Assembly (NCBI GenBank): GCA_902779565.1
Contig: CACZCD010000005.1
Span: forward strand, 1-58,162
Direction: 5' to 3'
Length of the DNA: 58,162 nt
Source: an uncultured bacterium
Lineage (GTDB): Bacteria > Verrucomicrobiota > Kiritimatiellia > RFP12 > UBA1067
The notes beneath the pieces are model-generated. The model had not been told where the DNA came from. It did not search any database and saw only the letters and a list, made by a program, of their open reading frames with translations. Positions 1-58,162 of the stretch are shown here, piece after piece (within the stretch, counting starts at the first letter, position 1; each line of letters begins with the position of its first letter). The position numbers and the translations under genes were made by a program.

Positions 1-58
1 TATCCCAACACCTATTGGGCAGGAACGGTCGGATAGAATATCACATCACGTTAGACAA

Positions 59-121
59 GGGACCCAAAAACAGGCAACCGCGCAGCGACCGGCTCCTCAC
101 CGTCCGTTCTGTGACGCAGTG
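59..121 (+). repeat. 63-bp repeat element, copy A, upstream of dnaA
   Basis: This stretch is about 87% identical (8 mismatches in 63 by eye) to the reverse complement of 5943-6006. Shared cores are AACAGGCAACCGCGCAGCGA and CTGTGACGCAGTG. Both copies point toward the downstream gene and end about 140-145 nt before it (dnaA here, hsp20 there). The role is unknown: it could be an interspersed repeat or a shared control element. Confidence 0.6.
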
Positions 122-263
122 AATATCATACGATGTGAATAGAAGGAGTTATGAACAAAAAACTGTTGATAAGGTGTGTACTTGTTTGTATTTTTTTATG
201 ATGAACTTTAAGGTGAATTCTGCTTTAATACCCATCGCAAGAAAAAAGAATTTGAGAGTAACC

Positions 264-1679
264 ATGCAGACAGAAGAAAACATGCGCACAGATCTGTGGA
301 CCTTGGCTGTTGCGCTTTACAAAACCTCTCTCTCCTCGCATGAGGAGGTAGAGAAGTGGGATCGCCATGCGATGGCGTTTGATTCCCATGAGTTGGAAGG
401 AAATACCTTCACGATCGGTGTTGCCGATTCCTATTCGGCTGAATACTATTCGTCACTTTATGCTGAACCGTTGCGCTTCGCATTGGTAAAGGCGGGTGCA
501 AATGAGGATATAACGGTTCAGTTCAAGGTAACGGAGTCAGCCGAAAAGGCCGCACAGAAGAAACAGAGCCTTGAGCAGCAGCGAAAAGTTCTTGGCGACA
601 CGCAAGCGATTCTCAAGAAGTTTGATTCGACGGTTCCGCTCAACGCGAACTATACCTTCGAGAACTTCGTGAAGGGACCTTCAAACTCATTTGCCTACGC
701 AATTGCATCGGCTATCGCAAAGGAACCTGGCGGAAGCACCAACAATCCGTTCTTCATCTGGGGCGGGGCCGGGCTGGGAAAAACACACCTCATGCAGGCC
801 ATCGGACACTATGTGATGTCGCACAATCCGGAAAAGAGCGTCTGCTACATCACAAGCGAAACGTTCCTCAATGAATACATCAACGCCATCTCCAACAAGG
901 CGATGGAGGCATTCCGAAAACGCTACCGCAATATCGACCTTCTTCTTTTGGACGATGTTCAGTTCGTCGGCGGAAAGGTGCAGTTTCAGGAAGAATTCTT
1001 CAATACATATGATGGTCTCATGACCTACGGCAAGCAAGTCGTGATGACCTGCGATGTTCCTCCGAAAAAACTCAACGGCTTTGAGGACCGTCTTGTCACA
1101 CGGTTCCAACAGGGAATTGTCATTGAGATCGAATCTCCTTCCTATGAAACACGAATCGCCATTCTGAAATCGAAGGCACGAAACTGCAAACATAAGATTC
1201 CCGATGATATCTTCAATTTCATCGGCGAAAACATACGTTCGTCCGTCCGCGCCATGGAAGGAGCCTTGAACCTTGTCATAAGGTTCATGGATGCCAATCC
1301 GGGCATGGAGATCACCAAACAGATTGCGCAGGTTCTCCTGAAGGAACTGGCCGAAGAAGAGGTGACCATTCGCAGACTATCCGTCGAAGAGATCATCAAG
1401 GCCGTTTGCGCGTTCTACGATACGTCGTATGCCGATATCCTCTCTTCAAACCGCACACAGCCGCTGGCGACGGCAAGACAGGTCGCCATGTTCCTCTCCC
1501 GAAAACTTACCGGAAAGTCGCTGCCGACCGTCGCAGACGAATTCAAGCGCAACCATACCACCGTCCTTTACGGATCACAGACCATACAGAAGCGTCTGTC
1601 AGTAGAACCGGAACTGAAGAAATCCATTGAACAGATTACAGAGCAGCTCGGGCGGAAACCCTCGGAGCTGTTTGATTAA
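264..1679 (+). CDS. dnaA: Chromosomal replication initiator protein DnaA
   Basis: DnaA is the AAA+ ATPase that binds DnaA boxes and opens the origin. Walker A (GGAGLGKTHL) lies near residue 167 and Walker B (LLLLDDVQF) near 226. The C-terminal domain IV has the DNA-binding signature around 403-440, including ARQVAMFLSRKLTGKSLP and RNHTTVLYG; the usual Asp before HTTV is Asn here. The frame opens at a GTG at 135, but the first 43 codons do not look like DnaA. The ATG at 264 gives 471 aa, normal for the family, although its ribosome site (GAGAG) is weak. A DnaA-box-like TGTTGATAA at 164-172 may allow autoregulation. dnaN follows on the same strand after 263 bp. Confidence 0.97.
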   Translation: MQTEENMRTDLWTLAVALYKTSLSSHEEVEKWDRHAMAFDSHELEGNTFTIGVADSYSAEYYSSLYAEPLRFALVKAGANEDITVQFKVTESAEKAAQKKQSLEQQRKVLGDTQAILKKFDSTVPLNANYTFENFVKGPSNSFAYAIASAIAKEPGGSTNNPFFIWGGAGLGKTHLMQAIGHYVMSHNPEKSVCYITSETFLNEYINAISNKAMEAFRKRYRNIDLLLLDDVQFVGGKVQFQEEFFNTYDGLMTYGKQVVMTCDVPPKKLNGFEDRLVTRFQQGIVIEIESPSYETRIAILKSKARNCKHKIPDDIFNFIGENIRSSVRAMEGALNLVIRFMDANPGMEITKQIAQVLLKELAEEEVTIRRLSVEEIIKAVCAFYDTSYADILSSNRTQPLATARQVAMFLSRKLTGKSLPTVADEFKRNHTTVLYGSQTIQKRLSVEPELKKSIEQITEQLGRKPSELFD

Positions 1680-1881
1680 AACCTGTAGGAAAAATGTTCA
1701 CGGACTGTCCATAAAAGACGAAGTTGCCGACAGAAACTGACACCCGAAAGAACTTGCAACAAAAAGTTAGAGGATATGAAACAGACAATGCACAGACTGA
1801 AGGGTTGTAGAAACCAATAGAATCAAATCTCTCATCCACTTATGCGAATTGCTGACAATCCTATTGATAGAATATTATCTC

Positions 1882-1911
1882 TTTACTTTAATACCCGTTA
1901 TAGTGTACAAT
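1882..1911 (+). promoter_or_regulatory. Probable dnaN promoter
   Basis: A -35-like TTTACT (1882-1887) is separated by 18 bp from TACAAT (1906-1911), which is preceded by TG as in an extended -10. The predicted start lies about 25 nt before the dnaN ATG, with an AGGGAG ribosome site at 1931-1936. Prediction from sequence only. Confidence 0.5.
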
Positions 1912-1942
1912 ACGCGCCCAAAGAAACCAAAGGGAGTTTTGC

Positions 1943-3037
1943 ATGAAGATCAAGATCATTCGTTCGAAATTCATAGAAGGACTGAAGAAGGTCCAGAACA
2001 TCGTAGCTGGAAAGGGATCGCTTCAGATCATCCAGAATGCGATGCTTGATGCGAAGGATGGAAAGCTTAGTCTTGTCACGACGGATCTTGACATTTCGAT
2101 CAAATCGACCGTTGAGTGCGAAATTGTGGAAGCGGGGGCGACGACGCTTCCGGTGAAACTTCTCTCCAGCACCATTGCTTCCTGCGCTGAAGGCGTCGTG
2201 GAACTTGAGACGGATGCTCAGGATCGCGCGCGGATATCGGCGGGAAGCGCATCTTTCAAGCTTTCCGGAATGCCGGTTGCCGATTTTCCGGCTTTGCCGT
2301 CGGCGGAAGATGCCTTCTCCTATACGCTCCCGCAGGCCACGTTGCGTGAAATGTTGAGGAAGACATCCTACGCCGTTTCCCAGGATGAAACGCGTAAGAC
2401 GCTCAAGGGCGTCCTGATGAGCTTCAAGGAAGGAAAGCTCACGATGGTGGCGACTGATGGGCGGCGTTTGGCGCTTGTGGAACATGAGATTGAATTTCCG
2501 GCGGCAGCTGAAAAGGATATCATTCTTCCTTCGAAAGTTGTTGCCGAGCTGCAACGTTCACTTTCGGGCGATGGGGAAGTGAAAGTTAAGATTGAGAAGT
2601 CTCAGGTTTCCTTCAATCTGGGCGACACGCAGATCTATTCGAAGCTCCTCGATGAAATCTATCCGAACTACCGGCAGGTCATTCCCGCCAAGTACCGTGA
2701 GAAGGTTGAGATTGATCGTAAGCTTCTTTTGGATGCGTTGGATCGCGCAAGCGTGATGACCATGGAGGAATCCTCTTCAACGCGTCTTACCTTTGATTCC
2801 AATCAGCTTCTCGTTTCGTCCGTTGCAGCAGATATCGGTGAGGCAAAGGATATTGTGCCGATCAAGTACAGCGGCGAGAAGATTGAGATCGTCTTCAACC
2901 CGTCCTATGTGAAAGATCCTCTCAAGGCCATTGACGAAGACGAAATTACGATCGAGCTCACGAGCGGTTCCACGCCGGCGGTCATCCGCTGCTCCGTGCC
3001 TTTCCTCTACGTGATGATGCCGCTCCGTATCAACTGA
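1943..3037 (+). CDS. dnaN: DNA polymerase III beta subunit (sliding clamp)
   Basis: The product is the ring-shaped processivity clamp that tethers DNA polymerase III to DNA. At 364 aa it has the standard length for three clamp subdomains. Typical features are the N-terminal start (MKIKIIRSKFIEGLKKVQ), the central block ATDGRRLALVEHE, and the C-terminal PFLYVMMPLRIN that closes the third domain. AGGGAG lies 6 nt before the ATG. Its TGA overlaps the ATG of the next gene by one base (TGATG at 3035-3039), so the methyltransferase is probably translated by termination-reinitiation. Position next to dnaA is conserved in bacteria. Confidence 0.97.
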   Translation: MKIKIIRSKFIEGLKKVQNIVAGKGSLQIIQNAMLDAKDGKLSLVTTDLDISIKSTVECEIVEAGATTLPVKLLSSTIASCAEGVVELETDAQDRARISAGSASFKLSGMPVADFPALPSAEDAFSYTLPQATLREMLRKTSYAVSQDETRKTLKGVLMSFKEGKLTMVATDGRRLALVEHEIEFPAAAEKDIILPSKVVAELQRSLSGDGEVKVKIEKSQVSFNLGDTQIYSKLLDEIYPNYRQVIPAKYREKVEIDRKLLLDALDRASVMTMEESSSTRLTFDSNQLLVSSVAADIGEAKDIVPIKYSGEKIEIVFNPSYVKDPLKAIDEDEITIELTSGSTPAVIRCSVPFLYVMMPLRIN

Positions 3038-4272
3038 TGAACCTTTGGCAGGATAAAGATTTTCCGATCATAGTTTCGTGCGCAAAAACACTTGCGCCTT
3101 GGACCGAGAAGGAAATAGTCGCACTTGGCTATAGACCCATCGACAAGTCTGAAAACTATGTGGTCGTGAAGGGCGCGTTGAGGGATGTTTTCAAGCTCAA
3201 CCTTTGGCTTCGCACAGCTCAGCGGGTCTTGGTTCCCCTATTTCGTGGACGGTGCCGCCATGTGCGTGAACTGTATGACAAGGTCGGTTCGCTAGATTGG
3301 GAAAACCTGATTGATGCGGATGGATATGTAACAGTCTCTTCAGTTGTCCACAACAATGAGACCATTCGCGACACAAGAATGCCTTCGCTCGTCGTGAAGG
3401 ATGCAATAGTAGATCGGATTCGCATGAAGACGGGGCGTCGTCCAGATTCAGGCGGAGACTATGATTTAGGCGCCAGCATATTCGTCCATTGGAATGGCGA
3501 TACTGTCATTGTTTACATCGATACTTCCGGTGCGCCGCTCTCCAAGCGTGGTTACCGGAAGATACCAGGTTCGGCCCCCATGCAGGAAACGCTCGCCGCG
3601 GGATGCATCGATGCGATGGAATGGGAAGGCAATTCTCCCTTTTTCGCTCCCATGTGCGGATCGGGCACGCCGGCGATTGAAGCGGCGCTCAAAGCCATGA
3701 ACCGTGCGCCGGGTTCTCTCCGTGCGCGGTTTGGTTTCATGGGAATAAAGGGATATAATCAGATCATCCCTGGCGAAAAGGCGCCCAAGGCCGCTCCGCG
3801 TCAGAGATTTGGCGTTTCCCCTGAACTGATTTTCAAGGACATGCTCATTGAGGCGGGTGAACAGGAGAAGAAGGAAATACCTCCGATTGTCGCAACGGAT
3901 ATTTCGCCTGAAGCCATCCAGAACGCACAGATCAATGCGAATGCCGCTGGCGTGTTCAATCACATCACGTTTTCCGCCTGCGATTTTGCCGAGACGGAGA
4001 TTGGAAAGTACTTCAATCCAGAAAACCCACCACAAGCCCGTCCGGTAATATTCTTCAATCCCGAATACGGAATACGTCTTGGCGACCCAGAAGAACTGAA
4101 GATTCTGTATGACCGCATCGGACAGTTCCTGGCCGACAAGTGCCGCGGCATGACAGGCGGCTTGATTACCGGGAATCCGGATCTGGCCCGCGTCATCAAT
4201 CTCAAATACAAACACCGCGTTCCGTTCTACAACGGCCCGATCGATTGCCGCCTGTTCGTTTACGAACTCTAA
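3037..4272 (+). CDS. THUMP-domain class I SAM-dependent RNA methyltransferase (RlmL/YpsC-like)
   Basis: This is a predicted 23S rRNA guanine-N2 methyltransferase of the RlmL N-domain/YpsC type. The N-terminal third (about 1-170) has the ferredoxin-like/THUMP layout that holds RNA, including GDYDLGASIFVHWNGD and the linker SKRGYRK. The Rossmann methyltransferase fold follows, with the SAM-binding PMCGSGTPAIEAAL near residue 206, ATDISPEAIQNAQINANAAG near 287 and a catalytic NPEYGIRLG near 347, where this family usually reads NPPYGxR. It is translationally coupled to dnaN. A repeat with terminator-like hairpins follows the stop codon. The exact target nucleotide cannot be read from sequence. 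Confidence 0.85.
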   Translation: MNLWQDKDFPIIVSCAKTLAPWTEKEIVALGYRPIDKSENYVVVKGALRDVFKLNLWLRTAQRVLVPLFRGRCRHVRELYDKVGSLDWENLIDADGYVTVSSVVHNNETIRDTRMPSLVVKDAIVDRIRMKTGRRPDSGGDYDLGASIFVHWNGDTVIVYIDTSGAPLSKRGYRKIPGSAPMQETLAAGCIDAMEWEGNSPFFAPMCGSGTPAIEAALKAMNRAPGSLRARFGFMGIKGYNQIIPGEKAPKAAPRQRFGVSPELIFKDMLIEAGEQEKKEIPPIVATDISPEAIQNAQINANAAGVFNHITFSACDFAETEIGKYFNPENPPQARPVIFFNPEYGIRLGDPEELKILYDRIGQFLADKCRGMTGGLITGNPDLARVINLKYKHRVPFYNGPIDCRLFVYEL

Positions 4273-4309
4273 TCCCAATCCAATCAAATGATGATGTATC
4301 AAAGCTGGG

Positions 4310-4438
4310 GATGGCAGATAAAACTCTCCCCTTGAGACAGGGGGAGTGCCCCGGAGGGGCGAGGGGGTATGATTCCGTCAACCGTCATACTCCCCCGGCC
4401 TGCGGCCACCCCCTCTATCTTAGAGGGGGAGTTTTTAC
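4310..4438. repeat. Palindromic interspersed repeat, full copy, with terminator-like end
   Basis: Two inverted arms (about 4320-4371 and 4384-4437) each contain a short internal hairpin of runs such as CTCCCC...GGGGAG and CCCCTC...GAGGGG. The outer right hairpin runs into GTTTTT, so it could end transcription of dnaN and the methyltransferase. The left 68 bp (4310-4377) are present with one mismatch in the opposite orientation at 8603-8670. This looks like a REP- or MITE-like non-coding element; no transposase is nearby. Confidence 0.8.
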
Positions 4439-4440
4439 TC

Positions 4441-4560
4441 CATAACAAGCTGAAAGTTATAAACAGGTTATTATAAACTGTCTATAACCGGATTGGTTAA
4501 TAAATCTGTTGATAACTGTTTATAAAATGGCCTTGAAATAAAGACGACGATGTTAGATAA
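4441..4560. other. Candidate chromosomal origin (DnaA-box cluster)
   Basis: This AT-rich stretch contains TTATAAACA (4457-4465), TTATAAACT (4471-4479), TGTTGATAA (4507-4515, which reads TTATCAACA on the other strand) and TGTTTATAA (4517-4525, TTATAAACA on the other strand). They differ from the TTATCCACA consensus by one to three bases. The same TGTTGATAA occurs before dnaA at 164-172. Location beside dnaA-dnaN fits an oriC, but GC skew could not be computed here. Confidence 0.45.
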
Positions 4561-4583
4561 TATGTGGCTTTTAAGGGAAATAG

Positions 4584-5039
4584 ATGCAGAACCTTTCAAG
4601 GACAGTTTGTGAGAAGTTCAGGGAGGCACGGCGTGCCCATGGACTCACTCAAACCGCCTTGGCGGCCGAAGTCGGTTGCCAACAGGCGGCATTGTCCATG
4701 TTTGAGAAGGGGAACGGCACGAAGCTTTCCACAGAGTACGTTGAAAAGATCGCCAAGCGGCTGGGGCTCGATCTTGCGGCACTTCTGAAGCAGGTTGCTG
4801 ATGAAGAGCTGAAGACTGCAACACCCCCAATAGTGTCGGTTGGGTTCTGCCCAGAGCCGGAATGCCCATCAAATACGGCATACGCCGTTGCGGGCCGTAC
4901 CTTCCATAAGGTGACGCTGCAGAAGGGTCGCTATTGTGCATTCTGCGGTGAGGTTCTTGAACCAAGATGTCCGGCTTGCGGATCCGTTCTCAATGAAGGT
5001 GCCTGCTGCAGCAACTGCGGCGCTCCCTACGTGAAGTAG
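4584..5039 (+). CDS. XRE-family HTH protein with C-terminal zinc ribbon
   Basis: A 151-aa probable DNA-binding protein. Residues about 5-68 form a Cro/C1-type helix-turn-helix (GLTQTALAAEVGCQQAALSM, then a second half that spaces like XRE proteins). The C-terminal part has three CxxC pairs (CAFC, CPAC, CSNC), typical of a zinc ribbon, plus an earlier Cys pair in CPEPEC. It follows the candidate origin, and AT-rich DnaA-box-like sequence forms its upstream region. The regulated targets are unknown; autoregulation or a role near the origin is possible but is only inference. A strong hairpin follows at 5077-5110. Confidence 0.8.
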   Translation: MQNLSRTVCEKFREARRAHGLTQTALAAEVGCQQAALSMFEKGNGTKLSTEYVEKIAKRLGLDLAALLKQVADEELKTATPPIVSVGFCPEPECPSNTAYAVAGRTFHKVTLQKGRYCAFCGEVLEPRCPACGSVLNEGACCSNCGAPYVK

Positions 5040-5076
5040 CTGCCGTGAGCAGACGGCGGAAGTGTGGTAAATCAAA

Positions 5077-5110
5077 AGGGCTGAAGGAAGGCTATCCTCC
5101 CTTCAGCCCT
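5077..5110. terminator. Bidirectional intrinsic terminator
   Basis: An inverted repeat with 14-bp arms (AGGGCTGAAGG...CCTTCAGCCCT) around a short loop lies between the convergent HTH gene (plus) and hsp20 remnant (minus). AAAAG flanks one side and GTCTTGTC the other, so the U-tract is weak on the plus strand and better (CTTTTGAT) on the minus strand. Confidence 0.75.
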
Positions 5111-5127
5111 GTCTTGTCGGTCAGCCG

Positions 5128-5363
5128 TTAAAGGATATCAATCTTTTTCGGCTGTGTTTCGGGACGCTTCTTCATGATGACCGTGAGGATGCCGTTTTCG
5201 ATCTTGGCGGAGCGCGTCGCCGGATCGGCCATCTCGGGGATTTCGGCGCTCATCGAAGATCGGCATCCTCCTTGCCGATGCCCGGCACGACGATCTTCAG
5301 TTCGTATTCCTCGGGACGCTCCGAAAGTGTAGCCGAAGGGACAATGAATTTTTCCTCGTTCAT
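5128..5363 (-). pseudogene. Broken Hsp20 small heat shock gene
   Basis: The minus strand starts at an ATG (5363-5361) behind a good AAAGGAG site and reads MNEEKFIVPSATLSERPEEY, then ELKIVVPGIGKEDADLR, and stops. Another frame continues directly as MSAEIPEMADPATRSAKIE and NGILTVIMKKRPETQPKKID, the classic C-terminal half of an alpha-crystallin domain. The total span (236 bp) is not a multiple of three, and the middle of the domain is missing, so an internal deletion has both shortened and frameshifted the gene. It lies 21 bp behind the intact hsp20 and was probably its operon partner. A sequencing or assembly error is possible but would not restore the missing middle. Confidence 0.85.
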
Positions 5364-5384
5364 TTTTAGACTCCTTTCTGTTTG

Positions 5385-5798
5385 TTAGCCCTGAATGGTG
5401 ATGTGGCGGATGCCCGACTTCTCAGCCTTGGGAAGTTCGATCCTCAGGATGCCGTTCGTGAATTTGGCGTTCGCCTTGTCGGCGTTCACGCGGAACGGCA
5501 GCTCCAGGCGGCGCGACCAGGCGGGCTGTGTCTCGGTCGGCTTGCCGGTGGCGGCATCGGTCGTTTCGGCGGGCTTGTCCGCAATCATGACCGCCTGCGG
5601 TTCAAGGGCGAGTTCAATATCTTTCGCCGTTTTTCCGGGCAGTTCGAGATCGATGATGATGGCATCGTCATCGAGGAACACGTTGACGGGCGGGAAATGT
5701 CCGCACGCACGTGCGCGCATGCTCTTGAATGCCCGGCTGTTCGCGTCGAGCAGTTCGCTCAGCACGCTCCACGGATTGATGTTCAGCATTGTGTTCAT
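5385..5798 (-). CDS. Hsp20/alpha-crystallin small heat shock protein
   Basis: A 137-aa ATP-independent holdase that binds unfolding proteins in the cytoplasm. The N-terminal arm (MNTMLNINPWSVLSELLDAN) is followed by an alpha-crystallin domain: VFLDDDAIIIDLELPGKTAKD, the central WSRRLELPFRVNADKANAKF and the conserved NGILRIELPKAE near the end. AAGGAGG lies 7 nt before the ATG. A sigma-54-type promoter lies about 50 nt upstream (5847-5865) with a palindrome behind it, so expression probably needs RpoN and an enhancer-binding activator rather than a heat-shock sigma factor. A broken paralogue follows directly. Confidence 0.93.
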   Translation of the reverse strand: MNTMLNINPWSVLSELLDANSRAFKSMRARACGHFPPVNVFLDDDAIIIDLELPGKTAKDIELALEPQAVMIADKPAETTDAATGKPTETQPAWSRRLELPFRVNADKANAKFTNGILRIELPKAEKSGIRHITIQG

Positions 5799-5846
5799 GT
5801 TGTTTCCTCCTTATTATTCCTGTTGATTTGTCTCAACGCCTTCCCT

Positions 5847-5865
5847 AAAGCAACCACCGTGCCAA
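5847..5865 (-). promoter_or_regulatory. Sigma-54 (-24/-12) promoter of hsp20
   Basis: On the minus strand the sequence reads TTGGCACGGTGGTTGCTTT. It matches the RpoN consensus TGGCAC-N5-TTGC, with the invariant GG and GC exactly 10 nt apart. The predicted start is near 5838, leaving a leader of about 40 nt with a strong ribosome site before hsp20. Confidence 0.75.
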
Positions 5866-5896
5866 AGTGCCCAGCAAGGTTTGTTTTGCGCCAATC

Positions 5897-5914
5897 TGGC
5901 ACAAATCTGTGCCA
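5897..5914. promoter_or_regulatory. Palindrome, possible enhancer site for the sigma-54 promoter
   Basis: TGGCACA-AATC-TGTGCCA has perfect 7-bp arms and is centred about 65-70 bp upstream of the predicted hsp20 start. Sigma-54 activators usually bind such dyads upstream of the promoter. The activator is not encoded in this window. Confidence 0.4.
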
Positions 5915-5942
5915 CCCCGTGCCATCGCCTCACATTTCTCTT

Positions 5943-6101
5943 GCACTGCGTCACAGTACGGCAGGTGTTGAGCCGATCGCTGCGCGGTTGCCTGTTTTGG
6001 GGCCCCACCCTTCATTCGCCACGCCCTTGTCAGCGCACCGTTTGGCGTGGCTCACTCCGGGCCTCCCTAAAAACAGGCAAGCCGCCTCCGCTCCCGGCTC
6101 C
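5943..6101. repeat. Repeat copy B with a degenerate inverted partner
   Basis: 5943-6006 on the minus strand is copy B of the 63-bp element found before dnaA. A diverged partner in the opposite orientation follows at 6059-6101 (shared CTAAAAACAGGCAA and CCGGCTC), so the whole unit is a loose inverted repeat around a spacer of about 50 bp. No protein is encoded. A third CCGTACTGTGACGCAGT, the end piece of the element, is at 6400-6416. Confidence 0.6.
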
Positions 6102-6174
6102 ATACATCCTGCCACAGTCAGAGACAGACTATGTATTTATGGGGGAGAAGAAGAAGATTTGAACAGAGAGATGA

Positions 6175-6371
6175 CTCTGCGGGTGGAGGGAGGAATGCGC
6201 TTTCAAGGGACGCCCGGAAAGGCGGCATGGCATTCAGTGCGCATGAGCCGCCACGGACGCGGCGTAGGCCGCGCCCGTGCCGAGCGAATCCCCACTGTGG
6301 AGGCGCACTGACGAATGCCGCCTTGAAGGGAGGGATCCCCGAAAGCGTATCCTCCCAAAGCACCGCAGGGA
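6175..6371. repeat. Long imperfect inverted repeat (about 195 bp)
   Basis: The left arm (6175-6242) and right arm (6302-6371) are imperfect reverse complements. Matching blocks are CTGCGG/CCGCAG, GGGAGGA/TCCTCCC, GCGCTTTC or GAAAGCG, AAGGCGGCAT/ATGCCGCCTT and CAGTGCGC/GCGCACTG. The loop contains a GC-rich dyad (GGACGCGGCGTAGGCCGCGCCC). As RNA it would fold into one long hairpin. No open frame here looks like a gene. It could be a REP/MITE-type element or an undescribed small RNA. Confidence 0.65.
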
Positions 6372-6474
6372 ATGAAATCTCGCAATTTATAGGGAGGTTC
6401 CGTACTGTGACGCAGTAGAGGTGCTTTGGAATGGAGGATTGAGGTGGGGAGCGGATTTTGGTATTCTATACGGC

Positions 6475-7548
6475 ATGAATTTCTTGCTGGAAAAGGCATC
6501 GGCTCGTCCGAAGGCGCTTTCGCATCCGGAGTTGGTCACGCTGTTGACCTCGACGGATGCGCAGGCGCTCTTTTCCGCTGCGTATGCGGTCAAGGCACGT
6601 GAGGTTGGACGGGTCGTTTCGTTCCGTGGACTTGTCGAGTGCGGAAATGTCTGCGAGAAGAACTGCTATTACTGCGGCATTCGAAAGGGCAACGACAAGG
6701 TCCATCGCTACCGGATGTCCGCCGAGGAAATTCTGCGGGAAGCGAAATGGTCTTACGAAGCGGGATACGGAAGTCTGGTTCTGCAGTCCGGCGAACTGAC
6801 CGGAGAGGCGCATACGGCGTTCATTGAGGATATCCTGCGCCGCATTCATGCCTTTGCGGGAGAGGCGTTTGGTATCACGCTCAGCTTGGGTGAGCAGACG
6901 GAGGAGACCTATCGCCGCTGGCGCGAAGCCGGTGCGCACCGTTACCTTCTCCGCATTGAAACATCCAACCCCGAGCTTTACGCGCGCCTCCATCCCGCCG
7001 ACCATTCTTGGGAACGACGCCGGGAGTGCCTGAAAGCGCTGCGGCGCTGTGGCTATCAGGTCGGCAGCGGCGTGATGGCGGGCCTGCCGGGGCAGACGAT
7101 GGACGATTTGGCAGCCGACATCGAATTCTTCGCGGCGGAGGATCTCGACATGATCGGCATGGGTCCCTACATCCCGCATGCCGATACGCCGCTCGGTCGC
7201 GATGTGAAAGGAACGCCGGAAGACGCAGCGCAGCGGCTGGAGCTGGGTCTGCGCATGATCGCCGTGACGCGCCTCTATCTGCACGACGTGAACATCGCCG
7301 CCGCGACGGCGCTTCAGGCGTTGGATCCGGAAGGACGTGAGAAGGGGCTTTTGGCCGGTGCGAATGTCGTCATGCCGAACGTCACCGATGTGGCGTACCG
7401 TGCGGACTATCAGCTTTACGCGGGAAAGCCATGCCTCAACGAGAACTCCACACTCTGCCGGGGATGTCTGGAGCGGCGCATAGCCGCCATCGGCGAAACA
7501 ATCAACTGGAAGCGTCGCGGCGACTCGCCGCACTGGGGGAAACGATGA
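6475..7548 (+). CDS. hydE: [FeFe]-hydrogenase maturase HydE (radical SAM)
   Basis: A 357-aa radical SAM enzyme that helps build the H-cluster of [FeFe] hydrogenase. The cluster motif CEKNCYYCGIRKGN (CxxxCxxC) lies near residue 62-72. Other family blocks are LVLQSGELTGE, SLGEQTEETYRRWREAGAHR, RIETSNPELYARLHP and GSGVMAGLPGQTMDDLAADI with DMIGMGPYIPHADTPL. PylB is the closest alternative, but the IETSNPELY block and C-terminal Cys pattern favour HydE. The start at 6475 is supported by a TGGTATTCT -10 only 8 nt upstream, so the mRNA is probably leaderless; the frame extends to 6421 without support. It overlaps mnmA by ATGA. HydF and HydG are not in the window. Confidence 0.85.
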   Translation: MNFLLEKASARPKALSHPELVTLLTSTDAQALFSAAYAVKAREVGRVVSFRGLVECGNVCEKNCYYCGIRKGNDKVHRYRMSAEEILREAKWSYEAGYGSLVLQSGELTGEAHTAFIEDILRRIHAFAGEAFGITLSLGEQTEETYRRWREAGAHRYLLRIETSNPELYARLHPADHSWERRRECLKALRRCGYQVGSGVMAGLPGQTMDDLAADIEFFAAEDLDMIGMGPYIPHADTPLGRDVKGTPEDAAQRLELGLRMIAVTRLYLHDVNIAAATALQALDPEGREKGLLAGANVVMPNVTDVAYRADYQLYAGKPCLNENSTLCRGCLERRIAAIGETINWKRRGDSPHWGKR

Positions 7549-8597
7549 AGATTGCTGTGGGTCTTTCCGGAGGCGTTGACTCCTCTGTTGCCGCCGTGCT
7601 GCTGAAGGAGGCGGGGCACGAGGTGACCGGTGTGACGATGAAGCTGTGGAAGGAAGGTCGCTACCAGGGTGGCGCACGCGATGCCTGCTTTGGTCCGGGC
7701 GAGGCGGAGGATATCGAGCGGGCGGCGGATTTTGCGCGGTCGCTCGGCATCGGCTATCAGGTGTTCGACTGCGCCGAGGAGTATGACCGTGCCATCATCC
7801 ACTACTTCCGCGAGACGAGTCTTCAGGGGCTTACGCCCAACCCTTGCGTCATGTGCAACGCCGCCATGAAATTTGGATTGCTTCCGCGCATGGCGCGCAA
7901 AAGCGGTCTGTCCTTTGACCGCTTCGCGACAGGCCACTATGCCCGGATTGTCCGGACGTCAGAGGGACGATTCGCCATCCGGCGTGCCGCCGATGCGAAG
8001 AAGGACCAGAGCTACTTTCTCTATCGTCTTTCACAGACGCAGCTGGGCGAGACGCTCTTTCCTTTAGGCGACCGGACCAAGGTGGAGGTGCGGCAGCTCG
8101 CGGCGGCGCGCGGACTCGCCGCCGCCGAGAAGCTCGATTCGCAGGATTTCTATTCCGGCGACAAGAGCGAACTCGTCGGTGCGCCCGCGCGCGCGGGTGA
8201 GATCGTGGATCTTGCGGGGAAGGTTCTCGGGCATCACGACGGTTTCTGGCATTTCACGGTCGGACAGCGAAAGGGGATTGGCGTGTTTGGTCCCGAGCCG
8301 CATTATGTGATCCGTCTCGATGCCTGCCACAACCGTGTGGTGGTCGGAAACCGGGCCGAGGCGTTCACGCGTGAATTCGCCGTAAAGGGTTTGCAGTGGA
8401 GCGGATGGAGCGAAACCTCGGAACCGATTACCTGCCGCGTGAAGATCCGCAGTTCGGGCGAACCATTGGGGCCCGTGACGCTCGAAAACGGCGTCTGCCG
8501 TGCGCCGGGCGAAGGTCTCTTTGGCGTTGCGCCCGGACAGTCCGCCGTGTTTTACGACGATGACGACCAGATCATCTGTGGCGGCATTATCGCCTGA
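7545..8597 (+). CDS. mnmA: tRNA 2-thiouridylase MnmA, variant active site
   Basis: MnmA activates U34 of certain tRNAs with ATP and inserts sulphur. The PP-loop motif SGGVDSS lies at residues 8-14, and the catalytic NPCVMCN near 97-103. ATGHYARI, KDQSYFLYRLSQTQL and the C-terminal barrel (PGQSAVFYDDD) are also present. The region that carries the second catalytic Cys in E. coli MnmA (usually SQ-x-x-CF) reads DSQDFYSGD here, without Cys. Cysteines instead occur in DACFGPGEAED and FDCAEEYD. This pattern suggests the variant MnmA group that may use an Fe-S cluster. The ATG overlaps the hydE stop (ATGA), so the two are co-transcribed and coupled. Confidence 0.9.
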   Translation: MKIAVGLSGGVDSSVAAVLLKEAGHEVTGVTMKLWKEGRYQGGARDACFGPGEAEDIERAADFARSLGIGYQVFDCAEEYDRAIIHYFRETSLQGLTPNPCVMCNAAMKFGLLPRMARKSGLSFDRFATGHYARIVRTSEGRFAIRRAADAKKDQSYFLYRLSQTQLGETLFPLGDRTKVEVRQLAAARGLAAAEKLDSQDFYSGDKSELVGAPARAGEIVDLAGKVLGHHDGFWHFTVGQRKGIGVFGPEPHYVIRLDACHNRVVVGNRAEAFTREFAVKGLQWSGWSETSEPITCRVKIRSSGEPLGPVTLENGVCRAPGEGLFGVAPGQSAVFYDDDDQIICGGIIA

Positions 8598-8602
8598 AAC
8601 GC

Positions 8603-8670
8603 CGGAATCATACCCCCTCGCCCCTCCGGGGCACTCCCCCTGTCTCAGGGGGAGAGTTTTATCTGCCATC
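8603..8670 (-). repeat. Palindromic interspersed repeat, half copy
   Basis: This is the reverse complement of 4310-4377 with one mismatch in 68 bp. It contains two hairpins (CCCCTCGCCCCTCCGGGG and CTCCCCCTGTCTCAGGGGGAG, the latter followed by AGTTTTA). It sits between the convergent mnmA and endonuclease/phosphatase genes, so it may serve as a two-way terminator. Confidence 0.8.
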
Positions 8671-8696
8671 ACCAATTTTACGACATTGGCAATCGG

Positions 8697-9653
8697 CTAC
8701 AGCTCGATGACCGCCGTGATGGGGAAGTGGTCGGAGGGATATAGCTTCGTGCCGGGGCGCGGATCGTCGCGCGTGGCGTAGGACTTCACCCGGATGCCGT
8801 CGGAGACGTAGATGTAGTCGATGCGGGCGCCGCAGTCCTCCCACACATATCCGCCGTTCGTTCGTTTGTCGGCATCGGGCGAACCCTTGCGTGCGTTTCG
8901 CACCTGGGGCTCGAGCTTGAGGGCCTCAGTAGTGGAATACTCCTTCTCGCGCCACTTCCAGCCGGTGAAGGTCCGCCAAGGTCCGGTCGGCGGCGTTTCG
9001 CTGAGGTAGAGGGCGTTCTTCAGGAGCTTGGAGACGGCCTGAGCCGGCTCTTCGGTTTCGCGGCAGTTGTGGTCGCCGGTGAAGATGACGGGTGTGCCGG
9101 GCGGTGCGAACTCGTGCATCCGCCGAATGATGAGCAGCATGCCTTCCTTGCGGGCGAGGGCGCTGATGTGGTCGGTATGCGTGTTGGCGAAGCAGAACGT
9201 CTTGCCGGTCTTCCGGTCCTTCAGCCACATCCAGGAGCAGACGCGCGGGCAGGCTGCGCCCCAGCCCTTCAGTCCGGGGACATCGGGCGTTTCGGAAAGC
9301 CAGAAGGTACCGCACTTGAGCGCGTCGAAGCGATCCTTCCGGTAGAGGACGGGAGAGGCCTCGCCCGAGACGCGGTCGGCGTTGCGGTGTTCGCCGACGA
9401 GAACGTACTGCGGAAGGTTGTTCGTGATGTACTCGGCCTGACCGGGGCAGACTTCCTGAAGCCCGAAGGCATCGAGGTCCATGCGGCGGAGGAGATTGAT
9501 GAAATCGACCTTGCGCGACTCCCAGGCGTTGGGCGTTCCCTTGTCGCCAGGCTGGAGGCGGATGTTGTAGGTGCCCACCTTCAGCGAGGTGTCGGTCGTG
9601 GCGAAGGCGAATCCCGCAGCGAGCGCAAGCAGAGAGAGAATGATTCGTTTCAT
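8697..9653 (-). CDS. Secreted endonuclease/exonuclease/phosphatase-family protein
   Basis: A 318-aa enzyme of the DNase I-like metal-dependent phosphoesterase fold, exported by a signal peptide (MKRIILSLLALAAGFAFA). Family motifs in order: VGTYNIRL, GLQEV, VLYRKDRF, FANTHTDHIS, IFTGDHNCRE and the C-terminal YPSDHFPITAVIEL with catalytic Asp-His. Such proteins cleave phosphodiesters of nucleic acids, lipids or sugars, and the substrate is not evident. The start at 9653 sits behind GGAAAGGGA; a TGTGCTATACT -10 (hexamer 9691-9686) lies about 33 nt upstream on the minus strand. It is divergent from feoA. Confidence 0.88.
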   Translation of the reverse strand: MKRIILSLLALAAGFAFATTDTSLKVGTYNIRLQPGDKGTPNAWESRKVDFINLLRRMDLDAFGLQEVCPGQAEYITNNLPQYVLVGEHRNADRVSGEASPVLYRKDRFDALKCGTFWLSETPDVPGLKGWGAACPRVCSWMWLKDRKTGKTFCFANTHTDHISALARKEGMLLIIRRMHEFAPPGTPVIFTGDHNCRETEEPAQAVSKLLKNALYLSETPPTGPWRTFTGWKWREKEYSTTEALKLEPQVRNARKGSPDADKRTNGGYVWEDCGARIDYIYVSDGIRVKSYATRDDPRPGTKLYPSDHFPITAVIEL

Positions 9654-9741
9654 GGCGTGTTCCCTTTCCTTTTTCAATGGCGCATAGTATAGCACATTCC
9701 GAGGGCGTCCGCACAAGGTTAAATTTATCTAACTATTTTTG

Positions 9742-9801
9742 TTGACGCGAACAACGCGATGTGATATCATTCGCATTGTTTGTTAAGGCTAATTAGGTTC
9801 A
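9742..9801 (+). promoter_or_regulatory. feo operon promoter and possible metal-responsive operator
   Basis: TTGACG (9742-9747) and TATCAT (9765-9770) are 17 bp apart, and TGTGA precedes the -10. Just downstream, TTAAGGCTAATTAGGTTCAA (9783-9802) loosely resembles DtxR/MntR-type boxes. A related CACACCTAATAAGATTAG lies before the outer-membrane gene at 12824. The promoter call is fair; the operator call is weak. Confidence 0.45.
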
Positions 9802-9825
9802 ACGAAGAAAAAAGGAAAAAAGATT

Positions 9826-10035
9826 ATGCCGCTGTCAGCGATGGAGATTGGCACGAAGCACAGGATCAAAGGCGTCACGGGGAATGACGCCGCACGGAAG
9901 CGCTTGGAGGCGCTCGGTTTCGTGGAGGGCATGGAGGTGGAGATCGTCAACAAGGTTGCCGGCAACCTGATCGTCGGCGTATTGGGGAGCCGCGTGGCGG
10001 TCTGCGGAGCGCTCGCCGCGCGGATCATGGTTTAG
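9826..10035 (+). CDS. feoA: Ferrous iron transport protein A
   Basis: A 69-aa SH3-like cytoplasmic protein that works with FeoB in Fe(II) uptake. The family pattern is clear: MPLSAMEIGTKHRIKGVTG, then ARKRLEALGFVEGMEVEIVN, and a final VAVCGALAARIMV strand. An A/G-rich ribosome site (AAAGGAAAAAAG) precedes the ATG, and feoB starts 24 bp after the stop. Placement in front of feoB is the standard operon order and suggests anaerobic or microaerobic iron supply. Confidence 0.93.
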   Translation: MPLSAMEIGTKHRIKGVTGNDAARKRLEALGFVEGMEVEIVNKVAGNLIVGVLGSRVAVCGALAARIMV

Positions 10036-10058
10036 TGGTTAGAAGATAGGAGAAGAAG

Positions 10059-12560
10059 ATGAAGATAGCACTCGCAGGGAATCCCAACAGCGGAAAGACG
10101 ACGCTGTTCAATGACTTGACCGGCTCCAGCCAGTATGTGGGCAACTGGCCGGGCGTGACCGTGGAGAAGAAGGACGGCGTCCTTTCGGGACACAAGGACG
10201 TCATCATCCAGGATCTCCCCGGCATCTATTCCCTCTCCCCCTATTCGCTCGAGGAGGTCGTGGCGCGGAACTATCTCGTGAACGAGAAGCCGGACGCGAT
10301 CCTGAACATCGTCGATGGCTCGAACCTGGAGCGAAACCTGTACCTCACCACGCAGCTTCTGGAACTCGGCCTGCCGATGATCGTGGCCGTGAACATGATT
10401 GACATCGTGCGCAAGAACGGCGACAAGATCGACCTGGAACGGCTTTCCAAGGCGTTGGGATGTCCCGTAATTGAGATCTCCGCGCTCAAGGGTGAGGGGA
10501 CGCGCGAGGCCGCCGAACTGGTGCTGTCCGTTGCCGGCAAGGGCGTGAAGGAAGATGGACCGCACGTGTTTTCCGGTTCCGTGGAGCACGCCCTGGCCCA
10601 TATCGAAGAGTCTCTGCACGGGGCGGTGGAGAAGGCGACGAGCCGGTGGGCGGCGATCAAGGTGTTCGAGCGCGATGTCAAGGCGATTGACATGCTCAAC
10701 GTTCCGCATGACATCATCGAGCATGTTGAAGAGCACATCAAGGACTGCGAGAAGGAGATGGAGGACGACGCGGAGTCCATCATCACCACGCAGCGTTACG
10801 AATACATCCAGCGGATCATCGGCTCCGTGTTCAAGCGTTCCCTTCGCCGCACGTCCGCTACACTTTCCGACAAGATCGATAGGATCGTGACGCACCGCAT
10901 CCTCGCGCTTCCGATCTTTATCCTGTCACTGTGCGCCATGTGGTGGCTCGCGGTCGCCGAGGGTGGCCCTGGCACGAAGCTTACCGACTGGGCGAACGAC
11001 GGCTTCCTCGGTGACGGCTGGCATCTGCCGTTCACAGCGCATGAGTGCCGGGCAGACGGTCTGTACAAGGGAATGGAGTTTGAGGATGCGAAAGGCGAGT
11101 TCGCCAAGCAGGAGGCGTCGAAGTCGAAGTGGGAAGAGGCCTACCTCGAAAAAATCAACGAAGGCAAGCCTGACGGCGAGAAGGTTGAGAAGATGCCCGA
11201 AAAGATCGACGAGGCGATCGCCAAGACCATTATCGCGAAGGGCGTGTTCGTGGAGGACGAAGAAACAGGGGAGCCGGTGGCAAAAGAGGACAACGAGGAT
11301 GAACCCGACCTTTGGGACGTTGACTATGCGGCCTACCAGAAAGCGACCGAGTACGAGGAGCCGGATCCGTCGGCGTTTGGCGTGTGGGTGCCGGGGATCG
11401 GCGCGCTCATCGGAGACGGGCTTGAGAAGCTTGGCGTGAACGATACGGTGAAGAGTCTCGTCGTGGACGGCGCCTGGGGCGGCGTGGCGACGGTGTTGGG
11501 GTTCGTGCCGATCATCTGTCTGGTGTTTCTGTTCCTGTCGTTCCTCGAGGACTGCGGCTACATGGCGCGCGTGGCGTTGATCATGGATCGCATCTTCCGG
11601 AGGTTCGGACTCTCCGGCAAAAGCTTCATTCCGATGATCGTCGGCAAGGGGTGCGGCGTACCGGCCGTGATGGCGGCACGGACGATCGAAAGCGAGCGCG
11701 ACCGTCGCATGACGATCATCCTCGCCACGTTCATCCCCTGTGGCGCGAAGACGGTGATCATCGCCATGTTCGCGGCGGTCTTCTTCCGCGACATGTGGTA
11801 TGTGGCGCCGCTCATGGATGTGATTGGCATTGCAATCATCGTCCTCGGCGGTATCGCCCTCAAGAAGTCCAAGGCGTTTGCGGGCGAGGCGGCACCGTTC
11901 ATGATGGAGCTGCCCGCCTACCACATGCCGACATGGCGCGGTGTGATGATCCACACATGGAACCGCGTGAAGGGCTATATGTTCAAGGCCGGCTGTATCA
12001 TCTTCCCGGCGTGTGTGCTCCTCTGGTTCGTCATGCACTTTGATTTCAAGTTCAATCTCCTTGAGGATGAACAGATCGCCGAGTCGATGCTGGCGACGAT
12101 GGGCGGCTGGATCGCGTGGCTCTTCGCGCCGCTCGGATTCGGCACGTGGCAGGGCGCGGCGGCGTCCGTCTCGGCGGAGATCGCCAAGGAGCAGGCCACG
12201 GCCACGCTGGGTCTTGTGGCGGCGGGCATGGACGGCGCTTCGACGGCGGCGCACGTCTCGAACCTGTTTGCGTCGATGAGCAGCTTCCCGAAGCTTGCGG
12301 CGATGTCGTTCATGGTTTTCAACCTGTTCGTGCCGCCGTGCATGGTGGCGATCGCGGTGACGTTCCGGGAAATGGGTTCGAAGGCGTGGGGATGGTTCGC
12401 GGTGGCGTTCCAGCTGTTCGTCGGCTACACGCTCGCGCTCTCGGTCTATCAGCTCGGAATGCTGATTGCGGGCGGCGGTTTCGGCGTGTGGACGGCGATC
12501 GCCATTCTTGTCGATCTCTGGTGTCTGTGGATGATCGTCCGCCCGGGAAGGAGCGAATAA
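10059..12560 (+). CDS. feoB: Ferrous iron transporter FeoB with enlarged charged loop
   Basis: An 833-aa inner-membrane Fe(II) transporter with a cytoplasmic G domain. G motifs: GNPNSGKTTLFNDL (residues 7-20), DLPGIYSL, NMID and SALKGEGT. The membrane part has the conserved gates FLSFLEDCGYMARVALIMDR, GCGVPAVMAARTIE and FIPCGAKTVI. Between the first membrane helix (about 280-300) and the next, a loop of about 140 residues (about 303-445) is rich in Lys, Glu and Asp. It is longer than in common FeoB and is predicted to face the periplasm. feoA lies 24 bp upstream, and the Cys-rich partner starts 1 bp after the stop. Confidence 0.96.
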   Translation: MKIALAGNPNSGKTTLFNDLTGSSQYVGNWPGVTVEKKDGVLSGHKDVIIQDLPGIYSLSPYSLEEVVARNYLVNEKPDAILNIVDGSNLERNLYLTTQLLELGLPMIVAVNMIDIVRKNGDKIDLERLSKALGCPVIEISALKGEGTREAAELVLSVAGKGVKEDGPHVFSGSVEHALAHIEESLHGAVEKATSRWAAIKVFERDVKAIDMLNVPHDIIEHVEEHIKDCEKEMEDDAESIITTQRYEYIQRIIGSVFKRSLRRTSATLSDKIDRIVTHRILALPIFILSLCAMWWLAVAEGGPGTKLTDWANDGFLGDGWHLPFTAHECRADGLYKGMEFEDAKGEFAKQEASKSKWEEAYLEKINEGKPDGEKVEKMPEKIDEAIAKTIIAKGVFVEDEETGEPVAKEDNEDEPDLWDVDYAAYQKATEYEEPDPSAFGVWVPGIGALIGDGLEKLGVNDTVKSLVVDGAWGGVATVLGFVPIICLVFLFLSFLEDCGYMARVALIMDRIFRRFGLSGKSFIPMIVGKGCGVPAVMAARTIESERDRRMTIILATFIPCGAKTVIIAMFAAVFFRDMWYVAPLMDVIGIAIIVLGGIALKKSKAFAGEAAPFMMELPAYHMPTWRGVMIHTWNRVKGYMFKAGCIIFPACVLLWFVMHFDFKFNLLEDEQIAESMLATMGGWIAWLFAPLGFGTWQGAAASVSAEIAKEQATATLGLVAAGMDGASTAAHVSNLFASMSSFPKLAAMSFMVFNLFVPPCMVAIAVTFREMGSKAWGWFAVAFQLFVGYTLALSVYQLGMLIAGGGFGVWTAIAILVDLWCLWMIVRPGRSE

Positions 12561-12561
12561 C

Positions 12562-12720
12562 ATGAGCGTAGGATCGATCGCGGTTGTCGTTCTGCTCTTC
12601 GCGCTCGTGGGATTCGCCCTCTGGCGAAACTTCAAGAAGGGGACCCCCTGTTCTTGCGGCGGTTCCAGCAAGGAATGCGGCTGCGGGTGTTGCTGTAGTT
12701 GTTGCGACGAAGAAGCCTGA
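12562..12720 (+). CDS. FeoB-associated Cys-rich membrane protein
   Basis: A 52-aa protein with one N-terminal membrane helix (SIAVVVLLFALVGFALW), a basic anchor (RNFKKG), and a C-terminal tail packed with cysteines (CSCGG, then CGCGCCCSCC) ending DEEA. This matches the FeoB_associated family found after feoB in many anaerobes, thought to aid Fe(II) handling. GGAGCGAATAAC precedes its ATG, and spacing to feoB is 1 bp, so it is the third gene of the feo operon. Metal binding by the Cys cluster is inference. Confidence 0.88.
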   Translation: MSVGSIAVVVLLFALVGFALWRNFKKGTPCSCGGSSKECGCGCCCSCCDEEA

Positions 12721-12823
12721 TTCAAACTCAAAACAGGAGCAGGGGAAGCGTTCGCGCCGTTAAATTAGACACACCTAATAAGATTAGTAAAAACAAACAG
12801 AAAGAAAGTGAGGAAACACGAAA

Positions 12824-13795
12824 ATGAACACCAAGAAACTGATGACAGTTGCCTGTGCGGCGGCGCTCTGCGGCGGCGTGTGGGCGGCGGACGAGGTCAA
12901 GTCCGTTCCAACCTCATCCGCAAACGCCAAGCCGTCGGCCCAGGAGCAAGAGGAAAAGGAGGATTCGCCCCTTGATGGCCTTGTCGCCATTGAAGCGGGG
13001 CTCTCGTTCGACTCGCGGTACATGACGTATGGCGTGATTGACGGCAAGGACCCGATCCTCACGCCGAGCGCGCAGATCAAGTTCTTTGACTGGGTGTATT
13101 TCGGCGTGGAATCGATCTTCGACATGACGAAAGCCAACGGCAAGCGCGGTGGCTACGGCAATCGCGCCGGACAGTGGACGACGCTCGATGCGATCGTCGG
13201 TGTGGCGCATGACTTCGACTGCGGCGAGACGCTGGGCGCGCTCTCGGTGGACTTCAACTACATCTACGAATACCTCCGCCGCTACAAATACCACAACAGC
13301 GATGCCGAAGATAAGGATATGGGCGACACCCAGTACCTCAACCTTGAGCTTTCGCTCGGCGACCTCTGGTTCGAGCCGACGTTTGCCATTGAGCGCGACC
13401 TTATGGCGGATGACGGCACCTACGTGAACTTCGAGATCGGCCACACGTTCCCGCTTATCGACGGCGAGGGCGAGGATGGTGACCCCGTGCTGGCGTTCCG
13501 TCCCTCCATTGGGCAGGGCTTGGGCAACACCCAGCGCGCAGCCGGGTATTTCGTCAAGTACAAGGGTTCTGAGGAACCGCTTGACCATGGTGGCTTGATG
13601 GACACCACAATCAAAGGCGAACTCACCTGGAACATCTGCGAGAATCTTTCGCTTTCCGCTTACATCGCCTACAGCGACTACTGGTTCGACGACAACATGC
13701 GCGACGGTGCCCGCGCCCACAACGCGGACTGGGGACGGAGCTGCGATCATTCCTGGAACTTCTACGGCGGGATCGCGCTCGGCGTGTCGTTCTGA
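12824..13795 (+). CDS. Predicted outer-membrane beta-barrel protein (porin-like), copy 1
   Basis: A 323-aa exported protein. The signal peptide MNTKKLMTVACAAALCGGVWA is followed by an acidic linker (QEQEEKEDS), then alternating aromatic strands such as DSRYMTYGVIDGKDPI and DWVYFGVESIFDMT. It ends in GGIALGVSF, whose terminal Phe is the usual recognition signal for outer-membrane barrel assembly. It is closely related to the next gene. It follows the feo operon, so an iron-linked role is possible but unproven. GTGAGG lies ahead of the ATG. A strong terminator follows at 13833. Confidence 0.8.
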   Translation: MNTKKLMTVACAAALCGGVWAADEVKSVPTSSANAKPSAQEQEEKEDSPLDGLVAIEAGLSFDSRYMTYGVIDGKDPILTPSAQIKFFDWVYFGVESIFDMTKANGKRGGYGNRAGQWTTLDAIVGVAHDFDCGETLGALSVDFNYIYEYLRRYKYHNSDAEDKDMGDTQYLNLELSLGDLWFEPTFAIERDLMADDGTYVNFEIGHTFPLIDGEGEDGDPVLAFRPSIGQGLGNTQRAAGYFVKYKGSEEPLDHGGLMDTTIKGELTWNICENLSLSAYIAYSDYWFDDNMRDGARAHNADWGRSCDHSWNFYGGIALGVSF

Positions 13796-13832
13796 TTGCC
13801 ACATCTCTTTAACTCCTTTTGGTTGAAAACCC

Positions 13833-13864
13833 GCGGACGGCCTCTCCTGCCGTCCGCTTTTTTG
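13833..13864 (+). terminator. Intrinsic terminator after the first barrel gene
   Basis: A GC-rich 9-bp stem (GCGGACGGC/GCCGTCCGC, loop CTCTCCT) is followed directly by TTTTTTTG. This is a classical rho-independent terminator. Confidence 0.9.
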
Positions 13865-13927
13865 TTGCTGTGCTCTGAATCCCATCAGTGCTATGCCGCA
13901 TGAAACCCCATCACAGCCGATCACAAT

Positions 13928-13957
13928 TTGACAGATGGGCGGGGTATGCCGTATAAT
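13928..13957 (+). promoter_or_regulatory. Promoter of the second barrel gene
   Basis: TTGACA (13928-13933) and TATAAT (13952-13957) match both sigma-70 consensus boxes exactly, with an 18-bp spacer. The start codon at 13979 lies 22 nt after the -10, giving a short leader. Confidence 0.85.
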
Positions 13958-13978
13958 CTGCATCCTTTTAACAAGACG

Positions 13979-14941
13979 ATGGCAAACAAAATGACAGCAA
14001 AAAAACTTATGACGGCCGTCTGCGTGGCGGCGCTCTGCGGCGGCGTGTGGGCGACAGATGAAGCAAAGCCTGTTCCGACCTCCACGGCGAACGCGGAGAA
14101 GGAAGTTGAAGTGGAAGAGAAGGACGATTCGCCCCTCGTCGCGGTTGAGGCGGGACTTGCGTTCGATTCCCGGTTCATGACCTACAACGTGATCGACGGC
14201 AAGGATCCGATCGTTAGGCCCAGCGGCCGGATTACCTTCTTCGATTGGGTGTACTTCAATGTGGAGGCGCTCTTTGACATGACGAAAGGGAACGGCAAGC
14301 GGGGCGGTTACGGCAACCGCGCTGGACGTTGGACAATTCTCGATTCCAGCGTCGGTCTCGCGCACGACTTTGATTGCGGCGAAACGTTGGGCGCGCTCTC
14401 GGTGGACTTCAGCTACATGTACGAGAGCACCCCTCGCTATCGGGATGACGATGGCAACAAGTACATGAAGGACACGCAGTACCTTGACTTTAGATTTTCG
14501 CTTGACGATCTGTGGTTTGAGCCGACGCTCTGGATTGAGCGCGACCTCATGGCGGACGACGGCACCTACGTGAACCTCGAGATCGGTCATACCTTCCCGC
14601 TCATCGACGGTGAGGGCGAGGGCGGCGACCCTGTGCTGTCATTCCGTCCCTCCGTCGGGCAGGGCTTGGGCAACACCCAGCGCGCGGCCGGCTATTTCGT
14701 CAAACACAAGGGCTCCGAGGAACCGCTTGATCACGGCGGCCTGATGGACACCATGGTCAAGGGCGAGCTTACCTGGAACATCTGCGAGAACCTTTCGCTT
14801 TCCGGTTACATCGCCTATAGCGACTATTGGTTGGACAGCAACATGCGCGACGGCGCCCGCGCCCACAACGCGGCCTGGGGCCACGGCTGCGACCATTCCT
14901 GGACCCTCTACGGCGGCATCGCGCTCGGCGTGTCGTTCTGA
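13979..14941 (+). CDS. Predicted outer-membrane beta-barrel protein (porin-like), copy 2
   Basis: A 320-aa paralogue of the preceding gene, with most strands conserved (DSRFMTYNVIDGKDPI, FDWVYFNVEALFDMTKGNGK, RGGYGNRAGRW) and the same GGIALGVSF end with terminal Phe. The signal peptide is MTAKKLMTAVCVAALCGGVWA after a short N-terminal extension (MANK). Unlike copy 1 it has its own consensus promoter, so the two may be expressed under different conditions. The start at 13979 is chosen because an in-frame ATG at 13928 lies inside the -35 box. Function as a porin is inferred from architecture only. Confidence 0.8.
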   Translation: MANKMTAKKLMTAVCVAALCGGVWATDEAKPVPTSTANAEKEVEVEEKDDSPLVAVEAGLAFDSRFMTYNVIDGKDPIVRPSGRITFFDWVYFNVEALFDMTKGNGKRGGYGNRAGRWTILDSSVGLAHDFDCGETLGALSVDFSYMYESTPRYRDDDGNKYMKDTQYLDFRFSLDDLWFEPTLWIERDLMADDGTYVNLEIGHTFPLIDGEGEGGDPVLSFRPSVGQGLGNTQRAAGYFVKHKGSEEPLDHGGLMDTMVKGELTWNICENLSLSGYIAYSDYWLDSNMRDGARAHNAAWGHGCDHSWTLYGGIALGVSF

Positions 14942-14959
14942 TGTGGTATAATCTGCCGC

Positions 14960-15475
14960 ATGAGAATCGTATTCATGAGTGACATACACGGGGTGCCATC
15001 AGCCCTGAAGTCGGCCTTGGCGGCGGCGGACGCGCTGGGCTACGATCGGCTTGTGCTTCTCGGCGACCTGCTGTACCACGGACCCCGCAACGGCGTGCCG
15101 AACTTCTACGATCCCGAAGAGGTGGCGCGGATCCTGAACGGACTCAAGGACCGGATCGTCGCCGTGCGCGGAAACTGCGACGCGGAGGTTGACCAGATGA
15201 TGTTCGAATTCCCGATGAGGAGCGACTATGCGGTTCTTGAAGCCGGGAAGGAGACGTTTTTCCTGACCCACGGCCATCTGTGGAACGAACACAATCTGCC
15301 GCCCCTCGGCATGGGAAGCGTTCTCGCGCATGGACATACGCATGTCCCGGAATTGACAAAGCTCAAGTGCGGACTGACCGTCTTCAATCCGGGATCCGTC
15401 GCGCTTCCGAAAGGCGGCAGTTCGCGTTCCTTCGGCTATTTCGACGGCGAATCGCTCAAGCACTACACCTGCTGA
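14960..15475 (+). CDS. YfcE-like metallophosphoesterase
   Basis: A 171-aa cytoplasmic calcineurin-like phosphodiesterase of the YfcE/MJ0936 type. Metal-binding motifs are in order: MSDIHG, LGDLLYHGP, RGNCDAEVD, THGHLW and AHGHTHVPEL, with the final NPGSVALPKGG loop. The family hydrolyses small phosphodiesters and the natural substrate is unknown. TATAAT (14947-14952, in TGTGGTATAAT) ends 8 nt before the ATG, which has no ribosome site, so translation is probably leaderless. The 3' end overlaps the convergent histidine phosphatase gene by 13 bp. Confidence 0.9.
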   Translation: MRIVFMSDIHGVPSALKSALAAADALGYDRLVLLGDLLYHGPRNGVPNFYDPEEVARILNGLKDRIVAVRGNCDAEVDQMMFEFPMRSDYAVLEAGKETFFLTHGHLWNEHNLPPLGMGSVLAHGHTHVPELTKLKCGLTVFNPGSVALPKGGSSRSFGYFDGESLKHYTC

Positions 15476-16179
15476 ACGAGATTCGCCGGTCGGCGCATCT
15501 CGCCATAACGCGTCGCGCCGTTCGTATCCTGCAGCACGACGACTGCGTCAAGAAAACCGGGCCATGTCGTCTCGTCAAAGCGTGTCCGCACGCCGCGCCC
15601 CGCCATATAGCAGGCGACATTCAGGTCGTGCGTCACGAAAAAGGCGAAACGGGCATCGGTGGCGGCGAAGAGCGTGCGTTCGAATTCCGCTGTCGCTTCG
15701 GGGAGCCGGTTGAAACCCCGTTGCCGCCCCTCCCGAAAGTACGCGTTCTTCGCCGCCATGTAGTCACCCGTCTCCGCCAGAGCCAGACGCGCGGCCACAT
15801 CGCCAAGGTAAGGCGATTCGCCGCCCAGCGCCGGTAGCCGCCTGCGGACGCTTTCCGCGTTTGAGTGCCATTCCGTCGCGAGCAGGTCTGCCGTGCGCCG
15901 ACACCTGACGTTGCCGCCATGGAAGAATCGGGGGACTATGTTTCCGCAGTGTTTCTTGAACATCATGCCGAATGCGACCGCCTCCATCATGCCTCTGACC
16001 GTCAGCGGCAGATTTTCGCCAAAAGTGGCATCGCCGTTTTCGAGTGGTGGCCGTTCGGCGTGGCGGATGACAAGAAAGACCCTTCCGCCCTGCGCAAGCA
16101 ATCTGCCGACCTCGGCGATTTCAATTGATTTGGCATTCTTGCTGTGCTGCAATATTCTTTGATCGGATTTTCGCTTCAT
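15463..16179 (-). CDS. Histidine phosphatase superfamily protein
   Basis: This protein of about 238 aa has the branch-1 signature RHAERPP near residue 38, the downstream TVRGMMEAV, an Arg-rich RCRRTADLLA segment and THDLNVA near the end, which supplies the second catalytic His. It may be a phosphoglycerate-mutase-like or SixA-like phosphatase. The frame extends to 16203, but TATAAT occupies 16192-16187 of that extension. The ATG at 16179, 8 nt from the -10, is therefore preferred and implies a leaderless mRNA. Its promoter is back-to-back with that of the gene at 16262. Confidence 0.82.
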   Translation of the reverse strand: MKRKSDQRILQHSKNAKSIEIAEVGRLLAQGGRVFLVIRHAERPPLENGDATFGENLPLTVRGMMEAVAFGMMFKKHCGNIVPRFFHGGNVRCRRTADLLATEWHSNAESVRRRLPALGGESPYLGDVAARLALAETGDYMAAKNAYFREGRQRGFNRLPEATAEFERTLFAATDARFAFFVTHDLNVACYMAGRGVRTRFDETTWPGFLDAVVVLQDTNGATRYGEMRRPANLVQQV

Positions 16180-16186
16180 GCCGTCC

Positions 16187-16253
16187 ATTATACTATGATG
16201 CATTTTCAGATATTCCGCCGCCCGCCGTCGATTCCAACTTTCTGTGCTATAAT
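16187..16253. promoter_or_regulatory. Divergent promoter pair
   Basis: The minus-strand TATAAT (16192-16187) serves the histidine phosphatase; the plus-strand TATAAT (16248-16253, in TGTGCTATAAT) serves the small gene at 16262. Each hexamer ends 8-9 nt before its start codon. Confidence 0.7.
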
Positions 16254-16261
16254 AGTCCGCT

Positions 16262-16627
16262 GTGGAAAAGAGAAACCATCATTCCGATCGAGAAGACGAG
16301 AACTACCAGCGCCGTTTCCGCAGATGGTGCGCTGTGGTTGATTCCTGTCCCAGACCCCGCAGGCGTTGTCCAACGCTTGAGGAGATTCGCGCCACCCTTG
16401 CGAGAGTCCGGCAAAGCCGCAAGGCGCAGATCGATCTCGGGAACATGCTGCTTCTCCTCGAACAGCACGAAGGACACCTTGTGCCGCACGCGAACAAACC
16501 GGGATTCAAAGGAGGCTTGCGTAAGTTCTTCGCGGCCGACCCCGTTCTCGCCAAACGCTACAAGACCTTGATGCGATACAAGAACTTGGCAAAGAACCTC
16601 ACCCTTGCCACTGACTCTGCTCAATAA
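16262..16627 (+). CDS. Small protein with MRYK domain (unrecognised), left copy
   Basis: A 121-aa basic protein starting at GTG 16262, 9 nt behind TATAAT. Residues about 36-115 (from CPTLEEIRATLARVRQS to RYKTLMRYKNLAKNL) align with residues 148-235 of the protein at 22481. Shared landmarks are CPTxEE(I/L)R, G-x-L-x-x-x-LE, GG(L/I)R(K/R) and RYKT(L/V)MRYK. I do not recognise the domain. It faces, tail to tail, a PD-(D/E)xK nuclease-like gene 24 bp away. The basic charge suggests nucleic-acid contact, which is inference. Confidence 0.7.
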   Translation: MEKRNHHSDREDENYQRRFRRWCAVVDSCPRPRRRCPTLEEIRATLARVRQSRKAQIDLGNMLLLLEQHEGHLVPHANKPGFKGGLRKFFAADPVLAKRYKTLMRYKNLAKNLTLATDSAQ

Positions 16628-16651
16628 ACCGATCGTAGTTTGCTTTTCAAA

Positions 16652-17578
16652 CTACGGAGTGTAATAATAGCGTTCCCGAAGGTATTCAAGATGCCTCGTA
16701 TCATCAGGATCTTGTGCGTTGTAACAGCTTTCCAACCTTTCAATCATCTCGTTGTAGGAATAAGGCACAAAATTGATGCCCGCTTTGGGGGCCTCTGAGG
16801 TAAAGCGATCTAGTTCCTCTTTGTGTTTACCACTGGCGCAACTGTGGTAGATATAGATTAGTCGAGCTTTTTTAGGAGCCGCCTTGGGCTGCGACATTAA
16901 ACCTAACCAATGCTTAAGAAGTTGAGCAGCATCCAGATATTGGTAGCTACCATTATTGATGGACTGTGCCAATTCAAACGCCTTTTTATTTTTATTCTCA
17001 TCAAGAAAAGGTGTCTTAAAATACGCTTTCTGAATGGGCTTCTTATTTTTACTTTTACGGTCTAAGGGTTCTGTAAATTTACTCTCAATCCCAATCCTGT
17101 TCCCGCCATCAGAAATGAAGAAATCCAAATTTGGGGGAGTGCCTCTGACTCCCGTGATCCGTAGCTTCTTCTCAAAAGAGGCTTCCGCAACTTTTCCAGT
17201 AAGAAATTCTTCTCCGTTGAAGAACAGGGTGTTCCAGAAATTGGCCGTCTTGTTCTTTGTTGCTTGTAGATAGGCGAAAAAATTTACTGCGAGCGCGGAA
17301 GAGGATAAAACGGATTGCATTTTGGGAGGCGTCCACTTGACTTTCCAGTTGAGTTCGCCTCCAGCACCCTTTTCAAACTGCTCCTTTTGTTTTGCAGTTA
17401 ATCCTTCTTTGCCGTCTCCGCCCCAACAAAAAAGATTGTCTTTTAGCTGTGGCACATAATCGGGAAACTTTTTTCCCCCGTTGGGGGCGGAGAGCGTCTC
17501 TTGAGTTAGACCATCTCTTTGTTCCTTAGCCAGTTGTTCCTTGGTAAGCTTCGCAAGGTCTTTTTTCTTCATTGACAT
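16652..17578 (-). CDS. PD-(D/E)xK restriction-endonuclease-like protein, left copy
   Basis: A 308-aa predicted nuclease. Asp153 (in NLDFFISDGG) and E166-x-K168 (GIESKFTEP) form the PD-(D/E)xK core, and SSSALAVNFFAYL near 92-105 resembles the SSQ-x-x-x-NFF block of PGN_0703-type putative restriction enzymes. The gene looks more AT-rich than its neighbours, a hint of transfer. No methyltransferase is adjacent. The promoter TGTGGTATAAT (hexamer 17604-17599) and AGGAG lie just upstream; three ATGs are close together, and the one at 17578 has the best spacing. A similar nuclease occurs on the other side of dnaE. Confidence 0.7.
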   Translation of the reverse strand: MSMKKKDLAKLTKEQLAKEQRDGLTQETLSAPNGGKKFPDYVPQLKDNLFCWGGDGKEGLTAKQKEQFEKGAGGELNWKVKWTPPKMQSVLSSSALAVNFFAYLQATKNKTANFWNTLFFNGEEFLTGKVAEASFEKKLRITGVRGTPPNLDFFISDGGNRIGIESKFTEPLDRKSKNKKPIQKAYFKTPFLDENKNKKAFELAQSINNGSYQYLDAAQLLKHWLGLMSQPKAAPKKARLIYIYHSCASGKHKEELDRFTSEAPKAGINFVPYSYNEMIERLESCYNAQDPDDTRHLEYLRERYYYTP

Positions 17579-17598
17579 CATCGCTCCTTTTGCCGCAC

Positions 17599-17604
17599 AT
17601 TATA
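17599..17604 (-). promoter_or_regulatory. Extended -10 of the left nuclease gene
   Basis: On the minus strand TGTGGTATAAT precedes GCAAAAGGAGCG and the start codons. It matches the extended -10 seen before several other genes in this window. Confidence 0.75.
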
Positions 17605-17706
17605 CCACATCCTTTTCGCTTGCTGCTGAGCCCAACGGGTTCACATTTCAGTTGTTGCTTTCGTCACAGGAAAAGAACGATGTGTGAGCTGGAGACGAAC
17701 CATTGA

Positions 17707-20700
17707 TCAGTTGATCCTTGTTTCGTTGATTGGCACGATGGCGGAAAGCTCAGCGAGGAACGGGAGCGTTATCGCGGCGCGGCAGGTTGGGCCGAGATCG
17801 ATGGTCACGATGGCCTCCTTGCCGAATGCAAGTTCAAGGAACAACGGACTGCGCCCTTTGTGCCGTTCGCACATCGCCGCTATTTGCTTGACCTTCTCCA
17901 TCAGAAGGGTGTCATCGCGCGAAAGCCGGACGTTGAAGCTTTCCGACAGACGTGGCAACGCCGTCTCGAGCGGCTGCGCGTCCTTTACACGGAAAGTCAG
18001 CGCGCCAAGTCGCGGCTGTTTCGTAGCCTCATCTGCGCCATCGTATTCCACACGGTGGCTTACTTCACCTTCCACAACGACCAATTCCCCGACTTTGTCG
18101 GCGAGGGTTGCGCATCGCTCCCAGACCTTCGCATAGCAGGCGGTGCAGATCTTGCCCGTCCCGTCATCGATCTCCATCAAAGCCCATCCCCCTCCTGGCT
18201 TTCCGTCTTCGTTGACTGTGACCGGTTTGACCTTGCAGTCGGTCAGCATTCCCACGGTACGCGCCTCGAGGTGAGCCAGCATGAGCGGATCCGTGATCGG
18301 CCGGTTGCCTTTCTGCCGCCACTTGTCAAGCTGACCTTCCGGCACCGACCGCAGGCGTGCATCCATCTTCTTCACATCCGCAAAGTCACGCGCCTTGAGG
18401 GTGGCGAGTCTGGAGACAATGCCCTTGGCGTAGTCCATCGGATGTGCCGACAGATATTCGCCCAGAAGTTCCTTTTCGCTGCGTAGGTATTCAATCGGAG
18501 AAAGCGCAGGGCAATCCGCCAATTCGCCTTCATCAACCTTATCCAAAGCAAAGAATGAGGTCTGCCCGCTTGATCGTTCCTTGGCGATCACAGCCGCCTT
18601 CTTGAGCGCAAAATCGATGTTCGTCAGGAGTTTGGCTCTGTTCGGCTCCAGCGTTAAAAATGCACCGCTCCGCACGAGGCATTCCAGAACCCGGCTGTTG
18701 AGCACTCTCGAACCGAAGAGCCGTACGCAGAAATCGAGAAAGCCGGAATAGAGCCCGTTTTTCTCCCGTTCCTCGACAATCTTCCTTGCCGCCTCCTTCC
18801 CGACGCCTTTGATGCCCCCCAGACCATAGCGAATGCCCGTTCCGTCTTGAGTCGGCACGAATCGCGCGCCCGATTCATTCACATCCGGCAACGCCATTTT
18901 CAGGCCCATCGCCTGTGCCTCCGCGATGAATCCCGGAAGCTTTTCGAAGTTGCCGATTTCCGATGAAATCTGCGCGCACATGAATTCCGCTGGGTAGTGC
19001 GCTTTCATGTAACCCGTCTGGTAAGCGACCCATGCGTAGCAGACGGCGTGGGATTTGTTGAACGCGTACTTAGCGAACTTCACCCAGTCGCCCCAGATTT
19101 TCCCGATGAGTTCCTTGGCCGTCCCCTCGTCCTTCCATTTGTCCACCCTGAATTCCGGATTCGCGAGACATCCTTCGAAGAACTTTCCCCGGAGCGCGTC
19201 CATCCGCTTTTCATCCTTCTTGCCGATCGCTTTTCGCAAGCTGTCGGACTCGCCGCGCGTAAAGCCGGCCAGAAGCCGCGACAGCAGCATGACCTGCTCC
19301 TGATAGACGGTCACGCCGTAGGTGTCCTTGAGATAGCGCTCCATGAGCGGATGGTCGTATTTCACGGACTCCTGCCCTTGCTTGCGGCGGACGAATGTCG
19401 GGATGTAGTCCATCGGGCCCGGACGGTAGAGCGCATTCATTGCCACGAGATCGGCGAGCCGCTCCGGCTTCAAAGCCTTCAGCCATGACTTCATTTCCTC
19501 CGACTCGAACTGGAACAGGCCTGTCGTTTCCCCGCGTCCGAAGAGTTCGTATGTTGCCTTGTCATCTTCGGGGATCGTGTCGGGGTTGAGCGGGATCCCT
19601 CGGGCCTTCAAGAGTTCGACGCACTCCTTCTCCACTGTGAGTGTCTTGAGTCCGAGAAAATCCATTTTCAAAAGCCCCACCGGTTCTACATAGTGGCCGT
19701 CGTACTGCGTTGTCAGGAGACGGTCGCCGCCGTCCTCTGCTTTCTTGCCTTTCTGGGGCGTCTGCATCACGGGCAGTGTTTCGATCAGGGGGTCGCGGGA
19801 TATGATGATTCCGCAGGCATGTACGCCGGACTGCCGGATGGAGCCCTCGACTTTGGCCGCCCGTTCCAGGAGTTTTCGGACAAACGGGTCGCCGGACTGG
19901 AACGCCTCGTCAAGTTCCTTGGATTCGATCCGGGCCTGCTCCAGCGTGATCTTCGGGACATCCGGCACGAGCGCGGCGAGTTTGTTCGTTTTCGAAAGCG
20001 GGTAGCCCATGACGCGCCCCACGTCCTTGATCGCCAGCTTGGCCGCCAGCTGGTTGAACGTCACGATGTGCGCGACATGGTCGCTGCCGTATTTGGCTGT
20101 CACGTAGTCAATCACCCGTTCGCGTCCGGCATCGTCGAAATCCACGTCGATGTCGGGCATGGAGATGCGATCGGGATTGAGAAAGCGTTCAAAGAGCAGG
20201 TCGAACCGCAACGGATCTACGTTCGTTATGCCGAGCGTGTAGGCTACGGCGCTGCCGGCCGCGCTTCCGCGCCCCGGGCCAACCCAAACGCCCATCTCCT
20301 TTGCCGCCGCGATGTAGTCGTGAACGATGAGAAAGTACCCGGAGAACCCCATTTTGCGGATCGTGTCCAACTCGAACGTGATCCGTTCCGTTGCTTCTTT
20401 CGACAGCTCCTGCCCCCATCTTTTTCGCGCGCCCTCCCATACAAGCGACGCCAGATATTCATCCTCGTCCATGAACGAGGTCGGGATCTCGAACTTCGGG
20501 AGAATCGCCTTTTGTGCGTCAATGTCATAGTCCTCGATTCTTTCGGCCGCCTCAAGGGTGTTTGAGATCACTTCAGGGCATTCCGCGAACAGCGCCGCCA
20601 TTTCGTCCCCCGACTTGAAGTATTCCTCGCCGGAATAGATCATGCGCTTTGCGTCCTCCATTCGCGCGCCGGTGGAAATCGCCAGAAGGACGTCATGCGA

Positions 20701-21423
20701 GTCGTCATCGTCCTTGTCGAGGAAATGCACGTCGTTCGTGGCGATGACCCGTATCCCGAGCTTTCGGCCCAGCGCCAACGAACCCTTTACGATTCGGCAC
20801 TGCCGTTCGTAGAGCCGTCGGAAATCGCTTTGCGCTTCCGCCGGCACATCGCGCCCCGTCTTGGTCGATTTGTGCAGCATCACCTCGAGGGAATAATCGT
20901 CCCCGAACAGATCCTTGTACCACTGTGCTATGCGGACGGCCTCATCCATTCGGCCGTCGGCAATTGCTTCGGGCACCTCACCTGCGACGCATGCCGAGGA
21001 ACAATGCAATCCCTCGTGGTAACGTTCCAGAAGCGACCGGTCTATTCGGGGTTTGGAATAGAACCCGTGGACGTGCGCTTCCGAGATAAGCCGCACAAGG
21101 TTGTGGTAGCCGCGTTTGTTCTTTGCATGGAGGCAGAGATGATGGCGCCGCTCCGATTTGTCGCGGGAACGGCAGTCGCCTGTCGAAGTGACATACGCTT
21201 CACATCCCAGAATGGGTTTGATCTTGGGTACTTTGCCGAACGGACCCTTTTCGGAGCGGCAGGCGTCGAAGAACGCCTTGAGCGCAAAAAGATTGCCGTG
21301 ATCCGTGACGGCGATCGCCTTCATGCCCATCTGCCGTGCCTTTAGCACAAGGGGCTCGATCTTGCATTGTCCATCTAGAATAGAATAGATGGTATGCAGA
21401 TGCCAATGGACAAAATCCTTCAT
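17707..21423 (-). CDS. dnaE: DNA polymerase III alpha subunit
   Basis: The 1238-aa replicative polymerase. The N-terminal PHP domain begins FVHWHLHTIYSILDGQCKIE; the palm has the catalytic MPDIDVDFDD near residue 422 and the third Asp in LLKMDFLGLKTLT near 586. YRPGPMDYIPTFVRRKQG, the fingers, the (HhH)2 segment GLGGIKGVGKEAARKI and a C-terminal OB-fold follow. Length is typical of DnaE1. It is the second gene of a probable two-gene transcript starting with the nuclease-like gene 13 bp upstream, which is unusual for a core gene. Confidence 0.97.
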   Translation of the reverse strand: MKDFVHWHLHTIYSILDGQCKIEPLVLKARQMGMKAIAVTDHGNLFALKAFFDACRSEKGPFGKVPKIKPILGCEAYVTSTGDCRSRDKSERRHHLCLHAKNKRGYHNLVRLISEAHVHGFYSKPRIDRSLLERYHEGLHCSSACVAGEVPEAIADGRMDEAVRIAQWYKDLFGDDYSLEVMLHKSTKTGRDVPAEAQSDFRRLYERQCRIVKGSLALGRKLGIRVIATNDVHFLDKDDDDSHDVLLAISTGARMEDAKRMIYSGEEYFKSGDEMAALFAECPEVISNTLEAAERIEDYDIDAQKAILPKFEIPTSFMDEDEYLASLVWEGARKRWGQELSKEATERITFELDTIRKMGFSGYFLIVHDYIAAAKEMGVWVGPGRGSAAGSAVAYTLGITNVDPLRFDLLFERFLNPDRISMPDIDVDFDDAGRERVIDYVTAKYGSDHVAHIVTFNQLAAKLAIKDVGRVMGYPLSKTNKLAALVPDVPKITLEQARIESKELDEAFQSGDPFVRKLLERAAKVEGSIRQSGVHACGIIISRDPLIETLPVMQTPQKGKKAEDGGDRLLTTQYDGHYVEPVGLLKMDFLGLKTLTVEKECVELLKARGIPLNPDTIPEDDKATYELFGRGETTGLFQFESEEMKSWLKALKPERLADLVAMNALYRPGPMDYIPTFVRRKQGQESVKYDHPLMERYLKDTYGVTVYQEQVMLLSRLLAGFTRGESDSLRKAIGKKDEKRMDALRGKFFEGCLANPEFRVDKWKDEGTAKELIGKIWGDWVKFAKYAFNKSHAVCYAWVAYQTGYMKAHYPAEFMCAQISSEIGNFEKLPGFIAEAQAMGLKMALPDVNESGARFVPTQDGTGIRYGLGGIKGVGKEAARKIVEEREKNGLYSGFLDFCVRLFGSRVLNSRVLECLVRSGAFLTLEPNRAKLLTNIDFALKKAAVIAKERSSGQTSFFALDKVDEGELADCPALSPIEYLRSEKELLGEYLSAHPMDYAKGIVSRLATLKARDFADVKKMDARLRSVPEGQLDKWRQKGNRPITDPLMLAHLEARTVGMLTDCKVKPVTVNEDGKPGGGWALMEIDDGTGKICTACYAKVWERCATLADKVGELVVVEGEVSHRVEYDGADEATKQPRLGALTFRVKDAQPLETALPRLSESFNVRLSRDDTLLMEKVKQIAAMCERHKGRSPLFLELAFGKEAIVTIDLGPTCRAAITLPFLAELSAIVPINETRIN

Positions 21424-21436
21424 GTGGCGGCACTCC

Positions 21437-22297
21437 TTATTTCACTACCTCTTCGATTTGGATGCCGCCAAAGTCGAAGCGGTAGATCGTTTCGTCACGC
21501 ATGGCATCGAAAATTTCCCCATGCTGATTGCCGAAACGGCTCTCCACTTCAGCGGCGTTTGTTACGGGGACGGTCATGATGAGGAACTTCATGTTCTTCA
21601 ACTTGAGGAGTGTGGACCACTGGCGGAGGTTCGCCTTGAACGCCCTCATCGCCGCCACATGCTGGGCATCCTGCACATCGAAGAAAACCTGATAGACGAG
21701 GACGGGGGTGCGTCCTTCCGTTCCGTTCGTCATGTGGCAGGCGGAAGCCGTGCGATGCAGGAACTGGTAGGCGACCGACTTGCAATCGGTGCAGAGTTCG
21801 CCGATGGAGATCAAATCCGTGCAGCGGGCCTCCTTGATGTATCCAAGCCATGCGCGGAGAACATTCCGGCGAAACATGACGTCAACGCCGGCGGTGCATT
21901 CACGCAGCCATTGGATGATACTCTTTTCGTCGGCAAAGCGGTATTCCGTGAACTTGCCCTCGATGGCGATCTGCCAATCGGAATCAAGAATCATGATGTC
22001 TGTCATGGAAGGCCGCCCGATGATCTTTCCGGCGAACTTGGCCTCCGTCGGGAACTCAAAGAACTTGAGCGCAACCTCCGGGTCGAATGTTGGAAGGTAG
22101 GGGGTGAACAGGGCCTTGATGTCTCCAAGGTTTGCGGGCTGCCAGAACTCCGTCAGTGGGATAGAGCTCGTGCGACAGGAATTAACCTTCATCCGGCTCT
22201 GATCACCCAATATCTCGCCATACGATCCTCGGTTCAGCCCGAAGAAGTATGCCATTTCGTCATTTATCATTGCTTTTTCTGTTGTTTCTGTTTTCAT
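21437..22297 (-). CDS. PD-(D/E)xK nuclease-like protein, right copy
   Basis: A 286-aa protein with Asp100 (in SMTDIMILDSD) and E113-x-K115 (IAIEGKFTEY), the same spacing and flanking IExKFTE as the gene at 16652. SCRTSSIPLTEFW near 40-53 parallels the SSSALAVNFF block. The second half (SIGELCTDCKSVAYQFLHR, TPVLVYQVFFD) also fits the scheme. No methylase partner is seen. It lies 13 bp upstream of dnaE on the same strand, so dnaE may depend on its promoter. A nuclease acting on DNA is inference; a non-restriction role is possible. The start could also be the ATG at 22270. Confidence 0.68.
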   Translation of the reverse strand: MKTETTEKAMINDEMAYFFGLNRGSYGEILGDQSRMKVNSCRTSSIPLTEFWQPANLGDIKALFTPYLPTFDPEVALKFFEFPTEAKFAGKIIGRPSMTDIMILDSDWQIAIEGKFTEYRFADEKSIIQWLRECTAGVDVMFRRNVLRAWLGYIKEARCTDLISIGELCTDCKSVAYQFLHRTASACHMTNGTEGRTPVLVYQVFFDVQDAQHVAAMRAFKANLRQWSTLLKLKNMKFLIMTVPVTNAAEVESRFGNQHGEIFDAMRDETIYRFDFGGIQIEEVVK

Positions 22298-22417
22298 TTT
22301 TCTTTTACCTTATTTGTCTTTTGATTTGTCCATTAGCATATCAAACGAAATCTGCCAAAAGGCCGTTGCCCGTCGTCGATTCTCAAAAAGAGAATCTCCC
22401 CACCTCCCTCCCTCCAC

Positions 22418-22472
22418 GAGAATTCAACCGACGCGAATTCTCATTTACATCTCGGGCGTGTTCTGGTATAAT
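22418..22472 (+). promoter_or_regulatory. Promoter with inverted GAATTC motifs before the right MRYK gene
   Basis: CGAGAATTCAACCG and GCGAATTCTCATTT form a partial dyad around 22420-22447, followed by TGGTATAAT (hexamer 22467-22472) 9 nt before the ATG. Similar CGAGAATTCAC-TCGGTA motifs recur inside the gene at about 23268 and 23398. Confidence 0.55.
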
Positions 22473-22480
22473 TCGGCGGC

Positions 22481-23653
22481 ATGGACAAGGCAATAGAGAG
22501 ATATCTCGCGCGGCGCGGCATACATGTGACCGCGCCGACGGAAGGCGAACGGCCGTTCTCGGAGAGGGCTCCGCGGTTCTTCGAGTGGTTCCACCGGTCG
22601 GTCCTCGGTCTTGACACCGAGGAGTATCGGCGGACGTTCTGGCGGGAGGCGTACCGCACGGGCCGCACCATCGGGCACGTACCCCGTACGCTGGAGGGCT
22701 ACCTGAGGCGGCGCGGGGCCGCCTACCGGCAGGACATGGCGAACCTCCTCGCCTACGCGCTACTCATGGGGGGATCCTTCGCGGTCTGGGTCATGAGGCG
22801 GCAGATCGACAAGCACATCCGGCGCCTCAAGCGCCCTGGATACTACGAGGCGGAGCTCGCCCGGCGCCACGGACTCGCCCGGGAGCGGCGGAGGCTCCTC
22901 AAGCGCAGCACGCTCAACCCCTGCCCGACGGACGAAGAGCTCCGCGAGGCGTTCGCGCGGGCGAAGGAGTCCCCCGCCGACATGATACGCTTCGGTTCGC
23001 TTCTCGAGGACCTGGAGTGCCATGTGGACAACTCGGCCATCTTCGACGGGGAGGGGAACCTCGTCGGGCGTCGCGGCGGGATCCGGCGGTACCTCGCGCT
23101 GAATGTTCCGGAGCTTTCGGCGCGGTACAAGACGGTGATGCGGTACAAGGCGCTCGCGAAGCGCTTCCGCCAGGCGCTCGGGGTGTCGGACCCCGTCCCC
23201 GCCGCGATGCTCCTGCCGGAGCCGGATGCGAAGGGAAAGCCCGCGGAGCCGGTGGATCGGGGTAAACGAGAATTCACATCGGTACAATATCTCGAGGGGG
23301 AGTTGGGGAGGGGCGAAAAGGTGGAAGTGCGCATGGACGGCGGCGGACCGTCCGCATCTCAGCCGGAATCAGGGAGAAATGAGGTGAAAGCGGATGTTCG
23401 AGAATTCACGTCGGTAAAAGATCTCACGAAGGCGAGGGCGGAGGCGGAGAGGCTGCTCAAGGGGTGCGAGGGGTCGTGCGTGTCCCTGATGGCGGCGCTG
23501 GCGATCCGGCTCAGCCCCGACTACGCGCCGCGGGGCGAGGGCGGAATGCAGAAGGCCGCGGACCGGATGGCGGACGCGAAGTCCTGGATGGCGCAGGAGC
23601 GGAAGCGGATCGCGCGGGCGAGAGCCGCAGCGGCGAAGGCGAGGACGGGATAG
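22481..23653 (+). CDS. Large MRYK-domain protein (unrecognised), right copy
   Basis: A 390-aa, Arg-rich protein that I do not recognise. Residues about 1-80 are basic and helical; a hydrophobic segment (MANLLAYALLMGGSFAVWVM, 87-106) could be a membrane helix. The MRYK domain spans about 148-235 (CPTDEELREAFARAKES to RYKTVMRYKALAKRF) and matches the small protein at 16262. A low-complexity tail follows, with REFTSV occurring twice (about 263 and 306), and then a helical Ala/Arg/Lys end. The gene appears richer in GC than its neighbours. Its start is set by a TATAAT 9 nt upstream. It is divergent from the right nuclease gene. Confidence 0.68.
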   Translation: MDKAIERYLARRGIHVTAPTEGERPFSERAPRFFEWFHRSVLGLDTEEYRRTFWREAYRTGRTIGHVPRTLEGYLRRRGAAYRQDMANLLAYALLMGGSFAVWVMRRQIDKHIRRLKRPGYYEAELARRHGLARERRRLLKRSTLNPCPTDEELREAFARAKESPADMIRFGSLLEDLECHVDNSAIFDGEGNLVGRRGGIRRYLALNVPELSARYKTVMRYKALAKRFRQALGVSDPVPAAMLLPEPDAKGKPAEPVDRGKREFTSVQYLEGELGRGEKVEVRMDGGGPSASQPESGRNEVKADVREFTSVKDLTKARAEAERLLKGCEGSCVSLMAALAIRLSPDYAPRGEGGMQKAADRMADAKSWMAQERKRIARARAAAAKARTG

Positions 23654-23841
23654 TGAAGGTGCAAGGGAAGATTGAGACCTCGGCAGCAGTGGGGCAAGGT
23701 CGGGTGATGTAGAAGTGCGAAAATGTTCAGGGAGAATACAATGGAAGAATTGGTCCCAACGATGAATGGGCTTGTAGCCCATTGTAAAGAGCAGAAGGTC
23801 AATAAGAATGGAACGATAACAAAGAGAGCAAGAGGTGAATT

Positions 23842-26800
23842 GTGAAGAGAAATTACAACTGGCGGTTGACGAAACTACTGGTATCGATGCTTTTGGCGCA
23901 GGCAATCTGCGCGGCTGAAACTGTGCGGAGGAACGTGGCCGGACCATTGGAAGGGGCGGTCGTCCAACCGACGAACGGAACGGTCCGCGCTTTGGGGAAC
24001 GCGCGGTTGTCTCTCGTGCAGGAGGCGAAGGGGTACAATTCATGGTCGATGGTGCGGACGCTCGGTGACAAGATCGTCTGCACCTACGGGCGCGGATTGG
24101 GTCATTCGGTGGAAGGGTCGCGCGGTGCGTATGCGCGGACATCGCTTGACGGCGGCGTCACATGGTCTTCAGAGGTCTGCATCACGAACGACCCCGTTGT
24201 CTGCGAGGGTGTCGAAGGTGTTGGAAACGGTGACGACGGTGCGATGCTCTGCTGGATGAACTGCCGACTCCGCCGCAAAGGGCATATCCTGCACGATTTG
24301 TACCGCACGGAAGACGGTGTCTCCTACGAAAAGATCGCCTCGCCCGAGCTTTCGCCGGAGCCCATCCAGATCACGGGCATCTTTTCGGTGCCGGGCGTCG
24401 GGCTGATGTCGCTCTGGTTCTCCGGCAACTACAGGCGCGACGAGCCGGGCAACGCGTGGGGCACGCTCGTGAGCCGCGATGGCGGGCGCACGTGGATCCA
24501 GCGCACGGTCGAGAGCGGTCTTGCGAAGACCGAGTGGCCCACGGAAGCGAGCGCGGTGCACCTGGGCGGCGGCCGCATTCTCGCGATCGGACGTTCCGAG
24601 GGCGGATTGAAGCGCCAGTTCCAGCTCACCTCGCTCGATGGCGGCCTCACATGGCGCAAGGTGGGCACGAACATCCGCGACGTCAGGGAGTCCACGCCCT
24701 CGCTGATCTACGACCCCGCGACCGGTCTTGTGGCCAACTACTACTACCATCGCGGCGCGAAGAAGCTGAAGCGGCGCGTGGTGCGGGCGGATTCCGTCTT
24801 CGACAATCCCGAATCCTGGCCGCCGCCGGAAGTTTTGGCCGAAGGGAACGAAGCGCGCTTCTACGACGCGGGGAACGTGAATGCCGTGGAATGGCGCGGG
24901 CGGCATTTGGCGACGTTCTACTCCGGCACGGAAAGCGACTGCGCCGTGTATGTGGTCTCCACGCCCGCCTTCACGGAGAGGTGCGGGTTCACGAAGGATG
25001 CGTTCAAGGAGCCCGCGGCCATCCGCTTCCCCGGGCTGTTCTGGAAGTGGGACGGGAAGCTCACCGCGGATCGGCTCGAACGGGAGATGGACGACATGGA
25101 GGCGCATGGGCTGCTGACGCCTTGCATCCATCCGTTTCCCAAGGCATTCTGGCCGGGAGGGGTTGCCAAGGAGAACTGGCAGGATCCCGACTACATGACG
25201 CCCGGACACCTCGATCTTTTGGAGAGGATGGTGCGGCGCGGCGCCAAGAGAGGACAGAAGTTCTGGCTCTACGACGAGGGCGGCTGGCCGTCCGGCAGCG
25301 CGAACGGCGAAGTGATGAAGACCAACCCGAAGACGTTCGCGCTTCGGATCGTCCGCATGGGGAAGGACGGCAAAGCACATATCGAGACCGTGTCGCAGAA
25401 TCCGAACTGGGCGGCGCCGTATCCGTCGCTCATCGAACGCGGCGTGACTGAGAAGTTCATTGAACTCACCCATGAGCGTTGGAAGGAACGCCTGGGCGAC
25501 GAGTTCGGCAAGTCCATCCGCTTCGCCTTCACGGACGAGCCGCAGATGCCGAGCCGGAAGGAGAACCAGCTTCCGTGGTGCACGGACTTCGCGGAACGTT
25601 TCCGCGAGGCGAAGGGCTATGACATCCTGCCGTATTTGGACGACCTTGCGGCGTGGAGCAACCGCAACGATCGCGTCGCGGAGGTGCGCATCGATTTTTG
25701 GGACGTCGCCTCCACGCTGTTCGCGCAACGCTACCTGAACACGCTGCGCAAGTGGTGCCGGGCCAACGGCATCCTTTCCGGCGGCCACCTCGACAATGAG
25801 CACGATCCCGGCATCTACCGCAACCATGGCCACACCCTGCGGGCGTTGCGGCAGTTTGACGTGCCGGGCGTGGACGTGATCTTCCGCCAGCTCTTCCCGG
25901 ATTCGGTGAAGACGCGCACGCCGTTCCCGAAATACGCGTCTTCCGTCGCGAACCAGGCCGGCGGGCGCTATGTCCTCTCGGAATCGTTCGGAATCTACGG
26001 TCCGAGCACCACGCCCGACGAAATCCGCTGGCTTGTGGATTACCAGCTTGTTCGAGGCGTGAATCTTTTCGTGTTCGGCAGCTACAGCCCAAGGGCGATC
26101 GGTCAGGCGATGAACGGAACGGCGGGGCTCTTCGGCCCGACGAATCCGCAATGGGACTGCATGGAGCCGTTCATGCGCCGCATCGCGCGCTGCTGCGAGA
26201 TGCTTTCGCGTGGAGAACCCGTTGTGGAGACGGCGGTGTTCTACGATGCGCGCGGCGTCTGGGTCGGTGGCGCGGAAGAGAAGGCGACGCTGGATTGCCA
26301 CTACGGCGTCTCGGCGGCGTTGCTGTCCCGCCAGTCCGATTTCGACTTCATCGACGACGACCAGATCGCCGCCGCGCCGGAGCCGTCCGACGGAAAGCTG
26401 CGGATCGGGAAGATGACGTATTCGACCATCGTGCTGCCGACATCGCGGCGGATGGTGCCCGCCGCGAAGGACAAGCTTGTGCGCTTTGCGGCCGCCGGCG
26501 GCCGTCTCATCGAGGGTGACGACTTCTCCGCCGTGCCTCGGACGCTCCCCGTCACGCTTGCCGATGGGCGCCCCGCCGCCGACATCCGGGTGATGAAACG
26601 TTTCGACGGTGTGCGTACGCTCTATTTCGTCGTCAACGAATCGCGGCGGCCTGCCTCCGTTCGCCTGGCGTTCGCGGAGGCGGGGACGGTCGTCTGCGCG
26701 GATCCGGAAACCTGCCGCTTCAACGCGGTTGCACGGGCGGACGATGGAACGGTTGCGTGGAGTTTCCGCGGATGCGATTCGGCGATCTTCGTGATCGGAG

Positions 26801-27354
26801 CGGAACCGGACGAGCCGGAAGCCGTCTGCGGGGGTGAAGCGGCCGAGATCGCTGACGGCTGGGCGATTGCGCCGCTGCGGAAATGGGAGATCGGTGAGCG
26901 CGAGTTCAAGGTGGCGGAAACGCCCGATGCGTCCTGGACGCCTGTGCAGCTGGGCGACTGGCGGAAGACTCTGGGGGAGACCTTCTGTGGCGAGGTGCGC
27001 TATCGGGCGGTGTTCGCCGCCGCGCGCGCGGGCGTTGCGGAGATCGATTTTGGAAAGGTGTGCGGCTGCTGCGAGCTGGCGGTGAACGGCGCGCCCATCG
27101 GAAAACGCTTCACAGGACCGTACCGCTGGCGCGTCAATCTGCGCAAGGGCGACAATGAAATCGTCCTGACGGTTGCCAGCACGCTCGTCAATCTCGTCAA
27201 GGACGAGCGCCAGCGCGACGAAATCTACCGCAAGTTTCCGCCGGTGAGCTTCTTCGAGAAGTTCTACCGCCGGTTCAACCGGATGGGACACGAAAGCGGA
27301 CTTTTCGGCCCTGTCCGCATCCGTCCGTTGTCGCAATGTGGGAAATCGGGCTAA
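23842..27354 (+). CDS. Secreted sialidase-like/GH106-like glycoside hydrolase fusion
   Basis: An 1170-aa exported protein. The GTG start follows AGAGGTG, and the signal peptide runs to about AICAAE. Residues about 50-390 are a six-bladed propeller of the sialidase type with three Asp boxes: SLDGGVTW (about 102), SRDGGRTW (about 212) and SLDGGLTW (about 265). From about 395 to the end comes a GH106-like (alpha-L-rhamnosidase family) module: FPGLFWKWDGKLT, WLYDEGGWPSGSANGEV (about 473), FTDEPQMPS (about 564), SESFGIYGPST and a C-terminal galactose-binding-like domain. The two activities would suit removal of two terminal sugars. Both assignments are from motif memory, and the second is less certain. 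Confidence 0.72.
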   Translation: MKRNYNWRLTKLLVSMLLAQAICAAETVRRNVAGPLEGAVVQPTNGTVRALGNARLSLVQEAKGYNSWSMVRTLGDKIVCTYGRGLGHSVEGSRGAYARTSLDGGVTWSSEVCITNDPVVCEGVEGVGNGDDGAMLCWMNCRLRRKGHILHDLYRTEDGVSYEKIASPELSPEPIQITGIFSVPGVGLMSLWFSGNYRRDEPGNAWGTLVSRDGGRTWIQRTVESGLAKTEWPTEASAVHLGGGRILAIGRSEGGLKRQFQLTSLDGGLTWRKVGTNIRDVRESTPSLIYDPATGLVANYYYHRGAKKLKRRVVRADSVFDNPESWPPPEVLAEGNEARFYDAGNVNAVEWRGRHLATFYSGTESDCAVYVVSTPAFTERCGFTKDAFKEPAAIRFPGLFWKWDGKLTADRLEREMDDMEAHGLLTPCIHPFPKAFWPGGVAKENWQDPDYMTPGHLDLLERMVRRGAKRGQKFWLYDEGGWPSGSANGEVMKTNPKTFALRIVRMGKDGKAHIETVSQNPNWAAPYPSLIERGVTEKFIELTHERWKERLGDEFGKSIRFAFTDEPQMPSRKENQLPWCTDFAERFREAKGYDILPYLDDLAAWSNRNDRVAEVRIDFWDVASTLFAQRYLNTLRKWCRANGILSGGHLDNEHDPGIYRNHGHTLRALRQFDVPGVDVIFRQLFPDSVKTRTPFPKYASSVANQAGGRYVLSESFGIYGPSTTPDEIRWLVDYQLVRGVNLFVFGSYSPRAIGQAMNGTAGLFGPTNPQWDCMEPFMRRIARCCEMLSRGEPVVETAVFYDARGVWVGGAEEKATLDCHYGVSAALLSRQSDFDFIDDDQIAAAPEPSDGKLRIGKMTYSTIVLPTSRRMVPAAKDKLVRFAAAGGRLIEGDDFSAVPRTLPVTLADGRPAADIRVMKRFDGVRTLYFVVNESRRPASVRLAFAEAGTVVCADPETCRFNAVARADDGTVAWSFRGCDSAIFVIGAEPDEPEAVCGGEAAEIADGWAIAPLRKWEIGEREFKVAETPDASWTPVQLGDWRKTLGETFCGEVRYRAVFAAARAGVAEIDFGKVCGCCELAVNGAPIGKRFTGPYRWRVNLRKGDNEIVLTVASTLVNLVKDERQRDEIYRKFPPVSFFEKFYRRFNRMGHESGLFGPVRIRPLSQCGKSG

Positions 27355-27456
27355 CCACTAAGCTCAGATGAATCGGATGTCATGGGAGTCGCGCGGGAGC
27401 AGCGATCCGTCGCCCGCTGAACGTATCGGAGCGCCGCCATTTTCATGGGATTGTGG

Positions 27457-27462
27457 TATAAT
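27457..27462 (+). promoter_or_regulatory. Extended -10, leaderless start of the DUF6259-like gene
   Basis: TGTGGTATAAT ends 8 nt before the ATG at 27470, and no ribosome site lies between. This decides the start among several upstream in-frame ATGs. Confidence 0.75.
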
Positions 27463-27469
27463 CCATTCC

Positions 27470-29536
27470 ATGAAAATGCGAAGTTGGTTTTTTGCGATCG
27501 TTATAGCGGGAAGTGTGCTGTCCGCTGTTGCCCGTGATCTGCAGCGTGTGCCGTTGGGGGATGCAGAGGTGGGTTTCACGATTCATCTCGGTGTGCCGAA
27601 GATCGCCGGGATAGACGTGATCGCGAAGGAGATGGAGCAATTCTTCGTGACTACGAACGGCGATACGCATGTCGCCATGTGGAAGGGGCATCCAGCATGC
27701 GGCGCAGGATTCACGGTGACGGCTACGTTTACGAAGCAGGGTGAAGGTTGGACGTATTCCTTCGCGTACGCAGGGCTGGAAGGTGTGCTGGAGGTGGAGT
27801 CTGTGGCATTCCCCGAACTGACGGTGCCACACACGCCGCAGGCTGGCGTGCTGTATGCGCGGGCGCACGGCATGGGGCTTGTGCGCCGCCCGGACTGGAA
27901 GAAGCTGCCGTTCGGCGAACCGATTGACGAGGCGAACCCGAAGGCGTTCAAGTTCGCCGCCGTGTTGGACGAAGCTGCGACGAGCTGGTATCTCGATGCG
28001 CGCGATACGCAGCGCTGGAGCAAGACGGTATTCGCGAAGAAGGGCGACTGGGAAGGGACGAAGGCGACAATCGGCTTTCAATGGCTCGCGCCGGCGGACG
28101 GTGCGCGAGCCGGAAGGTTGCCGTGGGAGGGGCTGATCACGTCCTTCAAGGGCAGTTGGTACGAGGCGGCGATGATCTACCGGCCGTGGGCGCGTTCGCA
28201 GCCCGGATACAAAGCGGCGGCGGCGCGCAGGCGAGGGAAGCTGCGAGACATCGCGTTCTGGGCGTGGAACCGGGGGAAGTCGGACCGGGTCATTCCGCCG
28301 ATAGAGCGTTTCGCAAAGGATTCAGGAGTGCCGGTGGCGCTCGACTGGTACTGGTGGCATCGCCCGAGCTACGACACGGGCTACCCGAACTTCTGGCCGC
28401 CGCGCGAAGGCGAGGAGAGTTTCCGGCGCGCGGTCGCGCGGCTCCGCAAGGGTGGCATCTACGTGATGACCTACCTCAACGGGCTGAGCTGGGATCAGGA
28501 CGATCCAAGCTGGGCGGAAGGCGGCGAGGCGAGCGTAATCATGAATCATGACGTGGAGTATGCGGGCATTCCGTTCAACGTGTACACAAAGCACCGGCTC
28601 GCGCGGATGTGCGGCGAGGCACCTCTGTTCCAGCGTCGGATGGAGGAGCAGGTTTCCAAACTTGCCGCCGCCGGACTTGATGGCGTGTACCTCGACCAGA
28701 TAAGCTGCGGTACCCGCGGCGGATGCTGGAACCCGGCGCACAGCCACGTGAAGGGCGGCGGGCACTACATCGTGGACGGCTATCGCGACTATGTTGGGCG
28801 CGTGCGTGCGGCGAACCCTGACATCGACCTCTCAAGTGAAGAGTGCTCCGAGGATTTCATGGATGTGTTCGACTCGTTCATATCGCTGTTCGGCCCCACC
28901 TATGAGCGTTGTGGAGTGGGGGCGCTGCCGGAATGCGAAGCCGTGCCGGTTTGGAACGCCATCTACCACGGCGCGGTCACGTGCTTCGGCACATATTCGC
29001 TGCTGGGCGGCATTCCGCCGTGGGACGACCTATGGCCGTCGGCGGAACGCTGGAAGGAGGAGCGGGACTGGCATGCGCTCTTCCCGGATCAGTTCGCGAT
29101 CGAGTTCGCCCGCGGTACAGTGTGGGGGAACCAGCCGAGCGTGCACAATCTGCTGATGGAGCATGCGACGGACGCGAAGTACGAAAGGGAATGGCGGTTC
29201 ATGGTGGAGACGGCACGGTTCTACCACGCGAACCGGGACTTCCTGTACGACGGCGAGATGCTTGCGCCAGGTACGCTCGACTGCCAGCGCGAAGATGCCG
29301 ATTTCATGATCCGTGGCATCTATTCGAAGAACGGCAGCTACCGAGCGGTGCATGAACGAGGCCTTCCTTCCGTGTTCCATAACGTGTGGCGTGCGCCCGA
29401 TGGACGCGTGGCGGCGATTCTCGTGAACTGGACGCGCGGATCCCGTCGCTACAGGTTGGACTGCCCGGCCGGTGCGGCAGAAGGCGAGCTGCCCGCGCGG
29501 AGCTGGCGGCTGGAGCGACTGGAAGGCGCACGGTGA
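27470..29536 (+). CDS. Secreted glycosidase-like protein (DUF6259-like TIM barrel)
   Basis: A 688-aa exported protein. Signal peptide MKMRSWFFAIVIAGSVLSAVA; a beta-sandwich N-terminal region (to about 240) precedes a TIM-barrel-like part: RDIAFWAWNRGKSD, VALDWYWWHRPSYDTG (about 290), YVMTYLNGLSWDQDDPSW, GLDGVYLDQISCGT (about 405) and DLSSEECSEDF (about 455). This arrangement matches DUF6259 proteins, related to alpha-galactosidase or alpha-amylase-type clans. Asp in YLDQ and Glu in SEE are candidate catalytic residues. Substrate unknown. A C-terminal beta domain ends at SWRLERLEGAR. Confidence 0.7.
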   Translation: MKMRSWFFAIVIAGSVLSAVARDLQRVPLGDAEVGFTIHLGVPKIAGIDVIAKEMEQFFVTTNGDTHVAMWKGHPACGAGFTVTATFTKQGEGWTYSFAYAGLEGVLEVESVAFPELTVPHTPQAGVLYARAHGMGLVRRPDWKKLPFGEPIDEANPKAFKFAAVLDEAATSWYLDARDTQRWSKTVFAKKGDWEGTKATIGFQWLAPADGARAGRLPWEGLITSFKGSWYEAAMIYRPWARSQPGYKAAAARRRGKLRDIAFWAWNRGKSDRVIPPIERFAKDSGVPVALDWYWWHRPSYDTGYPNFWPPREGEESFRRAVARLRKGGIYVMTYLNGLSWDQDDPSWAEGGEASVIMNHDVEYAGIPFNVYTKHRLARMCGEAPLFQRRMEEQVSKLAAAGLDGVYLDQISCGTRGGCWNPAHSHVKGGGHYIVDGYRDYVGRVRAANPDIDLSSEECSEDFMDVFDSFISLFGPTYERCGVGALPECEAVPVWNAIYHGAVTCFGTYSLLGGIPPWDDLWPSAERWKEERDWHALFPDQFAIEFARGTVWGNQPSVHNLLMEHATDAKYEREWRFMVETARFYHANRDFLYDGEMLAPGTLDCQREDADFMIRGIYSKNGSYRAVHERGLPSVFHNVWRAPDGRVAAILVNWTRGSRRYRLDCPAGAAEGELPARSWRLERLEGAR

Positions 29537-29718
29537 CATGGCGGATGAGTCAAGCCCCTTGAATTTCTGCCGCCTGTCTCTTGAGAGAAGGCGGGGTCTT
29601 ATGTGCCGTGGGACGGGAGGGACAGCCGAGACAAGTGAGACGGCACTTTGCGGGATACTCAACCCTCAACCTGCAACGGCTCGCCCTCTGAAGAGAGATA
29701 TTGCTGAAAACACCCCTA
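29537..29718. other. Gap with weak hairpin and 9-bp-type repeat
   Basis: There is no gene here. CCGCCTGTCTCTTGAGAGAAGGCGG (29569-29593) is a hairpin followed by GGTCTT, a possible weak terminator. 29608-29645 contains GGGACGGGAGGGAC and GAGACAAGTGAGACGG, a non-coding relative of the 9-bp GGACRAGTR repeat that codes for signal-peptide n-regions at 35200 and 41534. CAACCCTCAACCTGCAAC is a short 7-bp-period run. Confidence 0.5.
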
Positions 29719-29747
29719 TTGACTTCAATGCGGGGTTGTGGTACCAT
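29719..29747 (+). promoter_or_regulatory. Promoter of the autotransporter-like gene
   Basis: TTGACT (29719-29724), a 17-bp spacer, and TGTGG-TACCAT (29742-29747). The predicted start near 29754 gives a leader of about 105 nt in which CTGACG (29795-29800) and CGTCAG (29819-29824) can pair. Confidence 0.7.
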
Positions 29748-29859
29748 GCTCCTCGCAGTCGGCAAGAGGGTTCGTTCAGGTAGGCGGGCTGATGCTGACG
29801 GAACGGGGCTTTAGGCGGCGTCAGACCGAATAGAGGCCCACCCAATTGGGGAAGTTGCA

Positions 29860-32800
29860 ATGAAAAAGAATATGCTCTGTACGTGCGCGGCGCTGTCCGT
29901 CGCGTGGTGTTTCCTTGCCGCAGTGGCGTCCGCCGCCGAGTTCACCTGGACGGGCGGCGGCTCGGGTTGGGCCGACGGCGCGAACTGGGGCGGCACCGCG
30001 CCCGGAGCCGGCGACACCGCCGTCATCCCCTCCAACTTCGACGTCAAGGTGACCGATGGCGACGTCGCGACCGTTGGTGCGCTTGGTGCGATCCGGGTCG
30101 AAGGGTCGCTTGCCTTCCTGAATGCCTCAAGCGACGTCACGATCGCCGGCAACATCTCCGGTGCGGGCGCCATCACCGCGCAGGGAGCGGCCGGCATCAC
30201 GCTCGCCGGCGACAACGTCGGCCACACGGGCAGGATGGAGTTCACCAACAGCAACGTGACGGTCACGTCGCGCACGGGCCTCGGCAGCCCCACGCGCGAG
30301 GCCGTCCACTACAAGAGCGGCAGCGTCGCCTACCGCTTGTGGTTCAAGGGCAACGGCCTTACCAACGACGTGCCGCTCCGGTTGAGCGGCGACCACATCT
30401 CCAGCAAGGGCAACGGCCTCACGCAGAACAACACCGACCCGTTCGTCCAGAACGCCGACATGACTTTCGGGCCGGGCTACGTGAACTTCAGCCTCGGCAA
30501 TTACACGTTCAACGGCGCCCTCAAGCGAACGGTAAACGCCTGGTTTACCATGTACAACAGCGCGGCGTTCAACGGACAGGTCCAGTTCGGCGGAGCGACG
30601 TATTTCCCCGTCGCCCTGTCCTCTTCGTGTACGCTGACCCTCGGCGCAGCCGGCAACAGCTGGGCGCATTTCTGCGCCTACGGCGCTGGAACGGTTCGCT
30701 GCAACGTCGCGAACGCCCTCGACTCCAGCCACTATCATGGACTCGGATACAAAAGCAGCGAGGACGTGACCACGCTCGATCTCAACGGCTACGACCAGAC
30801 TGTTCCGGTGGTGAGGCTCAGCACGTATTCCTCATGGGTACGTACCGCCACGGAAGGAAGCTCGTACTACCAGAGGATCACCAGCGATCGCCCGGCGACG
30901 CTCACGATGACGCGCACGACGACCACGGGCGCGCTGGATGCGGTCGTGCCGTACAAGTTCGAAGGGGCTGTGACGCTGCGCCATGCGGGCGAGGGCCTCT
31001 ACAAGATCGTGAACACGGCCTCGACCTCGACGGGGCGCGTGGAGGTGACGGCCGGCACGGTGGCGTTCGACTGGGGCGCTTCGTGGGCGGGCGACGTTGA
31101 CGTGACGGGCGGCGCGGTCCAGTTCCTTGGCATGTCGTACCTGTCGCCCCGTTCGCGCGTCTCCGTTTCGGGGACGGGCAAGCTCTACGTCGGCGAGAAC
31201 ATGATGCTCGAATGCGCTGCGCTCACCCTCGGCGGCAACCCGAAGGGACTTGGCACGTATTCGGCCGCAACGGACGGCGACTGGATCGACGGCTCCGGCT
31301 CGATTTCAGTCACGCCGGCATTTTCGCCGGGCGGACGGTTCGTGTGGACAGGCGCTGCGGGCAACGGCAGCCTCACGGACGGCGGGAACTGGGAGGGCGG
31401 CACGGCACCTCTGCTCACGGGCGGCGACACGCTCGTCTTCAAGAACGACGCCGCCGGCAACGTGGCGACAGCGGCTTCTGGCAACGTTGCGGCGTATGGC
31501 ATCGAGTTCGAGACGGGCGGCGACTTCGCCCTCGACTTGGGCACAGGCACGTTCTACCTCGGGCCGGGCGGGATCACGACCCGCCTCGCCGAGGGCGCGA
31601 ATGGCGTCCCGACGAACACGGTCACGGCGGCGATGCACGTCAGTTTCCCGCAGGACGGCGACTGGACGATCGCCGGCGGCACGGCGCTGAGGCTCGCCGG
31701 GTCGATGGCGGGCGGGATGATTGGCCATCCGCAGCATAACATCGTCGGCGACGGCGCGCTGATTCTCGAAGGCGACAACGAGGCGCTTATCGAGCCGCTC
31801 AAGCTCGTCTGCCCCACGCGGGTGCTCTCGCCGTACGGCCTCGGCAGCGCCCTGCGCACAACGGTCATTTCGAATACGCTGAAGTTCGCCGAAGCGGGCC
31901 TTACCAACTACACGCCGATTACGCTGCGGGTGAAGAACATCTCCAACGTAGCCGATTCCTTCACCGATTCGATGTACGATCCGCTTGTGATGAAGGGGGC
32001 GGTCGGCTGGATGACCGCGAGCTACGTCCAGTTCTACGTTGGCATGCACTATGCTTTCGACGGCGGCTTCGGGCCGAAGGGCAGCCCGGTGTTCGTGAAT
32101 CCGGCGAACGCAGAGCTCTACATCACCAACGCGCCGATTAAGATGTCCGCGACAGGCTCGTCGGCGTACGTTGTGCCGTCGTCGAGCTTGACCACTCATC
32201 TCGGCGCGACCGGCGGCAACTGGTCCTACCTTGCGTCGGGCAAGCTGCTCGTCTGCGAAGCCGAGGACGCCCTCTACTCGGCGGGCAACGCCTATGGCTG
32301 CGTGCAGACGTCAACCGACATCTACAGCTATGAGCGGGGCACCATCGACCTCAACGGCTTCGACCAGCGCGTGCAGAGGCTGGCCCGGTACGGGATCAGC
32401 AGCAGTCGCCCGGAGGTGACCAAGACCTCTGCGTTAGCGGACGTGCCTGGCACGATCAGGAGCGCGAAGCCCGCGCTCTTCCGCATCGTGCGCGCGACCG
32501 GGGTGGAGGGTCCGTACCCTGTGGTGTTCGCCGGTCAGGCAGGTCTCGAGCAGGCGGGCGGCGCGACGAACCAGATCGTGCGGCGGCTCTCGTCGACCGT
32601 GGGACCGCTGAAGGTCTCGGCGGGCGAGCTGGTGCTGAAGTGGGGCGCAGGTTTCACGAACGTGGAGGACGTGGTGGTTTCGGGCGGGCGCCTGCTCGTG
32701 GCGGCGGATTCCGTGGCGAATGCGTTCGGCAAGGGCAAGGTGACGAAGGCGAACGTCGCGATCTCGGGCGATGGCGTGCTGGAGCTGGAGAGCGGGCTGG

Positions 32801-32967
32801 CGTATGCGGCGTCGCTCACGGTGGACGGTGTCGCCAAGGGCTGCGGCTTCTACGGGGCGTCTGCCTGCGCCGATCCGCGCGTGCCGGCGGCGAATCGCCT
32901 CTCCTGCATGGCGGGCGAGGGCGTACTGCGCGTCGGCAAGATCGGCACCATGATGGTCATCCGCTGA
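29860..32967 (+). CDS. Autotransporter-like secreted beta-structured protein with hydrophobic-Arg tail
   Basis: A 1035-aa exported protein with signal peptide MKKNMLCTCAALSVAWCFLA up to VASAAE. The body is internally duplicated: two modules open with FTWTGGGSGWADGANWGG (about 27) and FVWTGAAGNGSLTDGGNWEG (about 495), and both contain a TxDLNGxDQxV strand (TLDLNGYDQTVP; TIDLNGFDQRVQ). Such Gly/Asn-rich strands resemble autotransporter-associated beta repeats. There is no C-terminal barrel domain; the protein ends GTMMVIR, like other secreted proteins of this locus. It probably acts on the surface or outside the cell, perhaps binding glycan. GGGAAG is a modest ribosome site. Confidence 0.72.
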   Translation: MKKNMLCTCAALSVAWCFLAAVASAAEFTWTGGGSGWADGANWGGTAPGAGDTAVIPSNFDVKVTDGDVATVGALGAIRVEGSLAFLNASSDVTIAGNISGAGAITAQGAAGITLAGDNVGHTGRMEFTNSNVTVTSRTGLGSPTREAVHYKSGSVAYRLWFKGNGLTNDVPLRLSGDHISSKGNGLTQNNTDPFVQNADMTFGPGYVNFSLGNYTFNGALKRTVNAWFTMYNSAAFNGQVQFGGATYFPVALSSSCTLTLGAAGNSWAHFCAYGAGTVRCNVANALDSSHYHGLGYKSSEDVTTLDLNGYDQTVPVVRLSTYSSWVRTATEGSSYYQRITSDRPATLTMTRTTTTGALDAVVPYKFEGAVTLRHAGEGLYKIVNTASTSTGRVEVTAGTVAFDWGASWAGDVDVTGGAVQFLGMSYLSPRSRVSVSGTGKLYVGENMMLECAALTLGGNPKGLGTYSAATDGDWIDGSGSISVTPAFSPGGRFVWTGAAGNGSLTDGGNWEGGTAPLLTGGDTLVFKNDAAGNVATAASGNVAAYGIEFETGGDFALDLGTGTFYLGPGGITTRLAEGANGVPTNTVTAAMHVSFPQDGDWTIAGGTALRLAGSMAGGMIGHPQHNIVGDGALILEGDNEALIEPLKLVCPTRVLSPYGLGSALRTTVISNTLKFAEAGLTNYTPITLRVKNISNVADSFTDSMYDPLVMKGAVGWMTASYVQFYVGMHYAFDGGFGPKGSPVFVNPANAELYITNAPIKMSATGSSAYVVPSSSLTTHLGATGGNWSYLASGKLLVCEAEDALYSAGNAYGCVQTSTDIYSYERGTIDLNGFDQRVQRLARYGISSSRPEVTKTSALADVPGTIRSAKPALFRIVRATGVEGPYPVVFAGQAGLEQAGGATNQIVRRLSSTVGPLKVSAGELVLKWGAGFTNVEDVVVSGGRLLVAADSVANAFGKGKVTKANVAISGDGVLELESGLAYAASLTVDGVAKGCGFYGASACADPRVPAANRLSCMAGEGVLRVGKIGTMMVIR

Positions 32968-33093
32968 CGGGCGGCCGTTCTCGTTCTGCGCCCTCATCAC
33001 CGCCTCGGTTGCTGGCAGGTGATGGGCGGCGTGATGCACGGACAGTCTTCAAAATGGGATAAGGGTGAACCCAATAAAAAGAAAGATATCGCT

Positions 33094-33121
33094 TGAAAAA
33101 AGCGGGCATTGTGGTATATTA
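33094..33121 (+). promoter_or_regulatory. Promoter before the beta-helix triplet
   Basis: TTGAAA (33094-33099), a 16-bp spacer and TGTGG-TATATT (33116-33121), giving a leader of about 35 nt with GAAAGGGAC before the ATG at 33163. Confidence 0.7.
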
Positions 33122-33162
33122 TCCCCCTGTAAGCCCTATTAGGTTTTGGAAAGGGACATACC

Positions 33163-35172
33163 ATGAGAAAGAGAATAGTCGCCAGTTGTCTGGCGCTTGC
33201 CGCGTTTGCCGCCGCGTTCGCGGACGATATCCCCGTCTCGTCCACCGAAGTCGAGCCCGGAGTTTGGGTTGGCGATGTGGTCGCGCTCACGAATGCGCTC
33301 AAGACATGCAAGGCGGGCGACACGATCATCCTTGCCAAGGGAACTTACGACCTAACGCCGCTTCAGGATGATCTGATCAACTCGCCAATGAACTACAGCA
33401 CCTACTACGGGCCGTCAATGCTGTACATTGAAAAGGCTGACATTACGCTGAAGGGTGCCACCGGCAATCCAGAGGATGTCATGCTCACGGCGACGGATGC
33501 CGTGTACAGGCTTCTCAGAATTGCAGGGGCCAGATCCTCCGTGCGCGACATTCATCTGACCGGAGGATATGCCAGTACCGTGTCCAACACCTACTACAAT
33601 CTTCGGAACGGCGGTGCGGTAATGTTTTCGACGAGTACCGCGTTCGCCTCGAATTGCATATTCTCCGCCAACAAGTCATCCCGGTTGGGCGGCGCAGTCG
33701 GAATCGCCGGAAACTCTGGGTTTGGAGGCGTTGTGTACGACTCGGTGTTCCGGGACAACAGCGGTACCGGAGATGGGTATGTCGCCAGTCTGACTGAGCT
33801 TGTGAGGTGCGTCATCACCAACAACCAAACGACGGCCGCCGGAACTCAGGATGCCGGTTATAGCCAACAACTTACCTACGGCTGCAGACTCCGCGACTGC
33901 CTGATCGCCGACAACGTGCCGACGAGATGTGGAATAGAGCTTGGGTTCGCGGAGAACTGCCGGTTCATCAACAACTACGCCCGCGGAGCCAACTACTCCA
34001 ATCCCGGCGGTGGTGCGGCGCGCGACGCGGCGCTGACCAACTGCTACTTCTACGGCAACAGGAGCTATCGCCTCGGCGGCGCCATACGCGGAGGACAGGT
34101 CGTGAATTGCACCGTGGTGTCCAACAGCGTGATAAACGCTACCGATTCGTATGGCGGAGGCATTTATCAGGCCAGTTTAGTGGAGAACTGCAATATCATA
34201 AGCAACATGTGCGGACATGGCGCTGGAATTCAGGAAGGTGCCTTTGTCACTAACTGCTACATCGCCTACAATTGGGCTAGGGATGGCGGCGGCGGTGCTC
34301 GGTCCTCCGTGCTTGTGGATTGCGTTGTGGAGCACAATGTGACCGATAGCTACGAAAACGGGAACTATGGCGGATCCGGCGGCGGGCTGTATGGAGGCAG
34401 CGCCACGAACTGCGTGTTCCGCGACAATTCGTGTTCGGCCACATACAATTCGTCAAGCATCTATAATTGCGACATCTTTGATACGAGCATGCACGCCAAG
34501 GTGTTCGACAAGTGCCGCATCGCGAACTGCAAGAATGAGCCCATCGCCCGTGCCATCGGCGCGGTTGGCTACCCCGAGGGGCACACCACGAGCAACCTCT
34601 ACATGATCGGCTGCTCGGTCATGCGTAACTGCCTTATCACGAATTGTAACTGGAAATCCATCCCTGGGCATTTCGTCAACTCCGCGATGTTCCACTGTGG
34701 CGCGGCCGGCACGAACCGCATAGAGAACTGCACGATAGCCGGCAACTACCATTACATTTTCGCGCGCGGATTCGCCAAGGCGAACAATGCAGGGGTGTTC
34801 GCCAACTGTGCGATAATCGGCAACACCGGTTCTGACATCTCGACGATGGACGACGGCGCGGTGGTGTTCTCCAACTGCGTGTACTCCACGAAGAAATGGG
34901 AAACGAGCCGGACGTTCCTGCCCGGCTTCGAGGACGGCGAGAACTGGCAGCTGGACTCCGTCGCGCAGGCCAAGTTCTGCGGCGACAGGGGCTCTGAGCC
35001 GTACTATGCGCTGAAGTTGAGCTCGCCACTGCGTGGAATAGGACTTGTCCTCGACTGGATGGAAGACGACACCGATCTTGTCGGCAATCCGCGTCTCCGC
35101 GACGGGAAAGCCGATATCGGCTGCTTCCAATGCTGGCTCAACCCGGTCGGAGCGGTGTTCTCGATCCGATAG
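33163..35172 (+). CDS. Pmp-like right-handed beta-helix surface protein 1
   Basis: A 669-aa exported protein (signal peptide MRKRIVASCLALAAFAAAFA). The body is a run of NCxF/SN and GGA(V/I) turns: NGGAVMFST, SNCIFSANKSSRLGGAVG, LTNCYFYGNRSYRLGGAIRG, ATNCVFRDN. This is the GGAI/FxxN pattern of polymorphic outer-membrane proteins and other beta-helices. There is no barrel domain; the protein ends WLNPVGAVFSIR. It is the first of three tandem paralogues and shares the module AETDTW/WVGDVVALTNALK at the start of the helix. Adhesion or glycan binding is likely, and enzymatic activity (as in pectate lyases) cannot be ruled out. Confidence 0.75.
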   Translation: MRKRIVASCLALAAFAAAFADDIPVSSTEVEPGVWVGDVVALTNALKTCKAGDTIILAKGTYDLTPLQDDLINSPMNYSTYYGPSMLYIEKADITLKGATGNPEDVMLTATDAVYRLLRIAGARSSVRDIHLTGGYASTVSNTYYNLRNGGAVMFSTSTAFASNCIFSANKSSRLGGAVGIAGNSGFGGVVYDSVFRDNSGTGDGYVASLTELVRCVITNNQTTAAGTQDAGYSQQLTYGCRLRDCLIADNVPTRCGIELGFAENCRFINNYARGANYSNPGGGAARDAALTNCYFYGNRSYRLGGAIRGGQVVNCTVVSNSVINATDSYGGGIYQASLVENCNIISNMCGHGAGIQEGAFVTNCYIAYNWARDGGGGARSSVLVDCVVEHNVTDSYENGNYGGSGGGLYGGSATNCVFRDNSCSATYNSSSIYNCDIFDTSMHAKVFDKCRIANCKNEPIARAIGAVGYPEGHTTSNLYMIGCSVMRNCLITNCNWKSIPGHFVNSAMFHCGAAGTNRIENCTIAGNYHYIFARGFAKANNAGVFANCAIIGNTGSDISTMDDGAVVFSNCVYSTKKWETSRTFLPGFEDGENWQLDSVAQAKFCGDRGSEPYYALKLSSPLRGIGLVLDWMEDDTDLVGNPRLRDGKADIGCFQCWLNPVGAVFSIR

Positions 35173-35199
35173 TGGATGGTGATTAGAAGGAGGTGGATC

Positions 35200-37224
35200 G
35201 TGGGACGAGTAGGACAAGTGAGACGAGTGGAATGGAGCGTTGCGTTTATTACCGTCTTCGCGGTGTGCGGGGCGTATGGTGCCAGTGTAACTGTACCGTC
35301 CACCTACGATGCGGAGACGGATACGTGGATCGGAGACGTGGACTTCCTCACCAACACGATCGCGAACGCATCCAAGAACCTGAACGTCTATCTGTCGAAG
35401 GGCGTTTACGATCTTTCTCCAATCACGAACGCGCCCATGTACAGCGCGAGCGGTGGTGGGTATGGCGCGGCGTTGATCTATGCGAACAACGGCATCCGGT
35501 TCATTGGAGCGACGGGCGATCCTAAGGATGTAATAATAAAGGCAACTGATTCTGAATATCGCCTCATAGCCCTCAATGCAAATAATTCGGTGCTTCGCAA
35601 CGTAACCGTTACAGGTGGAAACGCCGCTGCCGGACATATCAACACATACAACTACAGGCGCGGTGGCGGAGTGCTTTTGAGCGGTGATGGGTCGATTGTC
35701 TCGAACTGCATCTTCACGGCAAACAAAGCAGCAACTAGTGGCGGTGCGGTGGCTGGACCGAACACTTTGAAGGGAACCGTTTACGATTCTGTGTTCTACG
35801 GGAATAATGAAACGTCCGGATATGGTCTTGTAGCCAGTCTCACGACGCTCCGCAATTGCATTTTCACGAACAACGTCTGCACAATGACGGCAGATGGGGA
35901 TTGGAGCTGCTCGATTGCCGAGGACTGCAGGGTGTATGACTCGTATTTCGCATACAATCAAGGCTCCCGAACTGGCGGCGTGAGCGGCGGTTTGGCGGTG
36001 AACTGCAGGTTCTTGTTTAATACGCAGGGCAATCCAAACGGCAACAACTGGGGCAATCCAGGTGGTGGCGGTGCATACAAGGCGACCTTGACCAATTGCT
36101 GCTTCTACGGCAACACTGCGTATCGCATAGGCGGAGCAATTCGCGGCGGCAGGGTTGTGAACTGTACCGTAATATCAAACAGGACGCGCCATGCTTCAGA
36201 TGCATACGCCGGCGGTCTTTACGAGTCGTCGTGGGTTGAGGGTTGCACGGTGTCGAGCAACATCAGCGTAAATGGCGGCGGAATGAGCAACTGCGGCATC
36301 GTCACGAACACGGTTATTGCTTTCAACAAGGCGAACTACGGCGGTGGCGCAAGATCTTCGGCGCTTACGGGTTGCACGGTAGAGCACAATGTCGCCGCAA
36401 CATACGAGGGCGGCAACTATGGTGGCGCGGGCGGGGGAATCTGCTACGGTAGCGCCACGAACTGCGTGTTCCGCGACAATTTCTGTTCGACGAGCTATAG
36501 GACGACGGTTCTCAAGGACTGCGATATCGCGGATACGGCTGTGAACGCACGGATCATTGATTCCTGCTCAATACATGGCGTGCAGAACGATGAGCTTGTG
36601 CGGGCCGTGGGGAACGTGGCCTATCCGAACGGCAATGTCACGAGCAACATGTATATGTTCGGGGGCGTGTATGAGATGCGCAACTGCCTTGTCACGAATT
36701 GCACATGGAAGGGTTTGAAAGGAAATCATGCAAACACAGCTGTATTCACAAGCGACGGCGCAGTCACGACCCGCGTGGAGAACTGCACGTTTGCCGATAA
36801 CTCCTATTACTTACTTTCTCGCTACTTTAACGTCACCAACAAGACGCTTGCATTTGTCAACTCTGTACTGACTGGCAACAAGCAAACAACAAGGGGCGAT
36901 TTCGTCACGATGGAGAGCGCGTATGTGGTCCTCTCCAACTGCGTGTATGGCAAGTTGGGCGAATACACGGCGAAGGCGGAGGGCTTCGAGAACTTCGGTT
37001 GCACGTCGATAACGGCGCGGGCGGCGTACAAGTTCACGGGGAAGGATCCCGATCCGTATTCGTTGAGGCGCTCGTCGCCCTTGCGCGGATGGGGACTGCT
37101 TCTTGACTGGATGGAGGACGGCACCGATCTTGCCGGCAATCCGCGCCTGCGTGATGGCACGGTAGATATCGGCTGTTACCAGTGCTGGCTCGATCCAATC
37201 GGCACGACGTTCTCGATCAGGTAA
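35200..37224 (+). CDS. Pmp-like right-handed beta-helix surface protein 2
   Basis: A paralogue of about 674 aa. The start is set at GTG 35200, 6-7 nt behind AAGGAGGTG; an ATG at 35176 lacks a ribosome site. The signal peptide n-region GRVGQVRRVEW is encoded by 9-bp repeats (GGACGAGTA, GGACAAGTG, AGACGAGTG). The h-region is SVAFITVFAVCGAYGA. The helix repeats its GGA(V/I) and NC(x)F turns and aligns with copy 3 nearly end to end, including SSPLRGWGLLLDWMEDGTDL and the tail WLDPIGTTFSIR. 27 bp separate it from copy 1. Confidence 0.75.
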   Translation: MGRVGQVRRVEWSVAFITVFAVCGAYGASVTVPSTYDAETDTWIGDVDFLTNTIANASKNLNVYLSKGVYDLSPITNAPMYSASGGGYGAALIYANNGIRFIGATGDPKDVIIKATDSEYRLIALNANNSVLRNVTVTGGNAAAGHINTYNYRRGGGVLLSGDGSIVSNCIFTANKAATSGGAVAGPNTLKGTVYDSVFYGNNETSGYGLVASLTTLRNCIFTNNVCTMTADGDWSCSIAEDCRVYDSYFAYNQGSRTGGVSGGLAVNCRFLFNTQGNPNGNNWGNPGGGGAYKATLTNCCFYGNTAYRIGGAIRGGRVVNCTVISNRTRHASDAYAGGLYESSWVEGCTVSSNISVNGGGMSNCGIVTNTVIAFNKANYGGGARSSALTGCTVEHNVAATYEGGNYGGAGGGICYGSATNCVFRDNFCSTSYRTTVLKDCDIADTAVNARIIDSCSIHGVQNDELVRAVGNVAYPNGNVTSNMYMFGGVYEMRNCLVTNCTWKGLKGNHANTAVFTSDGAVTTRVENCTFADNSYYLLSRYFNVTNKTLAFVNSVLTGNKQTTRGDFVTMESAYVVLSNCVYGKLGEYTAKAEGFENFGCTSITARAAYKFTGKDPDPYSLRRSSPLRGWGLLLDWMEDGTDLAGNPRLRDGTVDIGCYQCWLDPIGTTFSIR

Positions 37225-37240
37225 TCAAAGGAGGTGGATC

Positions 37241-39289
37241 ATGAGACAAGTGAGACGAGCAGGATGGAGTGTGGCGCTTATTGCCGCCATTGCGGTGTGC
37301 GGGGCGTATGGTGACGACGTCACCATAACGTCCAGGTATGACGCGGAGACGGATACGTGGATTGGCGACGTTGTCGCGCTTACGAATGCGCTGAAGAATG
37401 CGGTAGCCGACCAGACGATCTACCTTGAGAAGGGCGTGTACGATCTATCGTCCCTTTCTGATGATCGTGCGCCGATGCACATCACCGGCTATGGGAACGC
37501 GCTCCTTGGCCTCAACAAGACGAACGAGCGGCTTGTGGGCATAACGGGGAAGCCGGAGGATGTTGTCATCATGGCGACGAATTCCGACTATCGCATCCTG
37601 AACCTTGCCGCGACAGGGACGCAACTCCACAATGTCACCGTCAAGGGCGGCTATGCGAGCACGAACGGGTTGACCCAAGCGAAGGACGGGTCATACACCG
37701 GCGGCTATATGGCGGGCGGCGGAGTGATGTTCATCGGCAGCAGCACGGTTGTCTCCAACTGCCATTTCACCGCCAACCGTTGCCGAGGTGCCGCTGGCGC
37801 GATAGGAGGCAACAATCAGTACATGGGCACCGTTTACGATTCGGTGTTCTATGGGAACAACGATGACGTGAACCATGAGACGGCGATTGTGGCGCGGTAC
37901 ACCACGATGCACAGATGTATCGTGACGAACAATGTTTACAGCGGCGTAAATGGATATGGTTATGTCCTGCGAAACTGCCGCGTTTATGATTCGCTAATCG
38001 CCTACAACAGGTCGTCCAATTGCGCCGGGCTCGCAAGCGGACTTGGGGTCAACTGCCGGTTCCTGCATAATGTTCAGCCGTCTAACGCGAACAACTGGAA
38101 TCCGGCCGGTGGAGCCGGCGCACGCAGCTCCACGCTCACCAACTGCTACTTCTACGGGAACGTGGCGTACCGGCTGGGTGGCGCGATACGCGCCTGCAAT
38201 GCGGTGAACTGCGTGATCGTCTCGAACATGACGACCCGCGCTGTTGGCTCCGATCAAACCGACTCCTACGGTGGCGGCGCTTGTGCCAGGGATTCCGAAG
38301 TATGCAGACTTGAAAACTGCCTTGTGATGAGCAACCTGTGCGTGTTCGGAGGAGGGTGCTACAAGTGCACCGTGATCGGCGGCACGAACGCATACAACAA
38401 GGCCAAGGTGGGCGGCGGGGCCCATACATCGGCGATGACGGATGTGCTGATCGAGCACAACGCCGCGCAGGACTACGCGAACGGCACCAACGGCGGAGCG
38501 GGCGGCGGCGTTGCGTATGGCGCGGCGACGAACTGCGTGTTCCGCGACAACGCCTGCTCGGCGGCGTATGGCACGACAATCCTGAAGGATTGCGATATCG
38601 CGGACAATTGCGTCAATGCGCGAAAGATCGAGGGGTGCATCTTCCATGAGGTGGAGAACGTAAGGAAGCTCCGCGCCATCGGGAATGTCGCCTATCCGGG
38701 AGGATTCATGACCAGCAACATCTTCATGATCGCAGGTGCCGATGTGGTCCGGAACTGCCTCATCACGAACTGCAACTGGAACCACATCTCCGGCAACTTC
38801 TACAACTCGGCCGTGTTTGAGCACGGGCGAAGCGCGATAACGACAAGCGTTGAGAACTGCACGTTCGCCGACAACAATTACTATTGGCTGACACGCAACT
38901 ACAATGTATCCACCCAGCGGATTTCATTTGTAAATACGGTTTTTACAGGTAATGCCGGCAGTGACGTATCGACGACGGATAGCAAGTATATGGTGCTTTC
39001 CAACTGCGTTTACGGGAAGATGGGAGGTTGCACGACGAAGGCGGAGGGCTTCGAGAACTATGGCTGCACGTCGATAACGGCGCGTGCGGCGTACAAGTTT
39101 ACGGGGAAGGATCCCGATCCGTATTCGCTGAGGCGGTCGTCGCCCTTGCGTGGATGGGGGCTGCTGCTTGATTGGATGGCGGACGGCACCGACCTTGCCG
39201 GCAATCCGCGTCTGCGTGACGGCGCGGTGGATATCGGCTGTTACCAGTGCTGGCTCGATCCGGTCGGTGCGGTGTTCTCGATCCGATAG
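37241..39289 (+). CDS. Pmp-like right-handed beta-helix surface protein 3
   Basis: A 682-aa third paralogue, nearest to copy 2. Signal peptide MRQVRRAGWSVALIAAIAVCGAYG follows an AAAGGAGG site whose surroundings (GGAGGTGGATC) are identical to copy 2, so the duplication included the ribosome site. Helix turns such as GGGVMFIGSSTVVSNCHF and YFYGNVAYRLGGAIR recur. The tail is WLDPVGAVFSIR. Spacing to copy 2 is 16 bp. Divergence is concentrated in the middle strands, while both ends are nearly identical, which fits recent duplication or gene conversion. Confidence 0.75.
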   Translation: MRQVRRAGWSVALIAAIAVCGAYGDDVTITSRYDAETDTWIGDVVALTNALKNAVADQTIYLEKGVYDLSSLSDDRAPMHITGYGNALLGLNKTNERLVGITGKPEDVVIMATNSDYRILNLAATGTQLHNVTVKGGYASTNGLTQAKDGSYTGGYMAGGGVMFIGSSTVVSNCHFTANRCRGAAGAIGGNNQYMGTVYDSVFYGNNDDVNHETAIVARYTTMHRCIVTNNVYSGVNGYGYVLRNCRVYDSLIAYNRSSNCAGLASGLGVNCRFLHNVQPSNANNWNPAGGAGARSSTLTNCYFYGNVAYRLGGAIRACNAVNCVIVSNMTTRAVGSDQTDSYGGGACARDSEVCRLENCLVMSNLCVFGGGCYKCTVIGGTNAYNKAKVGGGAHTSAMTDVLIEHNAAQDYANGTNGGAGGGVAYGAATNCVFRDNACSAAYGTTILKDCDIADNCVNARKIEGCIFHEVENVRKLRAIGNVAYPGGFMTSNIFMIAGADVVRNCLITNCNWNHISGNFYNSAVFEHGRSAITTSVENCTFADNNYYWLTRNYNVSTQRISFVNTVFTGNAGSDVSTTDSKYMVLSNCVYGKMGGCTTKAEGFENYGCTSITARAAYKFTGKDPDPYSLRRSSPLRGWGLLLDWMADGTDLAGNPRLRDGAVDIGCYQCWLDPVGAVFSIR

Positions 39290-39338
39290 TTGGTCGTTGA
39301 GCGCAGGGGATAACCAGGATGCCATTAGCGGGAGACGA

Positions 39339-41483
39339 ATGATGAGGCAAGGATTTGCGCTGCTGCTTGTCGTCGCCGTCTCGGGAAGGGCTGCGTTCGC
39401 CGGGATTCCGGCATTCGAGGAAGGCAACATCCAGACCCGCTGTGGCGGCGTGCCGGTGAAGGAGTTCGGCGGCACATGGATCTACGGTGGCGCTCCCGAT
39501 CTCATGGATGACGTGACGTTCCAGCAGGGCAACGCACGTCCGCGCGAGAAGGTCGCGCCAAAGCCCGCGCAGACGCTCAAGGGCAACTTCTTTGGCGTGA
39601 ACACCACGCGGATGCCGTGTCTTTCCGGGAACATGGGACTTTGCGAAGAAGCCGTGCATCTTATCGACGGCGATGTGCAGACGTGCTGGCTCAGCGCGGC
39701 GCAGACGCGATGCGACATGCAGCCGGTGACGGTGCGGATCGATCTTCCGAAGGAGACGGAAATCGCAAAGGTCGTATTGAGGAAACGCCCTCTCCTGCCC
39801 GAATCGCAGCGGCGCAAGACGGACCGGCAGCCGGCTCCAGACGCCTGTGAGGTGGGACGAGGCCTACCGGTCGAGATGTCCGTCGTCGTCTCGTGCGATG
39901 CCTATCGTTGGCAGGACATCTTCTCCGGCGCGCTTGGCGACTCGGAGGAAAAGGATTCTTTTGAATTCTCGTTCGCCCCGATCCGCGCCAAACAGCTCCG
40001 CCTTTCGGCCACCCGGTTGAGACAGGTCGAGCGCTGTCTCTACGCGCTCTCGCTCGCCGAGATCGAAATCCTGGACGCCGCCGGACGCAACGTGGCGCTT
40101 GTCTCCCGCGGAACGACGATTGCCGTCAACTCCACCTTTTCAACGGGGCTTCCGCTCGCACAGCAGAAGGCGCTTTGGCCGGTTCAATGGGATCTTGGCG
40201 TCAAGTGGATTCGCGTGGGCTACCATGACGACCCGATCAACTGGCATCGCGTCGAGCGCGAGAAGGGGCGCCTTGAGGTGGATCCCGTGGCCGATGCCGC
40301 CGTGACCGCCTGCCACGAACACGGGCAGAACATCATCATGTGCCTCAACTTCGGGAACCGCCTCTATTCCGGTCCCGAGAAGAGGGCTCTTCCGCAAATG
40401 CCGGAATGGAACTACTGCACGCCGAATCCGCCGACCACGCAGGAGGCGCTCGCGGCGTGGGAGCGCTACGTGACGTTCATGTGCCGGCACTTCCGGGATA
40501 GGGTGCATACGTTCGAGATCTGGAATGAGTGGAACATCTCCGAGTATTGGGGGGGCGAGGTGGACGTGGACGCCTATTGCGAGATCGTGCGCCGTACGAT
40601 TCCGCTCATCCGCCGCCACGCGCCGGACTGCAAGGTGATGCTCGGCTCCACATGCGGCTACTTCGGCGGAATTGCCTGGCGCACCCCGGAGCAGCTCGCC
40701 GAGCTTGAGAAAAAGAACATCTGCTACATCGCATGGAGGCGTTTCGCGAAGGACGTGGACGCCATCGGCTACCACCCGTTCTACAACCCGAAGCCCGGTT
40801 CGCTCCTGAACTACTGGCGGGACATCGAGGCATTTCGCGCCTGGCTCGGTCGGCAGGGATTCAGCGGCACACTGCACGCAAGCGAATGGAACATCAATGG
40901 CCGCGCGACGTCCGTCGATCCTAAGGATGCGCGCGATTGCTGGTGCGGAACCTACACGCAGAGCGAGACCGCCAAGGCGAAGGAGGTGCTGCAACAGATG
41001 GTGCGTCATGCGGGTTACGGCATTCCAAGTTGCTTCTGCGAGATGTACCACGCTTTCTACGCGCAGACAGAACTGAGCCTTCTCAAGAGTTCGCTGAGCC
41101 AGGCGCCGCTCTCACCTGTTCAGCCCACGGTCTCCTATTATGCGTTGCGAAACGCGGCGACGATGATGGACGGCTTCAGGCCGGCGGATTTCAAGGCGGA
41201 ACTCGCCAAAGAGGGCTTTGCCGGCAAGTGCCGAGCCGTCTACTCCTTCATGTGCGGTACGCGGCGCGGCGTGGGCGTCTGGTACGAGGACGACCAGCGC
41301 GACGACGGCTACCGTCACGTCCCCGCCACGCTCACGCTGCCATTCGCCGCCAAGTCGCTGTGGGCGTACGATCCGCTGAACGGCGTGAGGCAGCGGCTCG
41401 ATCTGACAATCGAGGGCGGAGAGACAACCGTCCGTGGGCTGATGGTCGGCGACGCGCCGCTTTTCATTGCGGAGGATGACTGA
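39339..41483 (+). CDS. Secreted clan GH-A glycoside hydrolase with N-terminal discoidin-like domain
   Basis: A 714-aa exported enzyme; MMRQGFALLLVVAVSGRAAFA is the signal peptide, and the start at 39339 follows GGGAGACG. Residues about 70-260 look like a discoidin (F5/8 C)-type sandwich (HLIDGDVQTCWLS, PVTVRIDLPKETEIAKVVL). The TIM barrel has GVKWIRVGYHDDPINW, the acid/base Glu in FEIWNEWNISEYWG (about 393) and the nucleophile Glu in LHASEWNING (about 515), diagnostic of retaining clan GH-A (GH5/39/44-like). The subfamily and substrate are not certain. It ends APLFIAEDD, without the hydrophobic-Arg tail. Confidence 0.75.
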   Translation: MMRQGFALLLVVAVSGRAAFAGIPAFEEGNIQTRCGGVPVKEFGGTWIYGGAPDLMDDVTFQQGNARPREKVAPKPAQTLKGNFFGVNTTRMPCLSGNMGLCEEAVHLIDGDVQTCWLSAAQTRCDMQPVTVRIDLPKETEIAKVVLRKRPLLPESQRRKTDRQPAPDACEVGRGLPVEMSVVVSCDAYRWQDIFSGALGDSEEKDSFEFSFAPIRAKQLRLSATRLRQVERCLYALSLAEIEILDAAGRNVALVSRGTTIAVNSTFSTGLPLAQQKALWPVQWDLGVKWIRVGYHDDPINWHRVEREKGRLEVDPVADAAVTACHEHGQNIIMCLNFGNRLYSGPEKRALPQMPEWNYCTPNPPTTQEALAAWERYVTFMCRHFRDRVHTFEIWNEWNISEYWGGEVDVDAYCEIVRRTIPLIRRHAPDCKVMLGSTCGYFGGIAWRTPEQLAELEKKNICYIAWRRFAKDVDAIGYHPFYNPKPGSLLNYWRDIEAFRAWLGRQGFSGTLHASEWNINGRATSVDPKDARDCWCGTYTQSETAKAKEVLQQMVRHAGYGIPSCFCEMYHAFYAQTELSLLKSSLSQAPLSPVQPTVSYYALRNAATMMDGFRPADFKAELAKEGFAGKCRAVYSFMCGTRRGVGVWYEDDQRDDGYRHVPATLTLPFAAKSLWAYDPLNGVRQRLDLTIEGGETTVRGLMVGDAPLFIAEDD

Positions 41484-41533
41484 TGGAATCCGAAATGGTG
41501 TTTTTCGACAAGGTAATCGAAAGGAGACGGATC

Positions 41534-42958
41534 GTGAGACGAGTAGGACAAGTGAGACGAGTGAAATGGAGCGTTGCGATTGTTGCCGCCTTCATGGTCA
41601 CGGTTTGCGTGGCTGTGCCGCCTACGGCGACGGTGACGGTGGATCCGGCGCAGGAGCTTCGCGCCGTCAAGCCGATGAATGGGGTGAACAACGGACCGTC
41701 CGGTTCGCGCGGCATCGCGGGGGCGCGCCAGCTCTATGCGCTCGCGAAGATTCCGTTCGCGCGCACGCATGACTCGAACTTCCACGCCGGCTACGGCGGG
41801 CCGCACACCGTGGACATCACGGCGGTGTTCCCGAGCTTCGACGCGGACGAGAACGACCCCGCCAGCTACGACTTCCCGATGACCGACCGCTACCTCACCA
41901 CGATCACGAACGCCGGCACGGAGGTGTTCTTCCGTCTTGGGCAGTCCATCGAGCACGGCATCAAGAAATACGGCATCTACCCGCCGAAGGACTTCGCGAA
42001 GTGGGCGCGCATCTGCGAGCACATCATCCGGCACTACAACGAAGGGTGGGCGAACGGGTTCCGCATGAACATCCGCTACTGGGAGATCTGGAACGAACCG
42101 GATCTCGGCGGTCCGGAGGAGAACAACGAGTGGAAGACGAATCCGCTCACGTGGGGAGGATCGGAGGAGGATTTCCACCGGTTCTACACAGTCGCGGCGC
42201 GTCACCTGAAGGAACGCTTCCCGCACCTGATGATCGGCGGCCCCGCGCTCTGCGGCTACGAGAAGTGGGCCGAGCGCTTCATCAAGGCGATGGCGGCGGA
42301 GAAGGTGCCGATCGACTTCTTCTCGTGGCACGCCTACCGCCCGTCCCCCGAGCCGATCATCGTCACCGCGAAGAACATCCGCCGGATGCTCGACGCGAAC
42401 GGGTACGGCAAGGCGGAGTCCATCCTCGACGAATGGAACTACATCCGCAGCTGGACGGAGGACTTCGCCTACAACGTGCGCACGATCAAGGCCGAGAAGG
42501 GCGCCGCGTTCACCCTTGCGACGATGATTGCGTGCCAGAGCGCGCCCGTGGACATCCTGATGTACTACGATGCGCGGCCAACCGCCTACAACGGGCTGTT
42601 CGCGGATGGCACGTACGATCCGCTGAAGGGGTACTATCCGTTCTACATCTGGTCGAAGCTGAAGGGATGCGGCACGCAGGTGGCGGCGAAGGTCGAGAAC
42701 GCGAAGGATCTGTACGTGTGTGCCGCGAAGGGCGCCGGCGGGCGAGCGGCCGTGGTTCTCTGCCGGTACACCGACAACGACAACCGGAACGGATCGCTTC
42801 TGGCTGCGGTTTCGGTTGCAGGGTTGCCGACGGCGCGCATCACATGCCATCTCACGGATCCCTGCCGTGCGCACACGGAGTTCCCGCTTGAGATCAAGGA
42901 CGGGTGCGTGACGGTGCCGCTCGAGCGCAACGCTTTCGCGCTTGTGGAATTTGAATAA
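41534..42958 (+). CDS. Secreted GH39-like glycoside hydrolase
   Basis: A 474-aa exported enzyme. The GTG at 41534 follows AAGGAGACGG; upstream in-frame ATGs lack a site. The signal peptide n-region RRVGQVRRVKW is encoded by the same 45-bp sequence as in the gene at 35200 (2 mismatches). The barrel shows PMNGVNNGPSG, FARTHDSNFHAGYGGPHTVD, the acid/base RYWEIWNEPDLGG (about 187) and the nucleophile ILDEWNYI (about 300), typical of GH39 (beta-xylosidase and relatives). Residues after about 390 are a C-terminal beta sandwich. It overlaps nothing and follows the previous gene by 50 bp. Confidence 0.78.
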   Translation: MRRVGQVRRVKWSVAIVAAFMVTVCVAVPPTATVTVDPAQELRAVKPMNGVNNGPSGSRGIAGARQLYALAKIPFARTHDSNFHAGYGGPHTVDITAVFPSFDADENDPASYDFPMTDRYLTTITNAGTEVFFRLGQSIEHGIKKYGIYPPKDFAKWARICEHIIRHYNEGWANGFRMNIRYWEIWNEPDLGGPEENNEWKTNPLTWGGSEEDFHRFYTVAARHLKERFPHLMIGGPALCGYEKWAERFIKAMAAEKVPIDFFSWHAYRPSPEPIIVTAKNIRRMLDANGYGKAESILDEWNYIRSWTEDFAYNVRTIKAEKGAAFTLATMIACQSAPVDILMYYDARPTAYNGLFADGTYDPLKGYYPFYIWSKLKGCGTQVAAKVENAKDLYVCAAKGAGGRAAVVLCRYTDNDNRNGSLLAAVSVAGLPTARITCHLTDPCRAHTEFPLEIKDGCVTVPLERNAFALVEFE

Positions 42959-42983
42959 CCAGAAAATACTCAGGAGGATAATC

Positions 42984-44969
42984 ATGAAAAGAATGGAACA
43001 AGTCGGACGAGCGGGATGGAAGCTTGCGCTTCTGGTCGCTTTTGTGGCGCTGAATGCGTTGGCCGAGAAGATGCCGCCGCTGCCGGCGGGGGCATTCACG
43101 TATGCGGTGATCCCCGATACGCAGAGCTACGACGGCGAAGGGCGCACCACCAAGCACGGACGGGCGCCGGGCAAAGGTCCCACGCGGAACGAAAAGTTCG
43201 ATGCCATCGTCAAATGGCTCGTCGCGAACGCCGAGAAGGAGAACATCCTGTTCGTTTCGCACACCGGCGACATCGTCGATGTGAACAACGACTTCCAGTG
43301 GCGCTTCGCCTCCAACGCGATGTCGCGTCTGGACGGCAAGCTTCCCTACGCGGTCGTCCCCGGCAACCACGACATGAAGAACAGCGGCGACACGACGCTC
43401 TTCCAGAAGTACTTCCCCGCCTCCCGCTACGCCGGCAACGCCTGGTACGCGGCCACGTTCCCCGGCTTCAAGAACTCCGCCGGCCTGTTCGTCTCCGGCA
43501 ACAACGCGAACAACATCTGCCTCTTCGAGCAGGGTCAGGAGAAGTTCGCGGTGGTGCATCTGGAATGCAACGCGCCGGACGTCGTGCTCACCTGGGCCGA
43601 GAAGGAGCTTGCGAAGTATCCGGATCGGCACGTGATCGTGGCGACGCATCAGGACCTTGGCGCCATCGAGGCGAAGGACGGCCGGCTTCTGCTGAACGAG
43701 ACGGCCAAGCTCTCGAAGGAGGAGCTTGCGAAATACGAGCCGGACCTTTCCATCTTCGGCCGGATGAAGTGGCACAAGTGCCACGGCAAGGACGGCAATT
43801 CGGGACTGGACATCTGGAAGAAGTTTACGTCGCGCCTGAAGAACGCCTTCCTCGTCGTCTCCGGCGATCAGGGCATGATCAAGATCACCCGCGTGGACGA
43901 AAAGGGCGTCCACGGGAACATGGTGTATTCGCTCATGCAGGATACGGGCGGCGGATTCATCCGCATCTTCCGCTTCATCCCGTCTGAGAAGGTCGTGCGC
44001 TGCTACACGATCGACCCGCGCAAGGGCGGCGAGCTCGTTCATTCCTGCTACGTCTGGCGTGATGACCTGTGGTTCAACTTCGAGCTGCCCTATCCGGGCA
44101 CGAAGGGCGAGAAGCCCGTGCCGCCCAAGATGGGGGCGGAGGCCGCACCGCGCAGGTCCGCAGGTGGAACGAGTCCGGCCCCTTCAAAGACGGAGGAGAT
44201 CTACGTTCCGCCGGAAAGGGGAAAGCTTGAGGCGTGCGCCGCCATTCCGGCGGATGATCCGATCGCCATGCGCAAGGTCGAATGGGCGGGGATGGGCAAC
44301 GTCCGCGACCTCGGTGGGTTGCCGGGCCTCGGCGGCAAGCGTGTGCGGAAAGGGCGCATCTACCGTTCGGACGGACTGAACAACAATGCGGCCTATCGCA
44401 TTCCCGGCACGAAGAAGGCATTGCCGAAGAGCGAATGGAAGGGCCCGGGCGCGCCACGCATCAAGCCGGAAGCGGCGAAGTATGTCGTCGAGACGCTTGG
44501 CGTCAAGACGGATCTCGATCTCCGGACGGATGCGGAGACGTTCGGGATGACCGGTTCGCCGCTCGGCGAGAAGGTGCGCTGGGTGCACATCTCGTCCTCC
44601 GAGTACAACGGAATCGTGAAGGGGAGAGGGCGCGATGCGTTCATCGCGGATTTCAAGGTGTTCCTCGATGAGGCGAACTATCCGATCGTGTTCCATTGCA
44701 TCGCCGGCGCGGATCGCACCGGGTCGCTCGCCTGCGTCCTGAACGGTCTTCTCGGCGTGGATGCCGATCTTCTGCACCGCGACTGGCAATACACGTGGAT
44801 GGGACGGAAGAAACCGCAGCAGGCGCCCGAAAAGCTCTGGGAGCGTCTGATGACGGGACTCTCCACCTTTGAAGGCGCCACGTTGAACGCGAAGATCGAG
44901 AATTTTGTCCTCTCCTGCGGCTTCACGGCGGACGACATCGCCAAGTTCCGGAAGCTGATGTTGGAATAG
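42984..44969 (+). CDS. Secreted calcineurin-like phosphoesterase fused to a tyrosine-phosphatase-like domain
   Basis: A 661-aa exported protein; MKRMEQVGRAGWKLALLVAF is the signal peptide, behind CAGGAGG. Residues about 30-360 are a calcineurin-like phosphoesterase with PDTQSYDG, HTGDIVDVNND, PGNHDMKN (about 127) and VATHQDLG. Residues about 420-660 resemble the Y_phosphatase3 family: NVRDLGGLPGLGGKRVRKGR, IYRSDGL, and the CX5R loop FHCIAGADRTGSLA (about 571). A Pro/Ala linker joins them. Both are hydrolases of phosphoesters, so the protein may strip phosphate from extracellular substrates (glycans, nucleotides or lipids). I know of no common fusion of this type. Confidence 0.78.
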   Translation: MKRMEQVGRAGWKLALLVAFVALNALAEKMPPLPAGAFTYAVIPDTQSYDGEGRTTKHGRAPGKGPTRNEKFDAIVKWLVANAEKENILFVSHTGDIVDVNNDFQWRFASNAMSRLDGKLPYAVVPGNHDMKNSGDTTLFQKYFPASRYAGNAWYAATFPGFKNSAGLFVSGNNANNICLFEQGQEKFAVVHLECNAPDVVLTWAEKELAKYPDRHVIVATHQDLGAIEAKDGRLLLNETAKLSKEELAKYEPDLSIFGRMKWHKCHGKDGNSGLDIWKKFTSRLKNAFLVVSGDQGMIKITRVDEKGVHGNMVYSLMQDTGGGFIRIFRFIPSEKVVRCYTIDPRKGGELVHSCYVWRDDLWFNFELPYPGTKGEKPVPPKMGAEAAPRRSAGGTSPAPSKTEEIYVPPERGKLEACAAIPADDPIAMRKVEWAGMGNVRDLGGLPGLGGKRVRKGRIYRSDGLNNNAAYRIPGTKKALPKSEWKGPGAPRIKPEAAKYVVETLGVKTDLDLRTDAETFGMTGSPLGEKVRWVHISSSEYNGIVKGRGRDAFIADFKVFLDEANYPIVFHCIAGADRTGSLACVLNGLLGVDADLLHRDWQYTWMGRKKPQQAPEKLWERLMTGLSTFEGATLNAKIENFVLSCGFTADDIAKFRKLMLE

Positions 44970-45029
44970 TCGTCTAAAGCTTAGATGCGAATGGTTCGTG
45001 AACCCTTCAACCCTGAAAGGTACAGCAAC

Positions 45030-47429
45030 ATGAAGATGACAATAAACCAGGCGTCGCTTTTCTCCGCTGTGTGCATCGCATCATGCACGATGGGCGCGGC
45101 CCACGCCGCGACCACCCAGGCGGACTGCACGGCCTACATGACCGCGAGCGATGCCAGCTGGAAGGAATCATCGTTCGACCATGGCGCGCATTGGAGCGAC
45201 GTGAACATACCGGGATCGGGCTCCACCAACTATGTCGGGGCCGGCTTCACGATTATGGATCCCTATATCAGTTCCGGCTCACAGTCCTATCCTGGCGACG
45301 TGCTGGTGCTGGCCGGTACCTTCAATGGCCAGTCGAGCGGCGGCGCCACCATCTCCTGGCCGGAGCTGCGGCTTGAGAACGGTGCCCTGTACCGGTGGTC
45401 GAGTTTTCACCGCGTTGCCGGAAAGGTGGTGGTAGAGGCGGACGCGACGGCACCGGCGGAACTGCGCATGTTCTATCCGAGCAGTTACAACTCCGCCACT
45501 TTGGCGGCTTCGTTCTTTGGCGATCCGGATTCGTGCTTGAAGCTGACGCGTTCAGACGGTAATCCTGCCGTGCCGCTCCCCGATCTGCGTTGGGCCATCG
45601 CGGGAGACTGGAGCCAGTTCTACGGCACGTGCATTGTGAGCAACCGTTCGCAGTTCGTGCCATATACCACCAGCCCCATCTATCCCGGCACAATCATCGT
45701 AGAGGAGGGTGGATATTGGTGGGGTTACTACAACTTCGGTTCTGCCACCGTCACCGTCGGCACGCTTGACCTGCGCGACGGCTCGCATTTCTGGGGCAGA
45801 TGCAATTCAAGCGGCAGCACATCGCTTACAATTGTGACAAATGAACTGAAGCTGGGGGCGGTGGATATCATCTTCTTGGATTCGTGGGGCGCGTCGGGGA
45901 TGACGCTTTCCACATTGCCGAACTACACCGTGGGCGGCAATCCGGTGAAGATACCCCTGTTCAAGCTCATCGGCGCAGCCGCCGGAAAGGTGCCCGACCT
46001 CACGAAGGCGACGATCCCGGACTATCCGGCCGCCAAGAAGGTGGGCGAGTTCCCGCGGCTGAAGGCGCTTGTCTGCGAGGATAACGGCGACGGCACGAAG
46101 ACGATCAGCGCGAAGTACTATGACGATGGCGACATCATCATCATGCGGACGGCCAACGGTTCCTACCAGTATGCACAGTCCGCCTTCAATCCTGACAACG
46201 GCAGCTACTGGAGCACCGGTGAGGTTCCGACGTCCGAGACTTCTGGGGACGCCTATGCTCAGGCCGCCATTACCTGGACGGGCTACAACACCTATTCCTA
46301 CCCCAACCTCACCTACACCATCGCCTCCGCCCTCTACATGCAGTGCGACAATCTCACTGCGAAGCGGTTCATCTTCACCAACGGCGGAAGCATCAGCACG
46401 TACAGCCAGGGGAAGTACAAGAACATGTATGGGCCGATCACGCTTGCAAAGGCCGGCGTCACGAACTCAATCGACGTATTCCAGAACTTTATTCTCACCA
46501 TCCATGGCGACATCTCGGGTCCAGGCTCCTTGAAGATAATAAATCCGTCCCCGCATGCGAACCCCGTCGGCCATACCATTTTTAAAGGCAGCCATGCCGG
46601 GCTCCACGGCGCGTTCATCGTCTTTTGCAATTCGAATAGCGACACCTCCACCGGCAAATCTCTGATGCCCGACGTCGCGAACGGGAAATACACCAACGTG
46701 TCGATCGAGCGCGGTGACCAGTTCGGCGGCGAATACATCGGAAACAATCCGTGGCAGTCGATCTGGGTCAACTGCTACGGCTGTCTGCACATGACCAATA
46801 CGGATGTCACGGTGAGCGAGCCGACGCGCGGACTGTTCGTGGACGGCGGCGCACAGTTTGATGTCGGCGGCGGTTTGACCTGTACGCTCGACATCCCCGT
46901 CACATTCGGCGGCGAACTCCTGAAGCGCGGCAACGGCAAGCTTTCGCTCGGCGGCGAGGCGCGTTTCATCAACGGCGATCCGGCTACGGAACCGCTTGAA
47001 GGCACAAACCGGCTCACAATCGCCGCCGGTTCGCTTGAGGTCACGTCCACGAACGCGGTCAACGGCGTGCGCGTGGCTTTCGGTGAAGGGACGTCGCTTG
47101 TCGTGGATCCGGAACCGGCGGACGCGGATCTCGCCGACGTCGGCATCGTCAACACGCGTTGGAGCGAGCCGTTCGTCTCCACCCGTACGGATGGACGGAT
47201 ACCGGTGACGTTCAAGGCCGGCAGTCCGACGCTCGAATCGGGCGTGGGCAGCTATTCCGTTGCGCTCTGCACGGTTCCTTCGTCTGCGGCGGACGGCGTG
47301 CGCACGATGCTCAAGATGCCGAACGTGCCGCATTACCGTGTCACGGTTGAACCGCGCGCGAACGCGGATGGTTCCGTGACGCTGCTTGCTGCGTTCACGC
47401 GCAAGGGCCTCGTGCTCTCCTTCCGCTGA
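45030..47429 (+). CDS. Secreted beta-structured surface protein with hydrophobic-Arg tail
   Basis: A 799-aa exported protein of unknown function. The signal peptide MKMTINQASLFSAVCIASCT runs to GAAHAA. The body is made of Gly/Asn/Ser-rich strands (TVTVGTLDLRDGSHFWG, GPITLAKAGVTNSID, DISGPGSLKIIN), like autotransporter passenger domains. It ends AAFTRKGLVLSFR, matching the tail of the other beta-structured proteins here. No catalytic motif is seen. CCTGAAAGG is the ribosome site; an in-frame start at 44985 would lack a signal peptide at the N-terminus. 60 bp separate it from the phosphatase gene. Confidence 0.68.
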   Translation: MKMTINQASLFSAVCIASCTMGAAHAATTQADCTAYMTASDASWKESSFDHGAHWSDVNIPGSGSTNYVGAGFTIMDPYISSGSQSYPGDVLVLAGTFNGQSSGGATISWPELRLENGALYRWSSFHRVAGKVVVEADATAPAELRMFYPSSYNSATLAASFFGDPDSCLKLTRSDGNPAVPLPDLRWAIAGDWSQFYGTCIVSNRSQFVPYTTSPIYPGTIIVEEGGYWWGYYNFGSATVTVGTLDLRDGSHFWGRCNSSGSTSLTIVTNELKLGAVDIIFLDSWGASGMTLSTLPNYTVGGNPVKIPLFKLIGAAAGKVPDLTKATIPDYPAAKKVGEFPRLKALVCEDNGDGTKTISAKYYDDGDIIIMRTANGSYQYAQSAFNPDNGSYWSTGEVPTSETSGDAYAQAAITWTGYNTYSYPNLTYTIASALYMQCDNLTAKRFIFTNGGSISTYSQGKYKNMYGPITLAKAGVTNSIDVFQNFILTIHGDISGPGSLKIINPSPHANPVGHTIFKGSHAGLHGAFIVFCNSNSDTSTGKSLMPDVANGKYTNVSIERGDQFGGEYIGNNPWQSIWVNCYGCLHMTNTDVTVSEPTRGLFVDGGAQFDVGGGLTCTLDIPVTFGGELLKRGNGKLSLGGEARFINGDPATEPLEGTNRLTIAAGSLEVTSTNAVNGVRVAFGEGTSLVVDPEPADADLADVGIVNTRWSEPFVSTRTDGRIPVTFKAGSPTLESGVGSYSVALCTVPSSAADGVRTMLKMPNVPHYRVTVEPRANADGSVTLLAAFTRKGLVLSFR

Positions 47430-47484
47430 AGGCCGGGCGAATTGCTGTAAACGTTCTGATTCCCCTCATTAGGTAGAAGAAGAG

Positions 47485-48717
47485 ATGAAGCAGAGAAACA
47501 GATTTTTCGGGAAAGGGCAGGCGGCGGCATCAGTCCTGATGGCGCTCATCCTTTCCGCGTCCTGCGGCGCGGCAGAAAAGCCTGCGGGCGACGCGTCCGC
47601 AAAGCGGCCCGCTGCGGTAGAGCCCCCTCTGCTGGAGAAGAAGGAGCCTGTGAAAACGGTGGAGCTTACGTGGATCGACGGTACGGAGATCCCTTTGGAG
47701 GGACGCGCCTTCCCCAACGCGAAACATCCATACGCGCGGCTACCGGAAGAGGCGTTTTCGAAGCCGGATCTCGCCAAGATCCGTTCGGCGATCACATGCC
47801 CTGCGGGGATGTGCTTCAGGTTCACGACGGACTCCAGCGTGCTGCACGTGCGCTGGACCAACGGCGCCAAGCCGCCCTATGGTCTGTGCAACGCAACGGG
47901 CATACTCACGGCGGGCATCGACATTTACCGGCTGGGCGAAGACGACGTGTGGAGGTTCTGGATGTCCGGATTCCCGCGCGCGCAGACAAACGAGCTCAAG
48001 ACTTCATGGACCCCCAATCGGCCTTGCATGATCTACCTGCCGCTCTCCTCGAGGTTCGAGTCCATCAGCATCGGCATCCAGCGGGGGGCTAAGATCATGC
48101 CCCTGGGTCCTCGCAAGAGCGGCGTCGAGAAGCCGGTGGTGGTATACGGAACGTCGATGGTGCACGGATACTCGTCGTCCCGCCCCGGCATGATTTGGAC
48201 CTCTGTTCTTTCGCGCATGCTTGACGTGCCGATGGTCAACCAGGGGTATTCCGGGAACGGGAAGCTGGAGCCGTCGATGTGCGACTATCTGGCGGCGATC
48301 GACGCGTCGGCCTACTGCTTCTTCACCTGGGGCGGGCAGATGACCGTGGAGACGATGCGCGAGAAGACGCGTCCCTTCCTCGAGAAGCTTCATCGTGCGC
48401 GTCCAGGCGTGCCGATACTGGTGGGAGAGTATTACTATGTGGTGGGGGCGAGCCGGCTCAACACGACGAACAAAAAGCGGAGCTTCGTACGGGAGCTCGT
48501 CGAGGAGCTGAAGGCTGACGATCCGCAGTTCTGGCGCAACCTGTATCTGGTGAGGGGCGAGCGGCTGTTCTGCGAGGACGACGACGGCACGGTCGACTCC
48601 GCCCACTTCAACGACCGCGGCGCCTACAGATGTGCCGAGGCATTCGCGGAGGTTCTGCGCGAGGCGTTGCGCGACAGCGCGGCGACCACGGCGCCAAACC
48701 ATGCACAATCTTTTTGA
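47485..48717 (+). CDS. Secreted SGNH (GDSL-like) esterase
   Basis: A 410-aa exported hydrolase, perhaps a sugar acetyl-esterase. The signal peptide (to about SASCGAAEK) may instead be a lipoprotein signal, as SASC looks like a lipobox. An N-terminal GxDLY-like beta domain contains LTAGIDIYRLGED. The SGNH part begins VVVYGTSMVHGYSSSRPG (nucleophile Ser near 221, here GTS rather than GDS), then MVNQGYSGNGKLE (Gly and Asn blocks) and ends DSAHFNDRGAY with catalytic Asp and His (about 371-374). GDSL_3-type enzymes often deacetylate xylan or pectin. It starts 55 bp after the previous gene, and the next gene's ATG lies 22 bp after its stop. Confidence 0.8.
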   Translation: MKQRNRFFGKGQAAASVLMALILSASCGAAEKPAGDASAKRPAAVEPPLLEKKEPVKTVELTWIDGTEIPLEGRAFPNAKHPYARLPEEAFSKPDLAKIRSAITCPAGMCFRFTTDSSVLHVRWTNGAKPPYGLCNATGILTAGIDIYRLGEDDVWRFWMSGFPRAQTNELKTSWTPNRPCMIYLPLSSRFESISIGIQRGAKIMPLGPRKSGVEKPVVVYGTSMVHGYSSSRPGMIWTSVLSRMLDVPMVNQGYSGNGKLEPSMCDYLAAIDASAYCFFTWGGQMTVETMREKTRPFLEKLHRARPGVPILVGEYYYVVGASRLNTTNKKRSFVRELVEELKADDPQFWRNLYLVRGERLFCEDDDGTVDSAHFNDRGAYRCAEAFAEVLREALRDSAATTAPNHAQSF

Positions 48718-48739
48718 AAACAGGCAAAGGAGAACGAAC

Positions 48740-51580
48740 ATGGCGAGGAACAGAATACTCATGCTGGTGTCGGCGTTCGCGGCGGCGCTTTGCGCCAACG
48801 CCGGCTTTGAGCAGATCGACGGGAAGGACTACTGGCGCGACGACGCCGGCACCCTGCACCAGTACCTGTACCTCAAGGGGCATAGCGCAAAAATCGGTAA
48901 CGCCGGCCTCAAGTTCCATGACCAGCCTTCCGACGAGACTGAGAAGTCTTGGGTTCCTGGTAGCGTGTTCGTCACTAGCTCCAACATCACCTATTCTGGT
49001 TCCTGGGCCTTCTCGCCACCATCGTCGCTATATGGCTTCTGCCTGCAGGCGAACAACGCTGACAGCGGCTACTACACTTTTGACGTAACCACAACCTTCG
49101 AGCTTGGCGCATACGGCATACGCGCCGAGCGGGCCGGAATCTATCTTCGCTCGTACACATCATCGTTTGATATCAAAGAGTCACAGACGTGGTCTGGACT
49201 CCCGGCCGAACGGCTTTCGTCTTCGCCTTTCACCATCGGCATACCGAACTATTATGCCAATACAAAATGGGCGAAAGGAAGGATTCTTTCAACGGCGGAA
49301 AACGTCAAGTTTAAGTTGGCCGGTGATATGCGCCTGCTGCTTGCGGCGACGAACTGCAGCATGTCCACCTGCGACGTGATCGTTGAAAAGCCGGCGTATC
49401 TTGCCGTAAGGCAGTACACATTCGGAACCGGCGATAAGTATTTTGGAAAGCTTGGCGCGCATAGCCTTACGCTGGACGGAGGCGCGGGGCTTATTTTCGG
49501 GAGCGCGACAGGTGGAACAAACACCATCCCGATCCTCTCTCCCCAACGGATTGCGCCAACCGTCGTTCTTACGAATGGCGCACTGCTTTCCGCTTCGGTC
49601 AACACTACGATCACCGGCGGCGTGACGATCGTCTCCGCTGTGGGATCGTCGGGCACAGTAAAGGGAACTTACATCCTTGATGACGACGCGACGACGTTCC
49701 GCGCCGAGGAGGGTTCCACGCTTGACCTTACGGGGATGAACATGGTGGTGCGTGGGACTTTTGCATTGGCTGGTTCCGGCAGAATAAAGCTTTCGGGCGT
49801 GCGCCTTGACGGTGCGCAGTTGCAGAACTTCTCCGGCACGATCGAGATTCCGTCGGGTGCGCTCTATATCCCGCGCGCAGCGGACGTTCCGGCGGGCGTG
49901 AAGTTCGAGACCAGCGGCAGCGGCGCGCTGTGCTTCGGCGATGCGACGGGATTTGACGCCGCCACGTGCCTTTCGGGAACGGCGAATCTCTTGGATGGTT
50001 CATCCGGTTTGGTCGTCACCGACGTCAAGCGCGAGTCGGTATCGGTGGGCGCCGGCGAAACGCTGCTTGTCTGCGGCAACGGGTTGGATGCGGATGGCGC
50101 ACTCTCGCTCGCCGCCGGCGCGACGGTAATGTTCTGCGAGACGGCAACGATTGCGGCCCCCATCTCGCAGTCGGGCGCGGTGACGGTCGAGACGTTTTCT
50201 CCTGCCGTGACCGGCTCGGTTTCGGGCGTCTATACAGCGACGGCGGGAAAGATGGCGGTGGTGTCGCCTGGCCTTTTGCGGATTACCGGAGGCGGTGTGC
50301 TTTACGGCCTTGACATGAAAACGGGTCACGCCGAAATCACGGACGCGCGAATTGATTGTAACGGAAACTTGTCCTTCTACGGTGGCTATCTCACCATCAA
50401 GAATGGCGGAAAGTTCTATCTCGGCAAAGTGGATTGGACGAAGCTGGCCCTCAATCTGGATGACCAGATGGAGGATGCCACGCTTGAGGTCGGCCAGGGC
50501 GGATATTTTCAGCAGATCAAGGGGTACGACCAGCATCTTCTGATCGGAAAGTCCAAAACCTATATCTCGCGCCTGTTCATCAACGGCGGAGAGGTGCGCA
50601 TGGTGGTACACGAGCCGTTCAGGATTGACGGCAACGGAATCGTGGAGATCGACAATGGCGGCATCCTGCGCACGGTCAGGGCGATTGACGTGGGATCTGG
50701 CGGACTTGGCGACCGATGTGGCATCATCCTTGGCAACGGCACGTTCTGCGCCACTCCCTACACGAGCGAAAGCGATGAGGGCAGCCCAACATACAACTAT
50801 CGCGGCTTCATAAAGTACCACAACATCATCACGGCTGGTGCGGTGCCCGTGACTGTGAAGGGCGACTTCCTTTTCGATCTCACGCATTTCGTGAACAATC
50901 CCATGACAAACCAGTCGGATACGGTGACAAGCCAGTGGAAGTTCGAGAATGGCGGGCGTCTCCGGGTGAAGGGCAATGGCAAGAAGCTCATATTCCGCAG
51001 CAGCAGCGCATCGCATCTCGCGCTTGACCTTACGGCGGAGCTGCCGGCGGCGACGGTCGAGATACTGCCGACGGACGACGGCGAGGGTGCGCCCGCGCCG
51101 CAGTCGATCGAGTGGACGGTTCCTACAAACGGAGTGACGGCGGGTACCGTCGTGGCGCAGGAGCTGGATGGCCAGGCGGTGCCGCTTGTCGCGTCGTACC
51201 GTGTGCCGGATGGCGCGACGTTCTCCGATGCCGCGATGACGGAGTGGAATTCTGGATTCGCGTCCGCGACAACCTCGAACCTCACGTTTGAGAGCGGTGC
51301 CTCGTGGCAGTTTGCGGCGTTCCCGTTCTCGCCGTTGACGCTTGCGGGTTCGCTGTCGTTGCCAGCGTCGTTGCCGTGCACGGTGGTTGCCGGCGGTCCA
51401 GCCAGTGCGGGTGCGGTGGTGGAGACCATCGCAACGGCGGCGGACGGGATTTCCGGCGCGGATTGCGCGTTCCCGTGCAGAGGGGTTGGCGTGAACCTGA
51501 AGAACTCGTCGATCGCTGTTGACGGCTCGTCGGTGGTGCTCTCCTACGCTTCGCCCGGATTCATGTTGCTGGTGCGGTAA
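48740..51580 (+). CDS. Secreted beta-helix/autotransporter-like protein with hydrophobic-Arg tail
   Basis: A 946-aa exported protein. Signal peptide MARNRILMLVSAFAAALCAN after AAAGGAG. The middle consists of autotransporter-associated-type strands: SLTLDGGAGLIFGSATGG, GSTLDLTGMNMVVRGTFALA, LFINGGEVRMVVHEPF, DGNGIVEIDNGGILRT. No catalytic residues are recognised. The protein ends VVLSYASPGFMLLVR, the fourth independent example of the hydrophobic-Arg end. The in-frame start at 48632 lies within the esterase gene and is rejected. The GH42-like gene begins 8 bp after its stop, so the two are cotranscribed. Confidence 0.7.
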   Translation: MARNRILMLVSAFAAALCANAGFEQIDGKDYWRDDAGTLHQYLYLKGHSAKIGNAGLKFHDQPSDETEKSWVPGSVFVTSSNITYSGSWAFSPPSSLYGFCLQANNADSGYYTFDVTTTFELGAYGIRAERAGIYLRSYTSSFDIKESQTWSGLPAERLSSSPFTIGIPNYYANTKWAKGRILSTAENVKFKLAGDMRLLLAATNCSMSTCDVIVEKPAYLAVRQYTFGTGDKYFGKLGAHSLTLDGGAGLIFGSATGGTNTIPILSPQRIAPTVVLTNGALLSASVNTTITGGVTIVSAVGSSGTVKGTYILDDDATTFRAEEGSTLDLTGMNMVVRGTFALAGSGRIKLSGVRLDGAQLQNFSGTIEIPSGALYIPRAADVPAGVKFETSGSGALCFGDATGFDAATCLSGTANLLDGSSGLVVTDVKRESVSVGAGETLLVCGNGLDADGALSLAAGATVMFCETATIAAPISQSGAVTVETFSPAVTGSVSGVYTATAGKMAVVSPGLLRITGGGVLYGLDMKTGHAEITDARIDCNGNLSFYGGYLTIKNGGKFYLGKVDWTKLALNLDDQMEDATLEVGQGGYFQQIKGYDQHLLIGKSKTYISRLFINGGEVRMVVHEPFRIDGNGIVEIDNGGILRTVRAIDVGSGGLGDRCGIILGNGTFCATPYTSESDEGSPTYNYRGFIKYHNIITAGAVPVTVKGDFLFDLTHFVNNPMTNQSDTVTSQWKFENGGRLRVKGNGKKLIFRSSSASHLALDLTAELPAATVEILPTDDGEGAPAPQSIEWTVPTNGVTAGTVVAQELDGQAVPLVASYRVPDGATFSDAAMTEWNSGFASATTSNLTFESGASWQFAAFPFSPLTLAGSLSLPASLPCTVVAGGPASAGAVVETIATAADGISGADCAFPCRGVGVNLKNSSIAVDGSSVVLSYASPGFMLLVR

Positions 51581-51588
51581 GGTTGACT

Positions 51589-54500
51589 ATGAAAAAATAT
51601 GTTTTTGGTTCTGCAGCGCTTTGCGCGTTCGCGTGGTGCGGGGCTTCCGCCGCGCCGATGCTTGAGACGGTGGAGAACAGCCATTTCCGGATGACCGTCG
51701 ATCCGCTCGGCGCAAGGATAACGAGTCTCTTCTCGAAGGATGCGGGCGTGGATCTCACCGTCCCCGGATCACCTGGGCTCTTCACGGAGTCGAGCTGGGA
51801 CCGCTGGCACTCACGCGGCCGGCTGGCGAAGACGGTGTTCGATGTAAAATGTAAAATTGAAAATGTAAAATGTAAAATGGGGGACGGGTTTTCGGTAGAG
51901 GCGATGGGGCAGGGCTCGGGGGTGATTCCGTTCATGCGGGTGGGCAAGCGCTATTCGTCCGTGCCGGAGTCCACGGCGCTCACCGTGGAGTACAGCTTCA
52001 TCAACGCGCCGGACGCGATGTCGCTCCAGGCGTATTCGCCAACCATCCACCTTTCGTTGGCGATGGAAGGGCGCATCGTGTCGTTCTGCTATGCGGACGC
52101 GGAGGGAATGCACCGGCGTGGCCAGAACGAGGGCAGCAGCCTCCGCACCGAGACCCCGATGCGTGGCTGGTACGCGGCGGTGGACCGGAAGGGGGAGGTC
52201 GGCGCCGTGGTCACGGTGCCGTACGAATGGCTGCACGGGTTCTCCGCGTGGCTGCCGGGCACGCCGAGTTCGGAGATCAAGCTTCTGCCGGTGGGCATCG
52301 AGAACGGCGATTCGTTCAAGGTGAAGCTGGAGCTGATCCCGTTCAAGGGGCTTGCGTTCGTCTCCGGCGCGGGCGGCGGACTCGTCGGCTCGCTCGGCGA
52401 CGGGGTGTGCAAGGTGGTGAATTCGCGGGCCGGAAAGGTTGTCGCGGAGCATGACGGAATCAAGACCGTGCTCGACTTCGACCGCCCCGGTTCGCTGTGC
52501 ACGTTTGAGACGAAAGCGACGACGGTGCGGCTCACGAAGGATGGGCATGAGGTTTGCCGTCTCGACGCGAAGCCGGGAAAGGGGAAATGGTCGCTTGAGC
52601 CGGAATGCAAGCGGCACGCGCCTTTCAAGTGCGAAGCGGACCTTACGTGCTACACGAACTTCCCGTCGTTCGGTCTGCGGCCGTGGGCAAAGCCGCTCGA
52701 AGGAGGTCCGGTAAAGGTCTCGGTTGTGACGGGGCGGGGGAACGTGCCGGAGATCGGCGCGCTTGCGGAGTGCTTCGACATGGAGTATCGCGTGATCGGC
52801 GTGAACATGGATATCGATGGAGCCGGCAAGCGGCACCTCGGCAACCCGCAATATTCGTTCGGCGACGTGTTCGGGCGCGTGGGGCCGAAGGACATGGAGC
52901 GCGAGGTGAACAAGGTGCTTTCCTGGCCGTCTGACGTGATCCTGCTCGGCGGTGTTCCGGTCGATGCGCTGCCGGAAAGCTCCCGCAAGATCGTCGCGGA
53001 CCGCGTCAAGGCGGGCACGGGGCTTGTGCTTGTGGGGAACCTCGACAAGACGGCGTTCGCGACGGGGCGTGTGGTGCGGCTGGAATATCCGGCCACGCCG
53101 CGCATCGGACCGTGGCTGATGGGCGGCATCACGCCGGATTTGCGGGACTTCTACCCCGACCGCGCAACCGATCCCGAGGAGTATTATTCGCGCGTGGCGA
53201 AGGCGATATACGAGTGTAAAAGGTGGAAAAGTGGAAAAGTGGAAAGGTGGAAAAGTGGAAAGGTGGAAAGGTGGAAAAGTGGAAAGGTGGAAAGGTGGGA
53301 AAGTGGAAAAGTGGGAAGGTGGGAAAGTACTACCAACTACCAACTGCCAACTACCAACTGGGTGGTGTACAACTGCTTCCGCGAGAAGCTGGCGGAAGGG
53401 CGCGGGAAGCTGCCGGATCCCGCGTCGCTGCCGAAGTTCTCCGGTGCGTTGTCGGTGGAGTATTCCGTCCAGCGGAACGGGCGCGTGACGTTCTGGGACC
53501 GCTACGCCGTGACGAACGCGCCGGCGGCTTCGATCGTTGCGATCGATCCCGATTCATCCCGTCGGCTGAAGGAAGGGGAGCTTCTGCCGGTGAAGGTGCG
53601 CGTTGCCGGGGATGTCGCCGGATTCGAGGCGGAGATTCGCTTCAGCGACGTCTTTGGGAGGGTGCTGGACGTGCGCCGGATGCCGGCGGCGGCGGAGATG
53701 AAGGCGGAGTTCCGCGTGGAGAACGCCCTGAAGTCCCGCTCGTACGGGGTGGTGGCCGAGCTTCGTTCCGGCGGCAAGGTGGCGTCGCGCCGCCGCGAAC
53801 GCTACATTGCGCGTCCGTCGCGCGAGAAGCTGGCGTGGAACGACTTCGAGATCGGCGTGAGCGGGAACTCCGAGACGCGGTACTACCTGTTCCCGCAACT
53901 CGCGAAGATGTACAAGGACGCGCAGTTCGTCACGGTGGGAGGCCAGTGGCCGGTGCGGTACACGCTTTCGCCGTTCTACGACTTCAACACGAGCGACTCC
54001 ACCCACATCGGCCTGAACCGGCATGCGGAGCCGGCGGCGTATGCGAAGGCGGGCGACAAGTTCATGCTCGTGCGCGGCCAGTGCCTCTCCGACCCGAAGC
54101 GGCTTGCATCGACGGAGGCGTTCCTCGAAAAGGCGTTCAAGCGCGATTTGCCTACGATGGGATATCGGCATCACGGCTTCGGCGACGAGCAGTCGCTCAC
54201 CGGGTACGAAGGTACGCCGATAGACTTCTGCTTCTCCGAGCACTGCCTGCGGGAGTTCCGCGCGTTCGCGAAGGCACGCTATGGCACGCTCGACCGGCTG
54301 AACAAGGAATACGACTCCAACTTCGGCTCGTGGGACGACGTGGTGCCGTTCACCCGGCAGGAGGTGTGGGATGCGAACGGCAAACATGTGGCGGGGTGGT
54401 CCGACCATCTGGAGTTCATGGACGACCGCGTGACGAACATGATGACGCGCGCCGCGCGGGTGCTCCGCAACCTCGATCCGGACATCGGCCTCACGCTTTC

Positions 54501-55851
54501 CGGCACGCAGCCGCCCGCCGCCTACACGGGCATGGACTGGTGGAAGATCCTGCAGATCCTCACCGGTGCGCAGTCGTATGGCATCGGCGGGCAGTACGAC
54601 ATCCACCGCTCGTTCCGGCCGGATGGGCATTTCACGCCCTGGGCGATTGGCTACGGCAACCGCGGAGACGGCGCGCGCCGCGCACTCTGGGAGACCGTGT
54701 TCCGCGGCCAGGCGGGAGTGGACTTCTTTTGGGCGCGTTCGGGCTTCAATCCCGACTTCACGCAGACGCACGGCATCTCGGACATCCTCGCTGACCTGAA
54801 ACGTGCGGGCCAGGGCGCCGGCAAGTACGCGATGAACGTGCTGCATCCGCGCCATGAGATCGCCATCCTGTATTCGCAGGCGTCGTTCAGGGGTGCGTTC
54901 ATCGAGGAGCGTCGGAAGGAGCATGATGCGCTGCATGAGGCGGTGCGGACGGCGCTCAGGCAGCTCGGTGTTTCGTTCGACTACATATCCTACGCGCAGC
55001 TTGAAAAGTGGAAAAGTGGAAAGGTGGAAAAGTACTGCCAGCTACCAACTTACAAGATCCTTATCCTTGCCGATGCGGTGGCGATGTCCGATGCGGAGAT
55101 CGAAGGCGTGCGCGCATTTGCGAAGGATGGCGCGACGGTCGTGGCGTTCGGTCAGCCCGGCACGCGTACGGCAAACTGCCGCCTGCGGGCGACAGCTCCC
55201 CTTGAAGGGTTCTTCAGTGGCGGGAAGCGACGTCTCGAGGGGCGGACGGGGGATGCGGACGATGTACGTGCGGTCCTGCGTGGTGCGCTTGCCGATGCAG
55301 GGATCGAAGTTGAGACGCTACGTATCGTCGATGCGGACGGCAAGGCGGTGGAGCGAGCCATCGTCTATGCGATGGAGGATGCGGCGGGGAACCGATTCCA
55401 TGGCGTGGTCACCGGCGATTTCGGGTCGCGGGAGGTGCGGTACGTCTTCCCGAAAAAGGGATGGGTGTACGATCTCGTGGACGGCAAGGCGTACGGCAAC
55501 GTGAAGGAGGTGAAGACCTCCTACGGCAAAGGACGTCCGCACGGATTCGTGCAGCTCGCTACGCCGACGGGGATGCGTGGGCTGTTCGATGAGGGGCGTC
55601 GCGTACGCATCGACTGCGGCGGGACGGCCGACACGGTTGTGCGCGTGCAGGTGTTCCGTCCAGACGGAACGGAGGCGACATGCTACGCGGCGAACGTGCT
55701 CGCGCGCGGCGGCAAGGCTGTCTATGAAGTGCCGTTTGCGCTTTCCGATCCGTCCGGCGACTGGAAAGTCACGGCGGCGAACATCCTCGGTTCCGCCTCC
55801 GCCTCGTGCTCTCTTCCCTTCCGTCGAGGGTCGGATGCCGATGTCCACTAA
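51589..55851 (+). CDS. Secreted GH42-like glycoside hydrolase interrupted by in-frame short tandem repeats
   Basis: A 1420-aa exported enzyme; signal peptide MKKYVFGSAALCAFAWCGAS, with AAGG before the ATG. The N-terminal part is a mutarotase-like sandwich (GARITSLFSKDAGVDL). The barrel (about 745-1130) has GH42 traits: GDEQSLTGYEG (acid/base Glu near 866), FCFSEHCLREFRAFAKARYG and LNKEYDSNFGSWDDV, followed by a trimerisation-like domain (EIAILYSQ). Three in-frame repeat tracts lie at about residues 84-97, 543-591 and 1138-1155 and look foreign to the fold. They probably sit in loops, since the long frame is kept. The substrate is likely a beta-galactoside but is not certain. Confidence 0.72.
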   Translation: MKKYVFGSAALCAFAWCGASAAPMLETVENSHFRMTVDPLGARITSLFSKDAGVDLTVPGSPGLFTESSWDRWHSRGRLAKTVFDVKCKIENVKCKMGDGFSVEAMGQGSGVIPFMRVGKRYSSVPESTALTVEYSFINAPDAMSLQAYSPTIHLSLAMEGRIVSFCYADAEGMHRRGQNEGSSLRTETPMRGWYAAVDRKGEVGAVVTVPYEWLHGFSAWLPGTPSSEIKLLPVGIENGDSFKVKLELIPFKGLAFVSGAGGGLVGSLGDGVCKVVNSRAGKVVAEHDGIKTVLDFDRPGSLCTFETKATTVRLTKDGHEVCRLDAKPGKGKWSLEPECKRHAPFKCEADLTCYTNFPSFGLRPWAKPLEGGPVKVSVVTGRGNVPEIGALAECFDMEYRVIGVNMDIDGAGKRHLGNPQYSFGDVFGRVGPKDMEREVNKVLSWPSDVILLGGVPVDALPESSRKIVADRVKAGTGLVLVGNLDKTAFATGRVVRLEYPATPRIGPWLMGGITPDLRDFYPDRATDPEEYYSRVAKAIYECKRWKSGKVERWKSGKVERWKSGKVERWESGKVGRWESTTNYQLPTTNWVVYNCFREKLAEGRGKLPDPASLPKFSGALSVEYSVQRNGRVTFWDRYAVTNAPAASIVAIDPDSSRRLKEGELLPVKVRVAGDVAGFEAEIRFSDVFGRVLDVRRMPAAAEMKAEFRVENALKSRSYGVVAELRSGGKVASRRRERYIARPSREKLAWNDFEIGVSGNSETRYYLFPQLAKMYKDAQFVTVGGQWPVRYTLSPFYDFNTSDSTHIGLNRHAEPAAYAKAGDKFMLVRGQCLSDPKRLASTEAFLEKAFKRDLPTMGYRHHGFGDEQSLTGYEGTPIDFCFSEHCLREFRAFAKARYGTLDRLNKEYDSNFGSWDDVVPFTRQEVWDANGKHVAGWSDHLEFMDDRVTNMMTRAARVLRNLDPDIGLTLSGTQPPAAYTGMDWWKILQILTGAQSYGIGGQYDIHRSFRPDGHFTPWAIGYGNRGDGARRALWETVFRGQAGVDFFWARSGFNPDFTQTHGISDILADLKRAGQGAGKYAMNVLHPRHEIAILYSQASFRGAFIEERRKEHDALHEAVRTALRQLGVSFDYISYAQLEKWKSGKVEKYCQLPTYKILILADAVAMSDAEIEGVRAFAKDGATVVAFGQPGTRTANCRLRATAPLEGFFSGGKRRLEGRTGDADDVRAVLRGALADAGIEVETLRIVDADGKAVERAIVYAMEDAAGNRFHGVVTGDFGSREVRYVFPKKGWVYDLVDGKAYGNVKEVKTSYGKGRPHGFVQLATPTGMRGLFDEGRRVRIDCGGTADTVVRVQVFRPDGTEATCYAANVLARGGKAVYEVPFALSDPSGDWKVTAANILGSASASCSLPFRRGSDADVH
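51840..51880. repeat. AAAATGT 7-bp repeat tract inside a gene
   Basis: Five partly degenerate units of about 7 bp (AAAATGT, with one AAAATTGAAAATGT variant) are read as VKCKIENVKCKM in the GH42-like protein. Confidence 0.8.
53215..53361. repeat. Composite GTGGAAAR (8 bp) plus CTACCAA (7 bp) tandem repeats inside a gene
   Basis: About thirteen 8-bp units of GTGGAAAR (53223-53328) are translated as VERWKSGK-type blocks. They are followed by four units of CTACCAA (53330-53360) encoding TNYQLPTTN. An array of 8-bp units only stays in frame every three units, and no stop arises. Confidence 0.9.
55002..55050. repeat. Second, shorter composite copy of the same repeats
   Basis: GAAAAGTGGAAAAGTGGAAA and the next units repeat the GTGGAAAR pattern, followed by AGTACTGCCAGCTACCAACT in the same order as at 53215-53361. 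It is again read in frame (LEKWKSGKVEKYCQLPTYK). Confidence 0.85.
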
Positions 55852-55864
55852 CGACTGACCACGA

Positions 55865-57841
55865 ATGATTAACGATATGCAATTGATTAATGACATGCCA
55901 TCCAGAGCCCTCACTTGGGCAATGGCTGGTCTGCTTTTTGCAGGCGTGAGCGCCTCTTCTCCAGCAGCCACGATCGCCCCCGATGATGGCGTGGCGCCAC
56001 GTTGGGAAAAACCGCAAACGACGCGCCGGTACCTTCAGGGGCCGCTTTCCGAACGGCTCCTCACGTTTTGGCGCGAGGGGAAGCTGATCTTCGCCGAGAA
56101 TATGCACCAACCCGACTGGAAGCTGCCGTATGCGCAGCAGATCGCGCATGGCGCTTGGCTCGTGCGCGGGGACGGAACGCCGCTCGACTTCAAGGAAGCC
56201 CACCTCAATGTGACGTCGGGCGGCGAACCGGACCATTCGCAGTTCTGGCTTGACGGCGGCGTGCGAGTGACGCTTTCGGCCTGTGCGCCGTTTGGCCGGA
56301 CGCCATCGCTGTATGCGCGGGCCTCGTTCGCCAATGAAGGCGGCTCGCCGGAGACGCGCGAGTTCCTCGTGCTTTTGCGGAATGCGCCGGAGGTCAAGCT
56401 TGTCCATTCCGGTCCGGACGTGTATGCGATCTACGAAGCGAACGTTGAGAAGTGGTTGAAGCTTCCCGCCGCAGACTGGGCGCGTGAGGGCAACACCTTC
56501 CGCAGCGGGGACCGATTTGTGTCCTTCAAGCCTGCTGAAGGCGTGGCGCTATCGTGGGACGCGGAGAAGGGCGGCGTAAAGTTTTCTATCTGCCTGAAGC
56601 CCGGCGAGACGCGACAGGTGGATTTCACCCTTGGTCGTGGCGGCGAGCCGTCCATCGGCTACGATGCGGCGCGGCAATCCATGAGGAACTCTTGGAAGGC
56701 GGAGCTTTCGCGCATCGTTCTGCCGGAGACGGCGCAGCAGGACGAGGGGCGCAAGACGCTTGTGCGTCATCTTGCGGTGCAGATGTTGCAGTGCATCGCC
56801 ATGCCTGCGAACGGGGCGGATCACGTGCTGCCGCGTCAAGGCGGGCTTCAACGCCTTGTCTGGCCGGGCGAATCGCTTCATGTGGTCATCGCGCTGGATC
56901 TTCTTGGACTCTCCAACTACGCCGACGCGATCTGCGATTTCTACTGGTCGCACTGCGTGCGCGACAACGGGGAGGCCGGGCCGTTCCGCAACAACTGGGC
57001 GGGCGACACGGCGTATGTGCTTCGGATGCTTTCGCAGCACTGCGTGGCCACCCGCAACACCGCGCTGTGGATGCGGCATGTAGGCAAGGCCGCAAGGTCG
57101 CTGGCCTGGATCCGGTCGAAGCGCGGCGCGGACGGGCTTTTCCCGCCGATGAAGTCCACGGACTCCGCTTCAGGGATGCAGCACTGGGGGCACACCGACC
57201 TCGTGAACATGAAGGCGCTTGAATGGTACGCGAAGGCGTGTGACTTGTTTGCGGAGCCGAACGCCGACGTAGCGCGCGCGGAAGGGGAGAGCTACCGGGC
57301 CGCCCTCGTGAAGGTGCTGGATGTCTGGCGTGAGAAGTCCAAGGGGAAGGATGAGCTGTTCCTTCCGATCACCGCGACCGGCGCGCGCGAAGAGGAACTT
57401 GTCTCGCAGGGGTTCTTCTATCTCCATCCGGCGGGCTTCGCGGCGAGCGGCTTTCTCTCGACGGAGGAGCTTCTGCGCCTCAGGCGAAACCTCGTGCGGC
57501 GCGGCTTCGCGAACGAGAAGGGACTCTACATGCACCATCCTTCGCCGGTGGCCGCGCTGGGCCAGCACATCTGGTACACCACATGGTGCGAGATGCAGTG
57601 GATGGCGGCCTGGATGCGCGCCGGCCGATTCGATCTGGCGGAACAGGCGCTTGACGCCACGCTCAGGTTTTCCGTCTCGAGCGAATACATCGTGGGCGAG
57701 CGCTATCACGATGCGAACCCCTGGTATTTCCCGTGGAGTCCGAACGCCTCCGGCTCCGGGCGCATCATCCGGATGCTTTTCGACTGTCCGCTGAAGCCCA
57801 AGGTCCGTCGTTCGGTTGATGGTGGAGGGGTGATGCCGTAG
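55865..57841 (+). CDS. Secreted (alpha/alpha)6-barrel glycosidase-like protein
   Basis: A protein of up to 658 aa. Of three ATGs (55865, 55877, 55895), the last leads straight into the signal peptide MPSRALTWAMAGLLFAGVSA; none has a good ribosome site, so the start is open. After a beta domain (to about 270), the C-terminal half is a six-hairpin barrel: RLVWPGESLHVVIALDLLGL, CVRDNGEAGPFRNNWAGDT, DGLFPPMKSTDSASGMQHWG and QHIWYTTWCEMQWMAAWMR. This resembles GH78/GH63-type inverting glycosidases. Acidic residues in WPGES and in the DxxA blocks are candidates; the family is not settled. It lies 13 bp after the GH42-like gene. Confidence 0.68.
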   Translation: MINDMQLINDMPSRALTWAMAGLLFAGVSASSPAATIAPDDGVAPRWEKPQTTRRYLQGPLSERLLTFWREGKLIFAENMHQPDWKLPYAQQIAHGAWLVRGDGTPLDFKEAHLNVTSGGEPDHSQFWLDGGVRVTLSACAPFGRTPSLYARASFANEGGSPETREFLVLLRNAPEVKLVHSGPDVYAIYEANVEKWLKLPAADWAREGNTFRSGDRFVSFKPAEGVALSWDAEKGGVKFSICLKPGETRQVDFTLGRGGEPSIGYDAARQSMRNSWKAELSRIVLPETAQQDEGRKTLVRHLAVQMLQCIAMPANGADHVLPRQGGLQRLVWPGESLHVVIALDLLGLSNYADAICDFYWSHCVRDNGEAGPFRNNWAGDTAYVLRMLSQHCVATRNTALWMRHVGKAARSLAWIRSKRGADGLFPPMKSTDSASGMQHWGHTDLVNMKALEWYAKACDLFAEPNADVARAEGESYRAALVKVLDVWREKSKGKDELFLPITATGAREEELVSQGFFYLHPAGFAASGFLSTEELLRLRRNLVRRGFANEKGLYMHHPSPVAALGQHIWYTTWCEMQWMAAWMRAGRFDLAEQALDATLRFSVSSEYIVGERYHDANPWYFPWSPNASGSGRIIRMLFDCPLKPKVRRSVDGGGVMP

Positions 57842-57903
57842 TCGGTGCTTCTAAAAGGCGATTCGGAGTCTAACGAACGATTTCAAAGAAAGGAGATAGG
57901 TTC

Positions 57904-58162
57904 ATGAAGAGAATGTGTATTGGGATGGTTTTGGCGGCGGCGGGCGTTGCGTCCGCAGCGGTGCCGCTGATCGACTTCGAGAGCGAGGCCGAACGCAAGG
58001 CCGCGCCGCGGCTGAACCGCAAGACCTACCGGTTTGGCCTCACGAACCTCTGCGCCACGAGCGGGAGGAATTCGTTCTTCCTCTCCGTTGACAAATGGAA
58101 GCCCGGCGACTATGAATGGCCGGCGTTCACGCTCACTGTGCCGGGCCGCGACTGTACCAGCT
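57904..58162 (+). CDS. Secreted protein, 5' part only (runs off the window)
   Basis: An open frame starts at ATG 57904 after AAAGGAGATAGG and has no stop before the window ends (86 codons seen). The signal peptide is MKRMCIGMVLAAAGVASA, followed by AVPLIDFESEAERKAAPRLN and NSFFLSVDKWKPGDYEWPA. The visible part looks like the start of a carbohydrate-binding beta sandwich, as seen at the front of large secreted glycosidases, but the family cannot be named from this piece. Its position continues the glycan locus on the plus strand, 62 bp after the previous stop. Confidence 0.8.
   Translation, partial: MKRMCIGMVLAAAGVASAAVPLIDFESEAERKAAPRLNRKTYRFGLTNLCATSGRNSFFLSVDKWKPGDYEWPAFTLTVPGRDCTS

Follow-up and report, generated by a model that had tools for sequence, protein, structure and literature searches.

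A seven-residue C-terminal tail, probably a sorting signal, stands in place of PEP-CTERM on secreted proteins of Kiritimatiellia

The window, by which we mean the whole stretch of 58,162 nucleotides analysed here, is contig C5 of a host genome (G000) of 4.09 Mb in 322 contigs, a gut-type member of the class Kiritimatiellia, and among named organisms those nearest to its proteins are Kiritimatiellia of metagenomes from horse, sheep, water deer and rumen. Six of its genes encode proteins that end in a short hydrophobic tail with Arg as the last residue, and these genes, with their tails, are laid out as follows.

29860..32967, + strand: secreted beta-strand-repeat protein of 1035 amino acids, an open reading frame with the N-terminal Sec signal peptide MKKNMLCTCAALSVAWCFLAAVASA
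32944..32967, + strand: tail GTMMVIR and stop, read from the sequence, ending protein 29860-32967
33163..35172, + strand: right-handed beta-helix protein of 669 amino acids with a signal peptide (Pfam Beta_helix, E 1e-11)
35149..35172, + strand: tail GAVFSIR and stop, from the sequence, ending the beta-helix protein 33163-35172
35176..37224, + strand: beta-helix paralogue of 682 amino acids with a signal peptide, 59% identical to 37241-39289
37201..37224, + strand: tail GTTFSIR and stop, from sequence and alignment, ending the paralogue 35176-37224
37241..39289, + strand: beta-helix paralogue of 682 amino acids, a beta-helix in its AlphaFold2 model
39266..39289, + strand: tail GAVFSIR and stop, from the sequence, ending the paralogue 37241-39289
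45030..47429, + strand: secreted beta-rich protein with the signal peptide MKMTINQASLFSAVCIASCTMGAAHA, from the sequence
47406..47429, + strand: tail GLVLSFR and stop, from the sequence, ending the open reading frame 44985-47429, whose likely start is 45030
48740..51580, + strand: secreted beta-rich protein with the signal peptide MARNRILMLVSAFAAALCANA, from the sequence
51557..51580, + strand: tail GFMLLVR and stop, from the sequence, ending the open reading frame 48632-51580, whose likely start is 48740

An earlier note on this DNA had listed these six tails and assigned their proteins to four sequence families, and both statements hold: every tail is present with its stop codon and, when the 250 residues before the tail are compared by BLAST, the proteins fall into four unrelated groups, one made up of the beta-helix paralogues at 33163, 35176 and 37241, with those at 29860, 44985 and 48632 in the others. 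The protein at 29860-32967 has no match in Pfam and NCBIfam scans, and by BLAST it falls together with tail proteins of the PATR type from other loci; that at 45030-47429 was assigned no family in the same scans, and that at 48740-51580 is related by BLAST to another tail protein (L016). The note was also right that the glycosidases and esterase in between do not share the tail, as it is absent from the C-termini of all eight enzyme-type reading frames between and around the six genes (CGKSG, LEGAR, IAEDD, LVEFE, KLMLE, HAQSF, SDADVH and GGVMP), and right that the barrels at 12824 and 13979 end in Phe, both closing with GGIALGVSF. The latter (12824-13795, without a Pfam match, and 13979-14941) are tandem paralogous outer-membrane-barrel-like proteins. 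Elsewhere in the window, a glycosidase-like reading frame at 51583-55851 contains the low-complexity run KSGKVERWKSGKVERWKSGKVERWESGKV, as if from an in-frame DNA repeat, and at 42942-44969, judged by eye, a calcineurin-type phosphoesterase appears to be fused to a tyrosine-phosphatase-like domain (HCIAGADRTG).

Is the tail a property of this one locus? We sampled 858 kb of the host genome, comprising 539 genes, with home-made callers for genes (based on codon usage) and signal peptides, and used the rate of the motif inside proteins as the control for its rate at their ends. The form G-x-x-Φ-x-Φ-R closes 31 of the 539 genes, where 0.63 would be expected (p about 1e-41), and even the looser Φ.ΦR, the motif put forward in the earlier note, is found at 37 C-termini against 6.5 expected (p=5e-17). 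What is more, the tail is carried by 21 of 154 strictly called signal-peptide proteins as opposed to 10 of 385 others (odds ratio 5.9, p=3.5e-6). In other words, the comparison with cytoplasmic proteins that the earlier note had proposed yields strong enrichment, almost entirely on proteins with a signal peptide. A sample of genome G110 likewise holds 9 tails against 0.38 expected from the internal rate, and samples from tail-free genomes hold none (G201 and G025) or one against 0.13 expected (G017). Over the whole host genome, the codon pattern for G-x-x-Φ-x-Φ-R-stop has 127 matches compared with 84 in the reversed control, and these often read GTMMVIR, GTRIIVR, GLKFIIR, GTQMIIR or the like.

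In total, 58 reading frames with the tail were collected. By a crude test, a signal peptide is present in 41 of them and missing from 8, the other 9 being truncated by the edge of a fragment; several of the 8 are fragments or frame-broken, and in one (L012) the start resembles a signal peptide just below the cut-off. The 58 tails sit on 28 unrelated C-terminal regions (again by BLAST of the preceding 250 residues), and all of their coding 21-mers are distinct, with near-maximal entropy at the wobble positions and each of the three stop codons in use, which argues that it is the peptide that is under selection. Three of the six window proteins are, admittedly, paralogues of each other, as one would expect if the tail came about by chance or as a DNA-level artefact such as a repeat element or a shared gene family. 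However, the enrichment, the 28 unrelated groups and the 58 different DNA versions together refute such an origin, to which we give practically no credence, and establish a conserved peptide end.

The consensus of the 58 tails is G-T-[VL]-[IF]-x-[IV]-R-COOH. Besides Arg, the residue most strongly shared is Gly seven from the end, with Thr next in other families; in family f15, that of G110, the form is G-T-[V/L]-[I/M]-x-[I/V]-R, and that of the host genome is less strict, with T, F, L, A or S after Gly and with Phe common four from the end. Among homologues of the beta-helix protein 37241-39289 at 27-59% identity, the tail's Gly and Arg are invariant, and homologues in named gut Kiritimatiellia (26-45% identity) retain it as GAVISIR, GTLLLLR, GFSIIIR and GMKVSIR. 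That said, the last residue is not always Arg, being Q, K, H or E in some genomes: in G346, 12 of 17 PATR tails end in R and 5 in Q, K or H; one protein of G193 (L148) ends in GTLLIIE; and one of G110 (L063, 10887), which adjoins a canonical tail gene, ends in GGALLSVQ. The tail is preceded by a short linker, often Pro-rich in G110. In tail proteins with a choice_anch_Q domain, this domain ends 10-11 residues before the stop, so that the tail occupies the anchor position. The AlphaFold2 model of 37241-39289, which rests on eight sequences, has a confident beta-helix with a pLDDT of about 30 over the last 90 or so residues, tail included, and so hints that the tail may lie outside the fold and be unstructured.

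The Pfam matches of tail proteins are to PATR, LamG, beta-helix, PKD, choice_anch_Q and similar non-catalytic modules, and the same scans found no clear catalytic domain. From these domains, a location at the cell surface would be expected. The neighbouring genes, as judged from their sequences, are concerned with sugar catabolism, esterases and regulation, and a comparison of neighbours found no recurrent gene for dedicated machinery. Genome G346 (L229-L246) has at least 149 PATR repeat matches, in proteins of up to about 3000 amino acids, and all of its PATR proteins that were read end in the tail or in a last-residue variant.

PATR proteins occur in tail-rich and tail-free genomes alike, and it is by their C-termini that they can be compared. 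In the sampled regions of G346, 17 of 17 close with the tail or with a variant of its last residue, and the tail or something close to it also terminates those of G110, G000 and G084 that could be followed to the stop. In tail-free G007, G053 and G187, every PATR protein readable to the stop ends in PEP-CTERM, for example VVPEPSSLGLIVVVGAVGLLRRRLRG. Among those readable, the exceptions are one protein of G316 and one of G038, which carry neither signal. Counts of PEP-CTERM (by PF07589, in the same 193 genomes in which tails were counted) agree with this picture: at least 10 matches are found in none of 17 tail-rich genomes and in 70 of 176 others (p=3.7e-4), and at the level of families the abundances of tail and PEP-CTERM are negatively correlated (Spearman -0.43, p=0.003, 47 families). 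The host's family (f1), in which tails are present, has 4 PEP-CTERM matches on average, whereas its sister family in the same order (f2), with no net tails, averages at least 23. Many genomes, for instance in family f14, have neither signal, and the PEP-CTERM counts per genome reach at least 41 at the top of their range, so the relation is one of exclusion and not a strict two-state switch. The tail, then, takes the place of PEP-CTERM on shared surface cargo, and we regard this as the strongest evidence for its function. Literature searches brought up no account of a sorting signal or of PEP-CTERM from Kiritimatiellia.

With a stricter codon pattern, which accepts only CGN for Arg and hence undercounts, matches and control matches number 38 and 0 in G110, 21 and 0 in G346, 20 and 1 in G304, 19 and 0 in G316 and 12 and 0 in the host. 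By this pattern, the tail is scattered among families of the class Kiritimatiellia and at background elsewhere in the phylum; within the class, f2, f9, f13 and most other families are at background too. The tail-rich families include f15, f70 and f1, and those rich in PEP-CTERM include f2, f8, f9 and f6. Tails that a loose DNA pattern had suggested in other classes (f31 and f37) were discarded, there being none in the sampled proteins and the stricter pattern being at background.

What might read such a tail? Exosortase is present in 23 of 25 genomes, tail-rich and tail-free alike, and was rejected as the tail's machinery, being nearly ubiquitous in the tested genomes without tracking the tail. 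Second, divergent exosortase copies are commoner in tail-rich genomes and absent from G110 and G101; they belong to VIT-protein or TPR-fusion systems. The host's own second copy (L116, contig C62, 10723-13784) adjoins a seven-helix protein of 750 amino acids that ends in PEP-CTERM (TPEPAALLSLGVVVFVFVAVCFIRRRRNAA), with a tail-bearing gene just upstream, and G084 has a similar pair (L128, 1008-4794). Fusions of an exosortase domain with a long TPR-like region, of about 1330-1390 amino acids in all (L122, 319-4485; L124, 9356-13354; L129, 5873-9871; L130, 9217-13191), each adjoin a porin-like protein ending in Phe, and occur in several tail-rich genomes, G110 not among them. An expansion of Omp85 was likewise dismissed, since tail-rich genomes have 1-2 copies, no different from tail-free ones, and so were secretins, which do not differ between the two either. 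The SprA translocon model TIGR04189 has no match in the 25 genomes, but no control genome was positive either. All in all, no partner protein emerged among the exosortase, Omp85, secretin and SprA families or among recurrent neighbours.

The earlier note had proposed a surface-sorting or anchoring signal, and the enrichment and the replacement of PEP-CTERM on the same types of cargo support this. Given that close relatives have a known surface-sorting signal in exactly its position, the tail probably acts as a new address label that a protein-sorting machine reads. We consider it likely, with some reserve, that it is a sorting or anchoring signal of Kiritimatiellia, free of any transmembrane segment and used in place of PEP-CTERM. 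As for the further step, namely that it labels an undescribed outer-membrane export or anchoring system with its own receptor, which took over PEP-CTERM/exosortase cargo in several lineages, we put the chances at about even. In such a system, Sec would export the large beta-structured proteins (PATR strand repeats, LamG, beta-helix, choice-of-anchor Q), and once these are in the periplasm or at the outer membrane, their last seven residues, on a short and often Pro-containing linker, would be read by a putative receptor, which would move the protein to the cell surface or hold it there. Most likely, the tail would bind by becoming an extra edge strand, and the Arg and carboxylate at the C-terminus would be recognised: five residues cannot cross a membrane, there is no transmembrane helix, and the hydrophobic residues stand second and fourth from the end, a spacing like that of a beta-strand with a charged last residue.

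Two alternatives would assign the tail to familiar machinery. One is that ordinary BamA reads it as a BAM-type beta-signal and so brings barrel-less passengers to the outer membrane. The spacing G-x-x-Φ-x-Φ is the general form of outer-membrane beta-signals and the tail fits it, several cargo proteins carry PATR, the passenger repeat of autotransporters, and BamA would have to serve where a tail-rich genome has only one or two Omp85 copies. Yet the true barrels here end in Phe, the tail ends in Arg with its hydrophobic residues one register off, and BamA is found in all Gram-negatives, while the tail is limited to part of one class; we therefore think this reading unlikely. The other is that the tail is a shortened PEP-CTERM on which exosortase still acts. 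It shares with PEP-CTERM its position and cargo, a Pro-rich linker precedes the Gly in G110, and tail-rich genomes do have exosortase. However, the defining features of PEP-CTERM (PMC1569441), namely Pro-Glu-Pro, a transmembrane stretch and a basic cluster, are missing; Pro-Glu-Pro is absent from all 58 tails, and between Gly and the single terminal basic residue there are just five residues, in place of a helix and a basic cluster. Moreover, G110, the genome richest in tails, has a single exosortase, no more than tail-free genomes, and this lies within a polysaccharide-type gene cluster, so a shortened PEP-CTERM seems to us very improbable.

Would one need a machine at all? The tail could instead have a structural or stabilising role: it might act as a donor strand by which subunits are joined into fibres, for example, or shield the C-terminus from periplasmic proteases; strand-like spacing, repetitive beta-structured cargo and the lack of dedicated machinery in our searches would all suit this. 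It is harder to see, though, why one short tail should then be common to unrelated folds and lacking in adjoining secreted enzymes, or why relatives should carry a known sorting signal in its place, and we hold such a role to be rather improbable next to the sorting or anchoring signal that we favour.

Kiritimatiellia are common in herbivore guts and almost uncultured, and since the tail proteins lie among polysaccharide-degradation genes, the signal probably marks how a fibre-facing surface is built. C-terminal sorting signals have repeatedly led, by phylogenetic profiling, to new surface machineries such as exosortase and rhombosortase, and the sharp contrast between f1 (tail) and f2 (PEP-CTERM) makes the machinery directly searchable here.

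How does the tail compare with known systems? PEP-CTERM and GlyGly-CTERM were recognised as exchangeable suffixes of many unrelated signal-peptide proteins with a patchy distribution (PMC1569441, PMC3237569), and on the same grounds the tail may be called a sorting signal by kind: a genome has multiple copies of it, at the very end of proteins with a signal peptide, and it behaves as a suffix, on 28 otherwise unrelated regions and on PATR proteins that carry either it or PEP-CTERM. The PEP-CTERM/exosortase system thus resembles it in position, unrelated cargo, patchiness and exchangeability, and in sister lineages sits on the same PATR passengers, but its signal spans about 24 residues as opposed to 7, and the tail does not track exosortase. 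GlyGly-CTERM/rhombosortase, LPXTG and PGF-CTERM share the position, the many-to-one logic, the suffix behaviour and a conserved Gly; the tail is without their tripartite architecture of motif, helix and basic cluster. Our best reading of these comparisons is that the tail is, by kind, a C-terminal sorting signal that lacks the architecture of the compared ones and a known machine. Type IX (Por) secretion likewise relies on a C-terminal signal without a transmembrane segment, carried by beta-rich surface proteins that Sec exports, and its C-terminal domain has a hydrophobic last strand and a basic end; that domain, however, is folded and about 70-100 residues long, and no NCBIfam C-terminal secretion domain (TIGR04183 type) was found in the 6 window and 8 other tail proteins. 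Autotransporters (type V) have passengers with the same PATR repeats, but in the PATR tail proteins that were followed to their stop codon the short tail comes last, and Pfam scans of tail proteins found no translocator or barrel domain. The BAM beta-signal, too, has the same C-terminal spacing, and differs in its Phe end, its barrel cargo (here beta-helix, PATR or LamG) and its lack of lineage restriction. In short, the compared signals are either tripartite, with motif, membrane helix and basic cluster, or a folded domain, and a helix-free tail of seven residues on dozens of proteins would suggest that recognition is of another kind here.
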